Source: a virus. From it: a stretch of DNA of 64,000 bases. The position numbers and the translations under genes were made by a program. Shown one piece after another: positions 1-64,000 of the stretch (position 1 is the first letter of the stretch; each line of letters begins with the position of its first letter). The notes beneath the pieces were generated by a model that ran no database searches, was not told where the DNA came from, and saw only the letters and a program-made list of their open reading frames with translations. The stretch lies in the IMG/VR virus record IMGVR_UViG_3300031456_000001, positions 21,080 to 85,079 of that record. The stretch is one strand, 5' to 3'.

Positions 1-653
1 TACGAATTTGTGACACACCGCCCGTCCTTCGACACGGTACGTGAGCGGGGCCGCGTCTGCGTCGGCTCACTGTCGGCCCGCAGCATCGCAGGCCCCTCAG
101 CGCCTCCAGGAGCCCCCGGGGTGTCCGTACCCCCCGCCGGGGCGCCCTGGGCGCTCTGCGTGGCGCTGGCGGCCGCCGCCGGGGCTGTTGCGTCCTGGCT
201 GACCACCGGGCAGCCGCACCGTTCGACGTCACCGGGGGTCGCCCATGCCCCCCGCTTCTCGGCGCAGACGTGCCGCCGCCACCCGGCCGTGTCCAGCTGG
301 GGGTCGAACGCGTTCTGGGCCTGCCGGCGCGCCTTCAGGAACCCCGGTGAGGCGTCTTTCAGCAGCTCGTCGGCCTTCGGGTGGTAGTACAGCGCCCAGA
401 ACAGCCGCGCCCCGGCTTTCGCCTGGGAGGCTACCGGGGCTACGGGTCGGCCGGCGGCCACGTAGGGCCGTGGCACGTCGATCCGGTCGGCTGCGGCCCG
501 CAGCGCCGCGGCGGCGGCCGCCGGGTCTTCGGTGATGACCCGCAGCACGGTCCGGCTCGTGCCGGCGGCGTCGTCGTGCCGGTGCAGTTCCGCAGCCCAG
601 CGCACCTGTGGCGTCTCTTCGTCGGCCTGCCCGTCCAGTTCATTCTCACTCAC
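1..653 (-). CDS. Hypothetical protein, C-terminus cut by window edge
   Basis: At least 217 codons stay open from a GTG at 651-653 to base 1, with no stop before the edge. GGAG lies 8 nt before the GTG. The N-terminal third is acidic and predicted helical; the C-terminal part is rich in Ala, Pro, Gly and Thr and looks unstructured. Two close Cys (CGC) sit near residue 150. I recognise no family. It is the last visible gene of the minus-strand replication/modification operon but is separated from the upstream gene by an 88-bp gap carrying a diverged promoter-like element (690-719), so it may be transcribed separately. Confidence 0.6.
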   Translation of the reverse strand, partial: MSENELDGQADEETPQVRWAAELHRHDDAAGTSRTVLRVITEDPAAAAAALRAAADRIDVPRPYVAAGRPVAPVASQAKAGARLFWALYYHPKADELLKDASPGFLKARRQAQNAFDPQLDTAGWRRHVCAEKRGAWATPGDVERCGCPVVSQDATAPAAAASATQSAQGAPAGGTDTPGAPGGAEGPAMLRADSEPTQTRPRSRTVSKDGRCVTNS

Positions 654-685
654 CGCGTTGTCTCCGTCACTCTCTGTTCGCCGAT

Positions 686-719
686 TCCATATGTCCAGAA
701 TGTCACTTATGTGGATCAA
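686..719 (-). promoter_or_regulatory. Diverged copy of the recurrent promoter/operator element
   Basis: On the minus strand TTGATC (714-719) is followed by AAGTGACATTCTG. The second half matches the plus-strand copy at 16456-16485 (ATGACATTCTG). The -10 is unclear (ACATAT or GACATA around 689-695). It lies between the ParB-DUF5131 gene and the partial gene at the left edge. Confidence 0.35.
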
Positions 720-741
720 TTCCGCTAAGCGGACCGACCGG

Positions 742-2265
742 TCACCATCCGAGAATCAGCTGTTCTGCAGGTAGGGCAGGTGCTGGGTATTCGTCAGGCA
801 ATGTCATGCCGGGAGACTGGGGTCCCACCTGACCGAGAAGGTTGGGTTTCAGGTGGACCTTGCATCCGGCCTCCCTGGCCTGGGCGACGATGCGCGCCAC
901 CCATTCGAAGGGTGGCGCGAACGCTGGGACCACGCCGTTCGGCTGCCGTGTCTCGGTCTGTGCGCCGATGACTACCCAGTCGAACATCGAGAGGTCAGTG
1001 AATTCGAGGGGTTCCCGCAGTGGCTCCAGGGACAGCCAGCGAACGGCGACCCCTTCAATCTGGCGGAAGGCGTCTTCGGCGATCCGCACCCGCTTCTGCT
1101 CGTCCACCGAGGTGCCGATCCACGCTGTGGCGGGCAGTTGGAGTCCGACATAGCGTGACGGAAACTTGGTGAGCATGAGGTACTGCCAGCGCAGCTCCCG
1201 TGCGCAGGCGGTCAGTACCTGGTCGATCCACTCGTCAGGCACCCAACGACCGAACAGATCGGCCATGGAGCAAACGAAAACCCGCTGAAGACTGGAATCT
1301 CGGGCGATGTCGGCCGGCGAGGGAACCGTGGTGTTGACGGGGGCGTCGAGCCGCTCATGGTGGAACAAGGGGGTGAATCCGACGGGATAGGCGGCGGCAT
1401 AGCTGGGCTTGACGGCCAGTTCGCGGGCGTAGCAGTAGTCGCAGCCGTGCAGGCAGCCGGTTACCGGGTTCCAGGACCAGCCCGCCCACGAGATGCCTTC
1501 GCCGGTGGTCCGGTTGAACGTCGCCTTGGCCTTGGGCTGCGGGTAGGGCACTTCGCGGCCGGCGTGGGTGCGAAGGGTGAGCATGACGGGTCCGGACCGG
1601 CCGGTCGGTGCCGGTGTGGTCGGTTCCGGTTTCGGCTCGGCACGCAGCCGCCGGGTGGCCTGTTTCGCGGCGGCGTCCAGGGACATGGCACCGGACCGTA
1701 CGGCGGGGATCAGGTCGGGCGCGGCGCGCTCGACCTTTTTGGCCTGCTGGACGGAACGGCCGGAGGCGCCTACCGCAGCGGCGGCGCGTTCACGAGACTC
1801 GCGCTCACGGCGAGCCGGCGGCTCCGACGATCCAGCTTCCGGCAGGTCTGCCGGAAGCTCCGTCCGTTTTGCCGGTTCCGGAAACTTCGACCTGGCCTGA
1901 CCTGCTTCGCGCTGCCGCTCCTTCGCCTGCGGCGCGTACCGGCGCTCATACGCGAGCGCGATCACAGCCCGCTGCCCCGGGTTCAGGTGCCGTCGCTCCA
2001 CATTGGTCGAGATGATGTAGTCGGCGATCATCTGATCCGTGTAGCGCTCCGGCAGGTGTTCGAACACCGGATCAAGATTCGCCGCGAGGCAGGCCCGGTA
2101 ACGATTCCGCCCGTCAACCAGGGTGTTGCCGTCGTAGGTGAGGACGATGGGGCGACGAAGCCCCTGTCGCCGGATGTCGACGACGAGCGCCCCGAACTCC
2201 CCGCCCTCGATGAGTGGGAACTCATCCGCGAAAGGGTGGACCGCGTAGGGCCCGAGTGTCGTCAC
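742..2265 (-). CDS. ParB-like domain fused to phage Gp37/Gp68 (DUF5131) radical-SAM-like protein
   Basis: 507 aa from a GTG that overlaps the upstream stop by 4 nt (GTGA), with GAAGGAG 5 nt ahead; a longer in-frame start exists but would lie inside the upstream gene. Residues 1-110 form a ParB/Srx-type domain with the DGRNRYRAC motif at 51-59. A basic linker (115-215) follows. From about 245 the sequence is Gp37/Gp68-like, with TGCLHGCDYCYA at 269-280. The cysteines 271, 275 and 278 have CxxxCxxC spacing as in radical SAM enzymes. ParB-like domains in phages are associated with DNA binding or nicking and with base modification loci (family knowledge). A DNA-modifying role is inferred, supported by the TcmP-like neighbour. 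Confidence 0.8.
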   Translation of the reverse strand: MTTLGPYAVHPFADEFPLIEGGEFGALVVDIRRQGLRRPIVLTYDGNTLVDGRNRYRACLAANLDPVFEHLPERYTDQMIADYIISTNVERRHLNPGQRAVIALAYERRYAPQAKERQREAGQARSKFPEPAKRTELPADLPEAGSSEPPARRERESRERAAAAVGASGRSVQQAKKVERAAPDLIPAVRSGAMSLDAAAKQATRRLRAEPKPEPTTPAPTGRSGPVMLTLRTHAGREVPYPQPKAKATFNRTTGEGISWAGWSWNPVTGCLHGCDYCYARELAVKPSYAAAYPVGFTPLFHHERLDAPVNTTVPSPADIARDSSLQRVFVCSMADLFGRWVPDEWIDQVLTACARELRWQYLMLTKFPSRYVGLQLPATAWIGTSVDEQKRVRIAEDAFRQIEGVAVRWLSLEPLREPLEFTDLSMFDWVVIGAQTETRQPNGVVPAFAPPFEWVARIVAQAREAGCKVHLKPNLLGQVGPQSPGMTLPDEYPAPALPAEQLILGW

Positions 2266-3191
2266 ATCCGCTCCTTCTTCGTCAGGAACAGCTCGTCGAG
2301 CAGGGCGCGAAATCCTGCCGGATCGCGACGCAGCCACACCTTCCGCATCGTCATGCCGTGAGCGGTGAATGCTTTGTCGACATCGTCTTCAGCCCGCTCC
2401 CCCCAGGCGTTGGCCTCTTCCACCAGGTAGGCCCACTGCGAGTCGTCCCGCTCGATCGCCGCCAGCAGAAGATCGTGATGGGGGTACAGCCCGTCCGCCG
2501 CCTGCTGTACCAGTCCATACCACTGACCGCGCTCCTCGCGGTTGAGGCGCTTCAACCCTTTCGCGTTGCATCCCATCGTGGAGATCCCCCGGAACCAGGG
2601 GGTGCGCTCCCGGATCTCCGCCACAAAGGTGGGTCGCATGGCCCACGTGTTGATGGCGTTCGGGTCGTTGACCACGACGACGGCCGTACGTGCGGTGACA
2701 TCTTCGACGGAGGCTCCGGCGCCGTCCGCATTGAAACTCCTCACCTGCGAGTAGCCGCGCCACCAGTGGTCACCGTTCCAGCCGTAGGCCACCGACTCGC
2801 CCCGGCGACCCTCCAGGCGCGGCAGATGGTCGTGGAGATTCCCGTCGAGGCGGTCGAACGTGGCCGGCTGGATCTCATGCAGGCGAACCCTGATCCGCTT
2901 GTGTGCCGCCGTGGCATGGTAGGCCAGCAGGCCGGGTGAACAGTTCGACCACCATGGACCCTCGGCCAGGTACGGCACGCCGTCCCCCGCGGTCAGGTCA
3001 AGCCACAGATGCTCGTCGAACCCGCGGATATGCCTGCCCGCCCCCACCTCCCGACCGATCAGCCGGCCCATGAGCGCGTGCTTGGCCGGGGTCCGCACGC
3101 TGTGCCCGACATTCCGGCTTCCCCGCAGGGGTCGACGTTTCGACGTCACCCCTTCCCCCTCCCCGAAGGGCAGCTCGTCCTGCGGGGTCAT
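2262..3191 (-). CDS. TcmP-like protein (partner of three-Cys-motif Gp37/Gp68 proteins)
   Basis: 309 aa. The ATG overlaps the upstream stop (ATGA) and the last codon overlaps the next GTG. LWLDLTAGDGVPY (62-74) resembles the nucleotide-binding loop 1 of Rossmann methyltransferase-like folds. An acidic LHEIQP (104-109) and VVVVNDPN (about 167) sit where motifs II and IV would be. Proteins of the three-Cys-motif partner family (TcmP) are typically encoded beside Gp37/Gp68 (PF07505/DUF5131) proteins, which is exactly the arrangement here. Assignment rests on this context plus the LDxxAGxG motif; sequence similarity was not tested. The biochemical role of the pair is not established. Confidence 0.55.
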   Translation of the reverse strand: MTPQDELPFGEGEGVTSKRRPLRGSRNVGHSVRTPAKHALMGRLIGREVGAGRHIRGFDEHLWLDLTAGDGVPYLAEGPWWSNCSPGLLAYHATAAHKRIRVRLHEIQPATFDRLDGNLHDHLPRLEGRRGESVAYGWNGDHWWRGYSQVRSFNADGAGASVEDVTARTAVVVVNDPNAINTWAMRPTFVAEIRERTPWFRGISTMGCNAKGLKRLNREERGQWYGLVQQAADGLYPHHDLLLAAIERDDSQWAYLVEEANAWGERAEDDVDKAFTAHGMTMRKVWLRRDPAGFRALLDELFLTKKERM

Positions 3192-3346
3192 GTCGTCGTC
3201 ACCCGCTCGGCGTGCTCCTTCTCCCTGACGATCATCTGCTCGACGAACTCCGTCACCGACATCCGGCGCCGCAACGCCTCGATCTTCAACCACTCCAACG
3301 TGCTCAGCCGCAGCCGTAGCGACGTGGGCCTGCGTTCCTCATCCAT
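3188..3346 (-). CDS. Ribbon-helix-helix (CopG/Arc-type) DNA-binding protein
   Basis: 52 aa. PTSLRLRLSTLEWLKIEALR (7-26) gives a short beta strand followed by a helix, and MSVTEFVEQMI (29-39) the second helix, as in CopG/Arc/MetJ repressors that bind as dimers. It is the first gene after the origin-like gap and overlaps the TcmP-like gene (ATGA). It could repress its own operon from the inverted repeats just upstream, or act at the origin. It could also be an antitoxin, but no toxin-like partner is adjacent. Confidence 0.7.
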   Translation of the reverse strand: MDEERRPTSLRLRLSTLEWLKIEALRRRMSVTEFVEQMIVREKEHAERVTTT

Positions 3347-3696
3347 GTCGCGAAACTATCACGTCGCGAGGGTGGTTCGAACGCCCCCCGAACGTATGGC
3401 CCCCACCCGGCCCGCACACGTTCACCACTTCTAAAGAGTGGTGAAACGTGTGTGCGGGTGTGTGCCGGCGTGTGTGAGGTGCCGTGTGCGTATCTGACCT
3501 GGGGAAATGAAGATCGCGTGTGAGGGCGTGTGACCCCTCGTATGCGGATCATGGGGTCACACGCGTGTGCGGAGTGTAGGCAGACTACGCATGAGGCTGA
3601 GTTTTACCTGGTCAGCATGCATGCTTGATCAACTAGCCGTTTCCACATGATGGGAAACGGTCATTTCGCTGTGATGCGTTATCCACAAGTGATCCA
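3347..3696. other. Origin-like / regulatory intergenic region
   Basis: 350 bp with no credible gene, lying between the RepA-like ATPase and the RHH protein. It contains a perfect DnaA-type 9-mer TTATCCACA at 3679-3687 and a weaker GTTTCCACA at 3639-3647. It also holds three inverted repeats: 3411-3429 with 3437-3458 (CACGTTCACCACT arms), 3528-3537 with 3553-3562 (GTGTGACCCC arms) and 3637-3644 with 3653-3660 (CCGTTTCC arms). A GCATGCATGC palindrome lies at 3615-3624, with many GTGTG runs. The stretch 3600-3690 is less GC-rich than its surroundings. An origin of replication is inferred; operators for the adjacent regulators are an alternative. Confidence 0.5.
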
Positions 3697-5043
3697 CTAG
3701 AACAGCGTCCCCCCGAGCCCGTCCTCCTGCCGGCCGCCGTGCGGCTGCGGCGGCTGCATGCCGAGCACCACCCGCCAACGCTTCAGGTTGTCGGCCCGGT
3801 CTGGCGCCATCTCCAACACACCCTGCTTCATCCGCGTGTTGAGCTGATTACGGGCCGCATTCACGCTCAGGCCGACATACCGGGCATAGTCGCCTGCGGT
3901 GATCCCGCCCGCACCTGCCCCCTTGATCCAGGCGATCGGGTTGAGGTGGACGGAGGCGCCCATCGTGCCCTCCGTCTTGTCCACGGTCACCTCCTGCTCG
4001 GCGATGAACTCCCCCGGCGACTTCACCTGACGCACGTGCACCAACGTCGAGCCCTCCTCGTCGACCCACATCGACACCACCGACCCGGCCCCGGCCGTCA
4101 ACCAGCGCGAGCCGTACACGTCGTCGATGCCGTTGGTCCGCTGCTGCCCCTGCTGGATCTTCCGGTTGTGGTGATCCTCGACCCACTGCATGCCCCGGGC
4201 CACACACTCCTGCCTGGCCCGGTTGTAGCCGTTCGCCGACTCGTCGTCCGACGGCTTCGGGCAGTAGTCCTTCACGCTGTCCACGAACACGTCCGAACAC
4301 TTGTGCGGCTGCGCCTGCGCCATGTCCGCCAGGGCGTCCTTCTCCGTGGTCAGGTCGAACGGCAGCGGCCCGTCATGCACCAGCAGATGATCACGCAGCA
4401 CGTCGGCCATCCAGTCCCGCCGGTGCCGGCGCATCGCCCGCCGGATCTGCCGCGGCCGGTCCCCGGCCAGGTACAGCACCAGCCCGGCCAGGTCCATGGG
4501 CCGCACCGGCATGCCCAGCACCGCCCCCCAGTCGTCGGGGTGGTCGTCGGGGCCGACCCGCCGGTGGTCAGCGCGGGGCCGCCCGTCCGGCCCGAGGAGA
4601 CCCAGCCGGGCGAACACCAGCAGATGCGACAGCGTCGACTTGAACACGCCGTTGCCGCCGAACAGCATCAGCGGCTCCCCGGGCGCCCACACCACACCGC
4701 CGCCGGGCGCCCCCCACACCTGCTCGTCGCCGTCGGCGTCTTCGGCGAGGAACTCCCACCCGTCGAGGAGGCGCAGTTTCCGGGCCGCCCGCAGCGCCGC
4801 GAACTCTTCGGCGTCGATCTCCTTGCGGACCCTGCGCCGGTTGCGTTCCGATTTGCGCTGCCGGGCCAGCTCGCGTTGCTCCTCCGCGTCGGCGAGCTGC
4901 CTCCGGCGCTCCTCCTCCTCCTCGGCGGTGAGGCCCGACTCGGTATCCGGCGGCGGGCCGTTCGACGGGTTGTCGGGCTGACCACCGGGGGGCGTGTCGC
5001 CTTCAGCGGCCGACCAGTCGAACGGGGGGGCGTCGTCGGTCAC
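3697..5043 (-). CDS. RepA-like AAA ATPase / helicase-type replication protein
   Basis: 448 aa from a GTG overlapping the primase stop (GTGA). Residues 1-80 are acidic then basic and likely disordered or coiled-coil. Residues 105-300 form a RecA/AAA_25-type ATPase with Walker A GGNGVFKST at 129-137 and a Walker B-like DVFVDSVKD further on. The C-terminus carries a winged-helix-like stretch (ITAGDYARYVGLSVNAARNQ). RepA/RSF1010-type ATPases act as replicative helicases or loaders beside prim-pol primases, which is the arrangement here. The gene ends 10 nt past the DnaA-like box of the adjacent origin-like region. Confidence 0.75.
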   Translation of the reverse strand: MTDDAPPFDWSAAEGDTPPGGQPDNPSNGPPPDTESGLTAEEEEERRRQLADAEEQRELARQRKSERNRRRVRKEIDAEEFAALRAARKLRLLDGWEFLAEDADGDEQVWGAPGGGVVWAPGEPLMLFGGNGVFKSTLSHLLVFARLGLLGPDGRPRADHRRVGPDDHPDDWGAVLGMPVRPMDLAGLVLYLAGDRPRQIRRAMRRHRRDWMADVLRDHLLVHDGPLPFDLTTEKDALADMAQAQPHKCSDVFVDSVKDYCPKPSDDESANGYNRARQECVARGMQWVEDHHNRKIQQGQQRTNGIDDVYGSRWLTAGAGSVVSMWVDEEGSTLVHVRQVKSPGEFIAEQEVTVDKTEGTMGASVHLNPIAWIKGAGAGGITAGDYARYVGLSVNAARNQLNTRMKQGVLEMAPDRADNLKRWRVVLGMQPPQPHGGRQEDGLGGTLF

Positions 5044-5918
5044 ACGCCACCACCGAGGATCTTGCCGGTGGCCGATGCGATGGTCTTGCGGACCTCGGCG
5101 TCGCCGAGCCCGGACAGGATGGCCTCCGAGCGCAGGTCGCCGAGCCGGTCGGTGCCGTAGCCGGATTCGAGAATGCGGCACGCGGCCCAGTACAGCGACT
5201 CGTTGCGGTTGCCGGCGGTCTGCTGCGCGAACCAGCGGATGAGCGGTTCCGCATGGTCGGTGAAGGCCGTCTGTGTCAGGTCGCGCGGCGGCGGCGGCGG
5301 GTTCAGGAAGTCGCGCACGTCCAGCCAGGACAGCAGTCCGTCTTTAGCCAGGTCGAACCACGACCACCGGTAGAACAGCGGCCCAACCTGCGAGCAGGGC
5401 GCGGCCACATAGCCGCCGCAGGAACGGAAGTCGATGCCGTGTTTCTTCAGGCAGGCCGACTGCTGGCCGGTGCCGTCGTAGTAGAAGTGCCAGCCGCCGG
5501 ACGGGGTGACGACCGCGGCGAACGCCCCGGTGGTCAGCCCGACCTCACGGAGCCGCCCGAACGACACCTTGCCGGGGGCGCCGCCTTTGACGTCCACGTC
5601 GAGCACGTCCGGCGACGAGGTGCCCGGCCCGCCGGGGGAGCCGGTGGCGATGCCGATGTTGCACCGCGGGTCCCGCGCCCACCACCGGGCCACCCGTTCG
5701 ACGTCGGCGGTGGCGTCTTTGAAGCCGTGGCCGAGCCGGCCGCAGACCTGACCACCGGGGCAGGCGGCCTGTTCGGCGTCGTCGGCGTGGGCACGGCGGA
5801 ACCGGGGGACTTTGCCGCCGGGGACGAGGGGGAACACCCGCCAGCCGAGGACGGCGTATGCGGCGGCCGCCCCGGCGAGGGTCTCCGGCAGTTCGGTGGC
5901 GGTGCTGACGCTGCCCAT
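5040..5918 (-). CDS. Bifunctional DNA primase/polymerase (prim-pol)
   Basis: 292 aa; ATG with GGGAGA about 7 nt upstream. The prim-pol fold is indicated by the N-terminal LGWRVFPLVPGGKVP, the metal-binding LDVDVKG (D107, D109), TPSGGWHFYY (138-147) and GGYVAAPCS (168-176). It would synthesise primers for phage replication, working with the adjacent RepA-like ATPase, whose start overlaps its stop. Four Cys near 53-59 and 155-167 are unusual but do not form a clear zinc site. The length suits a stand-alone prim-pol without a fused helicase. Confidence 0.88.
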   Translation of the reverse strand: MGSVSTATELPETLAGAAAAYAVLGWRVFPLVPGGKVPRFRRAHADDAEQAACPGGQVCGRLGHGFKDATADVERVARWWARDPRCNIGIATGSPGGPGTSSPDVLDVDVKGGAPGKVSFGRLREVGLTTGAFAAVVTPSGGWHFYYDGTGQQSACLKKHGIDFRSCGGYVAAPCSQVGPLFYRWSWFDLAKDGLLSWLDVRDFLNPPPPPRDLTQTAFTDHAEPLIRWFAQQTAGNRNESLYWAACRILESGYGTDRLGDLRSEAILSGLGDAEVRKTIASATGKILGGGV

Positions 5919-5987
5919 CTATGCTCTCCCTGCTGGCTACGAATGGGTGTTCGGGGGCTGCCGCCTGGATCGCGGTGGCCCCCACTG

Positions 5988-6215
5988 CTACCGGCGGTAG
6001 AACGCCCCGACCTCCACCCCGTACAGCCCGGCGAGCACGCCGAGGATCGACGAGGGTACATCGATGAGGCCGGTCTCGTATTTGCCGACGGTCACCCAGT
6101 GCCGGTCGATGTGGGCGGCGACGTCGCGCAGGCTCATGCCGGCCCGGTCGCGCGCGGCGCGCAGGGCGTCACGGTCCAGGACGTGGACAGGGTGGAGTGC
6201 CGCCGGAGCGGTCAT
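5988..6215 (-). CDS. XRE-family helix-turn-helix regulator
   Basis: 75 aa; ATG with GAAAGG upstream. A Cro/CI-type HTH spans about 17-70: ALRAARDRAGMSLRDVAAHI, then a recognition helix DRHWVTVGKYETG. It lies first in the minus-strand replication operon, 69 bp upstream of the primase, so it likely autoregulates or controls that operon. It is too short to have the dimerisation domain of a full CI repressor, so it may be a Cro-like or accessory regulator. Confidence 0.85.
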   Translation of the reverse strand: MTAPAALHPVHVLDRDALRAARDRAGMSLRDVAAHIDRHWVTVGKYETGLIDVPSSILGVLAGLYGVEVGAFYRR

Positions 6216-6660
6216 GGGGGTGCCTTTCGGTCATCTCGCCAGGGGGCGATCACGTCGAGGGATGCGAGCCTAACCGAACCCCGCCCGTAAGGCCAGGGGC
6301 TACAGGGCCGTGTCGCCGGGGCCCGGCTGCCGGTCTGGCCGCTGGCCAGGATCGGCCTGACCCGGCTACCATCGGTCGTAGATCGGGTTGGTCTCCGCCC
6401 CGTTGATCGGTGTGTGTGACCTGCTGGTTCCTTTCTTGTGGTGGGAGAGGGAGAACCCCCGCCGTTCCCTTACGAGGGGCGCGACGGGGGTTCTCCGTGT
6501 CCGGGGCCGATGTGCCGCGGGTGGTGTCGGCAAGTCGATGTGCCGCGGGCGGCTGCTGACAGGGCATGTCGGGCCGGCGGGGACGGGGTAGCAACCAGGC
6601 AGGTCGGTTGAGACTGCAGCGGTCCGTCGGGTAAGGCCGGGGTGCCCGGGGGGAGGCTAG
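6216..6660. other. Intergenic region with hairpin and repeated motifs, no gene
   Basis: 445 bp without a convincing gene. It includes a 12-bp perfect hairpin (6450-6496), two copies of GATGTGCCGCGGG (6508-6550 zone) and GGCAAGTCGATG at 6529-6540. The complement of the last, CATCGACTTGCC, recurs as CATCGACTTACC upstream of the plus-strand gene at 19506. Read on the minus strand the segment 6500-6660 is C-rich and G-poor, like the other leaders of this phage. Confidence 0.5.
6450..6496 (-). terminator. Terminator-like hairpin
   Basis: GGAGAACCCCCG (6450-6461) pairs perfectly with CGGGGGTTCTCC (6485-6496) around a 23-nt loop. There is no U-tract on either side, so termination would not be of the classical intrinsic type. 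It lies between the small membrane protein gene and the replication operon. Confidence 0.5.
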
Positions 6661-6879
6661 TCAGAGGGCGAGGAGCAGGCCGAGTACGGCGACGGCGGCG
6701 AGGATGACGACGACGGCGAAGTCGGCGTAGCCGGGCAGCGTCGCGGCGGCGGGTGTCGCAGCGGGCAGGGGCGGGAAGGGCGGGCATGTCGCGGGGGAAG
6801 GGGGTGGCGGGTCGGCGTTCACCGCGGGTCGGGTCGACGTGTCGGCGGAACCGTGGTGGATAGGTGAGTCGGTCGGCAT
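6661..6879 (-). CDS. Small membrane protein, unknown function
   Basis: 72 aa from an ATG with AGGAG 5 nt upstream. The first 45 residues are Pro-, Thr- and Ala-rich and hydrophilic. Residues 51-72 form one hydrophobic segment (YADFAVVVILAAVAVLGLLLAL) that ends at the C-terminus, as in a tail-anchored protein. It lies at the end of a minus-strand leader of 371 bp with repeated CCGACATGCC-type motifs. No family recognised. Confidence 0.5.
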   Translation of the reverse strand: MPTDSPIHHGSADTSTRPAVNADPPPPSPATCPPFPPLPAATPAAATLPGYADFAVVVILAAVAVLGLLLAL

Positions 6880-7250
6880 GTCGGCTCCTGGTTGGGACGT
6901 CCGGACGGGGGTGGTCGGTCGGGCCGGGGTGATGGGGTCGGATCGATGGCACGGTACGTCGGCGGGGTCGCGGGTCGGGGGTGTTCTTGCGGGGCCCGTC
7001 GTCGCGAGGTGGGCTCGGCAAGGCGTGTCGGATCGCAGAGAGTGGGTGCGGGTCGTCGGTGTGGGCTTGTGCGGGAAGGCGTGTCGGTGCGGGCCCGGGA
7101 TGGCATGTCGACCGGTGTGTATCGGCAAGGAATGTGACCGGAAAAGGCCGTCGGGGCATGTCGGGTGGATGTGTGGCGCCGGAAAGGTCGGGGGGCGGGG
7201 CGGGCCGGGAAGTCGAGCCGGGTACGGGGTGGGAAGGCTGGTCGGCACGT
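6880..7250 (-). other. C-rich, G-poor leader with repeated YCGACAYGCC motifs
   Basis: 371 bp between two minus-strand genes. A frame is open through it but has no ribosome binding site or conserved look. In the minus sense it is strongly C-rich and G-poor and repeats YCGACAYGCC-like words (near 6875, 7020, 7085, 7105, 7157). It may be an unstructured 5' leader, a Rho utilisation-type segment or a binding array. Confidence 0.4.
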
Positions 7251-7595
7251 TCAGGCCGGCGGTGCGGGTTTCCAGTCGGGGTGGTGGTGGGTGCTGTAGC
7301 AGCCGACGGCGTGCAGCCAGGACCGGCACCGCGCGCACCACACCATCGGCGCCGCCACGGTGGCGATCTCCTGCACCGGCCGGGTGCCGTCGCGCCGCGG
7401 GTCGGGGGCGAACTGGGCCGGGTCGGGTATCCGCTGGTCGGGCATGCGGTGGTCGCGGCCGCCGCAGCCGGCACAGTCGGCGTCGGTGGCCGTCGAGGCG
7501 TCCGGGGTGGTGTCGCGTTCTGCGGTGAACGCGAGCCGCCCGACGAGCCGGGCCAGGTCGAGCCGCGGGAACGGCATGGGCAACGGGGACCGCAT
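7251..7595 (-). CDS. Hypothetical zinc-ribbon-like protein
   Basis: 114 aa; the ATG comes 1 nt after the upstream stop and has GAGAGGAC upstream. Two cysteine pairs are visible: DCAGCGGRD (about 39-47) and WCARCRSW (86-93), followed by C100 and a HHH run near 105. A zinc-stabilised fold is inferred. It is coupled to the 78-aa gene before it. Function unknown. Confidence 0.6.
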   Translation of the reverse strand: MRSPLPMPFPRLDLARLVGRLAFTAERDTTPDASTATDADCAGCGGRDHRMPDQRIPDPAQFAPDPRRDGTRPVQEIATVAAPMVWCARCRSWLHAVGCYSTHHHPDWKPAPPA

Positions 7596-7596
7596 T

Positions 7597-7833
7597 TCAG
7601 TCCTCTCTGGTGAACTGCTTGAACTCCAGCTCGTCGACCTGGTCGATGTCGAGGCTGAACCGGACCGGGTACTTGTTGAGGTGTGTGGTGTAGCCGGAGC
7701 ACTGGATGCAGAGGTCGGTGCCCGGCTCGTATTCGCCGTCGGCGAGCAGCGCGCGGGCCTCCTCCTCCGTGTCGGCGTGGATCTCGACGGATATCGATCC
7801 GGTGATCGGTAGGTCCAACTTCCAGACGGTCAT
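7597..7833 (-). CDS. Hypothetical protein
   Basis: 78 aa. The ATG before TVWKLDL is chosen over a longer frame because it leaves room for a leader behind the promoter at 7865-7894 and has purine-rich GGAGCG upstream. The sequence is acidic with a likely beta-strand start and an alpha segment (TEEEARALLADGEY), then a CIQC pair. The pattern of alternating strands and an EARALL helix resembles small phage proteins of unknown role. First gene of a two-gene unit. Confidence 0.6.
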   Translation of the reverse strand: MTVWKLDLPITGSISVEIHADTEEEARALLADGEYEPGTDLCIQCSGYTTHLNKYPVRFSLDIDQVDELEFKQFTRED

Positions 7834-7864
7834 CGCTTCCGCTCCTTCGCGTGGTGGAAACCCC

Positions 7865-7894
7865 ACAGTAGCAAAGTGTCATGCGGTGTGTCAA
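7865..7894 (-). promoter_or_regulatory. Promoter of the recurrent TTGACA family
   Basis: TTGACA (7889-7894), 18-nt spacer containing a second TGACA, then TACTGT (7865-7870). It drives the genes ending at 7597 and 7251. The -35 sits 2 nt from the stop of the upstream gene. Confidence 0.7.
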
Positions 7895-7895
7895 T

Positions 7896-8408
7896 TCAGG
7901 GCTGGTGGACGGGCATCCAGGCGAACCAGCCGGCCATGATGCCGAAGGCGAGGACGGCGGCGGCGAGCACGAACCCGGCCAGCCCGAACAGGCAGAGGAT
8001 GCCGAGGTAGGCGCGGATCGCCTCCAGGACGTCCATGTGCCGCTGGTGGGCGTGCCGGCGGCGGGCTTCGGCGTCCGCGGCCCGCTGCCGGGCGGCGGCG
8101 ACCTCGGCGAGGGACGGTCCGGCGGTGGGCCGCCAGCCGAACAGTCCGCCGGGGCCGATCCGGCGGATCCGGTTGGTGGCCGCGGAGTCGGCGACCGCCT
8201 CGACCGCGGCGGTGGCCGGGCCGTATCTGCCGGGGGGCTGGACGCGCGGCGCGGGCGCGGTGCGTACCGGCTCCGGCGGCATCGGGGCGTTGCGCAGCGC
8301 GGGGCTGACGAGGACGGTGGGTGCGGCCAGGTCGCCGAGGCCGTCGAGGGCGAGCCGGGTGCGGCCGGCGCCGCGCACCCGGCGGTGTGTCTCGGTCTGA
8401 TGGTTCAT
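7896..8408 (-). CDS. Membrane protein with C-terminal hydrophobic segment, unknown function
   Basis: 170 aa; ATG with GGGAGA 9 nt upstream. The N-terminal 110 residues are charged, with a basic Arg-rich start and an Ala/Arg helix (SLAEVAAARQRAADAEARRR). Residues about 124-165 hold one or two transmembrane segments (YLGILCLFGLAGFVLAAAVL and following). No family recognised. Its stop is followed directly by the recurrent promoter at 7865-7894. Confidence 0.6.
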   Translation of the reverse strand: MNHQTETHRRVRGAGRTRLALDGLGDLAAPTVLVSPALRNAPMPPEPVRTAPAPRVQPPGRYGPATAAVEAVADSAATNRIRRIGPGGLFGWRPTAGPSLAEVAAARQRAADAEARRRHAHQRHMDVLEAIRAYLGILCLFGLAGFVLAAAVLAFGIMAGWFAWMPVHQP

Positions 8409-8548
8409 GTCGGTGGTCTCCCGGGGCGGTGGTGGCTGCTGGGGCACGGGATCGGTTCGGCGATGCATAGTCGGCAGGGCTGTAGGCAGGGGTAGGCGTG
8501 TCGGCAGGGCGGGCGTGTGTGGGTGGGTGTGTCGGGACGGGACGGGTG
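8409..8548 (-). other. C-rich leader, no gene
   Basis: 140 bp in the minus sense rich in C and poor in G, containing CCGACACGCC, a word shared with the 6880-7250 leader. No promoter or hairpin stands out. Confidence 0.35.
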
Positions 8549-9439
8549 CTAGTCGGTCGGCGTGTCCCCATGCTCGCCGAGTAGGTCGATGAATGTCGAG
8601 GGGCCGGTGCCGAGCAGCGCCGGCCACGTGCCGGTCGCCCGGCGGCACCGGTCGAGGAGTGTGCCGACCGCGACGGCGGTGTCGAGCGGTGGCGGCTCGT
8701 CGCCGATGACCGTGTCGACCCCGGCGAGCGCGCCGAGGCCGGGCAGCCGGTGGGCGTTGAGGACCGCAATCCAGATGCTGACACCGCCGTCGCCGGAACC
8801 GTCCCGTGGGCCGCCGTTGGCCTGCACCTGCGCACCGGCATCGACGAGCAGCCGCTCCAGAGCCTCCTCCGGGCCGGGTGCGGTGGTGGTGACGTCGAGG
8901 ACGACCCAGATGTCGAGCCGGCCGATGTACGCCGCCCACGGGGCGAGCCCGACGGTGTGCATGGCGTCCTGGGCGGTCTGCCCGTCGCCCGCCTCGATGA
9001 GGACCCGGCCGCCCATGCGGAGCACGCTGTCGCGGGCGGCGGCGGCGAGGTCGCCGATCTCGACAGGCGCCGGGATGATCAACCCAGCGCCGTAGTCCCC
9101 GCGGTGCTGGACGGTGACCCGGTGGCCGAGCCGGTTGAGCCGGCCGAGGTCGTCGGTCAGCCACCGCGGCTCGCCGGTGTAGGCGATGCCGAGGTTGGTG
9201 TCCGGGTGCTGCCACGCCGACGGCAGCACCGACAGCGCTACGGAGTCGGCCGGCGACCCGTACGGGTTGGGGCTGGCGTGCGCGACGTCGGACCCGTCGC
9301 TGACCACGGTGCGGATGGCGAGCCCGTCGCGCAGGCCGCGGCCGAGGCGCGCGGCGACCGGGCCGACGTCGACCCCGGGCGGACCGGTGACGACGGTGAC
9401 GGTGCCGGTGGCGCTGTTGCGGTTGCGATAGGTGCTCAT
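8549..9439 (-). CDS. Hypothetical protein with degenerate P-loop-like N-terminus
   Basis: 296 aa; the ATG overlaps the upstream stop (TGATG). TVTVVTGPPGVDVGPVAARL near the N-terminus follows a beta strand like a Walker A loop, but the GK(S/T) lysine is missing. DIWVVLDVTTT (about 175-185) and RVLIEAGDG (about 144-152) look like core strands of a P-loop-type fold. It could be a decayed ATPase or kinase-like protein that no longer hydrolyses nucleotide. No firm family. Confidence 0.55.
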   Translation of the reverse strand: MSTYRNRNSATGTVTVVTGPPGVDVGPVAARLGRGLRDGLAIRTVVSDGSDVAHASPNPYGSPADSVALSVLPSAWQHPDTNLGIAYTGEPRWLTDDLGRLNRLGHRVTVQHRGDYGAGLIIPAPVEIGDLAAAARDSVLRMGGRVLIEAGDGQTAQDAMHTVGLAPWAAYIGRLDIWVVLDVTTTAPGPEEALERLLVDAGAQVQANGGPRDGSGDGGVSIWIAVLNAHRLPGLGALAGVDTVIGDEPPPLDTAVAVGTLLDRCRRATGTWPALLGTGPSTFIDLLGEHGDTPTD

Positions 9440-9780
9440 CAGAGGACTTCCCCTCGTTCGATCCGGGCCGCCTCGGCGACGAGGTCGGCGGCCTGCTCGC
9501 GCAGCCGGTCAGCCCGCGCCTTGCGAGAGTTGCGATCATCGACATAGGCGTATACCTCGTCGAGTGTCCGCGCTGGACCGGGACCGTCCTTGCGGGCGAC
9601 GCCGTCGCCGCCGCGCAGGAAGTCGTCGGACTCGACGACGGTGACGCCGCACAATTCGCGGATGTGCTCGTCAGCCAGGTAGTGGTCGCCGATGACGTCC
9701 AGCTTGCCATCGACGTACAGCGCTGACCATTCGCCGGAGCCGATATGCAGCTCCAGCTTGGGCCGGTCGTCGGTAGGCAT
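9439..9780 (-). CDS. Hypothetical protein, small and helical
   Basis: 113 aa. The N-terminal half has beta-type sequence (KLELHIGSGEWSALYVDGK). The C-terminal third is a charged helix (RKARADRLREQAADLVAEAA), probably a coiled coil. It is coupled to both neighbours: the upstream stop and its ATG form TGACATG, and its own stop overlaps the next start. No family recognised. Confidence 0.6.
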   Translation of the reverse strand: MPTDDRPKLELHIGSGEWSALYVDGKLDVIGDHYLADEHIRELCGVTVVESDDFLRGGDGVARKDGPGPARTLDEVYAYVDDRNSRKARADRLREQAADLVAEAARIERGEVL

Positions 9781-9781
9781 G

Positions 9782-10144
9782 TCAGCTTGCCGCGGGGGCG
9801 GGGCGGGGATCGGCCTGGGCGCCGGTGGCGGCCGGCATCCACTTCGACTCGACGCCGCCGCAGAAGGGCACGTCCCATTCCGGCACCCGGATCAGGTTGT
9901 TGCCCGCGTCGCGGCTCGTCGTCAGGAACGCGACCTTGCCGATGCAGAGCCGCACCATGTTCGGGTGGCCATCGACGTTGTTGTATGCCTCGATCTTGTC
10001 GGGCTTGACCGCGGGCACGCCCTTCAGGTCGCCGGAGGTGGCGTTGCCCTCGTTGAGGCTGCCGCAGCCGCCGAGCAGGGCGAGGGCGGTCAGGCCGGTG
10101 ACGGTCGCCGCGGCGGCCTTCTTGACGGGGGTCATGGTGCGCAT
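9782..10144 (-). CDS. Predicted lipoprotein
   Basis: 120 aa; ATG with GAGAGGAA upstream. It has a classical lipoprotein signal: basic MRTMTPVKK, hydrophobic AAAATVTGLTALALL, and lipobox LGGC at 24-27, so Cys27 would be lipidated after export. The mature part is small and contains two more Cys (67 and 95) that could pair outside the membrane. Phage lipoproteins are often made by lysogens or early in infection to block superinfection; that role here is inferred only. Confidence 0.7.
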   Translation of the reverse strand: MRTMTPVKKAAAATVTGLTALALLGGCGSLNEGNATSGDLKGVPAVKPDKIEAYNNVDGHPNMVRLCIGKVAFLTTSRDAGNNLIRVPEWDVPFCGGVESKWMPAATGAQADPRPAPAAS

Positions 10145-10170
10145 GGGGGTTCCTCTCGTGGACGGAAAGT

Positions 10171-10195
10171 GCACCCCGGCAGTCTGCCGGGGTGC
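10171..10195 (-). terminator. Perfect 11-bp hairpin
   Basis: GCACCCCGGCA and TGCCGGGGTGC pair around a 3-nt loop. It lies between the zinc-ribbon gene and the lipoprotein gene. A TTGACA (10205-10210) overlaps the end of the upstream gene, so the site may combine a terminator with a decayed promoter. Confidence 0.55.
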
Positions 10196-10206
10196 CACAC
10201 GGTGTG

Positions 10207-10506
10207 TCAATTCTCTTCGGCGCATTCGGTGTGTACCCACGTGCCGGTGTGGTTGCCGGTGGTCTTGAACCGCTGCGGCCGGATCGTGTCGCCCGGCTCG
10301 TAGCGTTCCTGGCATTCGGGGCAGCGTCCGCCGTACCGGGCGATGATCGGCGCCCCGTAGCTGGGCTGGTCGCCGTTGCGTCGGGCGTACGGCTCGACCT
10401 CGGCGGTGAGGCCACGCGCCGTGGCGCCGGCAGCCCCGGCGTGCAGGCGGCAGCCGCACTGTTCGATGAGCAGCTCGGTCAGCTCGCAGCGGTCCTGCGC
10501 GGTCAC
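10207..10506 (-). CDS. Hypothetical zinc-ribbon protein
   Basis: 99 aa from a GTG overlapping the upstream stop (GTGA). An early cysteine group (DRCELTELLIEQCGC) precedes a second one, GRCPECQERYEPGD, closed by HTEC near the C-terminus. This resembles the CxxC...HxxC zinc ribbons found in many actinophage proteins, in which residues after the first CxxC follow YxxGDxI. Function unknown; protein or nucleic acid binding is possible. Confidence 0.65.
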   Translation of the reverse strand: MTAQDRCELTELLIEQCGCRLHAGAAGATARGLTAEVEPYARRNGDQPSYGAPIIARYGGRCPECQERYEPGDTIRPQRFKTTGNHTGTWVHTECAEEN

Positions 10507-10736
10507 GGCGCACCGGTTGCGGCGAAGGCCGCAAGGGCTGTCTCGTACGCCTCGATCTCGCCGCGCGCGTGGTCGCCCAGGGCGACGGTGGCGGCGAGGT
10601 TGTGCCAGCCGGACCCGTCGCCCTGCTCGGCCTGCCGGGCGAACCGGGCGACCTCCTCGACGGCGATGCGGTATCGGTGTCGGGCCGATTTGAGGCGGCT
10701 TTCGATGTGCCTGCGCGCCCACTCTTCGCTCTTCAT
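10503..10736 (-). CDS. Hypothetical helical protein
   Basis: 77 aa; ATG with GGAGCA upstream. Almost entirely predicted alpha-helical with alternating Arg/Glu and Ala (RRHIESRLKSARHRYRIAVE), suggesting a helical hairpin. It overlaps the next gene by 4 nt. No family recognised. Confidence 0.6.
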   Translation of the reverse strand: MKSEEWARRHIESRLKSARHRYRIAVEEVARFARQAEQGDGSGWHNLAATVALGDHARGEIEAYETALAAFAATGAP

Positions 10737-10759
10737 GTGATGCTCCAGGTGATCGAAGG

Positions 10760-10785
10760 GGGCCGGGCGGTGGTCCGCCCGGCCC
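10760..10785 (-). terminator. Perfect 11-bp hairpin
   Basis: GGGCCGGGCGG and CCGCCCGGCCC pair around TGGT. It lies in the 58-bp gap after the 202-aa gene and before the 77-aa gene. No U-tract, so it may terminate, pause or protect RNA ends. Confidence 0.55.
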
Positions 10786-10794
10786 GGGGGCGAC

Positions 10795-11403
10795 CTACCA
10801 GGGCAGGCCGCGGTGCTTGGCGCAGGTCTCGCCGTAGCCGGCGGCCCGTGAGCGGGCGTTGGTCAGCGGGTGCGGGCCGAACGCGCAGATCCCCAACGTC
10901 CGGCCGAACAGCCCGGCGGCGGCGGCCACGTCCTCCAGGATGTGACTGGCGGCGAAGACCTGGTGCCGGGCGTGCAGCTTCTGCTGGCTGAGGCCGGTGC
11001 CGTTGGAGATGAGCTGGTACAGCCGGCGCGTGCCGTTGCGGAACTCGACGACCTCGAAGAAGGTGATGTCGTTCCCGGCGGCGGTCGGCGTGGTGCGCGG
11101 CAGGGCGTACCGGCCGGCGGGCAGCTTCGCGGCCATCCGGTTCGCCTCGGCGTACAGCTCGCCCAGGTTCGGCGTGGCGTACGTGATCGGCGTCTGCGGC
11201 TTCGGCTGCGCGTGCTGCGCCACGAACGTCTGCGCCCGCTCCCGGGCCGCCTGGCGCTGCGGGGTGCGGGCCGGGGTGCCGGTGCTGCCGCCGGTGATCT
11301 GGCGTAGCACCTGGCCCTGCTCGCGGGCGACCTCGGCCAGGGGGCGCAGGCCGTTGCGCTCACGCCAGGTGCTCAGCGATCCGAGGGTGGCGGACTGGGT
11401 CAT
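10795..11403 (-). CDS. Hypothetical protein with DUF6011-like C-terminal zinc motif
   Basis: 202 aa; ATG with GGAGGT upstream. The middle part (about 95-135) has a beta-rich pattern (DITFFEVVEFRNGTRRLYQL). The C-terminus GICAFGPHPLTNARSRAAGY plus GETCAKHRG resembles the DUF6011 pattern (CxxCGRxLT...S...GxGPxC), but one expected Cys is replaced, so metal binding may be altered. Transcribed from the promoter at 11454-11483 through a leader with a 9-bp hairpin. Confidence 0.6.
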   Translation of the reverse strand: MTQSATLGSLSTWRERNGLRPLAEVAREQGQVLRQITGGSTGTPARTPQRQAARERAQTFVAQHAQPKPQTPITYATPNLGELYAEANRMAAKLPAGRYALPRTTPTAAGNDITFFEVVEFRNGTRRLYQLISNGTGLSQQKLHARHQVFAASHILEDVAAAAGLFGRTLGICAFGPHPLTNARSRAAGYGETCAKHRGLPW

Positions 11404-11425
11404 GGCGGCTACCTCCGTGGTGGAA

Positions 11426-11451
11426 GGGGGCGGGCGTTTTCACCCGCCCCC
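11426..11451 (-). other. Leader hairpin
   Basis: GGGGGCGGG (11426-11434) pairs with CCCGCCCCC (11443-11451). It lies between the promoter -10 (11454-11459) and the ATG at 11403, so it falls at the very start of the transcript and could act as an attenuator or stability element. Confidence 0.5.
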
Positions 11452-11453
11452 CG

Positions 11454-11483
11454 AAGGTAGCAAACTGTCACACGGCGTGTCAA
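11454..11483 (-). promoter_or_regulatory. Promoter of the recurrent TTGACA family
   Basis: TTGACA (11478-11483), 18-nt spacer with the internal GTGACAG, TACCTT (11454-11459). A second TTGACA lies at 11491-11496. Drives the 202-aa gene. Confidence 0.75.
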
Positions 11484-11499
11484 TCGAAAGTGTCAACCG

Positions 11500-11610
11500 T
11501 CAGCGGTTGGCGAAGATCTTCGCGTCGTGGGCGAGCAGGAAGATGACCAGCACCAGCAGGAAGACGATGAACACCTTCCATCCGCGGGCCGGGCCGTTGT
11601 CACCGCTCAT
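11500..11610 (-). CDS. 36-residue single-pass membrane peptide
   Basis: ATG overlaps the stop of the upstream gene (ATGA). After a short hydrophilic start (MSGDNGPARG) one hydrophobic segment WKVFIVFLLVLVIFLLA spans the membrane, with a charged tail. The AT-richer, Val/Ile/Phe-rich coding stands out. Such peptides can be accessory holins, antiholins or membrane anchors; role unknown. Confidence 0.6.
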   Translation of the reverse strand: MSGDNGPARGWKVFIVFLLVLVIFLLAHDAKIFANR

Positions 11611-12395
11611 CGGGCCGGGGCGTTGGTTGCGCCGACGACCCGGTCGCCTTCCCGGATGCACAGGCACCGGTCGGAGGCCCCCGGGTGGGCGAGGCGCATC
11701 GGGCAGGTGGACCAGTGCGCGGCGCGGGCCTGCAGCGTGGTCAGCTTCTTGCCGCCGGTCGGTAGGCCCTTGCGCAGCGCCCGCATCAGCGGCTGCTCGC
11801 GCAGCCATTCGAGCGGTTCGCGCAGAAGGCCGTCCATCTCCCGCTCGAAGGCGTCGGTCGCCATGTCGCCGGACGGGCCGAACGGGCTCGCCCCGATGGC
11901 GGCCATGTGCCAGTATTCGCGGTCGGCGAGCTGCGCGGCGCGCCGCTCGATGTACCGGAGGGTGTTGAACCGCCACGGCTTGTCCATCTCGGCGACCCGG
12001 ACGGCGGGGCGCCGGTGCGGATACCACCAGGTGTCCTGGCCGAGCAGCCACGTGTACGACGGCAGCAGCGGGCCGAGGACCGGCGGCGGGTCGACCTCGG
12101 CGACGGTGCGGATGGGCCCGCCCGCGGCGACCTCGTCGAGCAGCGCATTGAGCGCCTTGCGGTCGGTCCGGTGCTCGTGCCGGCCGGACCAGCAGCACAG
12201 CGCGTCCAACCCGGTCTGGCCGGCGCCGAGCACCTGGCAGGTCTTCTGGTCGGTGCCGCAGTCGACGCACTTCGCGGTGTCCTCGATGTGCTGGCGGCGG
12301 GCCGCGATGGTCGCGGCGGCCCGACCGCGCTGTTCCTCGATGACCTCGTTGAACTCGTCGTTGAAGTCGCGCTCGCGCTGGGTCTCGGCGTCCAT
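11607..12395 (-). CDS. Hypothetical protein with N-terminal cysteine cluster
   Basis: 262 aa. ATG at 12395 is chosen over the GTG 3 nt earlier because GAAGG sits about 7 nt before it; the upstream stop and ATG form TGATG. The N-terminal 35 residues are a charged helix. A Cys-rich zone follows: CVDCGTDQKTC (about 43-53) and CC near 68. Two later Cys/His sites (TCPMRLAH and CLCIRE) lie near the C-terminus. The pattern suggests a metal-binding actinophage protein of unknown role. Confidence 0.6.
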   Translation of the reverse strand: MDAETQRERDFNDEFNEVIEEQRGRAAATIAARRQHIEDTAKCVDCGTDQKTCQVLGAGQTGLDALCCWSGRHEHRTDRKALNALLDEVAAGGPIRTVAEVDPPPVLGPLLPSYTWLLGQDTWWYPHRRPAVRVAEMDKPWRFNTLRYIERRAAQLADREYWHMAAIGASPFGPSGDMATDAFEREMDGLLREPLEWLREQPLMRALRKGLPTGGKKLTTLQARAAHWSTCPMRLAHPGASDRCLCIREGDRVVGATNAPAR

Positions 12396-12889
12396 CACAG
12401 GCCCTTCGCCTTCAGCTCGCGGTCCCGCAGGATGGCGCGCATGATGTCGTTCGCCGTCCAGGTGTCGCCGTAGCTGGCGTTGCCGGAGTCCTCCCCCGGA
12501 CGCGGGTTGCCATGGAACCGGTAGTCGTGCTCCGGCAGCGGCCGCCGGGCGATCTCTTCGGCACCTTCCCGGCCGTACAGGGCCAACGCCTGCGCGGCCA
12601 CGTCGATGATCTCGACCCGCGCGAGGGCGGGCGCCTCCAGCTCATGCCGGTCGGCGTCGAGGATGGCATGGGCGAGCGAACGCGCGTCGTCGGCGTTCAT
12701 CACCATCTCAGCCCAGAACGTGCCCGCGTCGGGCGCGACGATGAGCTGCCAGCGGCCGTCGCCGAGGTTTTTCAACGCAGCCTGCCCGCGCAGGTGATCG
12801 ACCTCCCGGGCTGCCCGGTCCTCGGCGGTGGCGAGATCCCCCGCCCCGGACGTCTTGCGCATCTCGGTCTTCCAGGTGAAGTCGGACAT
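12395..12889 (-). CDS. Hypothetical protein
   Basis: 164 aa; ATG with GAGGAG 8 nt upstream. A beta-type middle (GRWQLIVAPDAGTFWAEMVM) is followed by NADDARSLAHAILDADRHEL, a helix-rich region. The C-terminal 30 residues form a second helix (NDIMRAILRDRELKAKG). It resembles other small phage proteins with an ADDARxLAxAIL helix but no function is known. Confidence 0.6.
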   Translation of the reverse strand: MSDFTWKTEMRKTSGAGDLATAEDRAAREVDHLRGQAALKNLGDGRWQLIVAPDAGTFWAEMVMNADDARSLAHAILDADRHELEAPALARVEIIDVAAQALALYGREGAEEIARRPLPEHDYRFHGNPRPGEDSGNASYGDTWTANDIMRAILRDRELKAKGL

Positions 12890-12924
12890 GATGGAACTCC
12901 TCGTGGTGGGGAGGGTGGGTGGGG

Positions 12925-13575
12925 TCAGACGGGCACGTCGGCGGCCAGCAGGGCCTCCAGCTCGGTCAGGCTGTACCCGCCGGTCATCGTCGCCTCGGCC
13001 TTCCTGACCATGAGACGGAACTCGTCGGAGACCTCGGCGACCGCCTCGGCGCAGTGCGCGCAGCGCGCCGTCGCGTCCTCGTGCAGGTAGTGCATCCACG
13101 TGTCGGCCCGCACGGTTCGCTCCCGGAAGCCGGCCAGGGCAACTTCCATGACCCGGTCGAAGCGGGCGAAGAAGTCGACGTCGGCACGCCGGGCGGCCTC
13201 GTCGTGGGCGGCGACCTCGGCGGCGGCCACCTCGGCCCGGGCGCGGGGGCCGCGCATCGTCGTGGGGGCGACCGCGTCGGCGACGCTGACCACGGAGCCG
13301 GCGCCCGGTGCGACGTGCTCGACGATCGCCTCCACGTCGGCGGCGTTCAGCGTCGGGTCGATGACCAGCTCGGCGGTGCGGTCGTCGAACACCGGCCACG
13401 GGGTCGTGGAGTGCTGCACGGCGGGCTGCCGGGCGATGCTGACGCCAACGACGATCCCGCCGACGGCGAACGTCGCCAGAAACGCCTGCCAGGCGACGGG
13501 CAGGGCCGCGGTGTAGTCGACCATCACGGCCAGCCAGGACAGGATCACGGCGGGCGTCTGCTGGATGAGCTGCAT
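12925..13575 (-). CDS. Membrane-anchored protein with cytosolic Cys pair
   Basis: 216 aa. Two hydrophobic segments near the N-terminus (about 8-22, and 28-47 with FLATFAVGGIVVGVSIA) anchor it. The rest is soluble and helical: an Ala/Glu-rich stretch about 110-125 and a CAHCAEAVAEV motif near 175. Topology and function are unknown. A diverged copy of the recurrent promoter element lies about 50-80 bp upstream. Confidence 0.6.
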   Translation of the reverse strand: MQLIQQTPAVILSWLAVMVDYTAALPVAWQAFLATFAVGGIVVGVSIARQPAVQHSTTPWPVFDDRTAELVIDPTLNAADVEAIVEHVAPGAGSVVSVADAVAPTTMRGPRARAEVAAAEVAAHDEAARRADVDFFARFDRVMEVALAGFRERTVRADTWMHYLHEDATARCAHCAEAVAEVSDEFRLMVRKAEATMTGGYSLTELEALLAADVPV

Positions 13576-13623
13576 CGGTTCTCCTCGCGTCGGTGCTGGC
13601 GGTGTCGGTTCTCCGTCGGGTCC

Positions 13624-13655
13624 GGTGTTCAGGTACGTGTCTCGCAGTGTGTCAC
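13624..13655 (-). promoter_or_regulatory. Diverged copy of the recurrent element
   Basis: In the minus sense GTGACACACTGCGAGACACG, then TGAACA about 18 nt downstream of the first hexamer. Position fits the promoter for the gene starting at 13575; both hexamers deviate from the consensus. Confidence 0.35.
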
Positions 13656-13960
13656 GTGGGGCTACGGGCGGCTGCCTGCCGGAGTTGCCGGCGGCGGGTC
13701 TGGTGGCTGCGGTGCGGGTCGAGAAGGTGCACGAAGCCCTCCCCGGGCGGCGGTCCGGCGAGGGCGTGCCGCACGGCGTCGGGGTGGCCGCGGGCGCGCG
13801 CCCGGCAGACGAACCGGTCGAGGGCGTCGCGGCTGATGCCGAGCTGGGCGGCGATCTCGGCGACGGGAATGCCCTGCTCGGCGCCCCGCCGCCAGATGAT
13901 GAGCCGATCGGCGGTGTCGGGGTCGGGGGTGTAGTCGCTGCCCCGGCGGCCGCGGGTCAC
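13652..13960 (-). CDS. Helix-turn-helix protein (sigma-4/transposase-like HTH)
   Basis: 102 aa; the ATG overlaps the upstream stop (ATGA). An HTH is visible at about 22-56: RRGAEQGIPVAEIAAQL, then GISRDALDRFVCRARARG as turn and recognition helix. The basic C-terminus (RSHQTRRRQLRQ) may contact DNA. It is probably a small regulator or accessory DNA-binding protein. It is read divergently from the DNA-metabolism operon that starts at 14492 and could control it. Confidence 0.65.
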   Translation of the reverse strand: MTRGRRGSDYTPDPDTADRLIIWRRGAEQGIPVAEIAAQLGISRDALDRFVCRARARGHPDAVRHALAGPPPGEGFVHLLDPHRSHQTRRRQLRQAAARSPT

Positions 13961-14343
13961 GGCGCGTCGACCTCCTCACCGCCGTCACCGGGGCTGACCA
14001 CGGTGGTGCGGGCCTGCGGGTCGCGGACCGCCTCGTACCGGGCGATCGCGGCGAGCATCTCCCTGCCGTGCCCGGGATGGATGATGGCCCGCTTCACCTC
14101 GTCGAGGAACCCGGCCAACGTCTGAGCCATCGCCCCTCCCCCCGAATCCGGGTAGTTCGGGAAGACCGCGCTGACGGCGTCGGCCAGGTCGGCCGCCCCG
14201 AAGAGCGTGCCGATCGTCTCGAACATCCGGCGCACCGCGTCCGGGTCGGGCGTGCTCGTCGACCGGCCGGTGTTGCCACTCCAACGCAGCGTGCCGCCCT
14301 GCATCTCGTCGAGCGCCGCCTGAACGTGCCTGCCGTGTTCCAT
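13957..14343 (-). CDS. Hypothetical protein
   Basis: 128 aa; first gene of a minus-strand unit divergent from the 14492 operon. It has a helical middle (FETIGTLFGAADLADAVSAV) and a helix about 75-110 (LAGFLDEVKRAIIHPGHGRE), ending in a disordered acidic tail. No family recognised. Confidence 0.55.
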   Translation of the reverse strand: MEHGRHVQAALDEMQGGTLRWSGNTGRSTSTPDPDAVRRMFETIGTLFGAADLADAVSAVFPNYPDSGGGAMAQTLAGFLDEVKRAIIHPGHGREMLAAIARYEAVRDPQARTTVVSPGDGGEEVDAP

Positions 14344-14491
14344 GCCAGCCTCCGGGGGTCTGGGGGAAGTTGTGTCACACCCAGTTCCTCATACTGTCAC
14401 GCGACTTGTCAAGTATGATGGGTGCCGGACGCTATGCGGACAAGATCATCCGCGGTTGACACGCGGTGTGCCATATTGAGAGGATCTGCAG
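14344..14491. promoter_or_regulatory. Divergent control region with three copies of the TGTCA element
   Basis: 148 bp between the minus-strand unit (13957-14343) and the plus-strand DNA-metabolism operon. TTGACA on minus at 14407-14412 is followed by GCGTGACAGTATGA. TTGACA on plus at 14456-14461 is followed by CGCGGTGTGCCATATTGAG. A further TGTGTCACAC sits at 14371-14380. Neither copy has a good -10 at the usual 18-nt distance, so these may be operator sites or weak, activator-dependent promoters. Confidence 0.55.
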
Positions 14492-15013
14492 ATGAGCACC
14501 ACACACGACCCACCCGCGCATCCCGGGGCGGCCACCATCCCGGCCGCCCTGCTCGCCGTGTTCGACGAGCAGGGCTTCGAGAAGTACCAGCTGCTGCGCG
14601 ACCGGCTCGACGAGGAGCCGATGGAGCGCATCCACCGGATGGTCACCGGCACGTACCGGATCAAGCGCCGCCGCAACGGCGACCCCGTACCCGATCAGAC
14701 CGATCCCACCGGCAACACCCCGACCCCCGACTACATGTCGTTCCGCAAGATCGCCGTCGAGCTGCAGGAGACGGCCGGTGTCGCCATCTCCTACGAGACG
14801 GTGCGCCGCTGGTGGTACCAGGTGTGGCCGGAGGACCGGGGCCGCGGCTTCGAGGACGGCACCCCGGAGGCTGCGGAACGCATTCAGGCCCGGCTCGCCC
14901 GGCTGCACACCGCGCAGGCCGAGGCGTCGGCCCGGCACACCAACGAGGCGGTGCCCCCGGCGGCGTTCCTCGCCCCCGACGACGCGCCGGCCGCCGCACA
15001 CCCGCTCGACTGA
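14492..15013 (+). CDS. Putative DNA-binding protein with HTH-like segment
   Basis: 173 aa; ATG preceded by GAGAGGATC. Residues 85-110 (FRKIAVELQETAGVAISYET, then VRRWW) look like a helix-turn-helix of the type in which the recognition helix follows SYETVRRW. A basic RIKRRRNGD (about 55-63) could add DNA contacts. First gene of the plus-strand operon; it may regulate the divergent region upstream. The C-terminus is Ala-rich. Confidence 0.6.
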   Translation: MSTTHDPPAHPGAATIPAALLAVFDEQGFEKYQLLRDRLDEEPMERIHRMVTGTYRIKRRRNGDPVPDQTDPTGNTPTPDYMSFRKIAVELQETAGVAISYETVRRWWYQVWPEDRGRGFEDGTPEAAERIQARLARLHTAQAEASARHTNEAVPPAAFLAPDDAPAAAHPLD

Positions 15014-15038
15014 GCACCCCCACCACGAGGAGCAGGCC

Positions 15039-15233
15039 ATGGGCACCAACGACATGCACAAGGGCGCGGACGTCGGGAAGGGCATCGCGGTTGCCGGCAT
15101 CTGGGTCGGCTGGGCCACGACCACCCTCGGCGTCGCGATCGCCTGGGGTCCGACGGCGTCGGGCATGACGCTCGTCATCGCTATTTTCGGTGGGATGATG
15201 GCGTTCCTCGGCACGTTCGCGGTCTACAAGTGA
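15039..15233 (+). CDS. Small two-helix membrane protein
   Basis: 64 aa; ATG with GAGGAGCAGGCC upstream. Two hydrophobic segments, about 15-35 (GIAVAGIWVGWATTTLGVAI) and 42-62 (SGMTLVIAIFGGMMAFLGTF), are joined by a short loop. Its stop overlaps the GTG of the nuclease gene. Small two-helix proteins embedded in replication operons are common in actinophages but have no known function; a membrane anchor is possible. Confidence 0.65.
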   Translation: MGTNDMHKGADVGKGIAVAGIWVGWATTTLGVAIAWGPTASGMTLVIAIFGGMMAFLGTFAVYK

Positions 15234-16459
15234 GCGACGGGCGGGAGCCGTACCAGCGGCGCACCAACGACGACGGCTCCAAGTTCTACGAGCACCCCAC
15301 CCGCACCGAGGAGGTGCCCGGCCCGGACGGGACCAGCACGATCGTCCGGCCGGCGCGCTACGTGTCGGTGACCACGGCGCTCGGCGTCGTCGACAAGCCG
15401 GCGTTGGTGTTCTGGTCGGCGAACCTGGCTGCGCGCCGGGCCATGCAGAACCTGCCCCGGCTCATCGCCGACGTGTTCAAGGACGACTGCGGCCGGGCCG
15501 CCGCCCGCACGGAGCCGCTCGGCTGCGGCACCTGCTCGGCGTGCACCGAGCGGTGGGTGGCGCTGTTCCACCACGGGGAGAAGGAGCGCCGCGCCCGGGA
15601 AGGCTCGGCCACCCACGACATCCTGGAGTGGTGGACGAAGACCGGCGAATGGGTGTACCGGCCGCGGGACTCGTGGGGGGAGTACGCGCCGACGCCGGAG
15701 GAGATCGCGCCGTACATGCGGTCCCTGCAGGCGTTCGTCGCCGATTTCGGGCTGACGCCGGAGTCGTGGCTGATCTGCGAGTGCACCGTCTTCCATCACG
15801 GTCTGAAGTACGGCGGCACTCTCGACGGCGTCGTCGTGATCTTTCCGCGGACGAAGGCGTCGGCCGAGTTCTGCGCCCGGATCGCGCACAGCCTCGACAT
15901 CCCCTGGTCGAAGGTCGTCGCCGAGGGGATCCGGGTGGTCGTCGACTGCAAGAGCCGGGAGGGCGAGAAGGCCGCGATCTACGTCGAGGCGGTGCTGCAG
16001 CTCACCGGGTACCGGTTCGCGGAGACGATGATCCCGGCGAAGGGCAGCCTCATCGAGATGGCGATGCTGGCCACCGACGGCGCCGTGGTGCTGCAGGTCC
16101 GGCCCGACGGCTACACGTTCCGGCCGGTGCTCGCCGACGGCCGGGCGATGGCTGCGTTCCGGGCGGTGCTGGATCTGCACCGCTGGCACAGCGAGTGGGG
16201 TGACTACTCGACGCAGGTGCAGGCGTTCCCGAAGCCGCCGGACTGGACGTGGGAGCCGCCGACCGTACCCGGGGCAGAGCCGGCGAAGAAGGCGGCGGCG
16301 AAGCGCGCGCCGCGCGGTGCGGCGAAGAAGGCCGCGAAGGCCGCCGCCGACGGCGCGACGGCGGGCCGGCAGCCGTCGGCGACGATCGCGAGCATGGCCG
16401 GCAAGATGAGCCAGCCCGGCGCCCGCCACAGCATCGACGACGGTGCCATTCCGTTCTGA
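15230..16459 (+). CDS. Cas4/RecB-like PD-(D/E)XK exonuclease
   Basis: 409 aa from a GTG overlapping the previous stop (GTGA). The RecB-family nuclease motifs are in order: GSATHDILE (126-133, H129), CECT (E184), GGTLDG (D199), VVVDCKS (D239, K241) and an alpha helix with VLQLTGYRFAE (Gln257 and Tyr261). Cysteines at 87, 99, 102, 105 and 183 could form an iron-sulfur or zinc site as in Cas4/AddB nucleases, although their layout is unusual. The C-terminal 80 residues are Lys/Ala-rich. Likely 5'-3' exonuclease for phage recombination or end processing, beside an SSB and DnaQ-like gene. Confidence 0.82.
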   Translation: MSDGREPYQRRTNDDGSKFYEHPTRTEEVPGPDGTSTIVRPARYVSVTTALGVVDKPALVFWSANLAARRAMQNLPRLIADVFKDDCGRAAARTEPLGCGTCSACTERWVALFHHGEKERRAREGSATHDILEWWTKTGEWVYRPRDSWGEYAPTPEEIAPYMRSLQAFVADFGLTPESWLICECTVFHHGLKYGGTLDGVVVIFPRTKASAEFCARIAHSLDIPWSKVVAEGIRVVVDCKSREGEKAAIYVEAVLQLTGYRFAETMIPAKGSLIEMAMLATDGAVVLQVRPDGYTFRPVLADGRAMAAFRAVLDLHRWHSEWGDYSTQVQAFPKPPDWTWEPPTVPGAEPAKKAAAKRAPRGAAKKAAKAAADGATAGRQPSATIASMAGKMSQPGARHSIDDGAIPF

Positions 16460-16485
16460 CACGCCCCATGACATTCTGATACCCT
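16456..16485 (+). promoter_or_regulatory. Promoter of the recurrent family, plus strand
   Basis: CTGACA (16456-16461), 18-nt spacer with ATGACATT, TACCCT (16480-16485). It starts inside the stop codon of the nuclease gene and reads into the gp3-like gene. Confidence 0.65.
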
Positions 16486-16516
16486 CCGGGCACCACCACG
16501 AGAGAGGATGGCGCGT

Positions 16517-18208
16517 GTGGCCATCGTGCGCATGATCAGCAGGGACGTCGAGGAGTTCAGGGCGTTCCAGACCCGCAACACCGAAGTTGGCCGGATCCGG
16601 ATCGGGCAGTTCGTCACGCCGGAAGGCAAGCGCGGCCGCCCGGTGAAGCTCGACAGGTTCCGGCTGACCAGCCCGACGGAGAACCACATCCGGGTGGCCG
16701 CCACCAGGTACGGCGGCACGCCCCAGCTGTACCAGCCGCAGGGCGGCGGCGCACAGCAGTGGGAGGTGATCACCAAGGCGGACGCGCTGGACGTGTGGAT
16801 CGTCAACCGGCAGAACATCGACCCGGTCTACGAGATGTGGGGCGCGGGCCGCACCTGCACCCGCCGGTGCGACGGCGAGTGGAACACTGTGCTGCAGGAG
16901 CCGTGCCTGTGCAACGACCCGGAGCGCCGCCCGGCAGACCCCCGACAACTGTGCAAGATCACAACTCGGGTGAACGTGATGTTGCCGAAGGTGGCCGGGT
17001 TGCACTCGTGGCGTTTCGAGACGCACAGCGAGAACGCCGCCGTGGAGATGGCCGCCCCGTCGGTGGCCGGGGTGGTCCGGATTGCGCCGGTGCCGGTTCC
17101 GTCGACCCTGCGGCTGCGCCGGGAGCAGCGCCGGGAGCGCAACCACGAGAAGGGGACCTTCGAGTCGAAGGACTTCTACGTGCCGTGGTTCGACCTGTCC
17201 CAGATCGGCGCGCAGGCCCTCGCCGGGGGCGAGGAGGCGCTGATGGAGGCGCTCACCGGGGCGGGGGCGCCGGAGCTGCTGGCCGACCAGCGGGCGATCG
17301 GCACGGCGCCGGTGTCGGTCGTCCCAGCGCCGGGGCCGCAGCCGGGATCACCCACCGGGCAGCCGCCCCTCGCACCGGACCAGGGGATTGGCGACGAGCT
17401 GCGGGCGAAAATCCTGCAGGACATCGAAGGTCGCAGCACCGTCGAGGCGCTCATGGAGGTGAAGGCGAAACTGCAGGATCGTGGCATCACCGACGCCGCG
17501 GTCCGTGCGGCGTGGCGTTCGAAGCTCAACGCCATCGAGGCCGCCGCGAAGGCGGTGCTGGCCGACGCGGGCGAACCGGAGCCGGAATACGCGGTCGGCG
17601 ACACGGTCACCGTCGGCGGCGTCGAGTTCACGAAGATCTCCGACGACCCGTTCCCGCCGATGGATGACTCTCCACTCGCCCGGGCGATCCGCGGGGAAAC
17701 CCCGGACCCGGACGCGCTGGCCCGGGACATGGCGCTCACGGGCGGCCGGGCCTTCTTCGACGACGAGCTGCCCCAGTACGACGAGGCGGTCAGTCGTGGC
17801 GCCACGCACACCACGATCGTCGAGGCGGGTGGGCCGGTGCACTGGCTGGCCACCGACGACCAGGCCCGCGCAACGGCGCAGATCGAGGCCGAGATCGCCC
17901 ACGAGATGCAGCGCGCCGAGGACGAGGAACGCCAGGCCGCCGCGGCGCCGGTCGAAGACCCGTGGGCCGAGGCCGTCGAAGGCACCGTCGTCGGCGACGA
18001 CGGCCTGCCGGCGCTGCCGCCGGGCAGCTACACCTTCAACGACGAGTTGCCGAAGCTCATGGCCATCGCGGGCCGGCGCACCCCGCCGCTGACCACGGGC
18101 GGGGTCCGCGACGTCCTCATCGCCGCGTTCAGCCTGGCGAAGGCCAGTGACGCCACCGGCTACCAGGTCGCCCAGATCACGGAGGCCATGAAGCGCGGCA
18201 TCCTGTGA
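16517..18208 (+). CDS. phiC31 gp3-like protein (recombination directionality factor family)
   Basis: 563 aa from GTG 16517, which has AGAGAGG 9 nt upstream; an ATG at 16508 has no room for a ribosome site. The first 230 residues show the gp3-like pattern: G.IRIGQFVTPEGKRGRPVKL, RLTSPTENHI, YGGTP, WEVITKADALDVWI. A Cys cluster follows (CTRRC, then PCLC, then LC), and then TRVNVMLPKVAGLHSW. gp3 of phiC31 is the serine-integrase directionality factor and may also act in DNA metabolism. The acidic C-terminal half (350-563) is an extension with an Ala/Glu helix. No integrase is in the window. Confidence 0.7.
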   Translation: MAIVRMISRDVEEFRAFQTRNTEVGRIRIGQFVTPEGKRGRPVKLDRFRLTSPTENHIRVAATRYGGTPQLYQPQGGGAQQWEVITKADALDVWIVNRQNIDPVYEMWGAGRTCTRRCDGEWNTVLQEPCLCNDPERRPADPRQLCKITTRVNVMLPKVAGLHSWRFETHSENAAVEMAAPSVAGVVRIAPVPVPSTLRLRREQRRERNHEKGTFESKDFYVPWFDLSQIGAQALAGGEEALMEALTGAGAPELLADQRAIGTAPVSVVPAPGPQPGSPTGQPPLAPDQGIGDELRAKILQDIEGRSTVEALMEVKAKLQDRGITDAAVRAAWRSKLNAIEAAAKAVLADAGEPEPEYAVGDTVTVGGVEFTKISDDPFPPMDDSPLARAIRGETPDPDALARDMALTGGRAFFDDELPQYDEAVSRGATHTTIVEAGGPVHWLATDDQARATAQIEAEIAHEMQRAEDEERQAAAAPVEDPWAEAVEGTVVGDDGLPALPPGSYTFNDELPKLMAIAGRRTPPLTTGGVRDVLIAAFSLAKASDATGYQVAQITEAMKRGIL

Positions 18209-18519
18209 GGCCGCAGGTGCCGGTGGTGCCGTGCGAGCACGGGCGCTGCCGCCGGAAGGTGTTCCCGGCCCGGATGCTCAAGGCCCGCGGCGCGCCGGTG
18301 GATGTGGTGCTCGACGCGACCCCGTCGACCTGGGCGGAGGGCGCCCGGATCAAGCTGGCCGGCGTCAACTCGATGGGCCAGCAACTCGCGGAGAAGCTGA
18401 CGCAGGCCCAGATCCACAAGGCGTTCGCCGTCAAGGAGATGTACGTGCCACATGAGCAGGTGTGCCAGGTGGCGCAGAAGCGGGCCGGCGCGAAGAAGAA
18501 GGACGGCACGCATGCCTAG
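18205..18519 (+). CDS. Hypothetical protein with Cys/His start
   Basis: 104 aa; the GTG overlaps the previous stop (GTGA) and the end overlaps the exonuclease start by 8 nt. It opens with VPCEHGRCRRKV, a possible metal site. The rest is basic and helical (QQLAEKLTQAQIHKAFAVKE). Position between the gp3-like and exonuclease genes suggests a DNA-replication accessory protein. No family recognised. Confidence 0.6.
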   Translation: MRPQVPVVPCEHGRCRRKVFPARMLKARGAPVDVVLDATPSTWAEGARIKLAGVNSMGQQLAEKLTQAQIHKAFAVKEMYVPHEQVCQVAQKRAGAKKKDGTHA

Positions 18520-19294
18520 CGTCCCCTGGCATCTCGGCCCACTGTCCATGCTGGACTTCGAAACGACCGGGATCGATACCCGTGAGGCCCGGATCGTCAC
18601 CGGCCATTTCGGCACGGTGCTCGGTCGCGACGGCGGGCGCCGCCCCGCCTCCAGGCCCGTCGACCTGCTCGTCAACCCGGGCGTGCCCATCCCCGTGGGG
18701 GCAACCGAGGTGCACGGCATCACCAACGAGATGGCGCAGGTGAAAGGCGTGGATCCGCGTGATGCGGTCAACACCTACGCCAAGGAGATTTCCCGGTCCC
18801 TCATCGCCCGCATTCCAGTGACCGGCTTCAATATAGCATATGATCTGTCCCTCTTATACTGGGAGTGCCTGCGCTGGGACGTGCCGACGGTGGCGGAGCG
18901 GATGGGCCTGCCTCCCTCGTCGGCGTTCGGGCCGATCATCGACGCCTACGTGCTCGACATGCACGTCGACCAGTGGCGGAAGGGCTCCCGGAAGCTCGAC
19001 GACACCTTCTTGAAAGGTCCGGGGGTGGCCACCCACTACGGGGTGCCGCTCACCGCGGCGCACACCGCCGATGCCGACGCCATGGCTTCGGTGCGGGTGG
19101 CGGTGCGCATCGCCGAGAAGTACCCGGACGAGATCCCCACCGACGCTGTTGTCCTGCACCGGCTGCAGAAACTGTGGCGGGCCGACCAGGCGTCCAGCCT
19201 ACAGCGGTACTTCCGCACCAAGGGCCGCAAGCCAGACGCTTACGTCGATCCATGCTGGCCCCTGTGCACCGACCTCACACATCCGTCCGGTTGA
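18512..19294 (+). CDS. DnaQ-like 3'-5' exonuclease (DEDD family)
   Basis: 260 aa; ATG 8 nt inside the previous gene. Exo I is MLDFETTGID (D15, E17), Exo II VTGFNIAYDLSLL with its Asp, and Exo III HTADADAMASV (HxAxxD type, DEDDh). EVHGITNEM between Exo I and II is typical of the family. It would proofread or trim DNA ends for phage replication; no separate polymerase gene is in the window. A 3' Cys-containing tail (CWPLCTD) is of unknown use. Confidence 0.85.
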   Translation: MPSVPWHLGPLSMLDFETTGIDTREARIVTGHFGTVLGRDGGRRPASRPVDLLVNPGVPIPVGATEVHGITNEMAQVKGVDPRDAVNTYAKEISRSLIARIPVTGFNIAYDLSLLYWECLRWDVPTVAERMGLPPSSAFGPIIDAYVLDMHVDQWRKGSRKLDDTFLKGPGVATHYGVPLTAAHTADADAMASVRVAVRIAEKYPDEIPTDAVVLHRLQKLWRADQASSLQRYFRTKGRKPDAYVDPCWPLCTDLTHPSG

Positions 19295-19505
19295 CGACCA
19301 TCCATCCCCTCCCACATCGGACCGGACCACACCGACGACCCATCCCGAGACCGGACCTCCCCCGCAGCCGACCGTTACGACGATCCTGGATAGCCCGATC
19401 CCAGCCCATCCGACAAACCCCGTCGACCCGCCTGCGGCACGGTGCACATCGACTTACCAATCCTTCCGCCGCCCGCATCGACTTACCACGGACAGGAGTT
19501 CCACC
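19295..19505 (+). other. C-rich leader with two CATCGACTTACC copies
   Basis: 211 bp without a gene. In the sense of transcription it is C-rich and G-poor. CATCGACTTACC occurs at 19447-19458 and 19476-19487, 29 bp apart, just upstream of the ribosome site of the next gene (ACAGGAG). The same word as CATCGACTTGCC lies on the minus strand at 6529-6540. Confidence 0.45.
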
Positions 19506-19859
19506 ATGAGCGGACCGAAGCCGGTCAAGCTGCTCGCCAAACTGCCGAAAGAGTCCAGGCTCAACGGCCTGGAGTCGGTACACGACCAGCTGGCCAGGTT
19601 CGGCACGGCGACGATCGTCATGACCGTGTCGACGAAGCTGGTCGAGCGGCACGCGGGCGACGTCCTGCAGCCGGTCATGCAGATCGAGCACGTCGAGGGC
19701 CTGCCGGCCGGCGCGCTCGCCAAGGCGGGCGAGCAGCTGATGACGCAGGCCCGCATCGCCCGCCTCGGCGGCGAGGAGGAGGCCCTGCCGCCGGAAGTCG
19801 TCGACTTCGGCCAGCCGGATGACGACAACGACGATCCTGAGCCATACCAGGTTGATTGA
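19506..19859 (+). CDS. Hypothetical protein upstream of SSB
   Basis: 117 aa; ATG with AGGAG upstream. Likely alpha/beta: ATIVMTVSTKLVERHAGDVL followed by MQIEHVEGLP, then a helix about 80-100. The C-terminus is acidic (DDDNDDPEP). The segment TxxxxxGxxxPxxxIxHVEGL is seen in actinophage proteins encoded near ssDNA-binding proteins, so a DNA-replication accessory role is possible. Its stop codon lies within the TTGACA of the next promoter-like site. Confidence 0.55.
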   Translation: MSGPKPVKLLAKLPKESRLNGLESVHDQLARFGTATIVMTVSTKLVERHAGDVLQPVMQIEHVEGLPAGALAKAGEQLMTQARIARLGGEEEALPPEVVDFGQPDDDNDDPEPYQVD

Positions 19860-19884
19860 CACGCTGCGTGACATCTGATGTGAT
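19856..19884 (+). promoter_or_regulatory. Promoter-like copy of the recurrent element
   Basis: TTGACA (19856-19861), CGCTGCGTGACATCTGA, then TGTGAT (19879-19884) at 17 nt. The -10 is weaker than in other copies. Reads into the SSB gene. Confidence 0.5.
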
Positions 19885-20014
19885 GTCCGCCGACGGACCG
19901 GACCGTAACGGCAGCGCCCCCTACCCGACGACCCCGCACGCAACCGTCCCACCTGGACCAGAACGACGCACCATAACGCGCCATTCCCGGCCTCAAACGA
20001 CGAACCAAGCCTGA

Positions 20015-20050
20015 ACCTGCATCACCTGCACCACCTGCACCACCTGCACG
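20015..20050 (+). repeat. Four tandem 9-nt repeats before SSB
   Basis: ACCTGCATC followed by three ACCTGCACC/G units. They lie 30 nt before the SSB start codon, between it and the promoter-like site. They could be binding sites for SSB or another protein, or simple slippage repeats. Confidence 0.7.
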
Positions 20051-20080
20051 GACTGTAGAGCGAGTGAAGAGGAGCAGCAC

Positions 20081-20611
20081 GTGAACGAGCCCATCACCAC
20101 GGTTGTCGGCAACATCACCGAGGCGCCGGAGCTGCGGTTCACCCCGTCCGGGGTGGCCGTCGCCAAGTTCCGGATCCTGCAGACCCCCCGGCGCAAGAAC
20201 GCCGCGGGCGAGTACGAGGACGGCGATCCGTTCGGCGTCAACGTCACCGTGTGGCGCGAGCTGGCCGAGAACCTCGCGGCCTGCGAACTGCAGAAGGGCG
20301 CCCGGCTGATCGTGTTCGGCCGGCTCAGCATGCGCCAGTACGAAGACAAGGAAGGCAACAAGCGCACCAGCTTCGACATGGACGCCGATGCGGTCGGCCC
20401 CGACCTGCGCTTCGCCACCGTCGTGTTGACGAAGACCAGCAAGGGCGGCGGCGGTGGCGGCGTCGGCCGTGGTGACGAGGAGTGGGCCAGCGCCAGCAAG
20501 ACCCGCCCCGCCGGATCCCCGGCAGCGGCCGCAGCGGCCGGAGCGAACGTCACCGGCGGCGGGGGCACCCCGGCCGGGCAGGCGGCAACCCCGCCGTCCG
20601 ACGGCTGGTGA
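20081..20611 (+). CDS. ssb: Single-stranded DNA-binding protein
   Basis: 176 aa from a GTG with AGAGGAG upstream. The OB-fold SSB signature is clear: GNITEAPELRFTPSGVAVAK, FRILQTPRR, then DGDPFGVNVTVWRELAENLA and GARLIVFGRLSMRQYEDKEG. The 60-residue C-terminal tail is Gly/Ala/Pro-rich and ends in PPSDGW, not the DDIPF tip of bacterial SSB, so host partner recruitment may differ. It would coat ssDNA during replication and recombination. Confidence 0.92.
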   Translation: MNEPITTVVGNITEAPELRFTPSGVAVAKFRILQTPRRKNAAGEYEDGDPFGVNVTVWRELAENLAACELQKGARLIVFGRLSMRQYEDKEGNKRTSFDMDADAVGPDLRFATVVLTKTSKGGGGGGVGRGDEEWASASKTRPAGSPAAAAAAGANVTGGGGTPAGQAATPPSDGW

Positions 20612-20952
20612 TCCGCCACAACCCGCTCGGGCCGCGGTTCCCGGTCATCTGGGGCCGCACGGCCGACATGGGCGACCACCCGGATCGGCTGCACTGTTTC
20701 GCCTGCAGCCATGAACTGCCGGTCCGGGCCGCCGTCCAGTGCGGGGAATGCGCCCACGCCTGGCGGTGGGGGTGGCTGCTCAGCCTGCGTCACGTGTGGC
20801 TCGACGTGCGGCGCGGGCCGCACCTGAACGACGGGTGGGGCACCAGGGCGCCATGGTGGCGGCTCGACCGCTGGGTGGCGCTCCTGCCCTACGTCCACCC
20901 CAGGCGGCCGTCGCACATCTGGACGTGCCCCTGCTGCGCGCACGACCTTTGA
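20608..20952 (+). CDS. Hypothetical zinc-finger protein
   Basis: 114 aa from a GTG overlapping the SSB stop (GTGA). Three CxxC groups: HCFACSH (about 29-35), QCGECAHAW (44-52) and TCPCCAHD at the C-terminus. Trp-rich (nine Trp). A zinc-binding fold is inferred; partners unknown. Followed by a strong hairpin that closes the DNA-metabolism unit. Confidence 0.65.
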   Translation: MIRHNPLGPRFPVIWGRTADMGDHPDRLHCFACSHELPVRAAVQCGECAHAWRWGWLLSLRHVWLDVRRGPHLNDGWGTRAPWWRLDRWVALLPYVHPRRPSHIWTCPCCAHDL

Positions 20953-20958
20953 GATCAT

Positions 20959-20990
20959 GGCCCGGGATGCCGTCGGACGCATCCCGGGCC
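20959..20990 (+). terminator. 12-bp perfect hairpin at operon end
   Basis: GGCCCGGGATGC pairs with GCATCCCGGGCC around CGTCGGAC. It lies 7 bp after the zinc-finger gene and before the glycosyltransferase island, marking a likely transcription boundary. No U-tract. Confidence 0.65.
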
Positions 20991-21012
20991 GCTCCGACCG
21001 GCTGGAGGACGC

Positions 21013-22191
21013 ATGACGACCGAGCTGACCACGGGGGCGCTCGTCGGGCAGGTGCGCGCCTCCGAATCCCCGGCCCGGCCGCTCAAGATCTTCATGTGGG
21101 CGGCGAGCATGGTCGACGGGACCTGGATATACCGCCTCGACATGCCGGCTCGGGAGCTGCGCCGGCTCGGCCACGAGGTGCAGATCTCCAGCACGATGAG
21201 CGCCTGGGCCCGCGACGAGGCCGACATCATCGTCGGGCAGCGGGTCTTCCAGGACCTGCCGTCGCGGATGTGGCAGCTGCTCTGCGAGGAGCGGCGGGCG
21301 TCCGGCCGTGGCGGCATGGTGTTCGAACTGGACGACGACCTGATCAACATCGACCCGAAGACCAACCCGCTCGCCCTGCGGTTCCGGCACCCACGGGTCC
21401 AGGAAAACCTGAAGATCAACCTGCGTGCCGCCAACGGGGTCACCGTCTCCACGGAGCCGCTGGCCGCGGTGGTCAGGAAGGTGCGCCGCGGCGATCCGGC
21501 GGAGGTGCACGTCGTGCCCAACGCGGTGCGCGCCGAGACGTTCGCCGTCACGAAGACCGCGGACCGCACCTACCTGACCATGTACGGCTGGCAGGGTTCC
21601 AGCACGCACGGTGCGGACTGGCGGGTGGCCCGTGACGCGGTGGCGTTGGTGCTCGCCGAGGATGCGATCCGGCTGCGGTTCCTCGGCACCGCCCACCTGG
21701 AGGGCCTGCCCCTGACCGCTGTGCAGCGGGGCCGGAGCCGGGTCGACGCCAAGCCGTGGACCACCGACATCGACGAGCACTACCGGCGGGTAGCCGAGTT
21801 CGACGTCAGCCTGGCCCCGCTGGCCAACACGCCGTTCAACCGGAGCAAGAGCGCCCTGCGAGCGCAGGAGAGCCTTGCTCTCGGTGTGCCGGTCGTCGCC
21901 TCCGACGTGCCCTCCTACCGCGGCTGGGTCACCGACGGCGTCACCGGCTTCATCGTGCCCGCCTCGACCGGTAAGTGGGTGCGGGCGATGCGGGCGCTGC
22001 AGGACCCGGCGTTGCGCGCCGAGATGGGCGCTGCGGGCCGGGAGGCCGCGAAAGCCTGGTCGATCGAAGTTCTCGTCCATCGCTGGCTCGACGTCTACTA
22101 CTCGCTGCTGCCCGACTTGTCAGCCCGGCTCAACACGCAACAGACCGACGCGCCTGACCATCCTGTATCCGGGCCGACGGCCCATGCCTGA
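21013..22191 (+). CDS. Glycosyltransferase family 4-like protein
   Basis: 392 aa; ATG with GGAGGAC upstream. GT-B type features: an N-terminal half in which the protein takes YRLDMPARELRRLGHEVQIS, and a C-terminal half with DEHYRRVAEFDVSLAPLANT, then SALRAQESLALGVPVVASDV (about 291-310), followed by VTDGVTGFIV. These match the donor-binding E(S/A)xAxGxPVVAS motif. First gene of the sugar island. It may decorate virion proteins, DNA or host surface; substrate unknown. Confidence 0.82.
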   Translation: MTTELTTGALVGQVRASESPARPLKIFMWAASMVDGTWIYRLDMPARELRRLGHEVQISSTMSAWARDEADIIVGQRVFQDLPSRMWQLLCEERRASGRGGMVFELDDDLINIDPKTNPLALRFRHPRVQENLKINLRAANGVTVSTEPLAAVVRKVRRGDPAEVHVVPNAVRAETFAVTKTADRTYLTMYGWQGSSTHGADWRVARDAVALVLAEDAIRLRFLGTAHLEGLPLTAVQRGRSRVDAKPWTTDIDEHYRRVAEFDVSLAPLANTPFNRSKSALRAQESLALGVPVVASDVPSYRGWVTDGVTGFIVPASTGKWVRAMRALQDPALRAEMGAAGREAAKAWSIEVLVHRWLDVYYSLLPDLSARLNTQQTDAPDHPVSGPTAHA

Positions 22192-22384
22192 ACGAATATC
22201 GCCACAGCTGTCCCGACCGCCCCCCGTACGACGGCCCACCGCTGGCCGCCGCCACGCCCTCCCCGACCTCTGGCCGACCTTCCTGCACGCGACCATCCCA
22301 CTCGGCTTGCCGACTGACCCGCCCGTGGCTGAGCTGTCCGACAGGCCAGTCCCCCACCATCCACCCCCCACCCCGAGGAGTCCG
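22192..22384 (+). other. C-rich leader before second glycosyltransferase
   Basis: 193 bp with no gene. C-rich and G-poor in the transcript sense, with CGGCTTGCCGACTGACC near 22303-22319, similar to the repeated CGACTTRCC words. No promoter seen. Confidence 0.4.
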
Positions 22385-23116
22385 ATGATCGACATTCCGC
22401 GCCTGGCGGTGGTCAGCACGCACAACCGCCCGGCCGAGCTGGCCCGGCTGCTCACCGCGATCACACCGCAGTGCCACAAGGTGTTCGTGGTCGACAACGC
22501 CAGTGACCCGCCGGTGGTGTTCCCGTCGGGCCGGCTGTACGGCCCGGGGATGCCGGACCCGGAGGTGCCGGGCACCTGTCTGATCACGCGGGTCGAGGTG
22601 ATCCGGGACGAGGAGCAGCCGCCGAACCTGAGCAGGCTGTGGAACGTCGGTATCGACGCGGCCCGCGACTACGTGCGCGGCGGCGACTACATCGGCCACG
22701 ACGTGGCGATCCTCAACGACGACGCGGTGCCGCCGCCGGGCTGGTGGGATGCCGTGTCCGGGGCGATGCGCGGCGCCGGCGCGATGGCCGGGTCGTCCAG
22801 CCCGTTCGACACCGCACCGGGCGTGGTTCAGCACTGGGGCTCGGGGATACCGATGTCGGTGGCGACCCGGCTGACCGGTTGGGCGATGCTGCTGCGCGGC
22901 GAGTGGGAGGGCGCCCGGTTCGACGAGCGGCTGCGGTGGTGGTACGGCGAGGATGACCTTTCGTTCCGCGCCCGGCTGGCGGGGGGCATCGTGCACGTCG
23001 GCGGATTCCCGGTGCCGAACACCGGCGCGAACACCAGCACCGTCGGCGTGCTGGCCGAGCAGGCCGGGCGGGACCGGGCGATGTTCGTGCACATCCACGG
23101 ACGGCAGCCGTGGTGA
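22385..23116 (+). CDS. Glycosyltransferase family 2-like protein
   Basis: 243 aa; ATG with GAGGAG upstream. GT-A fold features: LAVVSTHNRPAELARLLTAI at the N-terminus, VFVVDNASDPP, an NLSRLWNVGID segment, then VAILNDDAVPPPGWWD (the DxD-like metal site) and WWYGEDDLSFRARLAG (the ED motif). It would transfer a sugar from a nucleotide donor. The stop overlaps the next GTG. Confidence 0.82.
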   Translation: MIDIPRLAVVSTHNRPAELARLLTAITPQCHKVFVVDNASDPPVVFPSGRLYGPGMPDPEVPGTCLITRVEVIRDEEQPPNLSRLWNVGIDAARDYVRGGDYIGHDVAILNDDAVPPPGWWDAVSGAMRGAGAMAGSSSPFDTAPGVVQHWGSGIPMSVATRLTGWAMLLRGEWEGARFDERLRWWYGEDDLSFRARLAGGIVHVGGFPVPNTGANTSTVGVLAEQAGRDRAMFVHIHGRQPW

Positions 23117-23442
23117 CCGAGGTGCCGGATCCGGCGGCGCGTAACGTGTTCAGGCTGCTAGCGCTGGACACCGCGGAACGGGGCACCGTCCGCAGCTACC
23201 TGACGGAGCTGCTGTGCGCGCTCTGGCTCTACGAGGCCGACGCCAAGTACGGCGTGACCGGCGAGTCCGACTGGCGGTACGACATCTACGAGCCGATGCA
23301 GCGGGCCGGGCTCATCCCGGCATGGCGCGACGGTTACGGGGTCGGCTATCGGATCGACGACAGTCGACATCCCGAGGATCGGCAGCACGCCGATGCGCTG
23401 ATCTGCGCGGCGATCCGGCACATGACAGGAGAACCCCGGTGA
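23113..23442 (+). CDS. Hypothetical protein in the sugar island
   Basis: 109 aa from a GTG overlapping the previous stop; a second GTG 3 nt earlier is possible. All-helical look with RNVFRLLALDTAERGTVRSY, TELLCALWLYEADAKYG, and a Trp/Tyr-rich end. Coupled on both sides (GTGA). No family recognised; possibly a partner of the glycosyltransferase or methyltransferase beside it. Confidence 0.55.
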   Translation: MTEVPDPAARNVFRLLALDTAERGTVRSYLTELLCALWLYEADAKYGVTGESDWRYDIYEPMQRAGLIPAWRDGYGVGYRIDDSRHPEDRQHADALICAAIRHMTGEPR

Positions 23443-24134
23443 ACTACGGTGCACGGCACGATTTTCTGCGCAGCCTGCACGAGCTGCTGCGCCCGGCCAC
23501 CTACCTGGAGATCGGCGTGCAGACCGGCCGGTCCCTGGCCCTGGCCATTCCGCCGACCAAGGCAATTGCCGTCGATCCGGAGCCGCAGATCTCGGTGCCG
23601 ATCACGGTGCCGTACGCGCTGTACCCGATGACCTCCGACAAATATTTCCACGTTGATGAGATCACCGGCATCACTCCATCCGCCCACGGCCCGATCGACC
23701 TGGCGTTCATCGACGGCATGCACCTGTTCGAATACGCCCTGCGCGACTTCATGGGCGTCGAGCGGCACGCCCGGCCCGACGGGCGCACCGTGGCCGTGTT
23801 CGACGACGTGCTGCCCTACTCCCCGGACATCGCCGGGCGCACCCCGCTGCCCGGCGACTGGGCCGGCGACGTGTGGAAGATCGTCAACGCGTTGCAGAGC
23901 ACCCGCGCCGACCTGCGGTTCATCCTGGTCGACGTCGACCCGACCGGCGTGCTCGTGGTGTTGAACCTCGACCCGGCCAGTACCACACTGTCCGCCGTGT
24001 ACGAGCACCTGCACGCCATCTACGCCAACGACCAGGAGCAGCTCCCGGCGCACCAGCTGAACCGCGACTACGCAGCACAGCCCGATCGGGCCCTCGACCT
24101 CATCCGCCAGCACCTGAACATCACGGAGGCATAG
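23439..24134 (+). CDS. Class I SAM-dependent methyltransferase (Methyltransf_24-like)
   Basis: 231 aa from a GTG (GTGA overlap). Motif I is TYLEIGVQTGRSLALAIP (about 18-35), followed by KAIAVDPEP (motif II) and IDLAFIDGMHLFEYALRDF (the FIDGxH motif common in sugar O- and N-methyltransferases), then VAVFDDVLPY. In island context, methylation of a nucleotide sugar or a transferred glycan is a reasonable inference. A TylF/CmcI-type relationship is possible. Confidence 0.8.
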   Translation: MNYGARHDFLRSLHELLRPATYLEIGVQTGRSLALAIPPTKAIAVDPEPQISVPITVPYALYPMTSDKYFHVDEITGITPSAHGPIDLAFIDGMHLFEYALRDFMGVERHARPDGRTVAVFDDVLPYSPDIAGRTPLPGDWAGDVWKIVNALQSTRADLRFILVDVDPTGVLVVLNLDPASTTLSAVYEHLHAIYANDQEQLPAHQLNRDYAAQPDRALDLIRQHLNITEA

Positions 24135-24138
24135 AAGC

Positions 24139-24990
24139 ATGCGCATTCTCGTAACCGGTGGTGGTGGCTTTCTCGGTGCCGCCACCGTGCAGGCGGGGGA
24201 GGCGATCGGCCACGAGATGTCGATCTTCGACCGCTCGACGGGGCTCGACATCACCAACCGGAAACTGATCTTCGACGCGTTCGAGGACATCGGGCCGCAC
24301 CGCGTCATCCACCTGGCCGGCGTGCTCGGCACGGCCGAGCTGTTCGACGACCCACACATCGCGGTCGACGTCAACATCCACGGCACGCTCAACGTGTTGG
24401 AGGCGTGCACCGCATTCGGCGCGAGCTACACCGCGATCACCATGCCACCCGTGTTCAACTCCGTCTACACGGCAACCAAGGTGTGTGCCGACCGGCTCGC
24501 CACGGCCTGGCACGAGTCGATGGGCCTGCACACGTCGAAAGTCGTCGCCTACAACGCCTACGGCGCCGGCCAGAAGCACGGCCCCGGCCACCCGCAGAAG
24601 ATCATCCCGACCTTCGCGACGGAGGCGTGGGCCGGACGGCCGATCCCCGTGTGGGGCGACGGTGAGCAGACCGTCGACCTGGTGCACGCCGACGACCTCG
24701 GCCGGATGCTGGTCGCGGCCACCGGGTTCAGCAACGACGAGGTCTTCGACGGCGGCGCCGGCTACGCGCTGACCGTCAACCAGGTCGCCGACTTCGTCAA
24801 CGAGGTCACCGGCAACACCGCGGGCATCGAGTATCTGTCGATGCGCCGCGGTGAGAAGCCGACCCGCATCGTCGCCAAAGGTCGCGGCTGGGACCTGCTC
24901 GGCTGGCGGCCGACGATGGAATGGGACCGGCTGTCCGCGGCGATCGAGGCGTACCGCCCGGCTGACCACGCAGGGGCGGGCGTCTCGTGA
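24139..24990 (+). CDS. NAD-dependent epimerase/dehydratase (SDR), short form
   Basis: 283 aa. MRILVTGGGGFLGAATVQAG gives the Rossmann GxxGxxG. HRVIHLAGVLG is the expected core strand, and YTATK (near 110) is the YxxxK catalytic pair. It is shorter than the usual 310-340 and lacks part of the region between the nucleotide-binding strands and the active site. FDGGAGYALTVNQVADFVNE is the typical C-terminal helix. Likely converts a nucleotide sugar for the island's transferases. It pairs with the GalE-like gene at 25726. Confidence 0.82.
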   Translation: MRILVTGGGGFLGAATVQAGEAIGHEMSIFDRSTGLDITNRKLIFDAFEDIGPHRVIHLAGVLGTAELFDDPHIAVDVNIHGTLNVLEACTAFGASYTAITMPPVFNSVYTATKVCADRLATAWHESMGLHTSKVVAYNAYGAGQKHGPGHPQKIIPTFATEAWAGRPIPVWGDGEQTVDLVHADDLGRMLVAATGFSNDEVFDGGAGYALTVNQVADFVNEVTGNTAGIEYLSMRRGEKPTRIVAKGRGWDLLGWRPTMEWDRLSAAIEAYRPADHAGAGVS

Positions 24991-25733
24991 TCCGTGCGAC
25001 GGTGCTTACGTCCACAATGGACGATTACGACACGCTGAAGCCGGTGCTGGCGCAGGACGGCGCCCAGGTCAACTGGGTGTGCCTCACCGACAGCAAGCAG
25101 CTACTGGCCGAGGCCAAGGAGTGGGGGATCACGTTCGACCGTGGCCCGCACGGCGACCACATGACCGGATTCGCGCACCCGACCGGCTGGCGGATCGTCT
25201 ACTACGCGCGACCCGCCGACGAACACCCCAACCGGGCCGCCAAGAAGCCGAAGGTGGCGCCGCGGATGTTCACCGACGCCCCGTTCTCGGTGTGGCTCGA
25301 CGCCAGCTTCCGCGTGGTCAGCCCCCGGTTCGTCGTCGACACGGTGACCCTGGCCGCCGAGTCGGATTCCGGTGTCGCCCAGTTCAAGCACCCGTGGCGT
25401 GACGACTACCGGGACGAGGCGGACGCCTCGCTGGCGCTGGTGAAGTACACCCACCAGCAGGGCATGATCCGGCGCCAGGCGGACGCCTACGACCACGCGG
25501 GGATGCCCCGGCACTGGGGCCTGTGGGCCACCGGTGTCATCGCCCGGCGGCACAGCGCGCCGGTCGTCGACTGGGGCCACGTCTGGGGCCGGGAAATCCG
25601 CAACCACTCCTACCAGGATCAGATCAGCCACCCGTATGCGTGCTGGCGCAACGGCATCCGGCCGGTCGACCTGCCCGGCGACCACTTCCACAACAACTGG
25701 CTTGCCTACGAAGGAAGTGCCCGTCATGGCTGA
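24987..25733 (+). CDS. DUF616/TOD1-like glycosyltransferase
   Basis: 248 aa from a GTG overlapping the previous stop. RPADEHPNRAAKKPKVAPRM precedes FSVWLDASFRV (about 105-115). The K.KxxP..f...SxWlDasf pattern is that of DUF616, the family of plant TOD1/MUCI70 glycosyltransferases, in which the D supplies the metal site. HRDDY-like and WGREI segments and a His-rich end (DHFHNNW) also fit. Assignment is by motif; the acceptor is unknown. Overlaps the next ATG by 8 nt. Confidence 0.62.
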   Translation: MIRATVLTSTMDDYDTLKPVLAQDGAQVNWVCLTDSKQLLAEAKEWGITFDRGPHGDHMTGFAHPTGWRIVYYARPADEHPNRAAKKPKVAPRMFTDAPFSVWLDASFRVVSPRFVVDTVTLAAESDSGVAQFKHPWRDDYRDEADASLALVKYTHQQGMIRRQADAYDHAGMPRHWGLWATGVIARRHSAPVVDWGHVWGREIRNHSYQDQISHPYACWRNGIRPVDLPGDHFHNNWLAYEGSARHG

Positions 25734-26733
25734 GCGCAAAGGAAAGCGGGTGCTCGTCTCCGGCGGTGGCGGTTTCATCGGCTCGCACCTGGTCGACGCC
25801 CTGCTGGCCGCGGGTCACGAGGTGTGGGTGTTCGACAACTGGTCGACCGGCCGCCCGTCCAACCTGGTCGATGCCTACGCTCACAAGCCCGGCGTGCACA
25901 CCCACGTCGGCTCGGTGTCCTGGTGGCACGACGTCAAACAGGCGTTCGGCGAGTCCCTGCCGGAGGTCGTGTTCCACCTGGCCGCGCAGACCGATGTGCG
26001 GATCTCGGTCACCGATCCGGTCCACGACATGGTGACCAACGTCGAGGGCACGCTGAACGTGCTGCGGGCCTGCGACGAGTTCGGGGTGCGCCGCTTCGTG
26101 CTGGCCTCCTCCGCGGCCGTGTACGGCCATCACACCGACCCGGTCGACCTGGGCACCCCGTACGCCCCGATCTCGCCGTACGGGGCGTCCAAGGCCGCCG
26201 CGGAGGGCTATGCGGCCATGTTCGACCGGCTGGCCACCTACCGGGGTGTGCTGACCATCGGCGAGGCGCCGAACTGCACGACGGTGATCATGTCGAACGT
26301 GTACGGCCCGCGGCAGCGGCCCGGCGCCGGCGCGGTCAACATCTTCGCGCGGGCGCTGCTGGCCGGGGAGCCGATGACGCTGTACGGCGACGGTCACAAC
26401 GTGCGCGACTACGTCTATGTCACCGACGCGGTGCGCACGCTGCAGTGGGCGGGGGGCTGCCTGCCGGCTGACTACCGGTCCTGGTGGCCGTCGCGGGTGC
26501 TGTGCGGCACCGGCGTCGGCACCACCGATGCCGATCTGCTGAGCGTGGTGGCCCGGGAGGTGGAGCGTCAGGCCGGCGCGCCGATGTGGGTGGAGGGCCT
26601 GACCGAAGCGAGGCCCACCCGGCCGGAGGACATCCGTTCGATGGTGTTCGCCGGTGAGCGGGTGGGGCGCATCCCGCTGGCCGAGGGCGTGCGGCTGACC
26701 GTCGAGGCGCTGCGGAAGGAGCTGGGGTTGTGA
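25726..26733 (+). CDS. UDP-glucose 4-epimerase-like SDR protein
   Basis: 335 aa. RVLVSGGGGFIGSHLVDALL is the NAD-binding loop. VFHLAAQTDVRISVTDPVHD and NVEGTLNVLRACDEFG match GalE/dTDP-glucose dehydratase-type proteins. FVLASSAAVYG carries the catalytic Ser, and SPYGASKAAAEGY the YxxxK. SNVYGPRQRPGAGAVNIFAR and LYGDGHNVRDYVYVTDAV complete the pattern of a full-length extended SDR. It would epimerise or dehydrate a UDP- or dTDP-hexose feeding the transferases. Confidence 0.88.
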   Translation: MAERKGKRVLVSGGGGFIGSHLVDALLAAGHEVWVFDNWSTGRPSNLVDAYAHKPGVHTHVGSVSWWHDVKQAFGESLPEVVFHLAAQTDVRISVTDPVHDMVTNVEGTLNVLRACDEFGVRRFVLASSAAVYGHHTDPVDLGTPYAPISPYGASKAAAEGYAAMFDRLATYRGVLTIGEAPNCTTVIMSNVYGPRQRPGAGAVNIFARALLAGEPMTLYGDGHNVRDYVYVTDAVRTLQWAGGCLPADYRSWWPSRVLCGTGVGTTDADLLSVVAREVERQAGAPMWVEGLTEARPTRPEDIRSMVFAGERVGRIPLAEGVRLTVEALRKELGL

Positions 26734-27380
26734 TCGACACGTACGGGGTACCGGTGCCGGGCCTACCGACGGTACCGGTCACCGTGGTCACGCCGACGCA
26801 TCCGGCGCGCGGCGCCGCGGAGCTGCCGGGCACACTGCTCGGCCGGGCGGTGGCCAGCGTGCGGGCGCAGATGCTGCAGCCGGCCGGCGGGATCTCGATC
26901 GTCTGCGACCTGAACGGCGACGGCGCGGCGACCACCCGGCAGCGCGCGCTCGACGGGGTCGAGACGGAGTGGGTCAGCTTCCTGGACAGCGACGACTACT
27001 GGTATCCGCAGCACCTGCGGGTGCACTGCGATCTGCTACATGAGCAGGGAGCGGATGTAGCGTATTCCTGGTTTGGGGGCAATCGTCCGTTTCCGGAGTC
27101 GACGCATCGGGGTATTCCGTTCGACCCGGCGCATCCGCACCACATCACGATGACGCTGACGGTGCGCACGAGCCTGGCGAAGGCTGCGGGGTTCGGCGAT
27201 CGGCCCCTCGACCCGGAGTGGGCCGGCGAGGACTGGATCTTCATCCTGCGCCTGTGCGAGCTGGGCGCGCGGTTCGTCGGCACCGGCGAGGAGACCTGGT
27301 TCTACGACGCCGGCCACGGCGGCAACACCTCGGGGCACCCGGGGCGCGGCGACGGCCCGTCGGCGGTGCCGATCCGATGA
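26730..27380 (+). CDS. Glycosyltransferase family 2-like protein
   Basis: 216 aa from a GTG overlapping the previous stop. TVVTPTHPARGAAELPGTLL, GRAVASVRAQMLQPAGGISI, then VSFLDSDDYWYPQHLRVHCD, the classic GT2 DSDD motif with the following W/YPxHL. AGEDWIFILRLCELG supplies the ED(W) catalytic region. The length is that of a bare GT-A domain. AT-richer than neighbours at 27040-27120 (TACATGAGCAG), a sign of local difference. Part of the sugar island. Confidence 0.85.
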   Translation: MIDTYGVPVPGLPTVPVTVVTPTHPARGAAELPGTLLGRAVASVRAQMLQPAGGISIVCDLNGDGAATTRQRALDGVETEWVSFLDSDDYWYPQHLRVHCDLLHEQGADVAYSWFGGNRPFPESTHRGIPFDPAHPHHITMTLTVRTSLAKAAGFGDRPLDPEWAGEDWIFILRLCELGARFVGTGEETWFYDAGHGGNTSGHPGRGDGPSAVPIR

Positions 27381-27724
27381 GCAGGCCCGGCGCCCCCGGC
27401 ACGTGGAACCGCGAGCTGTGGTGCGCGTTCGCCTACGCCGGGTCGCGCCGGTTCGGCCTCATCCCGCCGTACCACAGCCGGGGCTTCCTGGTCACGGCGG
27501 CCGAACCGAACATGCCGTGGGGCCGCTCGACGCACGTCAGCGGCTACCTGTCGCACGCCGTCGGCATGCTCACCCTGGCGTGGCGGGGCGGCCGGTACGC
27601 GGGCGCTGCGGCGCGCTGGCGGTGCGGGGCGCAGACGGTCCACTTCCGCCTGGAAGCGGAACCGTCGGGGCCGCTGTGCCCGCTGTGCATGATCGAACGA
27701 CCGGCAGGACGGAGAGGGCATTGA
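27377..27724 (+). CDS. Hypothetical protein with C-terminal CPLC
   Basis: 115 aa; ATG overlaps the previous stop. RWRCGAQTVHFRLEAEPSGP, then LCPLCMIERP, looks like an incomplete zinc ribbon (C...CPLC) of the type in small actinophage proteins. GLIPPYHSRGFLVTAAEPNM is otherwise unassigned. Lying between two transferases suggests a partner role. The final TGA overlaps the TTG start of the next gene. Confidence 0.55.
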   Translation: MSRPGAPGTWNRELWCAFAYAGSRRFGLIPPYHSRGFLVTAAEPNMPWGRSTHVSGYLSHAVGMLTLAWRGGRYAGAAARWRCGAQTVHFRLEAEPSGPLCPLCMIERPAGRRGH

Positions 27725-28419
27725 TAGCGTTCGTCATCTTCAGGGACCGGGTCAGCTATGCCAGGCGGTGCATCGATGCCCTGTACGATGCCAGGCTCGA
27801 CGTCGTCATCGTCGACCACGACTCGGCGTGGCCGTCGGCGCTGGACCTGCTCGACCGGGCGCGGAGGCTGCCGGCGCTGCACGACGGCACACCGCGGCTG
27901 GTGCGGGATACGAACCGGCATCCCCGGGACCTGTGGCGGCTCGGCGGTCCGATCGGGGCGGCCGTCGGGCCGGGTGAGCGGTTCATCGTCACCGACTGCG
28001 ACGTGGTGCCGGACGAGGGCTGCCCGGGCGACTGGCCGGCGCTGCTCGGCGAGCTGCTCGACCGCTTCCCCAACGTCGCCAAGGCGGGCCTGGGCCTGCG
28101 CATCGACGACCTGCCCGACCACTTCGCCCACAAGGCGCGGGTGATCGAATGGGAGACCGGTGTGCTCGACGGCGTGTACGCGGAGGGCCGGGCGCGCCGC
28201 GGCGACATCGACACCACCCTGGCCATGTACCGGCGGTATGAGCCGTTCGCGCTGGGTCCGGCGCTGCGCACGGTGGCGCCGTACATGGCCCGGCATCTGC
28301 CCTGGTACGAGGACACCGCCAACCCGACACCCGAACAGGCGTTCTACCGCAAGTACGCGGAGTATGGCCACTGGCGTGATCCGGACGGGTACGCCGACAC
28401 GCACAACCTGGAGGCATAA
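27721..28419 (+). CDS. Glycosyltransferase-like protein (TTG start)
   Basis: 232 aa from a TTG that overlaps the previous stop (TTGA), with GGAGAGGG upstream; no ATG or GTG is suitably placed. IAFVIFRDRVSYARRCIDAL and DVVIVDHDSAWPSALDLLDR resemble the start of GT-A enzymes. GERFIVTDCDVVPDEGCPGD holds a DxD-type motif (DCD). Later motifs are hard to match, so the assignment is moderate. The stop overlaps the next ATG (TAATG). Confidence 0.6.
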   Translation: MIAFVIFRDRVSYARRCIDALYDARLDVVIVDHDSAWPSALDLLDRARRLPALHDGTPRLVRDTNRHPRDLWRLGGPIGAAVGPGERFIVTDCDVVPDEGCPGDWPALLGELLDRFPNVAKAGLGLRIDDLPDHFAHKARVIEWETGVLDGVYAEGRARRGDIDTTLAMYRRYEPFALGPALRTVAPYMARHLPWYEDTANPTPEQAFYRKYAEYGHWRDPDGYADTHNLEA

Positions 28420-30131
28420 TGGACGAACAGACGTTCGAATTCACGGAACGCCCTGGCGAGCCGCTCACCCTGGAAGGGGCGGTGTTCGAGGCGCTCGGCG
28501 CGGCCTCGATGTGCTGGACGGAGCCGCCCGCGGGCGTCTTCGACAGCACGCGGGCGATGGTCGTCGGCAACGCGCTGGTCGAGCGCATCCGCCGGGGTGA
28601 CCCTCGCATGACCGTCGAGGAGATCCCGGCCGCACCGGAGCCGGCGAAACTGACCGCGATCCGCTGGCTGCGTAACGGCGACCATCCCGCCGACGGCGAC
28701 ACGTACCCGCGCCTGGAAGGCGCCGTGGTGCGCTTCTTCCGGCACCCCGACTTCCCCGGCGACCAGAAGCACAACGGACCGGGCGGCTGCTGGGAGCGGT
28801 GGCACGACCACGGCTGGATCGACGACGTGCCGGCCGGCATCACCGTCTGCCCCGGCGACCTCGTCGTCGACCTGCCCGACGGCGGCCACGAGGTGCTGAA
28901 GCTGGGCCGGGGCGCCCACCGGGACCGCAACGACCACTACGTGCCAGCCGGACTGAGCTTGGACGGCAAGCCGCAGTTCGTCGAAGTGTCGGAACCGCGC
29001 GAGCTGAACCCGCAGTGGGCCATGGACATGCTGGAGAGCGCCGCGCGCCTCCTGCTGCAGGTGCGCCACGGTGGCCCGGACGTGCCGCCGGAACTACCCG
29101 CCCAGATTGGCCACTGGCTGGGCGAGCACGACCCAGAGGGGTTCAAGGGCTGGTCCGGTCTGCCGCGCCCGGCGAGGACGGCCCGGCTGGCCATGGCCAT
29201 GCCCGACGAGCTGAACCGCGACCAGAACCACTGGTGGTGGGCGGACCTGTCCGCCGACGGCGAAGACGCCGGCACGCACTGGTCGGTGTTCCGCGGCCAC
29301 CGGGTCCAGGTCGATGTGGAGCTGCACACCAGCAACCGGCGCGAGGTCAACGACTGGAAGGGCCGCGACGAGATCCGGGCCGGCGGCGAATGGTCGATCA
29401 AGCTGAACCGGCAGCAGGTCTACGACGGGTACATCGGACTGGACGTGCCGGCGACACTGCGGAAGATCGCCGACAAGGTCGAGGCGCTCATCGGCGACAA
29501 CACGGGCGGGGGCTGCCCCGGTTTCGACCTGGCCGACCCGACACCGTTCGAGGAGCAGCTGACGGGCCGGCGGGTCTACTACCGCGACACCCCCGCCGTG
29601 GTCAGCTCGGCGTCGGTGCTGCACCAGGGCTGCGTCATGCTGAAGCCGGTGGGCGGCTTCAGCGCGTTCCCCCGGCAGGGGTATGACCTGGACCGGGAAC
29701 CGGACGGCACCGGCCACGGCGAGCAGGACTCGTATGACGAGTTCGAGGCCCGTGAGGTGAAGGTCGAGATCGACAGCCCGCACATCTGGTGGTGGCGGGA
29801 CCGGCCGTACAGCGCGGACGAAACGGACGGGCGCTACCGCCCGAGACGGAACAGGGAGGCCAAGATGGAGGCGAAGGAGCAAGGCGAGCCGCAGGAGGCG
29901 CCGGAGTTCAACCCGGCGTCGGGTAACCCGGTGCCGGAGGATATGCGGCCCGGCCAGAAGTCGCCGTGGAAGCCGCTCACGGCTGGCGGATCGATGTACG
30001 TGGCGCCGCTCGGAACCGAGGTGCCGGACGTGGTCTTCCAACCGCTGCCGCCGGTCGACGACGAGCAGGCCGGGCAGGCGCGTGAGTCGGTACCGGTCGA
30101 GGCTGGCGACGACGAGGGCGACGACAGCTAG
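28419..30131 (+). CDS. Large conserved-type phage protein, unknown function
   Basis: 570 aa; last gene of the plus-strand island. GAASMCWTEPPAGVFDSTRA (27-46) followed by VVGNALVERIRR is a start found in many actinophage proteins of unknown function. WERWHDHGWIDDVPAGITVC and HWWWADLSADGEDA are Trp- and acid-rich stretches. The C-terminal 110 residues look disordered and acidic. It may belong to the island or be a separate late gene. It shares CTAG with the stop of the convergent membrane protein gene. Confidence 0.5.
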   Translation: MDEQTFEFTERPGEPLTLEGAVFEALGAASMCWTEPPAGVFDSTRAMVVGNALVERIRRGDPRMTVEEIPAAPEPAKLTAIRWLRNGDHPADGDTYPRLEGAVVRFFRHPDFPGDQKHNGPGGCWERWHDHGWIDDVPAGITVCPGDLVVDLPDGGHEVLKLGRGAHRDRNDHYVPAGLSLDGKPQFVEVSEPRELNPQWAMDMLESAARLLLQVRHGGPDVPPELPAQIGHWLGEHDPEGFKGWSGLPRPARTARLAMAMPDELNRDQNHWWWADLSADGEDAGTHWSVFRGHRVQVDVELHTSNRREVNDWKGRDEIRAGGEWSIKLNRQQVYDGYIGLDVPATLRKIADKVEALIGDNTGGGCPGFDLADPTPFEEQLTGRRVYYRDTPAVVSSASVLHQGCVMLKPVGGFSAFPRQGYDLDREPDGTGHGEQDSYDEFEAREVKVEIDSPHIWWWRDRPYSADETDGRYRPRRNREAKMEAKEQGEPQEAPEFNPASGNPVPEDMRPGQKSPWKPLTAGGSMYVAPLGTEVPDVVFQPLPPVDDEQAGQARESVPVEAGDDEGDDS

Positions 30132-30274
30132 GCAGCCCCGACGATGAGGCCGGCGACGGTGAAGGCGAGCCCCGCGGCGAGCAGGTTGAAGCGGGGCGCG
30201 CCGACACCCGGGGCGAACGTGGCGACGCCGAAGAGTACGACGGCGACGATCCAGAGCACGAGCTGCAGTGTCAT
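30128..30274 (-). CDS. 48-residue two-helix membrane protein
   Basis: ATG at 30274. Two hydrophobic segments, LVLWIVAVVLFGVATFA (about 5-21) and LLAAGLAFTVAGLIVGAA (31-48), are separated by a short loop. The stop TAG lies in the palindrome CTAG that also forms the stop of the convergent 570-aa gene, so the two genes overlap by 3-4 nt tail to tail. Role unknown. Confidence 0.6.
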   Translation of the reverse strand: MTLQLVLWIVAVVLFGVATFAPGVGAPRFNLLAAGLAFTVAGLIVGAA

Positions 30275-30332
30275 GCCCTGGTGGTACCCCGCGGGCGGCC
30301 GGGCCTACCCGGCGACCGCGGCAACAGGGAAC

Positions 30333-30357
30333 ACCCCCACCGACGCCCGGCGGGGGT
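30333..30357 (+). terminator. Terminator-like hairpin
   Basis: ACCCCC (30333-30338) pairs with GGGGGT (30352-30357), extended by ACCG/CGGC pairs, and is followed by ATTTGG on the plus strand. It lies between convergent transcription units and may stop the plus-strand island. Confidence 0.55.
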
Positions 30358-30376
30358 ATTTGGCTGGTGGGGCCGC

Positions 30377-30784
30377 TCAGACGGCCTCGTACTGCCAGAT
30401 CGGGTGACGGACGATTTCGCCCCGCTCGGTCCGGCGACGGTCGTTGTCGTTCTGGTAGGCGGCACGCTCGGTGCGACGGTCGTCACCCCACCCGTTCAGC
30501 TCGACGTATTCGGCGGTGACGTAGAGGGCGCCGTGCGGCTGCCACGTAAACACATCGCTGGTGACCCGGATGATGTAGCCGCTCGACGCGTGCCGCAGGA
30601 GCGCGCCGACGCGGACGGCGGGAAGTACGGCCTGCTCCTTGGCAACTCGCTGCGCGTCCCAGTAGGCGAGGACCGCGGTCAGCAGCCGCTCACCGGTCAT
30701 CTTGGAGCGGAGCGGGATCTTGTATTCGGTGGCGTAGCGGCGAAGTTCGGTGATGCTGTAGTTGCCGAACAGCGTGCGGGCCAT
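30377..30784 (-). CDS. SAP-like domain protein, hypothetical
   Basis: 135 aa; ATG with GGAGG 5 nt upstream. YSITELRRYATEYKIPLRSK, then MTGERLLTAVLAYW, has the two-helix SAP/HeH spacing of nucleic-acid-binding modules. The rest is beta-rich (GYIIRVTSDVFTWQPHGALY) with a basic NDNDRRRTERG. It may bind DNA. Transcribed from the promoter at 30829-30858, with about 45 nt of leader. Confidence 0.6.
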   Translation of the reverse strand: MARTLFGNYSITELRRYATEYKIPLRSKMTGERLLTAVLAYWDAQRVAKEQAVLPAVRVGALLRHASSGYIIRVTSDVFTWQPHGALYVTAEYVELNGWGDDRRTERAAYQNDNDRRRTERGEIVRHPIWQYEAV

Positions 30785-30828
30785 GACTGCCTCCGGGTGT
30801 CCGGCGGGCCGTTCCCGCCAACAAGGCA

Positions 30829-30858
30829 AGAATAGCAAACTGTCACACGACGTGTCAA
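30829..30858 (-). promoter_or_regulatory. Promoter of the recurrent TTGACA family
   Basis: TTGACA (30853-30858), 18-nt spacer with GTGACAGTTTGC, TATTCT (30829-30834). It abuts the stop codon of the upstream gene at 30859. Confidence 0.8.
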
Positions 30859-31053
30859 CTACCGGCGGCGGCCGCGGGCCTTGCGGGTGCGGGCGGCCTT
30901 GCGGGCCATGCGGACGCGCTGGCCGTGGAAGCGGCCGGCGTTCGAGATCCGGGCGGCCTTGCTCTTGCTGGCGCCCTTGCGGCGCAACGCCTTGTACACC
31001 CGCTGCCGGGAGGGATAGACGAATCCATATCTCCCGCCACGCGCACTGACCAC
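30859..31053 (-). CDS. Small very basic protein (KSKAARISNAG type)
   Basis: 64 aa; GTG at 31053 chosen because GGAGG lies about 8 nt upstream, though a GTG at 31068 is possible. GASKSKAARISNAGRFHGQR is the motif of a small actinobacterial and phage protein group often seen near plasmid and phage genes. The C-terminus is Arg/Lys-rich (ARKAARTRKARGRRR), as expected for nucleic acid binding. Function unknown. Confidence 0.6.
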   Translation of the reverse strand: MVSARGGRYGFVYPSRQRVYKALRRKGASKSKAARISNAGRFHGQRVRMARKAARTRKARGRRR

Positions 31054-31089
31054 GGTGACCACCTCCACCGTCGAGGGTACCCAGCAGGA

Positions 31090-31123
31090 AGCCCCCGGTC
31101 ACTCCCTTCGGAGGCCGGGGGCT
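31090..31123 (-). terminator. 9-bp hairpin
   Basis: AGCCCCCGG (31090-31098) pairs with CCGGGGGCT (31115-31123). It follows the 50-aa gene (stop at 31134) and precedes the small basic protein gene on the minus strand. No U-tract. Confidence 0.6.
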
Positions 31124-31133
31124 CACGTGCAGG

Positions 31134-31286
31134 TCAGAGGACGATGAACGACCCGCGCCACTCATCCCAGGAGATCGAGTCGACGATGCCGGACCCGGAG
31201 ATCACGATCCGGTCGCCGTCGAGGCCGATCACCTCGAAGTCGAGGCCGACCCAGATGCTGCGGATGATGCTGCCGATGCGGATCAT
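31134..31286 (-). CDS. 50-residue protein, unknown function
   Basis: ATG with GAGAGGGG upstream. All-beta look, with Ile/Val-rich strands (IGSIIRSIWVGLDFEVI and DRIVISGSGIVDSISW) and an acidic end. It resembles a small beta barrel. Bounded by promoter 31316-31345 upstream and a hairpin downstream, so it is a single-gene unit. Confidence 0.55.
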   Translation of the reverse strand: MIRIGSIIRSIWVGLDFEVIGLDGDRIVISGSGIVDSISWDEWRGSFIVL

Positions 31287-31315
31287 GTCCGGCCCCTCTC
31301 GTTGGTGGAGAACCC

Positions 31316-31345
31316 AACCTAGCAGACTGTCACGTCACGTGTCAA
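31316..31345 (-). promoter_or_regulatory. Promoter of the recurrent TTGACA family
   Basis: TTGACA (31340-31345), 18-nt spacer with CGTGACAGTCTGC, TAGGTT (31316-31321). It overlaps the end of the upstream gene (stop within 31335-31337). Confidence 0.78.
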
Positions 31346-31712
31346 TTATGCACAGCCTGTCGACGCCTCGCAGGTCGAGGCTGTAGCACAGCTCCAGTTC
31401 CTTCAGGTCGTGGATGTCGACCTCCATCCAGGCCAGGCCGCCGTAGATCCGTAGCTGCTCGCCGTGGATCCGAACCTCGACCGGCTGGTCGGCGGCCGGG
31501 GCCAGGCCGGCGGCGATGAGCGCCTGCAGGCGTCGCATCTGCCGGGCGGTGCAGTGCGGTACCCGGATGCGCCAACTCCGATGCGGCACCGTCCAGACCG
31601 GACCGACGTCCCCGACGACCGACATTCCCTCAGGTTCGTCGATGTCGAGGGTGGCGACGAGGGGGCCGATGTCGTTGATCGAGACGAGGGCGTCGCCTTC
31701 CATCCGGCTCAC
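31335..31712 (-). CDS. Hypothetical protein
   Basis: 125 aa from a GTG overlapping the membrane peptide stop (GTGA); an ATG 9 nt later is an alternative. Mixed alpha/beta: VSINDIGPLVATLDIDEPEG, a central helix TARQMRRLQALIAAGLAP and strands near the end (EVDIHDLKELELCYSLDL). No family recognised. Confidence 0.55.
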   Translation of the reverse strand: MSRMEGDALVSINDIGPLVATLDIDEPEGMSVVGDVGPVWTVPHRSWRIRVPHCTARQMRRLQALIAAGLAPAADQPVEVRIHGEQLRIYGGLAWMEVDIHDLKELELCYSLDLRGVDRLCIIDT

Positions 31713-31795
31713 CAGGTGCCTGCCCGGTGCCCGACGACCGCCACGAACAGGGCGGCCAGGGCCAGGATGACCAGAACGGCCAGGATGCCGCGCAT
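31709..31795 (-). CDS. 28-residue membrane peptide
   Basis: ATG overlaps the resolvase stop (TGATG) and its own stop overlaps the next GTG, so it is coupled at both ends. GILAVLVILALAALFVAVVG is one hydrophobic helix with a short polar tail. Such tiny frames are easily missed, but the coupling and composition support translation. Role unknown. Confidence 0.55.
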   Translation of the reverse strand: MRGILAVLVILALAALFVAVVGHRAGTW

Positions 31796-32409
31796 CAGGC
31801 CCGCACCCCCGGCGGCAGCTCCAGCTTGTCGAGGGCCTTGCGGTGTTTCGCGGGCAGCTCGACGAGCGGCTCACCGAGCAGTTCGCAGCCCAGCGCCATC
31901 AGGGCGACCGCGTCGGCCTTGTTGTCGTCGTACGTGGTCAGCACCTTGCCGGCCTTGCTCGTCCTGTGGATCTCGAAGGCGGGGAACCACTCGGCGATCC
32001 CCGCGATGACCTCGCGCTTGTTGGCGTTGCCCATGCCGCAGGCGTAGAGCTTCACCACGGACGGCTGCACGACCAGTATCGGCACGCCGTGCACGGTAAG
32101 CAGGTGGACAACCCGCCACCACACGTGACAGCGCTCCGGGTCGACGCTGGTACGTGCCGACGGCAACGCCTCGACGAGCACCAGCCGGGGCGGGTCTGTG
32201 GCGCCGGGCGGGCCGCTGCCGACCCAGTTGGCCAGGGTGACCGCGAGGTCTTCGAGTCCTGCGGCGCGCTGTGCTTCGGCGATCCGGTCGTTGGTGAGTC
32301 CTGCCGCACCGCGGGTGCCGACGGTGCCGTCGGGCCAGGCGAGTGCGGTTGCGGTGAGGGACAGGTCGAGGCCGCCGACATCGGGCAGGGTGGTCGGGGG
32401 TGCGGTCAC
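31795..32409 (-). CDS. RuvC-like Holliday junction resolvase
   Basis: 204 aa; GTG with AGGAGG 6 nt upstream. The RNase H-fold acids are placed as in RuvC: D15 in GGLDLSLTATAL, E80 in PRLVLVEALP, and D162/D166 in TYDDNKADAVALMALG. KLYACGMGNANKREVI between them resembles the DNA-contact region. It would cut branched DNA during recombination or before packaging. Its location outside the replication block is common in phages. Confidence 0.82.
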   Translation of the reverse strand: MTAPPTTLPDVGGLDLSLTATALAWPDGTVGTRGAAGLTNDRIAEAQRAAGLEDLAVTLANWVGSGPPGATDPPRLVLVEALPSARTSVDPERCHVWWRVVHLLTVHGVPILVVQPSVVKLYACGMGNANKREVIAGIAEWFPAFEIHRTSKAGKVLTTYDDNKADAVALMALGCELLGEPLVELPAKHRKALDKLELPPGVRA

Positions 32410-32437
32410 GGGTTGCCTCCTGGGTGGTACGGGAGCG

Positions 32438-32463
32438 GCCCGCCCGGCGGTTGCCGGGCGGGC
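32438..32463 (-). terminator. 11-bp perfect hairpin
   Basis: GCCCGCCCGGC pairs with GCCGGGCGGGC around GGTT. It lies between the 79-aa zinc-binding gene and the resolvase gene. No U-tract. Confidence 0.6.
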
Positions 32464-32471
32464 ATTGTCGA

Positions 32472-32711
32472 TCATGCCTGGCCTACGTGCCAGAGCTGGC
32501 AGATGCCGCACCGATAGGCGTTCAGCGTGGTGTTTCCGGAGCGCATCTTGTCGGCGCCGGTGCGCAGGATCTGCCGGGCGTGGCCCCTGGCCTGCCACTC
32601 CGCGGCGTGGCCGATCTTGGGCTTGCCGCCCGTGGAGTAGTGCTGGCGCGGATCCTGCGGCAGCAGGCATTCCCTGCAGACGCATTTCGGTCCGTGTGGG
32701 TCTCGACTCAT
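32472..32711 (-). CDS. Zinc-binding hypothetical protein
   Basis: 79 aa; ATG overlaps the upstream stop (ATGA). CVCREC (10-15) and RCGICQLWH (67-75) make two CxxC-type pairs with a His. A basic middle (EWQARGHARQILRTGADKMR) with HYSTGG may bind RNA or DNA. It resembles the zinc-ribbon proteins of other phage accessory regions. Function unknown. Confidence 0.65.
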   Translation of the reverse strand: MSRDPHGPKCVCRECLLPQDPRQHYSTGGKPKIGHAAEWQARGHARQILRTGADKMRSGNTTLNAYRCGICQLWHVGQA

Positions 32712-33904
32712 CGGCGTTCCCGCAGCGCCGCCTCGATGCGATCGAAGCTCTCCTCGGCCTCTCCCGGGGGAAAGCTCACGGGCAGCGAACGGCACATGCT
32801 GAGCATCCATCGGCGCAGCTTGTCCACGTCGGCCAGCGCGACGGCGGCGCGATCGCTGATGCCGTTGCGCGCCTCGGCGGGGGTGCCCGTGTGCTCGGCG
32901 GCGTTCTGGCCACAGCGCGGGCACAACTCGATCTCGGCGACCCACGGCCGCCCGCAGGTGCGCGCCTCGGCGGGGGTGGTGGGCTGGTCGTCGAGATCAC
33001 TATCGGGGGCGCCGGAGATGATGCTCGCGCCGTAGCCACCGCAGTCGTTCATCGTATCGGTGCCGAACGTGTCGATCACGTCCCGTCGATGCGCCGGAGT
33101 CATCGCGTTCCACTCGGTCCGCGGGATCTCCATGCGCTCGGTCGTCTCGATCATCTGCTCGACGTGCGCTTCGATGATCACCGGCTCGTTGTTCTCGGCG
33201 GGGGTGGTGGGCGGGTACGGGTAGGGCTCTTCGCCCTTGGCGAATTTGGCCAGCTCGGCGCGCAGTCCGGTCGCGTAGGCGTTGTACTCGGGAGTTCCTG
33301 GCGGGAACGTGGGCGCGGCGAGCATGCCATCCGGCTGGCCCCAACCCTGCTCCCCATCGTCCGGCCCGCCCCAGCGGCCATCGACGGCGCGGGCATGGGC
33401 CGCATCACGTTCGATGCGAGCGTCCCGCTCGTTGTATGCCTCGACCAGCGCCTTTGCCCTGTCGCGATCGGCCGTCTCACCGGAGGCGACCAGCTCGAAC
33501 GCCGGCACCGCGGCGGCCATATCCTGATCGCCCGCGGCCTTGACTGCCGCGCAGAGCCTGCGGTGCGTGTCGTTGATGACCTCGGTGCGCCGCGCGTCCA
33601 TGTCCAGCGCCTCGGCATACGCCCGGTCAATCTCACCGCTGCACGCCTCGTCCCACACCTGGGCGGGCGTCGTCGCTACCTGGTGGACGCCGTGACTGCG
33701 CTTCGCCTCACGCAGGATGCCGCGGTCCATCAGGGCGACCACGGTGTTGACGCCGGTGCCGCGCCCGCAATCGCGCACCGGATCGACGTTCCCGTGCTGG
33801 TTCAGCGCACGCACCAGGCGCTGCATCGCGGGGGACAGCTTCACCTCGCGGTCCAGGACGTGGGAGAAGGTGTAGCCACGATCGTCGATCGGGAAGTTCG
33901 GCAT
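32708..33904 (-). CDS. Hypothetical protein, 398 aa
   Basis: ATG with GAGGAGG upstream. An N-terminal winged-helix-like stretch covers about 20-85 (KLSPAMQRLVRALNQHGN, TVVALMDRGILREAK). A long helical part follows (95-185). A CPRCGQN motif (about 345) and charged tail lie near the end. It may be a DNA-binding accessory protein. Shares its leader (GAGGAGGCCCCAGATG) with the genes at 54721 and 55126. First gene of its unit. Confidence 0.55.
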   Translation of the reverse strand: MPNFPIDDRGYTFSHVLDREVKLSPAMQRLVRALNQHGNVDPVRDCGRGTGVNTVVALMDRGILREAKRSHGVHQVATTPAQVWDEACSGEIDRAYAEALDMDARRTEVINDTHRRLCAAVKAAGDQDMAAAVPAFELVASGETADRDRAKALVEAYNERDARIERDAAHARAVDGRWGGPDDGEQGWGQPDGMLAAPTFPPGTPEYNAYATGLRAELAKFAKGEEPYPYPPTTPAENNEPVIIEAHVEQMIETTERMEIPRTEWNAMTPAHRRDVIDTFGTDTMNDCGGYGASIISGAPDSDLDDQPTTPAEARTCGRPWVAEIELCPRCGQNAAEHTGTPAEARNGISDRAAVALADVDKLRRWMLSMCRSLPVSFPPGEAEESFDRIEAALRERR

Positions 33905-33932
33905 CTGGGGCCTCCTCGTTGGTGGAGACCCC

Positions 33933-33962
33933 AGACTAGCAAACTGTCACGCGACGTGTCAA
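33933..33962 (-). promoter_or_regulatory. Promoter of the recurrent TTGACA family
   Basis: TTGACA (33957-33962), 18-nt spacer with GCGTGACAGTTTGC, TAGTCT (33933-33938). Leader to the ATG at 33904 carries GAGGAGGCCCCAG. Confidence 0.82.
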
Positions 33963-34052
33963 CTGTCGTGGGCTGGTGCCGGGAAGGCGAGTCGATCCGG
34001 GTGGGCTGGACGGGAAAGTCGGCTCGGTCAGCAACGCGGTTGGGCCGGATAG

Positions 34053-34373
34053 TCAGCCGGTCGACGGCGGCAGTGGGCTGACCACGCCGGTCTCGGCGGC
34101 CTGTGCGGCCCGCTCGTCGGCAACATCCTTCGGCACCAGCGGCACGCCGCGGTCATCCTGCGGCGCCGCCGTCGGCGTCGTCACCGACTGCACGTAGAAC
34201 GCCCAGGCACCGCCGACGACCGCCCAGGCGAGGGCGACGATCGCGACCGCCTTCACCGGGATCAGGTCGACGGCGCCGGCACCGCCGAGGAATGCGAGCA
34301 CGGCGGTGTTGAGCACGCCGTAGAACAGCACCGGCCGCGGGCGGCTACCGGCCGGGGAAGGGGAGTTCGACAC
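34053..34373 (-). CDS. Holin-like two-helix membrane protein
   Basis: 106 aa; GTG with GAGG upstream. Two transmembrane helices are predicted: VLFYGVLNTAVLAFLGGAGA (15-35) and VKAVAIVALAWAVVGGAWAF (40-60). The soluble C-terminus is charged. Two helices plus a cytosolic tail fit class II or actinophage holins, which release endolysin across the membrane. The nearby endolysin supports this. Could be the antiholin partner of the 150-aa membrane protein. Confidence 0.65.
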   Translation of the reverse strand: MSNSPSPAGSRPRPVLFYGVLNTAVLAFLGGAGAVDLIPVKAVAIVALAWAVVGGAWAFYVQSVTTPTAAPQDDRGVPLVPKDVADERAAQAAETGVVSPLPPSTG

Positions 34374-34458
34374 GAGGGGCCTCCAGTGGTGGGGGTACTG
34401 CACGGTGGGGGTGGGCGGTGCTCGGGTAGTCGCCCAGGACAGGGATGTCGAGCCTAGA

Positions 34459-34911
34459 TCAGTCGGTTTCCGTGCGGTTGGCCTGGCGCTCCCCCAGCAC
34501 CTGCAGCCGGTACCGCCACCATACGATCCCGGCGAGTAGAACGGAACACAGGCAGAGCGTCTCCTCCAGGCCCGGCCAGGCACCGAACACCCGTCGCGAC
34601 AGCGCCAGGGTGAACAGCAGCTCCAGGCACACCATGAACGCCATCACGTGCCGGCCCCACGGATGCGCCCGCCAGTCGGTGCGCACGTAACGTGCCAGGA
34701 ATGCCAGGCCGCCTACGTCGGCGGCCACGTATGCGGCGAGCGTGATGGCCTCCAGCCACGGATGCAGCAGGTGTGCCACGGCCAGGCCGACCACGGCGAG
34801 GACGGCGGCCACCGCGGCGAGGCGCAGATCCCGCCCCCGCGAGGAGGCGCGGTGCCCGCGCGGCAGCACCGCCGGTGGATCGGCGGCCGTCGGTTCCGGG
34901 CCTGTGTTCAT
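34459..34911 (-). CDS. Four-helix membrane protein of the lysis cassette
   Basis: 150 aa. Hydrophobic segments at about 28-47 (RLAAVAAVLAVVGLAVAHLL), 52-73 (EAITLAAYVAADVGGLAFLA), 86-104 (VMAFMVCLELLFTLALSRRV) and 114-133 (LEETLCLCSVLLAGIVWWRY). Position between two holin-like proteins and the endolysin suggests a holin or lysis regulator. Topology with both ends inside is likely. Confidence 0.62.
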   Translation of the reverse strand: MNTGPEPTAADPPAVLPRGHRASSRGRDLRLAAVAAVLAVVGLAVAHLLHPWLEAITLAAYVAADVGGLAFLARYVRTDWRAHPWGRHVMAFMVCLELLFTLALSRRVFGAWPGLEETLCLCSVLLAGIVWWRYRLQVLGERQANRTETD

Positions 34912-34917
34912 GTGCGT

Positions 34918-35169
34918 CTATCCTTTGGGGTGGTGCGCGGACCGGGCCGGGCGGGTGGTGAACAGCTGTTCCATCGACTCCGAGAAGTGGTTGCGTCGGT
35001 ACGCCTCGCGCAGCGAGTCGGCGACCCTGGCGGTGCGCTGCACCGCTGTGCGCGCCTCCCCGAGGTCGACGGTAGCGCGCTCGATCGCGTCGAGGGCGCG
35101 CTGCCGGTCGGCCTGCACCCGCTCCGATTCCCACGGCGGCCAGCCCCAACGCCATGGCATCGCGGTCAC
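34918..35169 (-). CDS. Small conserved-type protein of lysis region
   Basis: 83 aa from a GTG overlapping the upstream stop (GTGA). Opens with MPWRWGW, then a helix about 20-50 (VQADRQRALDAIERATVDLG) and LREAYRRNHFSESMEQLFTT. A start of MPWRW and the LRxxxxxNHF pattern are seen in small actinophage genes beside lysis genes (DUF7620-like). Function unknown. Confidence 0.55.
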   Translation of the reverse strand: MTAMPWRWGWPPWESERVQADRQRALDAIERATVDLGEARTAVQRTARVADSLREAYRRNHFSESMEQLFTTRPARSAHHPKG

Positions 35170-35468
35170 TCCCCGCCGGACTGGGCGGCGGCCGGGCGCC
35201 GGGGTGGCCGGCGCGGCGACTGCGGCAGGGCCTTGACGAACGCCTCGAAGGTCTCCATGGAGTCAGTCTGCCTTCCGAGCTGCTCCAGGGTGAGCCTGGA
35301 GCGCTCACGTTCGATGTCGAGCGCTTTCACGGTGGCCTCGTGGGTCCGCTGGGGGACGAGGCGTCCCGTGTACACCATGCGCGCCACGTAGAACGTGACC
35401 CAGAAGGCGACCGCCCAGCCGCTGCCGTCGAGCACCCCGCCGAGCGGCACCGCCGTCAGAAATTCCAC
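35166..35468 (-). CDS. Single-pass membrane protein with coiled coil
   Basis: 100 aa; GTG at 35468. One hydrophobic segment is VLDGSGWAVAFWVTFYVARM (about 12-31). A charged helix follows (ALDIERERSRLTLEQLGRQT), probably a coiled coil. This layout, TM plus coiled coil, recurs in actinophage lysis cassettes where it may act as a holin partner or spanin-like factor. The stop overlaps the next GTG. Confidence 0.58.
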   Translation of the reverse strand: MEFLTAVPLGGVLDGSGWAVAFWVTFYVARMVYTGRLVPQRTHEATVKALDIERERSRLTLEQLGRQTDSMETFEAFVKALPQSPRRPPRRPAAAQSGGE

Positions 35469-35580
35469 GGAGCCCCCGCTCTTTGCCACCCTGCAACGAT
35501 TCCCGGATCTTGAGCCAGGGTACCGGCCGACCTGCCGGGTAACCAGCACAGCCGGACCGGAGCCCTTACTCAACCTCCGA
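35469..35580. other. 112-bp gap, no gene
   Basis: Between the endolysin and the membrane protein gene. GTTACCCGGC and GCCGGTACCC flank a GGCAGGTCG centre, and there is a run of GGGGGC near 35475. No promoter consensus seen. Confidence 0.3.
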
Positions 35581-36378
35581 TCAGGAATCCTCGGAGAGGT
35601 TGGCGCCCTTGTATGCCGCGTCGACCAGTACGGCGCGGACCGCCGGGGTCTGCAGGGCGGCCAGCACGGCGGTGTTGAGCGCATCCTGGGAGACCTGGCC
35701 CGCCTGGATGGCATCGACCTTGGCCGTCAACGCGCTGAGATCGATCAGCGCCTGCTGCACCCCCCGCATCAGGAGGTCGGCTCGCGAGCCGACCGGCGGC
35801 GGGTTCTTGGTCGTCGCACCGGGGGCGCCGTACCACCAGTCCCGCTCGTTGGAGACGTCGGCGAACACGTCACCCACCGTGTTGCCCTTGCTCTGGTTGC
35901 CCTTGACCTGCTCGGCCTGTTCCATGTCGCCTCCGATGGTCGGCCACGGCTGCGTGCCGTCGGCCCTGCTGTCCCCGACCACCGACAGGTGGCCGTGCGT
36001 GAAGTGCCTGTCGCTGCCGCCGTACGGCCGCCACGTCCAGGCTGGATACGTGTGGCCGTTCTCGGTGACCTGGTGGTTGCTGAAGATCTCCCCGTTGGAG
36101 ATCCCGTACTTCGCCCGCGCGTCCCGGGCCCGACGGATGTCGTCGAGCACCCGGTGTGCGTCGAGCCCGAGATCCGGCCGGTTCGGGAAGTCGGCCGCGG
36201 TGACGATGTCGTTGCCCCAGCCGGGGAAGTCGTGCGGGGTGTGGTCACTCATCGGATCGTGCGCGGCGTCGCCGAGCATGCCCCACGCGTCGACCGCTGT
36301 TGCCGGCGGCGCGGCGCGCGACCCGGCCTTGAGCTGTCTGTGCCACACCGGTAGGGATGCTGCCGGCCTCCATGCCAT
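35581..36378 (-). CDS. Endolysin, M15-like peptidase domain
   Basis: 265 aa; ATG with AGGAGG 6 nt upstream. The N-terminal 160 residues follow the phage M15/D-Ala-D-Ala-carboxypeptidase-like pattern: GDAAHDPMSDHTPH (36-49; H40, D45, H46), NDIVTAADF (56-64; D63) and WTWRPYGGSDRHFTHGHLSV ending the metal-binding set. The remaining 100 residues are a helical C-terminal part (LIDLSALTAKVDAIQAGQVS) found in other actinophage endolysins, perhaps for cell wall binding. It would cleave a peptide cross-link in peptidoglycan. Confidence 0.75.
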   Translation of the reverse strand: MAWRPAASLPVWHRQLKAGSRAAPPATAVDAWGMLGDAAHDPMSDHTPHDFPGWGNDIVTAADFPNRPDLGLDAHRVLDDIRRARDARAKYGISNGEIFSNHQVTENGHTYPAWTWRPYGGSDRHFTHGHLSVVGDSRADGTQPWPTIGGDMEQAEQVKGNQSKGNTVGDVFADVSNERDWWYGAPGATTKNPPPVGSRADLLMRGVQQALIDLSALTAKVDAIQAGQVSQDALNTAVLAALQTPAVRAVLVDAAYKGANLSEDS

Positions 36379-36409
36379 GGGTTGCCTCCTGTTCGTGGTG
36401 GTGCTGCAG

Positions 36410-36940
36410 CTATTGTGCGCCGAACATGATGGTGATCTTGCGTCGGTTGAACGTCCCCGTCGATGCCGTGTTGACGCGATACACGATGCAGGCGTTGTAG
36501 GCACTGCCCGGGGTGAGGCCGGTGACCAGGTCGTGACCGCCGTGCTGGCCCTGCTGGCCGGCACTGTCGGACTGGAAGGTCGAGGCGATGTTCTCGTCCG
36601 AGGGCCGGAACACCGAGCCGGATCCGACAGTGCTGCCGGTCTTCACCTCGAATTCAATGATGGTGAATGCGCCAGCGGTGCCGTTGCGGCCGCTGGCCTG
36701 ATAGAGCACGACGACGCTGCCGGTCGCCGGGGCGACGAACGCGATGCCGCAGATCAACGTGGTGGTCAGCGAGTTGGTAAATGTCGTGCTCGTCGTCGTG
36801 CCGTCGGTGATCGCCGAGTCCTTCTGGCGGGTCGTCGTCGAGCTGGCCTGGTCGTTGACGGCCTCGGTGATGTCGGACACCCACTCGGGGCTGACCACTC
36901 CGCCCTCGCCGGGGCCGATGATCGGGAATGCCACGGTCAC
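36410..36940 (-). CDS. Putative minor structural protein
   Basis: 176 aa; GTG with AGGAG upstream. Thr/Ser/Gly-rich beta-type sequence (TTSTTFTNSLTTTLICGIAF) typical of virion fibre or decoration proteins. Position just downstream of the tail hub gene and before the endolysin suggests a tail fibre or tip component. GIAFVAPATGSVVVLYQASG resembles the jelly-roll type fold of tail fibre heads. Host recognition is possible. Confidence 0.58.
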   Translation of the reverse strand: MTVAFPIIGPGEGGVVSPEWVSDITEAVNDQASSTTTRQKDSAITDGTTTSTTFTNSLTTTLICGIAFVAPATGSVVVLYQASGRNGTAGAFTIIEFEVKTGSTVGSGSVFRPSDENIASTFQSDSAGQQGQHGGHDLVTGLTPGSAYNACIVYRVNTASTGTFNRRKITIMFGAQ

Positions 36941-36949
36941 GGCCGTCTC

Positions 36950-39376
36950 CTAGTCGCTGCTCGGCCCGACGAGGGACCGGCCGACGAGGCCCTCCCCGAC
37001 GATGCAGATGGGGTACGTGCGGCGCAACACGAGCTGCTGCGTGTAGTCGGCGCCCTTGCCGGCGTGTTTGACGCCCTGCAGCCGCCACAGGCCGCCGGTG
37101 GCGCCGGTCACCGCGTCCCGGGCCTCGACGAGGTCGCCGGGCTGCCGGCGCGGGTCGCCGGTGACGGTGACCCCGGTCGAGTCGTCGCCGACGGTGACGA
37201 CCGGCCGGCGCAGGTTGTCGAGCAGGTTCTGGGCGAACCGGCGGGCGGCGGCGTCCTGCTGCACCCCGGGCGCCGACGTCTCCAGGGCCCGCTCCCCGCG
37301 CGGGTTGATCACGTCGGTGGCGGTGACGTACATCGCGGTCTTCACCAGCGGGATGCCGGTCATGCACATGGCCGGCACGCTCTCGTCGTTGGCCAGGTAG
37401 AGCACGGCACCGGCGGTGTTGACGAACCGCACCGTGACCCCACCCGGGTCCCAGGCGGTCACGGTGACCGTCACGCCGGTGGTGTATTCGGTCCCGGTGC
37501 CGTCGGGCAGGGTGTTGAGGGTCACGTATGACGCCGAGGACGACAGCGCGTCGCCCGCGGCGAACACACCGCTGTCCAGGTTGATGGTGGGATACAGGTG
37601 CCCGACCGGGTTCGGGAAGGTGAACCGCACATCGGTGGTGCCGGGCGCGACGATCACGTCAACGCCGCTGGCCATCTCGAACGTCCGACGATATATCCCG
37701 GATTCCACCGAGTAGCTGGGGATCTCCAGCCTCGAATAACTGACCTTGATCGCGGTGCGGATCTTCGTGGGGTCGGCGTCGATGTCGAACTGGGCGGCGT
37801 TGAGGTCCGTGGCCAGCAGGTCGTCGATGACCTGCTGCGCATCCTGCACCCACCAGCCGAGCGGCAGGTATTCGAATGCGTCGCTCTCGTCGCAGCGCAT
37901 CATCGCCAGCTCGCTCTGCGCGTAGTCGGCGATGATCCTCCACGCCTCGCGGGGTTCCGTCTCGACGACCGCGTTCAGCTCGTTGCTGGACAGCTCGACC
38001 CGGGCCGTCGGCGCGAAGCTCGCGTCGTTCCTCCACAGTGGATAGTTGTCGACGTTGGCCTGTACGCCACTGGACAGGGTCAGTTCCGCGAAGGGCAGGT
38101 AGCTGAGCACGAACGGGCTGCCGTCGGTGCTGTACCACGAATCGTTGGGCGGGAACGCCGCCTGTGCCATCGTCAACGTCGTCGCTTCGACGGTGCCGTC
38201 GAGGTTGACCCAGAGCCGGTCGGTGACGCAGTCGTAGGCTGCGCCGACAAAATGCCAGCCGCCGTCGGTGGGCAGGGTGGCGGTCGACGTGAGGGTGCGG
38301 GTGTTCGCCCCGTCGTAGACGGTGACATACACCCGGCGGGCCGTATTGACACCGAGTTGTGCGTACGGGTTGCCGATGACCGTCGTGGTCAGCTGCATGC
38401 CGAACAGGCGGGAGACGGTGCCGGATCCGCCGGGGGCGTGGTTGACGTCGGCGCTGTCGCCTTTCACCCATGCTTCGAGCCGGGCGGCGCTGCCGGCCTG
38501 CGACAGTACGTCGGCCTCGCCGCCGCCGAGGGTACCCAACGGCAGCTCGGGCTGGTAGGCCCGCCGGGACAGGGTGGCGGTCAGCAGCAGGTCGGGCGCG
38601 GCCACGTAGGGTCCGTGGATCCAGTTCAGCTCGGTGGTGAAATCCCCGAGCGGCCCCCGGGTCGGGTCGATCTCCAGGACGCGCCACGTTTCGATGGCGC
38701 CGCTGAGGTTGTTGCCACCGGGGTAGCCGCCGTCGAGGAACCGCCACAGGCCGCCGTGCATCGGGCTGTACCAGACGGTGGCGCCCTCCCGAATGCCTGG
38801 GCCCGCGTTGATGCCGCACTGGAACAGGCACCAGGAGATGGGCCACGAGGCCCGCATCGCCGCCGCGTACGTCTGGACGACCGCGGGCGGCTGGACGAGC
38901 CGCATGAGGGCGAGCCGGGTGGCGGAGATCGTCTGCAGCTTCGCCGTCCCGCCCTTCACCGGCGTGTTGATCATCTGGCCGGTGAAGAGGCGGACGTACT
39001 CGGGGCCACTGGCGGTGACGAGACCCACATCGAGGGTGACCGGGGGCAGGTCCCGCTCGAAGCTGTAGACGGGGCTGTCGGTGCGCAGCGGCGACCAGTA
39101 GGCGGCGGCCGACATCGGCACCCCGCTGACCACGCGGCCGCCGAGATCGGCTTCGAGCTGCGGCACGCTGGCGCCGGAGACGAAACTGACCGTCCCCGGA
39201 TAGCCGTCGTCGAGGCTGTGCTCAACCGCCCAGGTTTCGCCGACCTGCGACGACAGGTCGTCGATGGTGCCGTCGCCGTCGTAGCCGTCGCCGGTCCAGT
39301 CGGTGCGCAGCCGGGGCGGCATCCAGGTGCGGTGGCTGACCGCGGCCGCGTCGAAGTCGCTGCTGGCGTCCTGCAT
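36950..39376 (-). CDS. Tail hub/minor tail protein with LamG-like insert
   Basis: 808 aa; the ATG overlaps the micro-ORF stop (TGATG). The N-terminal 170 residues and the C-terminal 250 look like the two parts of a siphophage hub. DYAQSELAMMRCDESDAFEY and DDLLATDLNAAQFDID are part of the gp27-like ring pattern. Between about 255 and 440 sits a concanavalin-A/LamG-like insert with ARLEAWVKGDSADVN, GNPYAQLGVNTARRVYVTVY and GGWHFVGAAYDCVTDRLWVN. A carbohydrate-binding role at the cell surface is inferred. Confidence 0.7.
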   Translation of the reverse strand: MQDASSDFDAAAVSHRTWMPPRLRTDWTGDGYDGDGTIDDLSSQVGETWAVEHSLDDGYPGTVSFVSGASVPQLEADLGGRVVSGVPMSAAAYWSPLRTDSPVYSFERDLPPVTLDVGLVTASGPEYVRLFTGQMINTPVKGGTAKLQTISATRLALMRLVQPPAVVQTYAAAMRASWPISWCLFQCGINAGPGIREGATVWYSPMHGGLWRFLDGGYPGGNNLSGAIETWRVLEIDPTRGPLGDFTTELNWIHGPYVAAPDLLLTATLSRRAYQPELPLGTLGGGEADVLSQAGSAARLEAWVKGDSADVNHAPGGSGTVSRLFGMQLTTTVIGNPYAQLGVNTARRVYVTVYDGANTRTLTSTATLPTDGGWHFVGAAYDCVTDRLWVNLDGTVEATTLTMAQAAFPPNDSWYSTDGSPFVLSYLPFAELTLSSGVQANVDNYPLWRNDASFAPTARVELSSNELNAVVETEPREAWRIIADYAQSELAMMRCDESDAFEYLPLGWWVQDAQQVIDDLLATDLNAAQFDIDADPTKIRTAIKVSYSRLEIPSYSVESGIYRRTFEMASGVDVIVAPGTTDVRFTFPNPVGHLYPTINLDSGVFAAGDALSSSASYVTLNTLPDGTGTEYTTGVTVTVTAWDPGGVTVRFVNTAGAVLYLANDESVPAMCMTGIPLVKTAMYVTATDVINPRGERALETSAPGVQQDAAARRFAQNLLDNLRRPVVTVGDDSTGVTVTGDPRRQPGDLVEARDAVTGATGGLWRLQGVKHAGKGADYTQQLVLRRTYPICIVGEGLVGRSLVGPSSD

Positions 39377-39399
39377 CAGCCACCCCCGCCAATGATCAT
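39376..39399 (-). CDS. Micro-ORF of 7 codons coupling two tail genes
   Basis: Seven codons, peptide MIIGGGG. Its ATG overlaps the upstream stop (ATGA) and its stop overlaps the ATG of the hub gene (TGATG); AGGAGG lies 7 nt before its ATG. It exactly fills the junction. A similar frame, also beginning ATGATCAT and giving MIMGGE, exists at 48014-48034. It could be a coupling device rather than a functional peptide. Confidence 0.4.
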   Translation of the reverse strand: MIIGGGG

Positions 39400-40931
39400 G
39401 AGACGTCCTCCTGGAGAACGACGACCGGGCCGGCGCGCAGCTCCGGCGACAGGAACGGCCACGCCTCCGGCAGGCTCACCAGCCGGACCGGCCACACGCC
39501 GGTGCCGGGCGTCCACAGCGTGTCCGGGGCGCTGCCCTCGTTGAGCATGAACCGCCGGAAGTAGCCGATCGAGCCGATGGAGGCGCCGGAGGTGTAGTGC
39601 ACGTCCATGTCGGCGTACGCGGCCCCGACCGGCGCACTCGCGGTCGCGACGAGCTGCGTCCACGCGCCCGACGAGCTGGCCACCGGCGTGCCGGACGTCA
39701 CCGACCCGGTGAGCACCCCGGCGGCGTCCCGCCAGTACAGCCGGGGCGTGTAGGTGACGATCGCGTCGGTGCCGCCGCCGCGGACGTAGCAGGAGAAGCA
39801 CAGAGCCCGGCCGCTGACCACCGGGACGCCGGAGCCGAACGTGCTGCTCGGCCAGTCGACGGTGAGCGCGGAGGCGGCGATCGGGTCGGTGTTGTTGAAC
39901 GTCCAGGTGAGGCTGCGCGGCCCGGCGTCGCTGAACGTGCTGCTCGACCCGAGCCCCATGGCGGTGGGGGTGGCGCTGAAGTTGTCGACCAGGATGTTGA
40001 CGGTGCCGTTGCTGTTGCTCGTCTCCCGGCGGGCCCCGACGCCGGCCAGGTTCCCGGTGGTCAGCGACGCGTCGGTGCCGGTGCTCTGCCAGGTGAGGGG
40101 CGCCGTTCCCGTGGTGACGTTGTAGGCGTAGGCGCGCAGGGTCGTACCGGACAGGTCGAAGACGACCTGCCACGTGTCACCGGCGGCGTGCGCGGCGAGG
40201 GTGAAGTTCGCCCCCCCGGTGGTCAGCGCAAGGCTGCTGCCGGCCACCCGCTTGGTGATGCTGAGTGTGGTGCTGCCGCTGGCGGAGAAGTTCAGGGCGG
40301 CTTCGTAGTAGTTGCTGCTGTCGGTCCAGCGGCCGGGGACGCGCAGGATGATCGACGCGCCGGTCGCCACCACGGGCAGCGTGAACTGGGTGACGATCGT
40401 CTGGTTGGGGCATCCGGTGTCGACGGTGGCGTAATACAGGTTGTTGATGGTGACGGTGCTGATCTGGCCTGCGGTGCCGGTGGTGCTGTAGTGCGCGGCT
40501 GTCGACGTGATGGCCCAGGCGTGCCCGGATGTGGAGGTGCCGAAGCCGTTGGAGACGATGCCGCGGTTGAACGTGTCGGCCGGCGGCGTCTCGGTGACAG
40601 CAAACCCGGCAGCGTCGTTGGTGACGCTGGTTGCGCCGGACACGTTGGCGGGCAGCATGTTGCGCTGGCCGGGGTTGAGGAACGCGAACGGCCCGGGGCC
40701 TTCGTGGCCTTCGGCGAACGCCTGCATGATCGCGAAGTCCTCGCGGGTCAGCTGCTCGTAGTTGATCGTGTAGGTGCGGGCGCCGCCGACCATCTGGTCG
40801 ATGGCGTAGCCGCCGACGCCGAGTTCGAAGACGGAGATGCGCCGCTGCCGGGTGCCTTCGACGGTGCCTTTCGGGGACCGGATGGCGACGAGGCTGCCGG
40901 GGCGGCCCAGGTACATGCGGTTGTCGGTCAT
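39396..40931 (-). CDS. Distal tail-type protein with carbohydrate-binding-like modules
   Basis: 511 aa; the ATG overlaps the tape measure stop (ATGA). The first 100 residues (YLGRPGSLVAIRSPKGTVEG, then FELGVGGYAIDQMVGGARTY) resemble the tail-tip adaptor of actinophages. The remaining 400 are Thr/Ser/Gly-rich beta modules such as DTWQVVFDLSGTTLRAYAYN and NGTVNILVDNFSATPT, typical of LamG- or CBM-like sandwiches. Position behind the tape measure fits a distal tail (Dit) with lectin modules. Confidence 0.68.
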   Translation of the reverse strand: MTDNRMYLGRPGSLVAIRSPKGTVEGTRQRRISVFELGVGGYAIDQMVGGARTYTINYEQLTREDFAIMQAFAEGHEGPGPFAFLNPGQRNMLPANVSGATSVTNDAAGFAVTETPPADTFNRGIVSNGFGTSTSGHAWAITSTAAHYSTTGTAGQISTVTINNLYYATVDTGCPNQTIVTQFTLPVVATGASIILRVPGRWTDSSNYYEAALNFSASGSTTLSITKRVAGSSLALTTGGANFTLAAHAAGDTWQVVFDLSGTTLRAYAYNVTTGTAPLTWQSTGTDASLTTGNLAGVGARRETSNSNGTVNILVDNFSATPTAMGLGSSSTFSDAGPRSLTWTFNNTDPIAASALTVDWPSSTFGSGVPVVSGRALCFSCYVRGGGTDAIVTYTPRLYWRDAAGVLTGSVTSGTPVASSSGAWTQLVATASAPVGAAYADMDVHYTSGASIGSIGYFRRFMLNEGSAPDTLWTPGTGVWPVRLVSLPEAWPFLSPELRAGPVVVLQEDVS

Positions 40932-43621
40932 CGCGTCGTCGTCCTCCCGGTGTTGACCCAGCCGTCGCGGGTGCGGCTGCCGACGGCGTTGGCGCTGGCC
41001 ACGGCGTCGGGGTTTTTGGCGATGTAGAGGGGGACGGCCTGGCGGATGCCTTCGCCGAGGTCGGCGACGAGGGTGGTGCCGCCGACGCTGACGTTGGGTG
41101 CGGCGACGTTGACGGTGGGGCTGAACCCGCCGGTGATCATGTTGGCGGTGGCGCCCAGGTACCGCTCGAAGCTCGGCTGGGTGTCCTGCATGCCCTTGAC
41201 GACGCCGGGCAGGATCCAGCGGCCCACCTCCATGCGCATCACCTTGGAGGGGCTGGAGATGCCGAGCGCACCGAGGAAGCCGTCTTTGATCTTCTGGGCG
41301 GCGCGTCGGGCCATGTCGACCGCCCACGACAGGGTGTCGGCAATGCCGTTGGCGAGGCCGTGCAGGACGTCCCGACCGGCGCCGTACAGCCACGAGCCGG
41401 CGCCGCTGAGCGCATTCTTCACCGCACCGGGGATACCGCGGATCCAGCCCATGACGGCGTTGAAGCCGTCGCTTGTGGCCCGCTTCGCCCAGTCCCACGC
41501 GGCGGAGATCTGCCCGCCGATGGCGGAACCGATCGACGACAGGGCGCCCCATGCCTGGCCGGGCAGCGCGCGCAGGTTGGCGACGCTGCGGGCGATGCTT
41601 TCCCTGGCGTAGTTGACGGCCCAGTCCCAGGCGCTGGAGATTGAGGTCATGATCGCCGAGCCGACCTGCGACATGAACGCCCACACCTGGCCGGGGAACG
41701 CCTGCAGGTTGGCGACGCTGCGGGCAATGCTCTCCTGGATGTAGCTGACCACCCAGTTCCAGCCGTCCCGGGCCCAGCCGGGGACGTCGGTGACGAAGAA
41801 TTTGTAGAGGAGGCCCCCGGCGTAGCCGACCATGTAGAAGAAGCTGTCGTAGATCCGCTGGGCCGCGGTGGAGATCATGCCGGGGATGCCCATGATGAAC
41901 GAGCCGATCCGGCCCGGCAGCGCACCCAGCCAGGCCAGGACGGCCCCGCCGCCGCTGACGATCGACGACCAGAGGCTGCTGAACCAGCCGCCGACTGCGG
42001 AGCCGACGTCGGAGAAGAAGCCGGCGATCGCTGACCACGCGGAGGCGACGGCGCCGGACACCGACCCCCACAGGTCGGCCGCCCACCGGCCGACGGCCCG
42101 GCCCATGTCGGCGATGTCGTGGCCCAGCTCCTTGAAGAAGGGGCCGATGCCGCGGACGAACGCGAACACGGCGTTGAGCGCCTTGTAGGCGCCGACGGTG
42201 GCGGCGATGAGGGCGACGAAGGCGTTGCCGGCCCAGTGCACCATCACGCCCAGGTTGTGCAGGGTTTCCTGACCCTCCTTGGACTTCAGGTACAGGTTGA
42301 CCTTGGCGATGGCGTCGGCCATGCCGTTGAGGGTGTCGGTGCCTTCGTCGCCGAACGAGCCGAGCAGGGTGACCGCGAACTCGCCGAGGCCGCGCAGGAC
42401 GGCCCACAGTTTCTTGCCGGTGTCCCAGGCGCGTTCCAGCCAGCCGTTGAGCTTGCCGTCGGATGAGATCTGGGTGAGCCAGCCGGCAAGGCTGGCGATG
42501 CCGTCACTCATGGCCCCGAAGAGTCGTTCAACCCACGGCAGGCTGGCCTGGACGAGATGGCCGATGCCGTCGAACAGCTGAATGAGCGTGGGGCCGAGCC
42601 GGTCGAGGATGCGCGCGGTTGCCGCGAACAGGTCGTTGATGCCCTGCACGGCCCGCGGTGTCGACAGCAGGCCCGCGAGTCCCGCCACGATGCGCCCGAG
42701 GGCGCCCGCCACGGTGGTCAGCCCCTTGCCAAGGGTGGGGATGAGCGCGGTGCCGAGCTTCGACAGCTGCCCGACGAGCGGCCCGAAAAAGGCGTCCTGC
42801 ACGGACGTCTTCAGGCCCTTGAACAGGGGTTTCAGGCCGACGATCTCCTTGGCGACCTTGCGCGCGTTGGGCGCCAGGCCCTTCAGGGCCTCGTTGAACT
42901 TGTCGACGTCGCCGGACAGGCCGGCGCCGACGGCCTCGCCGAAGCCTTTCAGGGCAATGACGAGGGGGGCGACCGCGGCGAGCAGAACTCCGATGGCACC
43001 GGGAATGAGGAGTAGCGCCGCGGAGAGCTGCAACAGTGCCCCGGCGAGGCCGAGGGCCAGGGGGATGAGCAGCGAGAAAGCGGCGATCGGCAGCACGCCG
43101 CCGATACCCCCGGCGACACTGCCGATCTGGGAGAACACGCTGGAAATGCTCTTGAACGCCTGCCCGGCCTGCTGCGCGCCGGTGCTGATCGCGTCGGCGA
43201 ACCCCGAAGCGAACGTGCTGAAGAATTTCGATGCGCTGGACATCAGGCCGGAGAACAGCCGGCCGGCGCCGCCACCGGAGCCGCCGGGGATGAGCGCACT
43301 CAGCAGGCCCTTGCCGCGCCCACGGCCGACGCTGCGGAACAGGTCCAGGAACCGACTGCTGATGCTGCGGCTGCCGGCGCGGACCTCCCGGTCGCCGTCC
43401 TCCATGAGCTGCTTGAACGGGTTGAGGGCCCGGAACTTGTCCATGAGGCCGGTGGAGAACTTGCGGCCGGACTCCTCGCCGGACTTGGCGAACGCCTTCT
43501 CCTCGGCGGCCAGCTCGCCGTCGACCTCTTTGAAGAAGCTCTTGACGTCTTTGAAGGCGCCGTCGGTGTCGGCCTCGATGTCGAGGTATCCCTGCGCGAT
43601 CTCGAAGCCCTTGCCGGCCAC
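40928..43621 (-). CDS. Tape measure protein
   Basis: 897 aa; GTG with GGGAGGGG upstream. It starts with EIAQGYLDIEADTDGAFKDV, a typical tape measure start. A central hydrophobic zone covers about 170-235 (GGIGGVLPIAAFSLLIPLAL, ALLQLSAALLLIPGAIGVLL). Helical Trp-rich repeats follow (WAFMSQVGSAIMTSISSAWD and AWGALSSIGSAIGGQISAAW). By the usual 0.15 nm per residue it predicts a tail near 135 nm. It follows the frameshifted chaperone gene. Confidence 0.9.
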   Translation of the reverse strand: MAGKGFEIAQGYLDIEADTDGAFKDVKSFFKEVDGELAAEEKAFAKSGEESGRKFSTGLMDKFRALNPFKQLMEDGDREVRAGSRSISSRFLDLFRSVGRGRGKGLLSALIPGGSGGGAGRLFSGLMSSASKFFSTFASGFADAISTGAQQAGQAFKSISSVFSQIGSVAGGIGGVLPIAAFSLLIPLALGLAGALLQLSAALLLIPGAIGVLLAAVAPLVIALKGFGEAVGAGLSGDVDKFNEALKGLAPNARKVAKEIVGLKPLFKGLKTSVQDAFFGPLVGQLSKLGTALIPTLGKGLTTVAGALGRIVAGLAGLLSTPRAVQGINDLFAATARILDRLGPTLIQLFDGIGHLVQASLPWVERLFGAMSDGIASLAGWLTQISSDGKLNGWLERAWDTGKKLWAVLRGLGEFAVTLLGSFGDEGTDTLNGMADAIAKVNLYLKSKEGQETLHNLGVMVHWAGNAFVALIAATVGAYKALNAVFAFVRGIGPFFKELGHDIADMGRAVGRWAADLWGSVSGAVASAWSAIAGFFSDVGSAVGGWFSSLWSSIVSGGGAVLAWLGALPGRIGSFIMGIPGMISTAAQRIYDSFFYMVGYAGGLLYKFFVTDVPGWARDGWNWVVSYIQESIARSVANLQAFPGQVWAFMSQVGSAIMTSISSAWDWAVNYARESIARSVANLRALPGQAWGALSSIGSAIGGQISAAWDWAKRATSDGFNAVMGWIRGIPGAVKNALSGAGSWLYGAGRDVLHGLANGIADTLSWAVDMARRAAQKIKDGFLGALGISSPSKVMRMEVGRWILPGVVKGMQDTQPSFERYLGATANMITGGFSPTVNVAAPNVSVGGTTLVADLGEGIRQAVPLYIAKNPDAVASANAVGSRTRDGWVNTGRTTTR

Positions 43622-43668
43622 CGGCGCCCCTCCCTTCGTTCACGTCGTGCTGCTCGCCTGCCCCGTGG

Positions 43669-44465
43669 TCAGCCGAACTCGATCATTCCTGCGGCCGCGG
43701 CCTCGGCGAAGCCGGGGATGGTGCCCAGTTCCCCCGCGGCGACCGGGATGATCTCCCGGCCGGTGAGGCCCTGCGCCTCCTTGCGTTGCTCCTTGTCGTA
43801 CAGCTCCCGTTCGGCGATGGCGCGGATGGCGCCGTGGTAGGCGGGGAGTCGGCGGGCGAAGCGGAAGAATTTCCCCGCCTCCATCTCCCACATGTTGTCG
43901 ATGCGGTGGACGGCCGACATGTCTGATTCAACGTCGTCGATGTAGTCGCGGACCCAGGCGATCTCCCCGATCCGCTCGGTCAGTTTTTTGCAACCCCCTC
44001 CAACGCGCCCATGACCTTGACCATGACCTTGTTGAGCACGGCCTGGAGATCCTCGGGGCGGAGGCCCTTGAAGCCGACCAGGGCTTTCCAGCCGTCGTCG
44101 CCGATGACCGACTTGAGGAGGCGGCCGACGGCGACCCATTCGCTGTCGTGGGTGGCGGCGTCGAGGAACACCATGGCCAGGTGGGGGGTGAACTCGACCG
44201 GCACGCGGTATTCGACGCCGTCGAGGCTGAACAGCTTCTCCGTCTCGACCGGGTCGGCATCGCCGGTGTGGAAGTCGAGGTCCCCGTCGGGTGTCGGGGC
44301 CGCCTTGGCGGTCTCGTAGAAGTTGCGCAGCTCCGGCGGCACGTCGTCGAGGGCGGTGTGTCGCCGGGCGGGCGCCGCCTTCTTCACCGGCGCCCGCCTT
44401 GGCGTGGATGTGGTCTTCCCTGCGGTCTTCGCCGCGGCTTTCGTCGCGGTCCTGGCTGCCGGCAT
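43669..44465 (-). CDS. Tail assembly chaperone, long form by -1 frameshift
   Basis: The short form is 161 codons (43980-44465), ending at the TGA 43980-43982. Just before it, heptamer A AAA AAC (43983-43989) follows the frame XXA AAA AAC. A -1 slip reads on as KLTERIGEIAWVRDYIDD and ends at 43669, giving about 265 residues. This is the known siphovirus G/GT arrangement, in which both forms assemble the tail around the tape measure. The N-terminus is Lys/Ala-rich. The long form carries a helix-rich C-terminal domain (RLPAYHGAIRAIAERELYDK). Confidence 0.85.
43980..44465 (-). CDS. Tail assembly chaperone, short form (gpG-like)
   Basis: 161 aa; ATG with GGGAGG 8 nt upstream. The first 40 residues are Lys/Ala/Pro-rich (KAAAKTAGKTTSTPRRAPVK). 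The globular part has PVEFTPHLAMVFLDAATHDS and KALVGFKGLRPEDLQAVLNK. The unshifted product is made in excess in such systems. It sits between the major tail and tape measure genes. Confidence 0.8.
   Translation of the reverse strand: MPAARTATKAAAKTAGKTTSTPRRAPVKKAAPARRHTALDDVPPELRNFYETAKAAPTPDGDLDFHTGDADPVETEKLFSLDGVEYRVPVEFTPHLAMVFLDAATHDSEWVAVGRLLKSVIGDDGWKALVGFKGLRPEDLQAVLNKVMVKVMGALEGVAKN
43983..43989 (-). promoter_or_regulatory. Programmed -1 frameshift site AAAAAAC
   Basis: Slippery heptamer A AAA AAC in the frame of the short chaperone, directly before its TGA. The A-run stands out in a GC-rich gene. Slippage gives the GT-type product. A local stimulator hairpin is not obvious. Confidence 0.85.
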
Positions 44466-44519
44466 GGGGTTGCCTCCCTTTGGTGGAACGGTTTAGAGCT
44501 GCGTTACAGTAGCCATTCA

Positions 44520-44540
44520 GAGACCTGGATATCAGGTCTC
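44520..44540 (-). terminator. Hairpin over the major tail stop codon
   Basis: GAGACCTG and CAGGTCTC pair around GATAT. The stop codon of the major tail gene (44532-44534) is inside. It may reduce read-through into the chaperone gene, giving more tail tube than chaperone. Confidence 0.55.
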
Positions 44541-45116
44541 GTCGATGATCCTGAACGGGCTCACGGTGTCGCTCACGTAGTGGCTGGTGAATGTCGCCGG
44601 GACCAGGGTGAGCGAGTCCTTCTTGTAGGCCAGCTCGATGTTTTCCGTCGAGATCGCCTTACGCAGGATGATCCGGCGCCGCTTCGACACGCCCGCCGCG
44701 CTGGCCGGCGCGTAGCCGTCGAACAGCACCGCGAGGTAGACCGGCTGCAGCTCCGTGCCGTCGTACACCGGTTCGTAGTAGGAGTAGCCGGCGCCGGTGG
44801 TGATCGTGCCCGAGTTGAGGCCCAGCGTGAAGTTCTGCAGGGTCGCCTCAGCCAGGTTGGCCTGCACGCTGAGCTGCCGCTCGGTCATCTTCGTGCCGAC
44901 CCGGTCGGCGAGCTGGTCGACGCGCATCTCACTGAACGTCTGGTCGATGGTGACGGTGATGCCGTCGGAGGTGAAGCCGGTGTACGTCCACGCCGACGCC
45001 TGTGGCGCCGAGTTGACCGCGGCAAGGGCGGGCTCAAATGCTGCAGTAGCCGAGAAAAGGCCGGTATACATCCGACCCGCCCCCTGGATGACCTGGTAAG
45101 CCGCGCCGTTGGCCAT
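44532..45116 (-). CDS. Major tail tube protein
   Basis: 194 aa; ATG with GAAAGGGG upstream. The order (just before the frameshifted chaperone and tape measure) and sequence (YQVIQGAGRMYTGLFSATAA, WTYTGFTSDGITVTIDQTFS, LNSGTITTGAGYSYYEPVYD) fit a siphovirus tail tube. Beta-rich, no Cys. Many copies would form the tail. The leader has a CTGCGC/GCGCAG hairpin (45145-45160). Confidence 0.85.
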   Translation of the reverse strand: MANGAAYQVIQGAGRMYTGLFSATAAFEPALAAVNSAPQASAWTYTGFTSDGITVTIDQTFSEMRVDQLADRVGTKMTERQLSVQANLAEATLQNFTLGLNSGTITTGAGYSYYEPVYDGTELQPVYLAVLFDGYAPASAAGVSKRRRIILRKAISTENIELAYKKDSLTLVPATFTSHYVSDTVSPFRIIDET

Positions 45117-45144
45117 TAGTGTCCCCTTTCTCGGGGTGATTTAT

Positions 45145-45160
45145 CTGCGCCAATGCGCAG
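45145..45160 (-). other. Hairpin in leader of major tail gene
   Basis: CTGCGC and GCGCAG pair around CAAT, flanked by A/T-rich AATTCTTTT on the plus side. It lies 29 nt upstream of the ATG. It may protect or expose the start region of the abundant transcript. Confidence 0.45.
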
Positions 45161-45177
45161 CAATTCTTTTGACGCCA

Positions 45178-45681
45178 TCACGGCGTCACCGTCCAGGTGG
45201 TGCCGAGGCCGTGCCAGACGATCTCCACGTCGAAGCCCACGTGCGCGTAGTCGGCCGGATCGGCGGTGCGCCGGGCCGGGTCGGTGAGCGCCCGGAAGCC
45301 GGTGACGCGCACGTCCGGGTACCCGGTGGGCAGGCTGACCACGGCGTGCGTGTCGTGGGTCTCGGTGTCGAGGGTGGCGGCGATGATCAGCTCGGCGAGG
45401 TCGAAGGCTGCCGGCCACGGCGGGCGCTTGCTCTGGCCCTTCGAGGTGTAGATGTCGACGCTGGCCACGGAGGTGCGCAGCGGCACGTAGGGGCTGATCG
45501 TGCCGTCGATGCCGGACACCTGCACGAAGCCGGTGGTACCCCAGGTGAGCTTCCCGGTGTTCTCGTCGGGGCCCTGCAGGACCATGCCGACGGCGACGTC
45601 GTAGGCGGCGACCATGGCGCGCAGATATGCCGCGGCGACGATCTCGGGGTTGGCGCGTTTCGGCACCACGGGCGTGGTCAC
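45178..45681 (-). CDS. Tail terminator-type protein
   Basis: 167 aa from a GTG overlapping the upstream stop (GTGA). ANPEIVAAAYLRAMVAAYDV at the start and HDTHAVVSLPTGYPDVRVTG, then FDVEIVWHGLGTTWTVTP, resemble the tail-terminator (gpU/gp17-like) proteins that cap the tail. Position between neck proteins and the tail tube supports this. Beta-rich with a helical start. Confidence 0.62.
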   Translation of the reverse strand: MTTPVVPKRANPEIVAAAYLRAMVAAYDVAVGMVLQGPDENTGKLTWGTTGFVQVSGIDGTISPYVPLRTSVASVDIYTSKGQSKRPPWPAAFDLAELIIAATLDTETHDTHAVVSLPTGYPDVRVTGFRALTDPARRTADPADYAHVGFDVEIVWHGLGTTWTVTP

Positions 45682-46061
45682 CGAACCGCCGCCCGGCCCA
45701 GCGCGCGCTTGCGGTACAGGGCGCGGCGCATGAAAAACGTGGGCCTGTTCCCCGGGTGCCAGACCTTGGGACCGAAGTACTCGCCGGTTTCGACATTGTG
45801 CAGTGACCAAGGGCCGTGGCTCTTGATCCAATGCGCTGGAGATCCATACTCTTGACTGTGCCAATGGTCCGTGCCGACGATGACGACGCCGTGCAGCCTG
45901 CCCGGATACCGGGTGCCGATGCTCTCGACGAGATCCCCGGAGTCGACCGGGCATTCGGAGATCGCATCCCGGGCGACCGCCTCGGTGATGATCTTGACCT
46001 GGGCGCCGACGTGGGCGAGGAACCAGGCGTCGAACTCCGGGTTGCGCCGGATGCGCGCCAT
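45678..46061 (-). CDS. Head-tail connector, HK97 gp10-like
   Basis: 127 aa; ATG 46061 is preferred to GTG 46070, since GAGGGGG is 9 nt before it. AISECPVDSGDLVESIGTRY, then LHGVVIVGTDHWHSQEYGSP, then GNRPTFFMRRAL, follows the HK97 gp10 pattern (PVDTGxLxxSI...Y..fvE.GT). It completes the neck with the terminator gene. The stop overlaps the next GTG. Confidence 0.78.
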   Translation of the reverse strand: MARIRRNPEFDAWFLAHVGAQVKIITEAVARDAISECPVDSGDLVESIGTRYPGRLHGVVIVGTDHWHSQEYGSPAHWIKSHGPWSLHNVETGEYFGPKVWHPGNRPTFFMRRALYRKRALGRAAVR

Positions 46062-46130
46062 CCTCACCACCCCCTCTGCGGGTTGCGGCCTACCCTGCCG
46101 CCGGTCTGCCCGGCGTCACACCGTATGTCA

Positions 46131-46154
46131 ATATTCGAACGTATGTTCGGATAT
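46131..46154 (-). terminator. AT-rich hairpin between connector genes
   Basis: ATATTCGAAC (46131-46140) pairs with GTTCGGATAT (46145-46154) with one G-U-type mismatch. TTGACA on the minus strand (46126-46131) lies at its edge, a decayed copy of the recurrent element with no -10. The 100-bp gap 46062-46161 is otherwise empty. Confidence 0.5.
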
Positions 46155-46161
46155 CTGGTGA

Positions 46162-46500
46162 TCAGGTTACACGCTGCAGGTCAGCGCGCGTAGAGGCCAA
46201 TCCGACGTGCCCGCGGGGCTTCACGTCGGTGGTGACGTAGAACAGCTCGCCGGTGCGCTCGTCGCGGAACCGGTCGCCCTTGCGCAGGTCCAGGACCCGC
46301 CACAGGCGCAGCGTGTACCGGCGGGGCGTGTCGCTGCGCCCCGAGGCGGGGCGGCCGCCGGTGGCCGGCAGCTCCAGGATCGAGGCGGGCACCCCGCTGG
46401 CGATCACCTCCTCGGTGTCGACGCCGTCGCCGTACTCCTCGTAGGCGTCCCGGGCGATGCCGCGTAGCTGGCTGACGGTAGTGGTGGCGGTGAAGCTCAC
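46162..46500 (-). CDS. Head-tail stopper-like protein
   Basis: 112 aa from a GTG overlapping the previous stop. FTATTTVSQLRGIARDAYEE, VDTEEVIASGVPASILELPA, then RLWRVLDLRKGDRFRDERTG and GELFYVTTDVKP. Beta-barrel type spacing fits the stopper/adaptor class found between the gp6-like connector and gp10. Family assignment is mainly by position. Confidence 0.55.
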   Translation of the reverse strand: MSFTATTTVSQLRGIARDAYEEYGDGVDTEEVIASGVPASILELPATGGRPASGRSDTPRRYTLRLWRVLDLRKGDRFRDERTGELFYVTTDVKPRGHVGLASTRADLQRVT

Positions 46501-46742
46501 GAGATCACCGGCCGTTCCACGGCGGCCGGGTGCGCCCGGTCTGCGCGGGCCTCGTCGCGGGCCTGCGTCAGGTGGTCGCACCTCGGGCAGGCGCACACCG
46601 CCGGGCAGTACTTGCAGTGCGGCGGGCCGAAATCGCCGCGGGCGAGCTGCTTGACGCCGCACTGCCGGTGCTGGCCGTGCTGGCAGGCCGTCGAAATGTA
46701 GGCGTGGGCCTCCCCGTCGGCCAGCAGGTGCGGGGCGGTCAC
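46497..46742 (-). CDS. Cys-rich zinc-binding protein in head-tail operon
   Basis: 81 aa from a GTG overlapping the previous stop (GTGA). Eight Cys: ACQHGQHRQCG, then HCKYCPAVCACPRCDHLT. The CxxC and CxC groups with His suggest two zinc sites. Placed between connector genes. Proteins of this kind are common among actinophages; role unknown. Confidence 0.62.
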   Translation of the reverse strand: MTAPHLLADGEAHAYISTACQHGQHRQCGVKQLARGDFGPPHCKYCPAVCACPRCDHLTQARDEARADRAHPAAVERPVIS

Positions 46743-47209
46743 CGGGAGCCTGCCGGCGGCGAGGCGCCGAACGGCAGCGCACTCCACTCGTACTGGTCGT
46801 CACGGACCGCGGAGTCCCGGTTGCCGTTGTCTGGGACGCGCCGTCGCGACCAGTTGCCCCGGCCGACCCGGATCTGGTGCTTCCACGACAGCCGGGCCAG
46901 GCACCGCGCGGCCAAGGGGGCCAACAGGTGGGCGTTGGCGCTGGCGTACTGCGCGCTGAGCCCGTCCTGGGAGATGCCCTCGACGTCCATCGCGTCGAGG
47001 ACGTCGGGGTGGGAGTCCAGCCAGGCGCCCTGGAACGCGACGGCCTGCTGCAGCAGCCGCAGGTTCCGGCTGGACACCATCTCGTCCTCGGACGCGAACT
47101 CCGTCGTCCCGGCGAACAGCTCGATGATCACCTGCGCGAGGTTGAGCGCCCCCGGGGTGACCTCGCGCATGGTGATGTCGAATGCCTCTTCGACCGTTGC
47201 CCAGGCCAT
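46739..47209 (-). CDS. Head-tail connector (gp6-like)
   Basis: 156 aa; ATG at 47209. EEAFDITMREVTPGALNLAQ, VIIELFAGTTEFASEDEMVS, RNLRLLQQAVAFQGAWLDSH. The long helical N-terminus with TxxxLxxAxxxIe and the RLxxAxxxQaxw stretch are those of phage head-tail adaptors. A disordered basic part near 115-135 ends it. Position before the neck genes supports the call. Confidence 0.65.
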   Translation of the reverse strand: MAWATVEEAFDITMREVTPGALNLAQVIIELFAGTTEFASEDEMVSSRNLRLLQQAVAFQGAWLDSHPDVLDAMDVEGISQDGLSAQYASANAHLLAPLAARCLARLSWKHQIRVGRGNWSRRRVPDNGNRDSAVRDDQYEWSALPFGASPPAGSR

Positions 47210-47231
47210 CGCGGCCCCCGTCCTGTCGTGG

Positions 47232-47957
47232 TCAGCGCGTCCGGCGCAGCGGCACCTGGTAGATGACGGTGCGCCGGCCGTCGCTGTCGGCGCTGTAGCC
47301 GATCCGTTCGCCGACGGTCGGGCCGCCCTTCGGGTCGTGCCCGGCCGCCCGCGCGTGGTCGTGGGTTTCGGCGATGAAACGGAAGTGCATCTCGTCGGTC
47401 ACGTCGTGCGCGATCGCGTACTCGTGGCGGTAGGCGCGGACGTCCCTCCCGCCGTGGTCGGCGCCGACCTTCACGAGCCCTTCGGTCGTCGAGGGGTCCG
47501 GCCGCCCGCCCCGGGTTGTCGACGGCGGCAGCGCCGCGGGCGGACCGGCCGGCGGCGGAGCGGAGGCAACCCGTTCCCCGCCACCGGCCGGAGTCGGTGG
47601 GGCCGGATCCGCCGCGGGGGTGGGATTGCTTGGCTTGTCGGATCCGGGCGGGGAGGGTGGGGGTCCGTTCGGCTTGTCGGGCTGCGGCGGGAGGGGGGCG
47701 CTCCGGGCGGGTTCGTCGTCGTCGGCGAGCAGGTCGACCTCTTCCGGGTCGTCGGCCGGGACGACGGTGTCGACGTCCAGGCCGTGCTGCACGTCGTGCG
47801 CCTTCAACCGGGTGATCAGCTCGGCGGCGGTGCCGTCGCCGGGCAGGCCGCGGGCCTTGGCGAGCCGCTGCAGGTCACGGAAACCTACCCGCGAGTAGTC
47901 GGGTTTGACGCCTGCCGCGGCCTCGGCGACCGGGTCACGTTCCGGGGGTGCTGTCAT
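47232..47957 (-). CDS. SAP-domain structural protein
   Basis: 241 aa; ATG with GAAGGAGG upstream. YSRVGFRDLQRLAKARGLPG, then DGTAAELITRLKAHD (about 20-55), is a SAP-like two-helix DNA-binding module. The middle 100 residues are Pro-rich and disordered (PPPSPPGSDKPSNPTPAADP). The C-terminal 90 residues form a folded domain. SAP-bearing phage head proteins may contact packaged DNA. Leader contains micro-ORFs (48014-48048). Confidence 0.62.
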   Translation of the reverse strand: MTAPPERDPVAEAAAGVKPDYSRVGFRDLQRLAKARGLPGDGTAAELITRLKAHDVQHGLDVDTVVPADDPEEVDLLADDDEPARSAPLPPQPDKPNGPPPSPPGSDKPSNPTPAADPAPPTPAGGGERVASAPPPAGPPAALPPSTTRGGRPDPSTTEGLVKVGADHGGRDVRAYRHEYAIAHDVTDEMHFRFIAETHDHARAAGHDPKGGPTVGERIGYSADSDGRRTVIYQVPLRRTR

Positions 47958-48013
47958 GGGGTGGTTGCCTCCTTCCCGGTGATCGTACCGAACGGGTGTG
48001 CGAAAGTCGCCGG

Positions 48014-48048
48014 TCACTCGCCGCCCATGATCATCAACCTTCCTGCAT
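48014..48048 (-). CDS. Two coupled micro-ORFs (MQEG and MIMGGE)
   Basis: MQEG (48034-48048) ends in TGATG, where MIMGGE (48014-48034) starts. Its ribosome site AGGAAGG lies within the first frame. The first bases ATGATCAT are shared with the micro-ORF at 39376-39399, which gives MIIGGGG. They lie 5 nt past the end of the repeat protein gene. Either a coupled leader or the remnant of a small gene. Confidence 0.35.
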
Positions 48049-48053
48049 GTCGA

Positions 48054-49595
48054 TCACCCCTGGCTGACGTGCATGAGTGGCGATGCGACGACGTGAGTCA
48101 GCGGCCCCGGCGTCACGTGGGTCAGGTGTGGTACGCCAGCCGGTTCGGTCGACGCGGGCGGGGCGGTCGTCGTGACGTGGCTGACCACGCGGGTGGGGCC
48201 GCTGGCCGCCTTCGAGCCGCCCGTGGTCGTGCCGGCGCGGGCCTGGACCGCGGCAGCCCCGGTGGCCGCCCTGCGCCCACTGGCGACGGTGACCGGGTGC
48301 GCGTACACGGTCGCCACGCCGGTGCCCCGGTGTTGCCCGGTGGCCGTGGTTGCGACCCGGGCGGCCGGGGCCGCGGATGCGGTCGCGACCTTGAAGCCGG
48401 TGGCGACAACGGCGGCGTGCGCGCTGACCACGGCCGCGCCGAGGTGGCCGGTGGCCGCAACCGTCGAGGAGCGGGCGGGCACCACGGCCGCGCCGGCGCC
48501 GGTTTTCGACCCGGCCGCCGTCGAACCCGGGTGGGCCAGGGTGCTGCCGGCGCCGGCGGCCACTTTGAGGCCGGTGGCCGCGACGACGGCGTGCGCCGAC
48601 CCGCTACCGGCCCCGGTGGCGACCTTCCGGCCGGCGCCGGTGACAGCCGGGTGTGCGACCGCCGTGCCGGGCCCGGATGCCACCTTCTGCCCGGCGCTAC
48701 CGGTCGCCGGGCGCACCGAGGGCGTGCCGGCCGCGGACGTGGCCTTCTGGCCGGCGGCCGTGGTGGCCGGGCGTGCGAGCGGCGCCGCGGCGGCGCTGGC
48801 CGTCTTCTGCCCGGCCGCCCCGGTCGAAGTGTGGGTGATGGTGTCCGCACTGCCCGATGCGGTGATGGCGGCGGCCGCACCGGCGGTGAATGTCGCCTGT
48901 CGGGCGGCCGCGAACTGCTGCAGCAGGTGCAGCGGGATCGACACGTAGAAGGAGGCGGCCGGGGGTGTCGACGGGGTCGTGCCGATGAGCGCCCCGAGCC
49001 AGGCCGTGCGCTTGTCGCTGCCGACACAGGTGGCGGTGACGCTGCCCGAGTTTCCCTGTACCGCCTGCGCGAGATCGTCGGCGGTAATCACCTGGTCGCC
49101 GGTGTCGAGACGCTCGGTGAAGCTGGCCGGCGGGGTCCACGCGCCGCCGCCCCAGTTGGTGGCGTAGAAGGCCAACAGCCGGTCCGGGCCGAGAGTGTTC
49201 AGGCTGACGGCGGGGGTGACGGTGCCGCTGATGTTGTCGAACGCCGTGCCGACAGGGGAGTCCCACGGGGAACCGGTGGTGACGCAGCCGGCGTAGCGGA
49301 TCGCCGACCCGGCCCGGTAGGTGGACAGGTCGAGGGTGAAGTCGTAGGTTCCGGCGTCGGCGCCGCTGGCCCGCTTCCAGACGACGGCGAGCGAGTTGGA
49401 TGCGCCGACGATCGGCGAACCCTCGGCGTGCACGAATCCGGCGGCGAGAGCGCTCAGGGTCCGCGCAGCGACGTCGATGAAGATCGGGATGACGATGACG
49501 TCGTTGGCGGCGACACCGGCGGGCACCGCAAAGCTGGCCGACGCGGAACTGCCCAGGAGGTGGGTGCCGATCGACCCGAACGCCGGTGCAGCCAC
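48054..49595 (-). CDS. Virion-type protein with eleven 20-residue repeats
   Basis: 513 aa; GTG with GGGGCGGGGG upstream. Residues 1-245 are a folded beta domain (AFGSIGTHLLGSSASASFAV). Residues 255-480 hold eleven degenerate 20-residue units with the pattern xxGxKxAxGAxxxxAHxxxT; key glycines fall at 262, 282, 302, 322, 342, 362, 383, 400, 420, 440, 460. The C-terminus repeats LTHV (PHLTHVTPGPLTHV). Low-complexity repeats of this kind occur in head decoration or fibre proteins. Position in the head block supports a surface role. Confidence 0.6.
   Translation of the reverse strand: MAAPAFGSIGTHLLGSSASASFAVPAGVAANDVIVIPIFIDVAARTLSALAAGFVHAEGSPIVGASNSLAVVWKRASGADAGTYDFTLDLSTYRAGSAIRYAGCVTTGSPWDSPVGTAFDNISGTVTPAVSLNTLGPDRLLAFYATNWGGGAWTPPASFTERLDTGDQVITADDLAQAVQGNSGSVTATCVGSDKRTAWLGALIGTTPSTPPAASFYVSIPLHLLQQFAAARQATFTAGAAAAITASGSADTITHTSTGAAGQKTASAAAAPLARPATTAAGQKATSAAGTPSVRPATGSAGQKVASGPGTAVAHPAVTGAGRKVATGAGSGSAHAVVAATGLKVAAGAGSTLAHPGSTAAGSKTGAGAAVVPARSSTVAATGHLGAAVVSAHAAVVATGFKVATASAAPAARVATTATGQHRGTGVATVYAHPVTVASGRRAATGAAAVQARAGTTTGGSKAASGPTRVVSHVTTTAPPASTEPAGVPHLTHVTPGPLTHVVASPLMHVSQG
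48156..48833 (-). repeat. Eleven 60-bp imperfect tandem repeats in coding sequence
   Basis: In-frame repeat block in the 513-aa gene. Units share about half of their residues; the first three keep AGQK at exactly 20-residue spacing. Units six to eight are 21 and 17 residues, showing expansion and contraction. Confidence 0.75.
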
Positions 49596-49652
49596 AACCC
49601 CCGCCCCCTGCTCCCTAGATGGTTACGGCGTCGGCGAGGCGTCGGCGACGGG

Positions 49653-49817
49653 TCAGCCCTGCAGCGCCTGCCAGTCGTGCAGCCGGGCCGGGTGGACGAC
49701 GAGGCCGCCCACTTCGGTCGGCAGGTCGTTGCCGTCGGAGTCGTGGCACGGGGTACCCGCCACGACACCGCACCGGCGGCAGTCGACGGTGGCGCGGGCC
49801 TGCTCTTCGTCGGTCAT
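49653..49817 (-). CDS. 54-residue zinc finger protein
   Basis: ATG at 49817. DCRRCGVVAGTPCHDSDGND, then VVHPARLHDWQAL, matches the small actinobacterial/phage zinc finger pattern CxxCgxxxGxxCxxxxG....HxxR. It binds one zinc through three Cys and one His. Sits between two structural genes. Function unknown. Confidence 0.7.
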   Translation of the reverse strand: MTDEEQARATVDCRRCGVVAGTPCHDSDGNDLPTEVGGLVVHPARLHDWQALQG

Positions 49818-49834
49818 ACGGCGACCTTCCGTGG

Positions 49835-50380
49835 TCAGTTCAGGATGAGGGCGGCGAGGTTGTTGGTCTTCACCGTGTTCGAGGCGCTCGACGCGCTGTA
49901 GGTGCAGGAGACGCCGATCGCCCGGGCGATCGTGGTGTCCCAGGTGACCGTACGCAGCGCCTGCGTGATCGGGATGGGGGTGCTCGTCCAGGCGGTCAGG
50001 GACGTGCCCAGCTTCAGCTCGCCGGAGCCGACGACCGTGCACGTGGTGCCGATCGTGCCGGCGAACGTGCCGAGCCACTCCATCTCCCACGGCCAGGCGG
50101 CGGCACCTGAGCCGGTGGCGATGACCGACGACAGCGCGATGTCGGTCGTGATGCTGGCGGCCACGGTGCCGATGTACAAGCCCAGCGTGATATTCGGCGT
50201 GCCGGTCGTGGAGAACTCGCCGTTGGTCTTGATCCACAGCTTCTGCCCCAGGCGCGGCACGTAGGCGCCGAACACCGGCAGGGGCTGCGGGCTGACATCC
50301 TGCTTCGTGGTGAACGAGCCGAACGACGCGCCGGCCGCGGTGTGGAACGGGTCGAGCGCGGTGGCAAAGCTGAAGTTCAT
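49835..50380 (-). CDS. Hypothetical structural protein
   Basis: 181 aa; ATG at 50380. Thr/Ser/Gly-rich beta sequence (PRLGQKLWIKTNGEFSTTGT and TTCTVVGSGELKLGTSLTAW). Jelly-roll type spacing with no cysteine motif. Resembles the gene product at 36410 in composition. Position in the head block suggests a decoration or fibre head. Confidence 0.55.
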   Translation of the reverse strand: MNFSFATALDPFHTAAGASFGSFTTKQDVSPQPLPVFGAYVPRLGQKLWIKTNGEFSTTGTPNITLGLYIGTVAASITTDIALSSVIATGSGAAAWPWEMEWLGTFAGTIGTTCTVVGSGELKLGTSLTAWTSTPIPITQALRTVTWDTTIARAIGVSCTYSASSASNTVKTNNLAALILN

Positions 50381-50387
50381 GGCGCTC

Positions 50388-51023
50388 CTAGCCCGGCAGG
50401 GAGACGGTGAAGGTCGGCACGGTGTACTGCCCCTGCCCGGCGAACACCTCAGGCGTGAACTTCTGCACGTCGCCGTCGCCGATGGCCGTGATGTCGACCG
50501 CGGAGCCGCCGAGCGTGGTGGACACGCGGAAGGCGTCCGTGGTCAGCCCGGCTGCGATGACGAAGTACTCGGTGTCCTCGGACAGGCCGGTCGGCAGGGA
50601 GGCGCCGATGGTCGCCCAGAACAGCACCGAGTTGCCGGAGGCGAGGCCGTGCGCGGGGCTGAAAATGTCGTTGGCGGTGACCCCGGCCGAGTCGACGGAG
50701 ACGGCCCGCCGGGCTGACGCGCCGGCCGGCGACCATGCCTTCTGGGTGCCCGCGGTGGATGCGTCGTAGTTGGCCACAGCCCGCACGGTGGTGGCTGCCG
50801 GCACGTCGAACGTCTTCGACGCGGACGACGCTTTGGCCCCGGCGGCCGCGGCGGAATACGTGAAGCTCTGCCGAGCGTAAGCCGGGGATCCGCCGGTCAC
50901 CTCGTTGCCACCCGCGGGCGGAAAGCCGGTGTGCAGGGACATGAATGGTGTCGTGGTGAGCCCCGCGGCGACGGCGGAATCAAGCAGGGCATTCTTAACC
51001 GTATCGGGCAAAGTGGCAGTCAT
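50388..51023 (-). CDS. Tail fibre/decoration-type structural protein
   Basis: 211 aa. FMSLHTGFPPAGGNEVTGGS, then PAYARQSFTYSAAAAG, is a start seen in many actinophage and mycobacteriophage structural proteins (LHTGDPGxxGxNEVxGGSYARQ). AVSVDSAGVTANDIFSPAHG onward forms beta strands. It could be a capsid-fibre or decoration protein. 7 bp downstream lies the next gene. Confidence 0.68.
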   Translation of the reverse strand: MTATLPDTVKNALLDSAVAAGLTTTPFMSLHTGFPPAGGNEVTGGSPAYARQSFTYSAAAAGAKASSASKTFDVPAATTVRAVANYDASTAGTQKAWSPAGASARRAVSVDSAGVTANDIFSPAHGLASGNSVLFWATIGASLPTGLSEDTEYFVIAAGLTTDAFRVSTTLGGSAVDITAIGDGDVQKFTPEVFAGQGQYTVPTFTVSLPG

Positions 51024-51044
51024 GCCGAAAATCCCTTCATTCCG

Positions 51045-51392
51045 CTATCTGGTGATGCTGCGCCGCAGCCGGGCGTCGCCTTCGGCGAGGCAGTCGGTTT
51101 CGGTGCCGTCGGTGATGATCAGGTCGTAGACCCCGGACCGCCAGGTCATGGTGTCCGTGTCGGTGTCCGGGATGGTGGCGGTGACGGTGCCCGTCGTCGT
51201 CTCGATGCTGACGTCGGCCTCGGCGAGCACCACGTCATCCTCGGCGCTGGCCCGCACCTGCATGGCGCCGGTCCAGCCGGCCAGGTCCCGCACCTCAAGC
51301 TGCAGGGTGTCGGGGTTCTCGACCTGGCAACGCACCGGCAGTTCGAAGGTGGAACCCTGCTTGACGACGATGTTGTGTGCGATCGCGACCAC
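51045..51392 (-). CDS. Small beta-rich structural protein
   Basis: 115 aa; GTG with GGGGAGGTG upstream. KQGSTFELPVRCQVENPDTL, then DLAGWTGAMQVRASAEDDVV, then TMTWRSGVYDLIITDGTETD, has the Ig-like/BppU-N pattern (G.T......v......DLtG......vR). It may decorate the capsid or attach a fibre. Downstream of the capsid and its hairpin. Confidence 0.58.
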   Translation of the reverse strand: MVAIAHNIVVKQGSTFELPVRCQVENPDTLQLEVRDLAGWTGAMQVRASAEDDVVLAEADVSIETTTGTVTATIPDTDTDTMTWRSGVYDLIITDGTETDCLAEGDARLRRSITR

Positions 51393-51416
51393 AGCCCACC
51401 TCCCCGGATGTGCGAA

Positions 51417-51446
51417 GACCGGCGGCAGCAGATGCCGCCGCCGGTC
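51417..51446 (-). terminator. GC-rich hairpin after the capsid gene
   Basis: In the minus sense GACCGGCGGCGGCATCTGCT runs into TGCCGCCGGTC; stem of 10-11 bp with three unpaired bases on one side. It lies in the 117-bp gap between the capsid and the next gene and may stop most transcripts so that capsid mRNA is in excess. Confidence 0.55.
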
Positions 51447-51509
51447 CTTTCCCCCGCCTGCGCTACAGGCGCGCCCGGGCCGCTGCCGGCCTCCGGGCGC
51501 CCTCGCGCG

Positions 51510-52580
51510 TTAGTCGGTGATGCGCTCCAGGACGGACGCGGCCTTCTCGTGCGTGAGCTTGAACGCGCGCCGGGTGCGGAACTTCATCGCGTAGTCGTCG
51601 GTGTCGTCCTGCGCGCGGGCGTCGTCGGTCAGGGTTTCCGGGCCGGACCGGTCGCCACGCGCGAGGTGCCGCTTGTTGGCGAAATACAGCAGGTCGTTGC
51701 CGGCCGGGCTGCCCGAGTTGGCCGCCGACGTCTTGCAGCCACGCGACCAGTAGATCGGCGTCTCGAAGAGGCTGTCCGGGGTGGCGTTGCCCGGCATCTT
51801 CGAGCCGCGCTGGAAGATCGGGCGGCCCTGGCCATCGACGCAGAGCCGCAGCGCGCTGCGCCAGCCGGGCGCCGCGATGACGATCATGTCGGCCTGGTTC
51901 CAGTACTTGCCGGTCTCGACGAGCTGGAACAGGTAGGAGAGCTTCTCGTACAGCGACGTCCCGAGCGGGGTCGTCGGCAGCGAGATGAGGTCGTCGTCCC
52001 ACGTGGTGTAGTTGGCGTCCGCGACGTACGAGGTGGCGGAGTTGGTCGTCCGCAGCGCCTTGTAGGCCGAGGTGAACGGCGCGATCGCGGTGCCGTCCTC
52101 GGTCGCGGTAACGCCGAGGCACGCGTTGTCGAACACGTCGGCGTACGAGATGGCCCAGTCGAGGGCCTTCGTACCGAGCACGTCGAGGCGGGTGTTGGCG
52201 TCGGCCAGGTCGTCCTCATCGACGGTCACGCGGGCGATGAACCGCCGGGCGGTAAGGATGACGTCGTCGTTGGTCGAGGTGTCCGACACGTACGTGGTGC
52301 CGGCCTGGACGGTGATGCCCGCCGACCGCGGGATCGACTTCGTCTTCGAGTTCATGATCACCCGTCGCGCCTGCGACTCGATCACGGACTCGGTGAGCAC
52401 CCGCTGAATGACGTTCGAGTCGTACTCGATCGGGATCCAGGTGGTGATGTTCATGTTGGCGCCACCGGCGGCGGCGTAGACCGGCTGACCACCGCGGGTG
52501 AAGCCGATGACGGTGCCGGAGACGGCCTCGTCGCGGTCGGTGGTGACGTCCCACTGCACGCGGGAGCTGGTGCGCTGCAT
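51510..52580 (-). CDS. Major capsid protein, HK97-like
   Basis: 356 aa; ATG with GAGAGGAC just upstream. SNVIQRVLTESVIESQARRV, then AGTTYVSDTSTNDDVILTAR, then FIARVTVDEDDLADANTRLD, follow the N-arm and spine of HK97 capsids. SLYEKLSYLFQLVETGKYWN, ADMIVIAAPGWRSALRLCVD, GDRSGPETLTDDARAQ and FRTRRAFKLTHEKAASVL supply the P- and A-domain elements. No long N-terminal delta domain is seen; scaffolding is a separate gene. Its own promoter and a structured leader lie upstream. Confidence 0.9.
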   Translation of the reverse strand: MQRTSSRVQWDVTTDRDEAVSGTVIGFTRGGQPVYAAAGGANMNITTWIPIEYDSNVIQRVLTESVIESQARRVIMNSKTKSIPRSAGITVQAGTTYVSDTSTNDDVILTARRFIARVTVDEDDLADANTRLDVLGTKALDWAISYADVFDNACLGVTATEDGTAIAPFTSAYKALRTTNSATSYVADANYTTWDDDLISLPTTPLGTSLYEKLSYLFQLVETGKYWNQADMIVIAAPGWRSALRLCVDGQGRPIFQRGSKMPGNATPDSLFETPIYWSRGCKTSAANSGSPAGNDLLYFANKRHLARGDRSGPETLTDDARAQDDTDDYAMKFRTRRAFKLTHEKAASVLERITD

Positions 52581-52590
52581 GTCTTGTCCT

Positions 52591-52635
52591 CTCGCTCGCG
52601 CACATCGGGTGTCTTCGATGCTCGTCGCGAGCGAG
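52591..52635 (-). promoter_or_regulatory. Structured 5' leader hairpin of the capsid gene
   Basis: Arms CTCGCTCGCG (52591-52600) and CGCGAGCGAG (52626-52635) enclose an inner stem CATCG/CGATG. The 3' arm of the hairpin on the mRNA touches the Shine-Dalgarno AGGA, 11 nt before the ATG. It could regulate translation or shield the mRNA. Confidence 0.6.
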
Positions 52636-52694
52636 GGAGGTAGCCAGGGCGGCCCGTCACGGGTAGCGCGGTGGTTTTCCTTACCTGATCAATG

Positions 52695-52723
52695 AAAATA
52701 GCACAAGCGTTTCATTGGGCCAA
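52695..52723 (-). promoter_or_regulatory. Candidate capsid promoter
   Basis: TTGGCC (52718-52723), 17-nt spacer, TATTTT (52695-52700). This is the most AT-rich spot of the late region and differs from the recurrent family. An AATGAAA/TTTCATT inverted repeat (52691-52697, 52710-52716) overlaps it and may bind a regulator. Confidence 0.5.
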
Positions 52724-52736
52724 TAGCCGGACATGG

Positions 52737-52768
52737 CACAGCCCCCGGCCAGTGGACCGGGGGCTGTG
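52737..52768 (-). terminator. 12-bp perfect hairpin before capsid promoter
   Basis: CACAGCCCCCGG and CCGGGGGCTGTG pair around CCAGTGGA. It follows the coiled-coil gene (stop at 52793) and precedes the capsid promoter, isolating the capsid unit. Confidence 0.65.
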
Positions 52769-52792
52769 TTCGCCGGGGCGGGCGACGGCTTG

Positions 52793-53149
52793 TCAGAGAC
52801 CCGGCTCGGCCGGCGGGGGCGGGGTGTCGGAGCCGTCGGCGTCACCGACGGCCACGTCGAGGTCGGCGAGCGCCGCGGTGGCCGCATCGAGCTTCGCGTT
52901 GGCCTGGTCGACGGCGGCCTGGCCGGTGGCGGTGAGGTTCTCCCGTTCGGCGTTCATCGCCGTGGTCAGCGCGACGAAGTCGGCGTGGATGTCGGCGGTC
53001 GTCGCGGCGAGCGCGTCGACCTTCGTGGACAGGGCGTTGACCTGCTCGGCAGCGGTTGCCATGAGCGCTCCTAGGTTGTCGATCTTGGTTTCGATGCGCT
53101 CGATCGCCGCGATCGCGTCGAGCACCAGCTTTGCATCGGCCAGGCTCAC
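52793..53149 (-). CDS. Coiled-coil protein before capsid
   Basis: 118 aa from GTG 53149; the ATG at 53062 with AGGAG upstream is a real alternative. Heptad-like helix throughout: IAAIERIETKIDNLGALMAT, EQVNALSTKVDALAATTADI, ENLTATGQAAVDQANAKLDA. The C-terminus is Pro/Asp-rich. Fibrous trimeric or dimeric proteins like this may be head fibres or scaffold helpers. Position between scaffold and capsid fits either. Confidence 0.6.
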   Translation of the reverse strand: MSLADAKLVLDAIAAIERIETKIDNLGALMATAAEQVNALSTKVDALAATTADIHADFVALTTAMNAERENLTATGQAAVDQANAKLDAATAALADLDVAVGDADGSDTPPPPAEPGL

Positions 53150-53218
53150 GGCGCACCTCTTCCGGCGTGATCGAACAGACGATGGAACGATACCGCGTCA
53201 CCCGTCCGGGCGCGCTTC

Positions 53219-54244
53219 CTACACCCGACCGCGTTCGAACATCTGTGCGGCGATCTTCTCTTCCCAGGTCTTCGGTGCGGCCTGCTGCCGGCCGCGGCCG
53301 CCGCCATCGACGTCGCGGGCGCCCCGGCTGGCCCGGGTTGCGGTCCGGGCCGTGGCGGCCGTCCGGCGTCGGGCCGGCTTGCGCTCCTCGAACAGGTTCG
53401 GGAAGTCCTCCTGGAGCTGCGTGATGGCCTCTTCGATGCCGAGCAGCTCGAAGCTGTCGCCGTCGAGGTCCAGGTCCAGCTCGTCGGGGTCGATGGTGCG
53501 CATGATCCGGCGCAGCTGCCGGTCGTCGCCGGTGAACCCGGCGTCGCGCAGGGCGAGGCGGGCGGCGTGCTCGGCGAGGATCGGCATCAGCTCTTCGCGG
53601 GCTTTCTGCTCGCCGCGGCGTTCCGCGGTCAGCACCGCGCGGGCGTGTTCCTTGTCCCGCTGCCGGCGGCTGCGTTCGTCGTCGCCGCGGCGCGGGTCGT
53701 CCTCGTACTGGTCGACGTCGGCGGTGTCGTCGCGCGGGTCGACGACGTCGTCGCCGTACGGGTGTCCGGTTTCGGGGTCGATGCCGCGTTCGGTGAGCCA
53801 GGTGCCGAAGTCGTCGATGCCGAGCTTGTCGGCGTACTTGCCGATGCGGCGGCGTTTGCCGGCTTCGGCGTTGGCCCGCTTCAGCGAGCCGGTGACCCGG
53901 TCCCAGGTGGCCCGGTCCGGCGGGGTCCAGTCGGCGTCTTCCCCGTCCTCGTCCTCGCCGTCGTCCTGCTGCTGGCGCCCCCGGCGGGCCTTCCGCGCGG
54001 CCGGCTCGTCCTCGTCGTCGTCATCGTCGTCCGCGTCGTCGTCGGCGTCCCGACCCGAATCGTCGTCGTCGTCGAACTCGGGATCGTCGCCTTCGTCGTC
54101 ACCGACCGCGAATTCGATTCTGCTGCCGCCGGAGCGGCCGCCCTGGGCGCTGTAGACGGGCACGCCGAGCACCGTGTAGGCGATCGGGGTGTAGGGCGAG
54201 GCAGAAGCCGCCCGTAGCCCAGGCTTGACTGCAGTGGTGGTCAT
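53219..54244 (-). CDS. Scaffolding protein
   Basis: 341 aa; ATG with GGGAGG 9 nt upstream. Very acidic, low-complexity first third (Asp runs about 45-105), a charged helical middle (DDERSRRQRDKEHARAVLTA) and a basic C-terminus (ERKPARRRTAATARTATRAS). This acidic-helix-basic layout and the position between portal and capsid are typical of scaffolds. The basic end would bind the capsid shell. No protease domain is visible. Confidence 0.78.
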   Translation of the reverse strand: MTTTAVKPGLRAASASPYTPIAYTVLGVPVYSAQGGRSGGSRIEFAVGDDEGDDPEFDDDDDSGRDADDDADDDDDDEDEPAARKARRGRQQQDDGEDEDGEDADWTPPDRATWDRVTGSLKRANAEAGKRRRIGKYADKLGIDDFGTWLTERGIDPETGHPYGDDVVDPRDDTADVDQYEDDPRRGDDERSRRQRDKEHARAVLTAERRGEQKAREELMPILAEHAARLALRDAGFTGDDRQLRRIMRTIDPDELDLDLDGDSFELLGIEEAITQLQEDFPNLFEERKPARRRTAATARTATRASRGARDVDGGGRGRQQAAPKTWEEKIAAQMFERGRV

Positions 54245-54334
54245 CTCGACCGGCCTCCCTGTTCGCGGTGCCCGTCGCGGGCGTGACGTCGCGTCGGTGA
54301 TCAGGGTAGCCGAACAGGCGTACGAACAACAGGA

Positions 54335-54358
54335 AGCCCCGCCCGGGTGGGCGGGGCT
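54335..54358 (-). terminator. 10-bp hairpin
   Basis: AGCCCCGCCC and GGGCGGGGCT pair around GGGT. It follows the acidic zinc-ribbon gene (stop at 54371). No U-tract. Confidence 0.62.
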
Positions 54359-54370
54359 GGTCCTGGATGG

Positions 54371-54721
54371 TCAGGTGTTGTCGCGCTCGTCGGCGAATTC
54401 GATGCCGTCGTTGGTGTCGGGGTTGTCCCACCGGTCCGCGGTGTCCTGCGGGGCGGGCTGCTCGTCGGCGTCGTCGCCGTACAGCGGTTCGGCGGTGCAG
54501 GTCCGGACGTGCTCGGCGGCCTGCTCGGCCTGTTCCGGCGTGAACTCCTCGCCGCACCGGTCGCACACCGCGTCTTCGCTTTCGGCGTCTTCCGGGTCCT
54601 CGTCGTAGTCATAGTCATCAAAGTCGTCGGGGTCCGGACCCTCGTCGTACTGGGGGTAGTCCCAGCCGGTCGGCTCGCCGGCCTCGTTCCGGTAGATCTG
54701 TGCGCCAACTCCGGGGAACAT
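54371..54721 (-). CDS. Acidic zinc-ribbon protein
   Basis: 116 aa; ATG in the shared leader CGAAGGAGGCCCCAGATG. About 30 percent Asp/Glu. AVCDRCGEEFTPEQAEQAAE, then HVRTC, is a C2HC-type zinc site (CxxC...HxxxC). The rest is low complexity (DDFDDYDYDEDPEDAESED). May be a DNA mimic or a scaffold partner; function unknown. Confidence 0.62.
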   Translation of the reverse strand: MFPGVGAQIYRNEAGEPTGWDYPQYDEGPDPDDFDDYDYDEDPEDAESEDAVCDRCGEEFTPEQAEQAAEHVRTCTAEPLYGDDADEQPAPQDTADRWDNPDTNDGIEFADERDNT

Positions 54722-54748
54722 CTGGGGCCTCCTTCGTGGTGGGATTGG

Positions 54749-55126
54749 TCAGTCGCCGATCGAGTACCAGTCGTTGCGATCGCAGCCGGGCGCCGAACAG
54801 GTGATGCGGTCGCCGTACGCCTCCTGCGTGGTGACCACCGTGTCGTAGCCCTTGCACTTGGGGCAGCGCGACACCGCGTACAGGTCAGGCTGACCACCAT
54901 GGTTTGGTGTGCCGTCGGCATGCCGCGCAACGGTGAACGCATCCTCGCCGAGTTCCCACGGGCCGGGCCGGTACGCCGGGTCGGTGATGCGGTGGTCCCA
55001 GGCGGCCTTCACGGTGACGATCGGCTTGCGGCACGTGCTGCACAGGTGACCGGCATCCACGTCGGCGAGAACGGCCAGAACGACCTCGCCGTCGCGGTGC
55101 CAGATAGTGGCAGTGTCGATGGGCAT
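54749..55126 (-). CDS. Zinc-finger hypothetical protein
   Basis: 125 aa; ATG in the shared leader GAGGAGGCCCCAGATG. Three Cys pairs: LCSTCRKP (29-36), SRCPKCKGYD (86-95) and ITCSAPGCDRND. A rubredoxin- or ribbon-like zinc protein. Its promoter overlaps the stop of the frameshift extension at 55181. Function unknown. Confidence 0.65.
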   Translation of the reverse strand: MPIDTATIWHRDGEVVLAVLADVDAGHLCSTCRKPIVTVKAAWDHRITDPAYRPGPWELGEDAFTVARHADGTPNHGGQPDLYAVSRCPKCKGYDTVVTTQEAYGDRITCSAPGCDRNDWYSIGD

Positions 55127-55154
55127 CTGGGGCCTCCTCGTTAGTGGAGACCCC

Positions 55155-55184
55155 AGGCTAGCAAACTGTCACGCGACGTGTCAA
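55155..55184 (-). promoter_or_regulatory. Promoter of the recurrent TTGACA family
   Basis: TTGACA (55179-55184), 18-nt spacer with GCGTGACAGTTTGC, TAGCCT (55155-55160). The leader is nearly identical to that at 33904-33962. It overlaps the stop codon of the frameshift extension. Confidence 0.82.
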
Positions 55185-55597
55185 CTTCCGGGGTTGACGA
55201 GGTCGGGGTGGGCCATGTTGGCCTTGCGACTTCCGGTGTCGCCCTCGATGGCCTTGGAGTCGAGGTAGCGCCGCCGCAGCGCCTCCAAGAGGCGTTTGAT
55301 GGTCTGCGGCTTCGACGCGCCGGCCTCGACGGTGACCTTGTTGTCCCGGGCGACGGCCCGCAGCGCGGGCGCGCTGTAGCCCTTGAGGATGTTCTCGGCG
55401 GCGAAGTCGGACGGGGCGTTGCGCAGGCTGTAGGCCAGGTCCGTCTCGCCTTCGATGCGGGGGCGGAGCCGGGCGCGGTCGGCGTCGGTGGCGCCGACGG
55501 GAATGGGCGTCGGGGTGGGCGCCCGCAGGGCGGCGGGCGCAGCCGCGCGGACGGCCGGAGCCGCCGTCTCGGTGCGCCCGCCCTGCGGGCTTACGCT
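55181..55597 (-). CDS. -1 frameshift extension of the giant protein (138 residues)
   Basis: Frame entered by a -1 slip on G GGA AAA at 55597-55603; no start codon with a ribosome site lies in it. It begins SVSPQGGRTETAAPAVRAA, then a Pro/Ala linker. A SAP-like two-helix part follows: AENILKGYSAPALRAVARDN, then ASKPQTIKRLLEALRRRY. It is coded like a gene and ends at the TGA in the next promoter. Annotation as an extension rather than a separate gene is inference. Confidence 0.6.
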   Translation of the reverse strand, partial: SVSPQGGRTETAAPAVRAAAPAALRAPTPTPIPVGATDADRARLRPRIEGETDLAYSLRNAPSDFAAENILKGYSAPALRAVARDNKVTVEAGASKPQTIKRLLEALRRRYLDSKAIEGDTGSRKANMAHPDLVNPGS

Positions 55598-55603
55598 TTT
55601 CCC
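55576..55603 (-). promoter_or_regulatory. Candidate -1 frameshift signal 2 (GGGAAAA plus hairpin)
   Basis: Heptamer G GGA AAA (55597-55603) in the frame of the 1270-aa ORF, 6-nt spacer GCGTAA, then hairpin GCCCGC-AGG-GCGGGC (55576-55590). Spacing and hairpin are the same as at signal 1. G GGA AAG of phage lambda is a close relative of this heptamer. Confidence 0.65.
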
Positions 55604-58600
55604 AGGCTGGCCAGCCTGGCGACCGCGGCGACCGCGGCGGTGGCGCGGGCCGCGCGCTGCGGCCGCCCCTCCAACCTCCTGAGGCCGTCGAAGGTCCGTA
55701 GGCGCTGCTCGGCGGTGAACTTGGCCCAATCCTCGGCAGTCACCCGCTCGGCGCCGTTGAGTAGCCCGAACGGGCTGGAGTCGGTGCCGCGGGACGCGGC
55801 GATGAGGTCCACCCCGGCGCGGCTGACGCCGAGCCTGTCGGCCGTGTGGCGTTCGGCGGTGTTGTGGATGCCCTTGCGGATCTCGTCGAGGGGGGTGCGG
55901 GTCGGTGCGAGCATGCCGAGGTGCGCGGCGACCTTGCGCAGTTCGGGTGCATTCATGTCGGCGGCGAGCCGGTCGGCCTCGTCGGGGGTGACGGTGCGCA
56001 GCTTCGCCACGAACTCTTCCGGGGTGGCCTTCGGTGCCGCGCTGTGCACCTGCGGTCCGGCGGCTTGCTCGGCGCCGACCTTGCGCAGGATCTTCTCGTT
56101 AGGTCGGGTGGCGTGCATGACGCCCCGGCCGCCGGTCGGCGTGGTGTAGGCGACCTTGACGTTTTTGACGCCGACCTCCGTGACGATGCCCCGCCGATAG
56201 CGGCTGAACGTGTCGACCATGACCACGTCGCCGGCTTTGACCGGCTGGTCGGGTGCGGCGGCGAAGCCGAGCTGCCGGGCGTCGTCGTCGCCCCCGGCGA
56301 CGGCCATCAGCTTCAGGGCCTCCTGGTAGGTGACGTCCCGGCCGAGCTTGGAGGTTTCGTGCCGGGCGGCGATCTCGATCTTGGCGGTGGCGCCGGTGCG
56401 GCCGCCGCCTTTCGGGGTGGGTGCGGTGTCGGCGACGTGCCGGAGACCTTCGCCGGTGATGTAGCTGCCGTTGACCCGCTCGCCGTCCTGGGTGGCCTCG
56501 GCCAGGTAGTTGCCCCGGATCAGCTCGCCGGTGATGTGGCCGGACTCGTAGGGGTTTTTGGTGCCCAGCTCCTTGGCGATGGCGTTGGCGTCCCTGGACC
56601 ATTTGATGGCGGCGTTGACCTCGGTCTTGTCGGGGTCATCGACGGTGTATCCGGGCTGGGGACCGAGGCGTTCGTGGATGACGGCGGCGGTGCGGAGCAG
56701 GCTGTCACGGCCGTGGGACAGCTCGGAGCGGGGCCGGGTGTCGCCGCCGGGCTTCTTCGTCACGTTCGCCTCCGTGGCGGAGGTCGGTGCGACTCGGTCG
56801 GCCTTGATGTGGGTGGTGACCGTGCTGGCACCCTTCCCGGCGGTCCCGTCGGCGCGCAGCTTGGTGCCGCGCACCATGACGTTGCCGTTGCGGTCCGGTT
56901 CGCCCAGCACTTCGACGTCGGCCAGCTGGTAGGGCTGCTTGTACGTCAGGTCGGCCCCGGCCGGGACCGTGATGGTCGAGCCGTTCTGGATGCGGTTCAC
57001 GTTCGCCTCCGTGGTGGGTGCGTTGCTCACCCCACCAGTATGCGAACTGTCACGCCGTGTGTCAAGTTGGCCGCGGCGTTCCGTCTCCAGCTTCGCCAGG
57101 CTCGCCTCGTGGCGCGCCCGGATGCCCGGCGTCAGGTCCGGCTTCGCGAGCGCGTCGCGGTGCTGCCGGATCTCCCGGTCGAGGGCCTCGCGGTCCAGTT
57201 CGGCGACCGTCTTGTTGCGGCCCTCGTAGCGATGGAACATGCGTCCGCTGATGCGGCGCGCATCGAGGCTGCCGCCGGTGCTGGCCGCCGTCTCGCCGTT
57301 GGTGAGGACGTCGGCGGCGTGGGCGATGGTGTCGGCCCAGCCCTCCAGGCGCGTCTCGCCGCTACCGTTCTCCGAGTGCACGGCATAGACCTGCTCGCCG
57401 TCGCGTACGGTCGAGGTGACCCACCCGGCGGTCTGGCCGTTGCGGTCGGTGACCTTGAACTCTCCGAACGGGTTGTCGGGGGTGTGCCGGATGCGGCCCA
57501 CCTTGAGGTCGGACCGCTGCCCGGACGGCCCGGCCATGATCTTGCGGTACAGGTCGGCGTGGTCCATCCGGCCGTCGGCGATGGCCCGGATCTTGGCGCC
57601 ATTGTCCTTCGGGTCCTTCGACTCCTGCAGGTCACTGACACGCTTCTCGGTGGCTGCGGTGCGGGCCTTGGCCAGGTTGGCGGTGCGCTTCTCCGCGGTG
57701 GCCGCACTGACCACCGGTGGGGCAGCGCCACTCCCCCGCTGCCTGCTGTTGATCCGGGCTCGCATGGCGTCCCAGCCGACGCCGTTGATCGTGAAGTCGG
57801 GGTTGCGGGTCTCGCCCCGGTCGACAGCGGCGAGCGCATCCGCGTACCGCCCGTCCTTCATTGCCAGGCGCGCCTGCTCGGCCACGTCGGCAGAGGCAGC
57901 CTTGCGGGCGGCCTCCTTCGCCCTACCGCCGTCTTTCGGCCCGTCGAGTACCCGGGGGTTGGCGTCGATGTGGGCGCGCACCGCGTCTTGGACGGTACTG
58001 GTGCCGTACTTCTTCTCCAGGGCCTGCAGGTGCCCTTCCGTGACGTACCGGGCGGTGTCGTCACGGCTGAGGTTGAGTGCGCCGCCGTGGTTGGCTGCGG
58101 CGTAGTCCTCGGTGGCCGCCTGGATGCGCGCCCGGTCGAGGGGCGCGATGGCGTCGCCCTTGCCCGGGGCGGCGGCGAGCGCGCCGCGCTTCGCGGCCGG
58201 GTTGATCCGGGTGCGGACGGGAGCGGCGGGCGCCTTCGCAGCCTCCGGCTTGACGACGTCGTGCGGCTGGATCCGGGTCTCGATCGTCCGGCCGTTCTGA
58301 TCGACCCGGCTCACGTGCAGCGTCTCACCCGGTCCGGCGTCGCGGGTCACCGTGTACTCGCGCGGCTTCGCGCCGGGCGGCAGGGCGAAGGTGGACAGCA
58401 CCTTGTCGCCCTTCTTGTGGCCGACCTCCCCGGCGAACACCTCCTCGTGCAGGGCGTGCATGTCGGCGGCGATCTTGGCCAGACCGGACGGCCCGGATGC
58501 CGGCGCGGGCACCTTGGCGGGCTTGGCCGACTCGCCGCGCAGCCGGGCGGCGGCCCGCTCCGCGAGCGCGTTGCCGTCGCGACGCCCCAAGATGGTCAGC

Positions 58601-59403
58601 TCGGTCGCCTGCTCTTCGCTGATGCCGCCGCCGGAGCGCACCTCGAAGTCGTAGTTCTTTGCGCCGGGGTCTCCGTCACCGGCCGCTGCGCGGACCGCGT
58701 TCCAGACGGCGACCTTCTCGGCCACCTTCGCATCGGCCTTGTCGGCACCCTCCGTGGTGGCCATGCTCGGCAGACTGTCGTGCAGCTTCTGCACTTCGCT
58801 GCGGGTGCGCGGGGTAAGGTCGGTGCGGGCCAGCTCGCCGCGCAGTACCTCGCCACCACGGCGATTGTTCTCAGCGGCAGCCCGCACCCGGGCGGCATTT
58901 TTCGCATCGAAGATGATCGACTCGGCAAGGGCGCGCTGGCCGTCCGGCAGTTTCTTAACAGCGGTGTCGCCGGGGATGCCGTTGGCCTTCTTCAACGCCT
59001 TGACGTGGGCTTTCGCAGCCTCTTCGACATCGATCCGACCCAGCGCCTGCGCCGCCGCGCTGGCCCGCTTCCGGTGGGCGAGGAAGTCGTCTTTCAGGGC
59101 CTGGTTCTCGTCCCGGAACACCTGGACCTTGCGGGCGGCGGCATCGATACGCCACGTCTCCCAGGCGGGAGTGTTCTCGAACTCTTTGAGCGCCTGCCGC
59201 CATTCCTTCTTGCGTTCGACGTCGAGCAGGTTGGTACCGCCGTAGCCGTTGATCTCGTAGTCGACACCCTGGGCGAACTGGGTTTTACGGTCGCCGCTCC
59301 AGCGGTTCGGGTCGCTCATGTCGACGCCGATAACGGCGCGGCCTTCGCTGGCCTGCGTAGTGCGCTTCGTCTCGACCGGTATCCGGCCGCGCATGGGGGG
59401 CAT
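55591..59403 (-). CDS. Giant structural-type protein (1270 codons) with internal fused gene borders
   Basis: ATG at 59403 lacks a clear ribosome site, but the frame also continues upstream to the frameshift site at 59463. The first half is long helices (KTQFAQGVDYEINGYGGTNL, VQVFRDENQALKDDFLAHRK). Around 57000-57065 the frame reads through a full copy of the recurrent promoter, a Shine-Dalgarno and GTG. A second GGAGGCGAAC-GTG lies at 56763. The C-terminal third has a KOW/SH3-like stretch (VKAGDVVMVDTFSRYRRGIV) and SAP-like helices (ELRKVAAHLGML). Likely a virion-associated protein ejected with DNA. Confidence 0.6.
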   Translation of the reverse strand: MPPMRGRIPVETKRTTQASEGRAVIGVDMSDPNRWSGDRKTQFAQGVDYEINGYGGTNLLDVERKKEWRQALKEFENTPAWETWRIDAAARKVQVFRDENQALKDDFLAHRKRASAAAQALGRIDVEEAAKAHVKALKKANGIPGDTAVKKLPDGQRALAESIIFDAKNAARVRAAAENNRRGGEVLRGELARTDLTPRTRSEVQKLHDSLPSMATTEGADKADAKVAEKVAVWNAVRAAAGDGDPGAKNYDFEVRSGGGISEEQATELTILGRRDGNALAERAAARLRGESAKPAKVPAPASGPSGLAKIAADMHALHEEVFAGEVGHKKGDKVLSTFALPPGAKPREYTVTRDAGPGETLHVSRVDQNGRTIETRIQPHDVVKPEAAKAPAAPVRTRINPAAKRGALAAAPGKGDAIAPLDRARIQAATEDYAAANHGGALNLSRDDTARYVTEGHLQALEKKYGTSTVQDAVRAHIDANPRVLDGPKDGGRAKEAARKAASADVAEQARLAMKDGRYADALAAVDRGETRNPDFTINGVGWDAMRARINSRQRGSGAAPPVVSAATAEKRTANLAKARTAATEKRVSDLQESKDPKDNGAKIRAIADGRMDHADLYRKIMAGPSGQRSDLKVGRIRHTPDNPFGEFKVTDRNGQTAGWVTSTVRDGEQVYAVHSENGSGETRLEGWADTIAHAADVLTNGETAASTGGSLDARRISGRMFHRYEGRNKTVAELDREALDREIRQHRDALAKPDLTPGIRARHEASLAKLETERRGQLDTRRDSSHTGGVSNAPTTEANVNRIQNGSTITVPAGADLTYKQPYQLADVEVLGEPDRNGNVMVRGTKLRADGTAGKGASTVTTHIKADRVAPTSATEANVTKKPGGDTRPRSELSHGRDSLLRTAAVIHERLGPQPGYTVDDPDKTEVNAAIKWSRDANAIAKELGTKNPYESGHITGELIRGNYLAEATQDGERVNGSYITGEGLRHVADTAPTPKGGGRTGATAKIEIAARHETSKLGRDVTYQEALKLMAVAGGDDDARQLGFAAAPDQPVKAGDVVMVDTFSRYRRGIVTEVGVKNVKVAYTTPTGGRGVMHATRPNEKILRKVGAEQAAGPQVHSAAPKATPEEFVAKLRTVTPDEADRLAADMNAPELRKVAAHLGMLAPTRTPLDEIRKGIHNTAERHTADRLGVSRAGVDLIAASRGTDSSPFGLLNGAERVTAEDWAKFTAEQRLRTFDGLRRLEGRPQRAARATAAVAAVARLASLGKA
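56760..56777 (-). repeat. 18-bp direct repeat carrying SD and GTG, copy 2
   Basis: TCACGTTCGCCTCCGTGG on the plus strand; minus reads CCACGGAGGCGAACGTGA. Identical copy at 56997-57014. GGAGG is 5 nt before GTG in both. Inside the 1270-codon frame. Confidence 0.75.
56997..57014 (-). repeat. 18-bp direct repeat carrying SD and GTG, copy 1
   Basis: Same 18 bp as 56760-56777. Lies 21 nt after the -10 of the embedded promoter (57035-57065), exactly as a real start would. Confidence 0.75.
57035..57065 (-). promoter_or_regulatory. Recurrent promoter embedded in the giant ORF
   Basis: TTGACA (57060-57065), 19-nt spacer with GCGTGACAGTTCGC, TACTGG (57035-57040). It is translated in frame as QLDTRRDSSHTGG. 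It probably marks an older gene start, at GTG 57000. Confidence 0.65.
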
Positions 59404-59432
59404 GCCACCAGCCTGACCGCTGTCACGCGACG

Positions 59433-59438
59433 TGTCAA
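59433..59438 (-). promoter_or_regulatory. TTGACA of a diverged recurrent element at a gene border
   Basis: TTGACACGTCGCGTGACAG in the minus sense keeps both TGACA words, but the -10 (AGGCTG at 59409-59414) does not match TANNNT. It lies between the 441-aa and 1270-aa frames and is read through by the predicted frameshift product. Confidence 0.45.
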
Positions 59439-59441
59439 CAT

Positions 59442-59469
59442 GCCCGCCCTGCGGGCCTACGCTTTTGGG
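59442..59469 (-). promoter_or_regulatory. Candidate -1 frameshift signal 1 (CCCAAAA plus hairpin)
   Basis: Heptamer C CCA AAA (59463-59469) in the frame of the 441-aa ORF, 6-nt spacer GCGTAG, then hairpin GCCCGC-AGG-GCGGGC (59442-59456). A -1 slip continues without a stop as SVGPQGGHVDTSRDSGQAGG into the 1270-codon frame. Confidence 0.65.
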
Positions 59470-60782
59470 CCTGCCCCCTTCGCGAACTCGAACCGGTCCA
59501 GATTGCCGCTACGACCCTCGGCGCTGAGCTGCTCATGGCCGTGGATCTTCGTCAAGCCCGCCATCTTGCGGTCGTTGGCGATCAGCGCATCGATCAGCTC
59601 GGCCTTCGACTTGCCCTTCGTGGAGACGCTGCGGCGGCCGTATTTCTGCAGCCACTCCAGATCCTGGGCCTCGTAGTAGGACCGCATTCCGGCCTCGTCG
59701 AAGTTGGCGATCTCCGCCGCATATCCGATCTCCGGTGCCGGCGCCGTCTTCGCGACGGCCCGCTCCGCGGCGGCCGCGGCCACCGGGGACACCTGCGGCC
59801 TCGCCGGGCCGGTTTCGTCGCGCTGGCCGACACCCTTCGGGTTCAGCCGCATCTTGCGGGCCTCGTCTTTGGCCTTCAGTGCGTCGGCGATCTGCGCGTT
59901 GGACTTGCCCCGCCCGGAGATGCCGGCGATCCGGGCCAGCGCGAGCAGCGTGGTGCGGTCCATGTCGGGGTAAGCGGTAGCGCCGTTTTTGCTGTCGGGT
60001 ACGGCCTTGATGGCATCGACGACGGCACGGATGTCGACGCCGGGCTTGTCGAGGATGTCGGCGCCGAGCTGGCCGCCCTCGCCGGGCCTGGTGGCCAAGA
60101 GCGCGTCGCGGGGGTCGGTGTAGCCGGCCGAGGCGGCGGACCTGCGCGCGGCGACGGCTTTCGCGGCACCGCCGTAGCGGTTGGCGAAGTCGGCGTCGGA
60201 GACCTTCGGCACGTCCATCGACAGGGGCGCTTCGACGATGCCGCCGCGCTGTTCGGCGGCCATCTGGTCGGCCTTCTTCAACGCCCGGTCGGACAGGCTG
60301 GTGCGGGTCTTGCGGTCGAGCGGCACTGCCACGCCGCCCAGGCCACGCTGTTCGGCGATCCGGTCGGAGACCTGCTGCAGGGCGGGCTTCGGCTCCGCCT
60401 TCCGCGCAGCAACCGCCTTCGACGCCTTGCCGTAACGGCTCTCGATGTCCTTCTCGGACGTCTGCACGTCGAGGTTGACCGCTTTGGCGTTGATCGCCTC
60501 CTGCGCGTCCTGGGCCACCGTCCTGCGGGCACCCGGGGCAGCCTTCTTCGGCGCCGCCGCTTTCGTCGGCGGCGCGGCCTTCTTCGGCGCGCTGAACGAG
60601 CTGAACGGCTGCATACGCTCCTGGCGTTCACCGCCGTGCGTCATCGAGAAGCCCTTGACCCCGGCCTCCTGGGCGGCCTTGAACGCCCGCGCAGCCCACG
60701 CGGGGCTGCCCTTCTTCGCGAACCGACCGTCACTGGCCCGCGGGTGCTGCCACTCGCGGAAGATCCTCTTCGTCGCAGCCAT
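59457..60782 (-). CDS. HPR-domain protein, first part of predicted frameshift polyprotein
   Basis: 441 aa; ATG at 60782 follows the previous stop as TGACATG, with GGGGAGAGG upstream. REWQHPRASDGRFAKKGSPA is the short WxxHPRxxxGRFxxKG start seen in many portal-adjacent phage proteins. A Lys/Ala/Pro linker (60-85) follows, then two copies of RYGKASKAVAARKAE/RYGGAAKAVAARRSA (about 110 and 220). Two SAP/Rho_N-like helical pairs are TTLLALARIAGISGRGKSNA and GRRSVSTKGKSKAELIDALI. The last codons overlap a -1 slip site. Likely structural. Confidence 0.62.
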   Translation of the reverse strand: MAATKRIFREWQHPRASDGRFAKKGSPAWAARAFKAAQEAGVKGFSMTHGGERQERMQPFSSFSAPKKAAPPTKAAAPKKAAPGARRTVAQDAQEAINAKAVNLDVQTSEKDIESRYGKASKAVAARKAEPKPALQQVSDRIAEQRGLGGVAVPLDRKTRTSLSDRALKKADQMAAEQRGGIVEAPLSMDVPKVSDADFANRYGGAAKAVAARRSAASAGYTDPRDALLATRPGEGGQLGADILDKPGVDIRAVVDAIKAVPDSKNGATAYPDMDRTTLLALARIAGISGRGKSNAQIADALKAKDEARKMRLNPKGVGQRDETGPARPQVSPVAAAAAERAVAKTAPAPEIGYAAEIANFDEAGMRSYYEAQDLEWLQKYGRRSVSTKGKSKAELIDALIANDRKMAGLTKIHGHEQLSAEGRSGNLDRFEFAKGAGPKA

Positions 60783-60783
60783 G

Positions 60784-61719
60784 TCAGCCTCTCCCCGCCC
60801 GGCGCGCCAGCTGCGCGCTCGCCTGATCCATCCAGCCCTCGACCTGCGTGCCACGCAGCGTACGACGCTTCGGCGCCCGCGCATTCTCCTGCCGGCCACG
60901 GGCCTGCACCCGCTTCATCGCCGCCACAAACACATTCGCCCGCTGCAGGCCCTCATCGTCATGGAGGTCGGCGCGGGCGCCGTACCCGAAGCGCCCCTCC
61001 TCCCAATCCCGCCGGATCATGACGGTCCGGCCCGCGGACGTCGCCGGCCGGACCCGTCGGTACACGCGCTCCGCGTCGTCCGGGCTCGTCCGATACTCGC
61101 CGCGGCGGAAGCCCAGAACGTGCTCTTTCTCCCGCTGCGACCGGCTCTTCGGCTTGCGCAGCTCGCTGATGCCGTGCCCCATGTCGTTCAGGTAGTTCGG
61201 CTCGTGCCGGCTGCCTGGCCGGGCCGGGTTGATCCACAGGCCGCCCGCGTCCGGGTGGGTCGACGGGCTCCAGTAGATGTGTTCACCGTTGATCCGGCCG
61301 GCGCCCTGCGGGTGCTCGCCGACCCGACGGTAACCGAGCCGTGCGGCCAGTGGTCGGTCGTCGGACACGTTCCGCCCGAGATATTCACCGTACTCGTTGT
61401 ATTTGCCGCCCTGGCCGTCGTGGTACATGACGCCGCTGTCGTGCTGCAGGCCGAGGTGGTTCCGGTATGTGTCGAACGCCCCCTCAAGGGCGTTCAGCTC
61501 ATCCTGCTCGGCGTCGGTGCGTTCCGTCCGCCCAGGCAGGCCGGGCACCTTCCACAACTCCAGAGCGCGGCGCGCCGCCTCGGCGTGCCCGGCCGGCGGC
61601 GGCTCACTGCGGCGTCGGGCGATGTCGACGGACACCCGTCCGACCCACGCGTCGACCCCGGCCCGGGTGAACTGGCCTTCACCGTCGCGGGGGTGCAGCT
61701 TCTCGTTCCAGTCACCCAC
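60784..61719 (-). CDS. HPRD-domain minor head protein
   Basis: 311 aa from a GTG; weak AGGGCGG upstream. WNEKLHPRDGEGQFTRAGVD is the same kind of start as in the next gene. The middle holds DSGVMYHDGQGGKYNEYGEY and INGEHIYWSPSTHPDAGGLW, and the end is basic (RVQARGRQENARAPKRRTLR). It follows the portal gene where a MuF-like or maturation protein often lies. No protease motif seen. The role is inferred from position. Confidence 0.58.
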   Translation of the reverse strand: MGDWNEKLHPRDGEGQFTRAGVDAWVGRVSVDIARRRSEPPPAGHAEAARRALELWKVPGLPGRTERTDAEQDELNALEGAFDTYRNHLGLQHDSGVMYHDGQGGKYNEYGEYLGRNVSDDRPLAARLGYRRVGEHPQGAGRINGEHIYWSPSTHPDAGGLWINPARPGSRHEPNYLNDMGHGISELRKPKSRSQREKEHVLGFRRGEYRTSPDDAERVYRRVRPATSAGRTVMIRRDWEEGRFGYGARADLHDDEGLQRANVFVAAMKRVQARGRQENARAPKRRTLRGTQVEGWMDQASAQLARRAGRG

Positions 61720-61720
61720 G

Positions 61721-63904
61721 TCAGCCGCCCTGCGCCGGCCCGGCGGCCTTCACGGACGCTTTGGCAGGTGCGGCCTTCTTCGCCACGGGCCGCTGACCAC
61801 GGGCAGGCGCGCTACCCTGGGCCTTGCGTGCCCGGGTGGTGCCGGTCGCCATTCCGCCGCCACGTCGGGCGCCCGACGTGGCACCACCGGACGGGAGACG
61901 ACCACCCGGGGCGCCAGGCCCGCCAGCACCGAGCATGCCGCCGGGCGGCAGCACCGGCGGCGGGTCGCGGAACTGCGGCGCCGGCAACGGGTCGACCTGG
62001 TCGGCCGGGTCGGTGTCGGTGGTGCCGTCGGCGAGGTTGCCGATGATCCGGGCCACGAACGCCTGCGTCACGTTGTCCGGCACGACACCCGCGGTGACGC
62101 CCGCGGCGAGCGCCTGCACGGCGGTGCCCAGCTGCACCAGCAGGGCGACGCGCTGCTCCAGGGACAGGCCCTCCTGGCGCTTCAGCCAGGCGTCGACCTG
62201 GTCGTCGGGGTAGCCCATCTCGTTGAGCAGCACCTCCGACGGGACGCCCATGTCGCCCTTCGCCTTGAGCACCTGCACGCCGGTGAGGTCGTTGACCGCG
62301 GCGACCGGCATCCACCGGACATCGACGGCGATACCCTCGATGGCGAGCATGCGCAACGCAAGCTCGTAGGCGTCCTGCCATTCCGGGTCGTAGCGGGCCT
62401 GCCGGTCTGCGACCTTGGCGTTGTAGGGGGCGTCGATGGCTCGGACGGCCTCCCCGGACGGGATGTCCCCGGAGGACTTCGTGAATTTGTACTGGGGCAC
62501 GTCGGTCAGTTCGGCCATGGACTTGATGAACCGGTCGAGCGGTGTCATGAACGTCGCCGGGTCGGCCGCCGAGTACTGGCCGGTCAGTTTGCCGTACAGC
62601 TTCCACACGCTGTTCGGGTCGGCGCGCAGCCCGGACGTGCCGCCCAGGTTCTCGGGGTCGTCGTCGTCGTCCTCGGGGTGATCGGGGTCGACGAGGTTCA
62701 TCAGCGGGTCGTCGACCTTCGGGTCGGCGATGATGTACCGCTGCGGGAAGCCCTGGTATTCGATCACCCCGGCGTACGACCAGATCAACTTGTTGATCAT
62801 GGTCTGTGGGCCGTAGGCCGAGGCGTGCTCGGGCAGGCCGCACGGCACGCCGTTGCGGAAGTGGAACCAGGTCAGCCCGAACGGGCTGGGCATGTCGTCC
62901 TTGTCGAGCGGCTCATCGACGTCGCCGAACTCGTCGGCCGCGACGTGGTCGATGTCCTCGGCGTCGGTGTCCTGCATCTGGTGGACGCGGACCCACGAGT
63001 CGGGCCGGGAGGCCAGGGCGCCCGGATTGGTGACCCAGCGTTCGACCCGGCCGGCGCCCTGGGTGATCTGCCCGTCGCCGTCGATGGTCAGCGGCCCCGG
63101 GTAGTACAGGTTGGCCCGGGTGACGACCTTGCGCTCCTGCTCGGGGGCGCCGTCCTCGGCGAACTCGCTCGGCGTCAGCCACGACTTGATCACGTAGGCG
63201 GGCCGGAGCGGGTCTTCGGGGTCGTACACGAAGGCGACGTCGTGGGCGTTGTTGACCCGGAAGTCGACGCTGACCACGGTGCCAGCGGCGTCGGTGACCG
63301 GCCACAGGAAGAGGAATGCCTCGCCGTGCCGGGAGGCGTTGTGGTGCAACGTCTTCTCCCACACGTCGAGCCGGTTGTTGCGGCGCAACATCTTGATCGT
63401 CTTCTCGGCGCGCTTGACCGTCTTCGGGTCGGCGCTGGCCTCGCCGTCCTCCTCTTCGTCCTCGGACGTAGTGGGGGCGACCTTGACCGCGGCGATCTGC
63501 AGCCGGTCGGCGACAGCATCGACGGGGATCTTGGCGTAGTTGAAGTCGTGGATGTCGTCTTCGTTGACGCCCTGCTTGGCGAGCACCTTGCGGACCGCGG
63601 ACGAGGCGTAGACCATGCCCAGGTCGCCGTCGTACATGGCATCGGCCTCGGTGGCTTTGGCCCGCTGCTCTTCGAGCACCTTCAGGCCATCGACAAGGTG
63701 CCGGCGGGACTGCTGGTCGCGCTTGGCGCTGTCGGGGTTGGCAAGGCGCTTGATGAAGGGGTCGTTGGCGAACTCGCTGGCGGCGTCGGCGCGCGGCGCG
63801 GTGGCCCCGTTGGCGGGGGTGCCGGCGGCCCGGGTGCCGGTGCCGCGGGGGCTGGTCGGGGCGGTGTTGCTGCGGGGGCGGCGGGGGTTCGCGGTCACGG
63901 TCAC
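61721..63904 (-). CDS. Portal protein, SPP1 gp6-like
   Basis: 727 aa; GTG overlaps the upstream stop (GTGA) with GAGGGAG 8 nt before. IKMLRRNNRLDVWEKTLHHN, ASRHGEAFLFLWPVTDAAGT, LTWFHFRNGVPCGLPEHASA, YGPQTMINKLIWSYAGVIEY and TDVPQYKFTKSSGDIPSGEA follow the SPP1_gp6/phage portal pattern (the last is the AIDAPY region). The last 150 residues are Pro/Gly/Ala-rich with a Lys-rich end, longer than many portals. Twelve copies would form the DNA channel. Confidence 0.88.
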   Translation of the reverse strand: MTVTANPRRPRSNTAPTSPRGTGTRAAGTPANGATAPRADAASEFANDPFIKRLANPDSAKRDQQSRRHLVDGLKVLEEQRAKATEADAMYDGDLGMVYASSAVRKVLAKQGVNEDDIHDFNYAKIPVDAVADRLQIAAVKVAPTTSEDEEEDGEASADPKTVKRAEKTIKMLRRNNRLDVWEKTLHHNASRHGEAFLFLWPVTDAAGTVVSVDFRVNNAHDVAFVYDPEDPLRPAYVIKSWLTPSEFAEDGAPEQERKVVTRANLYYPGPLTIDGDGQITQGAGRVERWVTNPGALASRPDSWVRVHQMQDTDAEDIDHVAADEFGDVDEPLDKDDMPSPFGLTWFHFRNGVPCGLPEHASAYGPQTMINKLIWSYAGVIEYQGFPQRYIIADPKVDDPLMNLVDPDHPEDDDDDPENLGGTSGLRADPNSVWKLYGKLTGQYSAADPATFMTPLDRFIKSMAELTDVPQYKFTKSSGDIPSGEAVRAIDAPYNAKVADRQARYDPEWQDAYELALRMLAIEGIAVDVRWMPVAAVNDLTGVQVLKAKGDMGVPSEVLLNEMGYPDDQVDAWLKRQEGLSLEQRVALLVQLGTAVQALAAGVTAGVVPDNVTQAFVARIIGNLADGTTDTDPADQVDPLPAPQFRDPPPVLPPGGMLGAGGPGAPGGRLPSGGATSGARRGGGMATGTTRARKAQGSAPARGQRPVAKKAAPAKASVKAAGPAQGG

Positions 63905-64000
63905 GCTGAAACTCCCTCGCCGAAACCCTTGACGTATGGAGCCGCAAAGTGCTTACGGCGCTGCGGCCAGAGTACCGGTTGGCGATCACGGCGTACAGCG
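63901..64000 (-). CDS. 3' end of the upstream gene, probably terminase large subunit
   Basis: Only 33 codons are inside the window (reading AAPYVKGFGEGVSA at the end). The stop TGA (63901-63903) overlaps the portal GTG. Terminases normally stand directly before the portal, and the overlap shows a real coding end. Sequence alone does not prove the identity. Confidence 0.45.
   Translation of the reverse strand, partial: AVRRDRQPVLWPQRRKHFAAPYVKGFGEGVSA

What the first reader, a model, noticed from the sequence alone, without database searches (positions are those of the whole stretch)
7865..59438. A phage-wide family of about 15 promoter/operator elements with paired TGACA words
A shared element TTGACA-CGYNGYG-TGACAGTTTGC-TANNNT occurs at 7865, 11454, 30829, 31316, 33933, 55155 and 57035 (minus) and 16456 (plus). 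The -10 is 18 nt from the -35 in all but the 57035 copy (19 nt). Diverged copies keep the TGACA words but lose the -10 (10205, 13624, 14407, 14456, 19856, 46126, 59433, 686). The second TGACA, 12 nt after the first, lies in the spacer where sigma factors need no sequence. This implies a regulator binding there, much like the stoperator/repressor systems of mycobacteriophages, but with a different site. One factor could thus switch many small units on both strands.
Basis: partly seen in the sequence, partly recalled or inferred. Interest (0 to 1): 0.8.

Follow-up and report, generated by a model that had tools for sequence, protein, structure and literature searches.

The report
Phage-wide palindromic operators embedded in promoters
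This soil actinobacterial virus carries about 22 copies of one 17-letter mirror-image DNA site, most of them built into its promoters, so a single virus protein probably switches many small gene groups off together; related viruses use a different mirror-image site in the same places, as expected if switch and switch-protein evolve together.

Summary
The core TTGACAC-N5-GTGACA has 8 window matches against 0.02 expected. The whole 85,079-bp record has 21 dyad sites with at most one arm mismatch against 0.4 expected. Position 686 is not a copy; the other 15 listed positions stand.

The reading needs correcting. The two 'TGACA words' are not a direct repeat but the arms of a 17-bp inverted repeat, TGWCACRY-N-RYGTGWCA. 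Seven of its eight mirrored position pairs are symmetric; the eighth is the A that the -35 box TTGACA fixes. So this is a dimer-type operator over the -35 and spacer, not an asymmetric stoperator. The operator slides relative to the promoter, which fits a repressor.

A relative (G004) has another palindrome, TTGACAACTNAGTTGTCA, at several of the same genomic positions. G008/G009 and G011 have further ones.

In kind this matches dispersed-operator phages (phiC31, L5), but with unrelated proteins and sites, and no integrase was found. Binding, repression and lifestyle are inferred, not shown.

The parts
7877..7893 (-). operator dyad, left arm = -35 (TTGACA, 18 nt, TACTGT); upstream of 7597-7833
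10193..10209 (-). operator dyad, weak -10 CAGACT; upstream of 9782-10144
11466..11482 (-). operator dyad with promoter (TACCTT); upstream of 10795-11403. The G004 orthologue of this gene has a different palindrome at the same place
13638..13654 (-). diverged operator, 63 bp upstream of 12925-13575
14395..14411 (-). operator in the divergent control region, lying upstream of a + strand TATGAT
14457..14473 (+). operator 18 bp before the start codon of the candidate regulator gene
14492..15013 (+). best regulator candidate, 173-aa HTH protein; positional orthologues in G004, G008, G009, G011
   Evidence: weak Pfam HTH_32; leave-one-out HMM and synteny; helices 84-95 and 101-111
13652..13960 (-). 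HTH_23 protein on the other side of the control region; orthologues in G004 and G011; second candidate
5988..6215 (-). XRE (HTH_31) protein next to the primase gene; BldD DNA-binding domain is its nearest solved structure; third candidate
16457..16473 (+). operator with promoter (CTGACA, 18 nt, TACCCT); upstream of the Gp3-like gene at 16517
19857..19873 (+). operator with promoter (17 nt, TGTGAT); leader of the SSB-like gene; same place in G001 and G005
30841..30857 (-). operator with promoter (TATTCT); same place in G001
31328..31344 (-). operator with promoter (TAGGTT)
33945..33961 (-). operator with promoter (TAGTCT); same place in G001 and G005
46114..46130 (-). diverged operator at a gene junction that also has a site in G001 and G005
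55167..55183 (-). operator with promoter (TAGCCT); upstream of 54749-55126
57048..57064 (-). operator and promoter inside the open frame 55591-59403, ahead of an internal RBS and GTG; counterparts in G001, G005 and G004
59421..59437 (-). operator with weak -10 (CAGGCT, 17 nt), 27 bp upstream of 55591-59394

Best explanation
The element is the operator of one phage-encoded dimeric repressor, laid over host-type sigma-70 promoters. Each 17-bp inverted repeat (half-site TGWCACR, arm centres 11 bp apart, about one helical turn) covers the -35 box and the first half of the spacer at most sites, so a bound dimer would keep RNA polymerase off the promoter. About 22 such sites over 85 kb would put many short transcription units, early and late, and apparently a tRNA array, under one switch. 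The regulator is most likely the HTH protein encoded at 14492-15013. It sits at a divergent control region that holds two operators, one of them 18 bp before its own start codon, so it would repress itself. Shown here: the dyad, its statistics, its promoter positions, its conservation, and its replacement by other palindromes in relatives. Inferred: binding by a dimer, repression rather than activation, and the identity of the regulator.
For: Dyad symmetry at 7 of 8 mirrored pairs over 42 sites, including inner R/Y positions that were not used to select sites. 14 exact and 21 near copies against 0 and 0.4 expected. Every TTGAC[ATC]-N16-19-TANNNT promoter within 120 bp of a called start carries a palindrome: 7 of 7 in G000, 5 of 5 in G001, 4 of 4 in G005, and 3 of 3 in G004 with its own version. 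The operator is not tied to one promoter position: in two sites before the window the second arm is the -35 (GTGACA-17-TAGGCT and GTGACA-17-TATCCT), and at -6894 the dyad lies just after a TAGGGT -10. G004 has a different perfect palindrome, at places that include the promoter of the orthologue of 10795-11403 and the divergent control region. The 14492-15013 protein has syntenic orthologues in G004, G008, G009 and G011; leave-one-out profile E-values are 1e-5 to 6e-8 for four of them and 0.005 for the window protein itself.
Against: No binding data. The candidate's HTH family matches are below curated cut-offs, its model is low-confidence (pLDDT 64) and no fold matched. Two other HTH proteins are also conserved in G004. 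No integrase or ParA was found, so a lysogeny role is unsupported. The A/T position breaks perfect symmetry.
Confidence: 0.6

Rival explanations
1. A host transcription factor reads the sites and ties phage transcription to host physiology, as CtrA does in Alphaproteobacteria phages. BldD is the obvious actinobacterial candidate: its box TNAC(N)5GTNA has the same arm spacing.
For: The TCAC-N5-GTGA arm pair fits TNAC(N)5GTNA (PMC4151990). The phage XRE protein's nearest solved structure is the BldD DNA-binding domain. Phages do use host regulators (PMC9437464).
Against: The strict BldD box occurs 6 times in 85 kb, about the 5 that base composition predicts, because most left arms read ACAC. Close relatives have other palindromes at the same positions, so a single conserved host factor does not fit.
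Confidence: 0.12
2. The dimeric regulator is another phage protein: the HTH_23 protein (13652-13960) or the XRE protein (5988-6215), with 14492-15013 being its cro-like partner.
For: HTH_23 and 14492-15013 flank the control region in G000, G004 and G011, like the divergent cI/cro-type pairs described in PMC4557955. XRE proteins commonly bind dyads of this spacing (general knowledge).
Against: No operator stands directly before the XRE gene. The HTH_23 type has a second copy elsewhere in G004 (3792-4019).
Confidence: 0.3
3. L5-type stoperators: an asymmetric site bound by a monomer that also stops elongation.
For: Many dispersed sites, nearly all pointing along transcription, some without a good -10.
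Against: The site is a dyad. Orientation follows from the -35, which one arm supplies. No homologue of the L5-like R4 repressor gp29 was found in G000 or G001.
Confidence: 0.07
4. Promoter cassettes spread by copying, with no regulator; the spacer similarity is shared descent.
For: Several copies share the extended -10 and the leader TGGGGTCTCCACCA...AGGAGG.
Against: The dyad is kept where the -10 and leader are not, and at other promoter positions. G004 keeps the -10 and leader but has a different palindrome.
Confidence: 0.06

Closest known systems
phiC31 repressor system
   Same: A Streptomyces phage with many dispersed repressor sites (PMC4557955). My de novo dyad scan of phiC31 recovered a family of about 16 palindromes with CCTACT/ACTCAC arms, which I take to be its conserved inverted repeats.
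   Different: Different palindrome; no phiC31 repressor homologue in G000 or G001. phiC31 has an annotated integrase; none was found here.
L5-type (Cluster A) and R4 repressor/stoperator systems
   Same: 20 or more dispersed sites in promoters and short intergenic spaces of actinophages (PMC9283540, PMC10276819).
   Different: Those sites are asymmetric 13-mers bound by a monomer; these are 17-bp dyads. No homologue of the R4 repressor was found.
Mycobacteriophage BPs gp33
   Same: Palindromic operator between -35 and -10, a handful of dispersed sites, divergent control region (PMC4557955).
   Different: 12-bp palindromic half-sites at variable spacing; integration-dependent. Here one 17-bp dyad per site and no integrase found.
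CtrA sites in Alphaproteobacteria phages
   Same: Regulator sites concentrated at phage promoters (PMC9437464).
   Different: The regulator there is a host protein; here operators differ between close relatives, which points to a phage protein.

Membership tests
Dispersed palindromic operators (phiC31 kind) | many copies of one inverted repeat, mostly intergenic, genome-wide | tested here: met
Dispersed palindromic operators (phiC31 kind) | sites bound by a phage-encoded repressor | not testable with these tools
   needs binding assays
Dispersed palindromic operators (phiC31 kind) | repressor homologous to phiC31 c | tested here: not met
   no tblastn hit in G000 or G001 at E 1 or better
L5 stoperators | asymmetric 13-bp site | tested here: not met
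   17-bp dyad
L5 stoperators | L5 gp71-like repressor | tested here: not met
   R4 gp29, annotated as L5 gp71-like, finds nothing in G000 or G001; L5 gp71 itself not run
L5 stoperators | blocks elongation at sites without promoters | not testable with these tools
   none
BldD box (host factor) | TNAC(N)5GTNA enriched at the sites | tested here: not met
   6 in 85 kb, near composition expectation
Temperate-phage immunity system | integrase or ParA-type partition gene | tested here: not met
   PF00589, PF07508, PF00239 and PF13614 all negative in G000; the record may be slightly incomplete
Sigma-70 promoters | TTGACA, 16-19 nt, TANNNT near a start codon | tested here: met

The most novel reading that the evidence does not exclude
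An uncultured phage family without detected integrase or ParA genes keeps a genome-wide repressor regulon of about 20 operators. Related phages hold operators at the same genomic positions but have swapped the whole set to a new palindrome, together with a fast-changing small HTH regulator of a previously undescribed family. The regulon would then serve timing within a lytic cycle or superinfection control rather than classical integrated lysogeny.
Probability: 0.3. Interest if true: 0.7.

Novelty: new variant of a known kind. Interest (0 to 1): 0.52.

Why it matters
It gives a natural series of related phages whose operators differ in sequence but sit at shared genomic positions, so the question of how a phage changes a repressor's specificity at 20 sites at once becomes directly testable. 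It also supplies tight-looking regulated promoters for high-GC actinobacteria and a candidate new repressor family.

Tried and rejected
Direct-repeat or asymmetric-site reading: rejected on the symmetry counts. BldD: arm spacing fits but the strict box is not enriched. Homology to the phiC31, R4, mu1/6 and VWB regulators: none. Gp3-like gene at 16517 as evidence for a serine integrase: dropped, because mu1/6 and VWB carry homologues beside annotated site-specific or tyrosine integrases. Host identification by capsid search of 84,980 genomes: nothing. Candidate-regulator relatives in isolated phages and plasmids: none. Fold search of the candidate: no match. Dispersed palindromes in the most distant relatives (G012-G019): no clear set found. 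686 as a site: rejected.

Full report
What was checked. The window is bases 21,080-85,079 of an 85,079-base virus record of 70% G+C. The first 21 kb were added as loci L010 and L011; negative coordinates below are window coordinates in that stretch. Gene calls are my own codon-usage calls, not a published annotation.

The observation. All eight strong copies are present, and 15 of the 16 listed positions are real sites; 686 is not. The pattern gives 8 window hits against 0.02 expected. Written as TGWCAC-N5-GTGWCA the whole record has 14 exact copies and 21 with at most one mismatch, against 0 and 0.4 in simulated genomes. Most lie 20-65 bp upstream of a called start.

What the element is. Over 42 sites from G000, G001 and G005, mirrored positions agree by 81-100% at seven of eight distances from the centre; the exception is the A/T position three bases into each arm. 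The arms were used to select sites, but the inner purine/pyrimidine positions were not, and they are symmetric too. At the exceptional position the left arm must read A to make TTGACA. The right arm prefers GTGACA, that is half-site TGTCAC, but tolerates other bases. So the 'second TGACA' is the right half of a dyad. The TTTGC that follows supplies the TG of an extended -10 (TG-N-TANNNT).

Why an operator. Every consensus-like promoter near a called start in G000, G001 and G005 carries the dyad: 7 of 7, 5 of 5 and 4 of 4. The dyad is not fixed relative to the promoter. At -2160 and -3159 the right arm is the -35 (GTGACA, 17 nt, TAGGCT or TATCCT). At -6894 the dyad follows a TAGGGT -10. A sequence that moves between -35, spacer and the start region, in promoters that otherwise look strong, is best explained by steric repression. 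That step is inference.

Relatives. G001 (64.6 kb) is colinear with G000 but circularly permuted, and lacks the block -7431 to 15013. It carries the same dyad, as does G005. Shared positions include the SSB leader, the junction at 46114, the leader of 32708-33904, and the set around 55167, 57048 and 59421. G004 (major capsid 74% identical) carries TTGACAACTNAGTTGTCA instead. One exact copy precedes the orthologue of 10795-11403, whose G000 promoter has the site at 11466. Others lie in the divergent control region and before k96, the counterpart of the internal site at 57048. A 59-locus family was found with the capsid alignment. G008 and G009 use TTGACACCGGGYGTGTCA. G011 uses GTAAGC-N3-GCTTAC, which overlaps the -10. 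A change of operator sequence with retention of position is what co-evolution with a phage regulator predicts.

The regulator. The divergent region between 13957-14343 (-) and 14492-15013 (+) holds operators at 14395 and 14457. The 14492 gene has positional orthologues next to the exonuclease gene in G004, G008, G009 and G011. They share the motif LG.DP.[DE].I..R and V[ST]HE..R[RK]W. In leave-one-out profile searches of six-frame translations the left-out protein was the best new hit each time (E 5.8e-8, 1.2e-5, 4.2e-6; 0.0048 for the window protein itself). In G004 the operator at 18435 lies about 20 bp before a probable GTG start of the orthologue, as in G000. Pfam sees a weak HTH_32. The AlphaFold model is low-confidence overall but shows a helix-turn-helix at 84-111 and a long C-terminal helix; no solved fold matches. 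The HTH_23 protein on the other side of the region is also conserved, so the two may form a cI/cro-like pair and either could be the operator's partner. I put about 0.45 on 14492-15013, 0.2 on 13652-13960, 0.1 on 5988-6215 and 0.12 on a host factor.

Lifestyle. No tyrosine or serine integrase and no ParA was found in G000 or in the other records with dispersed operators, while several distant relatives without such operators do have integrases. An anti-repressor-type (BRO-N/Ant) protein is encoded at -1796 to -1119. I therefore do not claim lysogenic immunity.

Comparison. In kind this is a dispersed-operator system, as in phiC31 (dispersed sites, PMC4557955; palindromes recovered by my scan) and L5/R4 (asymmetric stoperators, PMC9283540, PMC10276819). 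It fails the tested L5 features and has no phiC31 repressor homologue. It works like phiC31's system; membership by protein descent is not met.

Limits. All evidence is sequence-based; host unknown; the record is not proven complete; the G004 operator set is smaller and more varied than that of G000; statements on repression and autoregulation are inferred from position.

Noticed in passing
33904-33944 and 55126-55166 (-); also G001 18335, 39695, G004 227, G005 4595, 27077: Conserved leader TGGGGTCTCCACCAACGAGGAGGCCCCAG folds into a hairpin that encloses the GGAGG ribosome site (-20 kcal/mol, z -4.7). Possible translational control shared by phages with different operators.
   Followed up: partly
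L010:7150-7740 (just downstream of a TROVE/Ro60-like gene, L010:5503-7161): Sequence that looks like a circularly permuted tRNA: a T-arm and CTCCCGC acceptor strand directly precede GCGGGAG plus a D-arm. An operator/promoter (-13380) reads into it.
   Followed up: partly
L010:8047-9347; G001 L014:15909-17906: tRNA arrays with several unreadable anticodons, downstream of the operator/promoter at -11142 and its G001 counterpart.
   Followed up: no
55591-59403 (-); G001 39730-45261: Very long open frames that run through operator, promoter and an internal ribosome site without a stop, so an internal start may give a second protein from the same frame.
   Followed up: partly
742-2265 (-): Fusion of a ParB-like N-terminal domain to a DUF5131 radical-SAM-like domain.
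   Followed up: no
21013-28419 (+): Block of genes that by eye look like glycosyltransferases and sugar-nucleotide epimerases, conserved in G001 and G004; function of so many in a phage unclear. No family search was run on them.
   Followed up: no

What the first reader, a model, noticed from the sequence alone, without database searches (positions are those of the whole stretch)
55181..60782. Two tandem -1 frameshift signals predict a single polyprotein from three reading frames
Two reading frames behind the portal end in near-identical signals. The 441-aa ORF ends with C CCA AAA, a 6-nt spacer GCGTAG and hairpin GCCCGC-AGG-GCGGGC. The 1270-aa ORF ends with G GGA AAA, spacer GCGTAA and the same hairpin. 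Both heptamers are in the correct frame (X XXY YYZ). A -1 slip at the first enters the 1270-codon frame with no stop in between (20 codons, then its ATG). A slip at the second enters a 138-codon frame that has no plausible start of its own. Both extensions begin KSV(G/S)PQGG. Full product is about 441 + 20 + 1270 + 138 residues. Known in siphoviruses is one such site in the tail chaperone; a double signal in the head region would be new to my knowledge.
Basis: partly seen in the sequence, partly recalled or inferred. Interest (0 to 1): 0.88.

Follow-up and report, generated by a model that had tools for sequence, protein, structure and literature searches.

The report
Phage giant protein with two frameshifts
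A soil bacteriophage appears to make one giant head-region protein from three reading frames by having ribosomes slip back one base at two copies of the same signal, giving short, long and full-length forms; a related phage encodes the counterpart protein in one unbroken gene, which shows that the three pieces belong together.

Summary
On the minus strand, a 441-codon and a 1270-codon frame each end in an in-phase X_XXY_YYZ heptamer (C_CCA_AAA, G_GGA_AAA), GCGTAR and a 6-bp hairpin, inside a 25-nt repeat present only twice in the 85-kb record. Codon preference switches frame at both sites; the third frame has no usable start. Decisive new evidence: a related phage (portal 63% identical) has, at the same place, one uninterrupted 1843-aa ORF whose N-terminus matches the first frame and C-terminus the third; the predicted window product is 1867 aa. 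A second relative fuses modules of frames 1 and 2 in one ORF. The unbroken gene also carries the same two heptamers in phase and in order; the first has an SD-like box, a hairpin and an immediate -1 stop, a dnaX-like truncation signal. Best reading: two tandem programmed -1 frameshifts giving nested A, AB and ABC forms of a modular protein ending in a Rho_N/SAP-like module. "Polyprotein" overstates it, since nothing indicates cleavage. Each ingredient is known (dnaX, csoS2, phage capsid shifts, MMTV/HTLV double shift); the duplicated cassette and apparent polarity reversal in a phage gene were not found in the papers searched. There is no experimental or read-level evidence.

The parts
59457..60782 (-). 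Frame A: 441-aa ORF; N-terminal module (TKRIFREWQHPRASDGRFAKKGSP) and SAP/Rho_N-like modules at aa 270-309 and about 370-406
59463..59469 (-). Site 1 slippery heptamer C_CCA_AAA, in phase
59442..59466 (-). First copy of the 25-nt cassette AAAAGCGTAGGCCCGCAGGGCGGGC (A-run, stop TAG, 6-bp hairpin)
59404..59462 (-). 20-codon bridge SVGPQGGHVDTSRDSGQAGG in the -1 frame, between the slip and the ATG of the 1270-aa ORF
59420..59438 (-). Promoter-like repeat TTGACACGTCGCGTGACAG inside the bridge; could allow separate expression of frame B
55591..59403 (-). Frame B: 1270-aa ORF with modules homologous to L019 (58% and 41% identity); the 58% module is predicted all-helical
57047..57065 (-). Promoter-like repeat embedded in frame B, followed by GGAGG and GTG; same arrangement in L003 at 16351
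55602..55619 (-). 18-nt palindrome CCAGGCTGGCCAGCCTGG abutting site 2 upstream
   Evidence: read; folds
55597..55603 (-). Site 2 slippery heptamer G_GGA_AAA, in phase
55576..55600 (-). Second copy of the 25-nt cassette AAAAGCGTAAGCCCGCAGGGCGGGC (A-run, stop TAA, 6-bp hairpin)
55181..55597 (-). Frame C: 138 codons apparently reached only by -1 slippage; C-terminal Rho_N/SAP-like module, homologous to the C-terminus of the L003 1843-aa ORF (47% over 74 aa)
43980..44465 (-). Tail-assembly chaperone ORF ending in A_AAA_AAC (43989-43983) and continuing in -1; ordinary comparison site in the same genome
   Evidence: assignment by position before the tape measure gene and by layout, no family match

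Best explanation
Frames A, B and C encode one modular head-region protein of about 1867 aa. At each of two sites, tRNA-Pro/tRNA-Lys (C_CCA_AAA) or tRNA-Gly/tRNA-Lys (G_GGA_AAA) slips back one base, helped by the hairpin 6 nt downstream, so some ribosomes pass the stop codon. This yields a nested set: A (441 aa), AB (about 1730 aa) and ABC (about 1867 aa), and only ABC carries the C-terminal Rho_N/SAP-like (nucleic-acid-binding type) module. The ratio is set by slip efficiency. Shown by computation: anatomy, phase, frame switch, missing start of C, the single-ORF relative, and in-phase heptamers in that relative. Inferred: that slippage happens, its efficiency, and that the isoforms act together in the capsid or on packaged DNA.
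For: Single 1843-aa ORF at the same locus in L003/L004, matching A at the N-terminus (37% over 105 aa) and C at the C-terminus (47% over 74 aa), coding in one frame throughout. L019 fuses A and B modules in one ORF. Codon preference switches frame at both sites. No start for C. Duplicated cassette with zero copies expected by chance. The preceding triplet differs (CCC vs GGG) yet stays homopolymeric, and the single cassette difference keeps a stop (TAG/TAA). The L003 ORF holds CCCAAAA then GGGAAAA, both in phase: 0 of 1000 synonymous shuffles have two; these are its only AAA codons preceded by a codon ending in A; the first, with SD-like box, hairpin and immediate -1 stop, was matched in 0 of 5000 shuffles. 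A tail-chaperone -1 site exists in the same phage. C_CC.A_AA.A was measured as shift-prone in E. coli and G_GG.A_AA.A is found at IS element shift sites (PMC4066793).
Against: One metagenomic record; no reads, proteomics or reporter data. Neither L003 nor L019 needs a shift to make its long protein, so the shift is not conserved as a requirement. Local hairpins are no more stable than shuffles (only the longer site 2 region reaches z -2.0). Frame B has its own ATG behind a promoter-like repeat. The sites in L003 (aa 1053, 1479) and the window (aa 440, 1729) keep the order of landmarks but cannot be aligned residue by residue. Frame A and B modules are partly permuted in L019. Some features of the dnaX-like test (SD, immediate -1 stop) were chosen after seeing the site.
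Confidence: 0.8

Rival explanations
1. Only site 2 is programmed. A and B are separate genes: A stops, and B starts from its own ATG 59403 behind the promoter-like repeat; the 20-codon open bridge is chance.
For: TTGACA repeat directly upstream of the ATG; a 20-codon gap is easily open in GC-rich DNA; frames A and B each stand alone as ORFs.
Against: Site 1 has the same cassette as site 2; A and B modules share one ORF in L019; the copy before the ATG has a poor -10 (CAGGCT) and no clear SD; L003 has an in-phase CCCAAAA with hairpin.
Confidence: 0.1
2. Sequencing or assembly error: one A was lost from each of two A5 runs, and the gene is really one continuous ORF as in L003.
For: Relatives have a continuous ORF; one added base at each A-run would join the frames; single record without reads.
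Against: Needs the same rare indel twice at consensus level in short runs; each run would also have to follow a homotriplet by chance; L003, assembled in two records that differ at 2 of 21,983 bases, shows A4 at both its heptamers.
Confidence: 0.05
3. Gene fission or decay: frameshifts split an ancestral long gene and the pieces are separate or dying.
For: Unbroken gene in relatives; phage genes are mosaic.
Against: Frame C has no start yet keeps strong codon bias (GC3 near 1.0) and the conserved residues of the L003 C-terminus; decay does not predict a duplicated heptamer-stop-hairpin cassette in phase.
Confidence: 0.03
4. The repeats are transcription terminators or plain DNA repeats between genes.
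For: GC-rich hairpin after each stop; read on the + strand the hairpin is followed by a short CTTTT run.
Against: No T run follows the hairpin on the coding strand and neither hairpin was called a terminator; a terminator predicts neither heptamer, phase nor a start-less downstream frame.
Confidence: 0.02

Closest known systems
dnaX (tau/gamma) programmed -1 frameshift
   Same: Heptamer plus hairpin sets a ratio of a truncated to a full-length protein; both polarities are recorded, the E. coli shift truncating and a minority of bacteria having the zero-frame stop right after the site (PMC5009743). L003 resembles the E. coli form, the window the reversed form.
   Different: Different gene and protein; C_CCA_AAA/G_GGA_AAA instead of A_AAA_AAG; two sites in one gene in the window.
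Double -1 frameshift of MMTV and HTLV gag-pro-pol
   Same: Two consecutive -1 shifts link three frames and give three nested products (PMC5009743).
   Different: Retroviral, processed by a protease, different heptamers; no protease or cleavage evidence here.
Phage capsid/head frameshifts (T7 gene 10A/10B, T3, Lactobacillus A2, Listeria A118/A500/PSA)
   Same: Frameshift in a head gene gives a C-terminally extended form (PMC5009743).
   Different: A shift at the end of a coat protein gene, often adding an Ig-like domain; here an unrelated giant modular protein with two sites in one gene.
Tail assembly chaperone -1 frameshift (lambda G/GT type)
   Same: X_XXY_YYZ near the zero-frame stop; this phage has one at 43989.
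   Different: Different gene and position; a separate, third site.
csoS2 carboxysome frameshift
   Same: About 50% -1 shift giving short and long forms of a protein needed for carboxysome formation, acting inside a shell (PMC5009743).
   Different: Not a phage; one site; no sequence relation tested.

Membership tests
Programmed -1 ribosomal frameshift site | X_XXY_YYZ heptamer in phase with the zero frame, near its stop | tested here: met
Programmed -1 ribosomal frameshift site | Stimulatory structure 5-9 nt downstream | tested here: met
   6-nt spacer and perfect 6-bp stem at both sites, though the energy is not exceptional for the composition
Programmed -1 ribosomal frameshift site | Coding -1 frame continuing past the stop | tested here: met
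   codon likelihood and homology of C and B to single-ORF relatives
Programmed -1 ribosomal frameshift site | Site conserved among relatives while flanks vary | tested here: inconclusive
   L003 has the same heptamers in phase and order but in an unbroken ORF; other relatives end too early
Programmed -1 ribosomal frameshift site | Transframe protein or reporter activity observed | not testable with these tools
   needs proteomics or reporters
dnaX-type truncating frameshift (L003 site at 16139) | SD-like box upstream, heptamer, hairpin, -1 stop at once | tested here: met
   GGAGG at 16123, CCCAAAA, 7-bp hairpin, PKR*; 0 of 5000 synonymous shuffles; SD and stop criteria chosen afterwards
Polyprotein (processed precursor) | Encoded protease or cleavage sites | tested here: not met
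   no protease family found in A, B or C in Pfam, PHROGs or NCBIfam; cleavage by a host or other phage protease cannot be excluded
Rho_N/SAP-like nucleic-acid-binding module | Profile match of the C-terminal module | tested here: inconclusive
   L003 C-terminus vs PF07498 Rho_N E 3.9e-5, 24.0 bits just under the 24.9 cut-off; window module found by a profile built here that included it as a seed; no confident fold match

The most novel reading that the evidence does not exclude
The 25-nt heptamer-stop-hairpin element is a portable frameshift cassette copied to module junctions of a fast-shuffling phage protein; across relatives the truncated-to-full-length ratio is kept while the polarity flips, with the shift truncating in L003 and extending in the window, and with two rungs in the window.
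Probability: 0.3. Interest if true: 0.85.

Novelty: new variant of a known kind. Interest (0 to 1): 0.72.

Why it matters
It would be a bacterial virus using two tandem -1 frameshifts in one gene, an arrangement the review read here describes for retroviruses, to make three graded forms of a giant head-region protein. It gives a natural pair (window and L003) in which the same kind of signal appears to lengthen the product in one phage and shorten it in the other, so one can test whether selection keeps the isoform ratio rather than the frame. It also shows that gene callers would report two unlinked ORFs and miss the C-terminal module altogether.

Tried and rejected
DNA and protein searches of the 50,697 phage records for the three-frame region, frame B or the L003 protein: no match. 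Cassette scan of IMG/VR: none. Portal and capsid alignments in genome contigs: no relative. More relatives by module alignments: none beyond L003/L004 and L019. Structure predictions of a B module (pLDDT 77) and C (66) gave no PDB match at E <= 0.001. Transcriptional slippage: rejected, runs are only A4. Hopping over the hairpin: rejected, the matching landing codon seen (GCG) keeps the zero frame. Insertion of a 25-nt element into a continuous ORF: removing 25 nt does not restore the frame, so a simple insertion does not explain the split. Paper searches for two programmed shifts in one phage gene found none, within an open-access library only.

Full report
Observation. Site 1 is CCCAAAA-GCGTAG-GCCCGC/AGG/GCGGGC (59469-59442) and site 2 is GGGAAAA-GCGTAA-same hairpin (55603-55576). 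They share a 25-nt sequence with one difference that keeps a stop codon; it occurs only twice in the 85-kb record and nowhere in IMG/VR. The triplets before it differ (CCC, GGG) but both are homotriplets in the right phase. Of 17 XXX(AAA/TTT)N heptamers on this strand, three sit at the end of an ORF that continues in -1: these two, and A_AAA_AAC at 43989 in the tail-chaperone gene just before the tape measure.

Coding frame. Codon log-likelihood trained on the portal, the 311-aa gene, the scaffold and the capsid genes moves from frame A to B at site 1 and from B to C at site 2. Frame C keeps GC3 near 1.0 for most of its length and has no ATG, GTG or TTG before codon 105 of 140.

Relatives. A portal search found L003/L004, one virus in two records with 2 differences in 21,983 bases. 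Between the same neighbours (portal and 311-aa homologue; scaffold and capsid) it has one 1843-aa ORF. Its N-terminus matches frame A, a middle stretch matches A 133-320, a stretch matches frame B around the embedded promoter-like repeat, and its C-terminus matches frame C. It codes in a single frame throughout. L019 (portal 68%) has one ORF, cut by the contig end, holding A's N-terminus, two B modules (41% and 58% identity) and a later A module, in a different order. So the three window frames are pieces of one modular, shuffling protein. L020/L010 and L014 hold only the N-terminus, and L021 (portal 86%) ends too early.

Same signals in the unbroken relative. The 1843-aa ORF of L003 contains CCCAAAA at 16139 and GGGAAAA at 17417, both in phase X_XXY_YYZ and in the same order. 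They hold the only 2 of its 8 AAA codons preceded by a codon ending in A. Synonymous-codon shuffles gave two such heptamers in 0 of 1000 and one with a hairpin in 1 of 1000. At 16139 there is GGAGG starting 16 nt upstream, a 5-nt spacer, a 7-bp hairpin, and a -1 stop after one codon (PKR*), which is the layout of E. coli dnaX; 0 of 5000 shuffles have all of these. The SD and stop criteria were added after seeing the site, and the second L003 site has no such local hairpin. If real, the L003 signal truncates while the window signal extends, a reversal already known between dnaX genes of different bacteria (PMC5009743).

Mechanism. Slippage of paired tRNAs on C_CCA_AAA or G_GGA_AAA keeps a cognate AAA in the A site. 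C_CC.A_AA.A was measured as shift-prone in E. coli and G_GG.A_AA.A is found at IS element shift sites, though earlier studies cited there called the latter inefficient in E. coli (PMC4066793). The expected products are A 441 aa, AB about 1730 aa and ABC 1867 aa. The C module is Rho_N/SAP-like: the L003 C-terminus matches Rho_N at E 3.9e-5, just below the curated cut-off, and a profile built here finds related modules in A, C, L003 and L019. I infer that slippage decides how many copies carry the terminal nucleic-acid-binding type module. The role in the head is inferred from gene position only.

Complication. TTGACACGTCGCGTGACAG is a genome-wide promoter-like repeat (9 hits in the window; 18 in the record at 1 mismatch to a degenerate form). 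Copies lie in frame inside the giant gene: in the 20-codon bridge, at 57065, at L003 16351 and at L019 9336. In-gene copies have 17-nt spacing and CANNNT instead of the intergenic 18-nt spacing and mostly TANNNT-type -10. They may be internal promoters or scars of module fusion; B alone could therefore also be made.

Limits. One metagenomic record, no reads, no experiment. The hairpins are not unusually stable for the composition. The shift is not conserved as a requirement among relatives.

Noticed in passing
window 43669-44465 (-): Tail-assembly chaperone with A_AAA_AAC at 43989 and a -1 extension beginning KKLTERIGEIAWVRDYIDDVE, directly before the tape measure gene 40928-43621.
   Followed up: partly
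window 11465, 14394, 19856, 30840, 31327, 33944, 55166, 57047, 59420: Genome-wide promoter-like repeat TTGACACGTCGCGTGACAGTTTGCTAGNCT, mostly before genes with an SD; also in the L003 virus.
   Followed up: partly
window 57000-57065 (-) and L003:16351-16440: Promoter-like repeat, leader and GGAGG-GCGAAC-start (GTG or ATG) conserved inside the long ORF of both phages, suggesting an internally started shorter product.
   Followed up: partly
L019:8855-11014: Modules of the giant protein occur in a different order than in the window, so the protein evolves by module shuffling; one joint carries the promoter-like repeat in frame.
   Followed up: partly
window 55517-55596 (-): Site 2 can form a longer stem with a downstream inverted copy of GCCCGCAGGGCGG (GCCGCCCTGCGGGC); region z-score -2.0.
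   Followed up: partly
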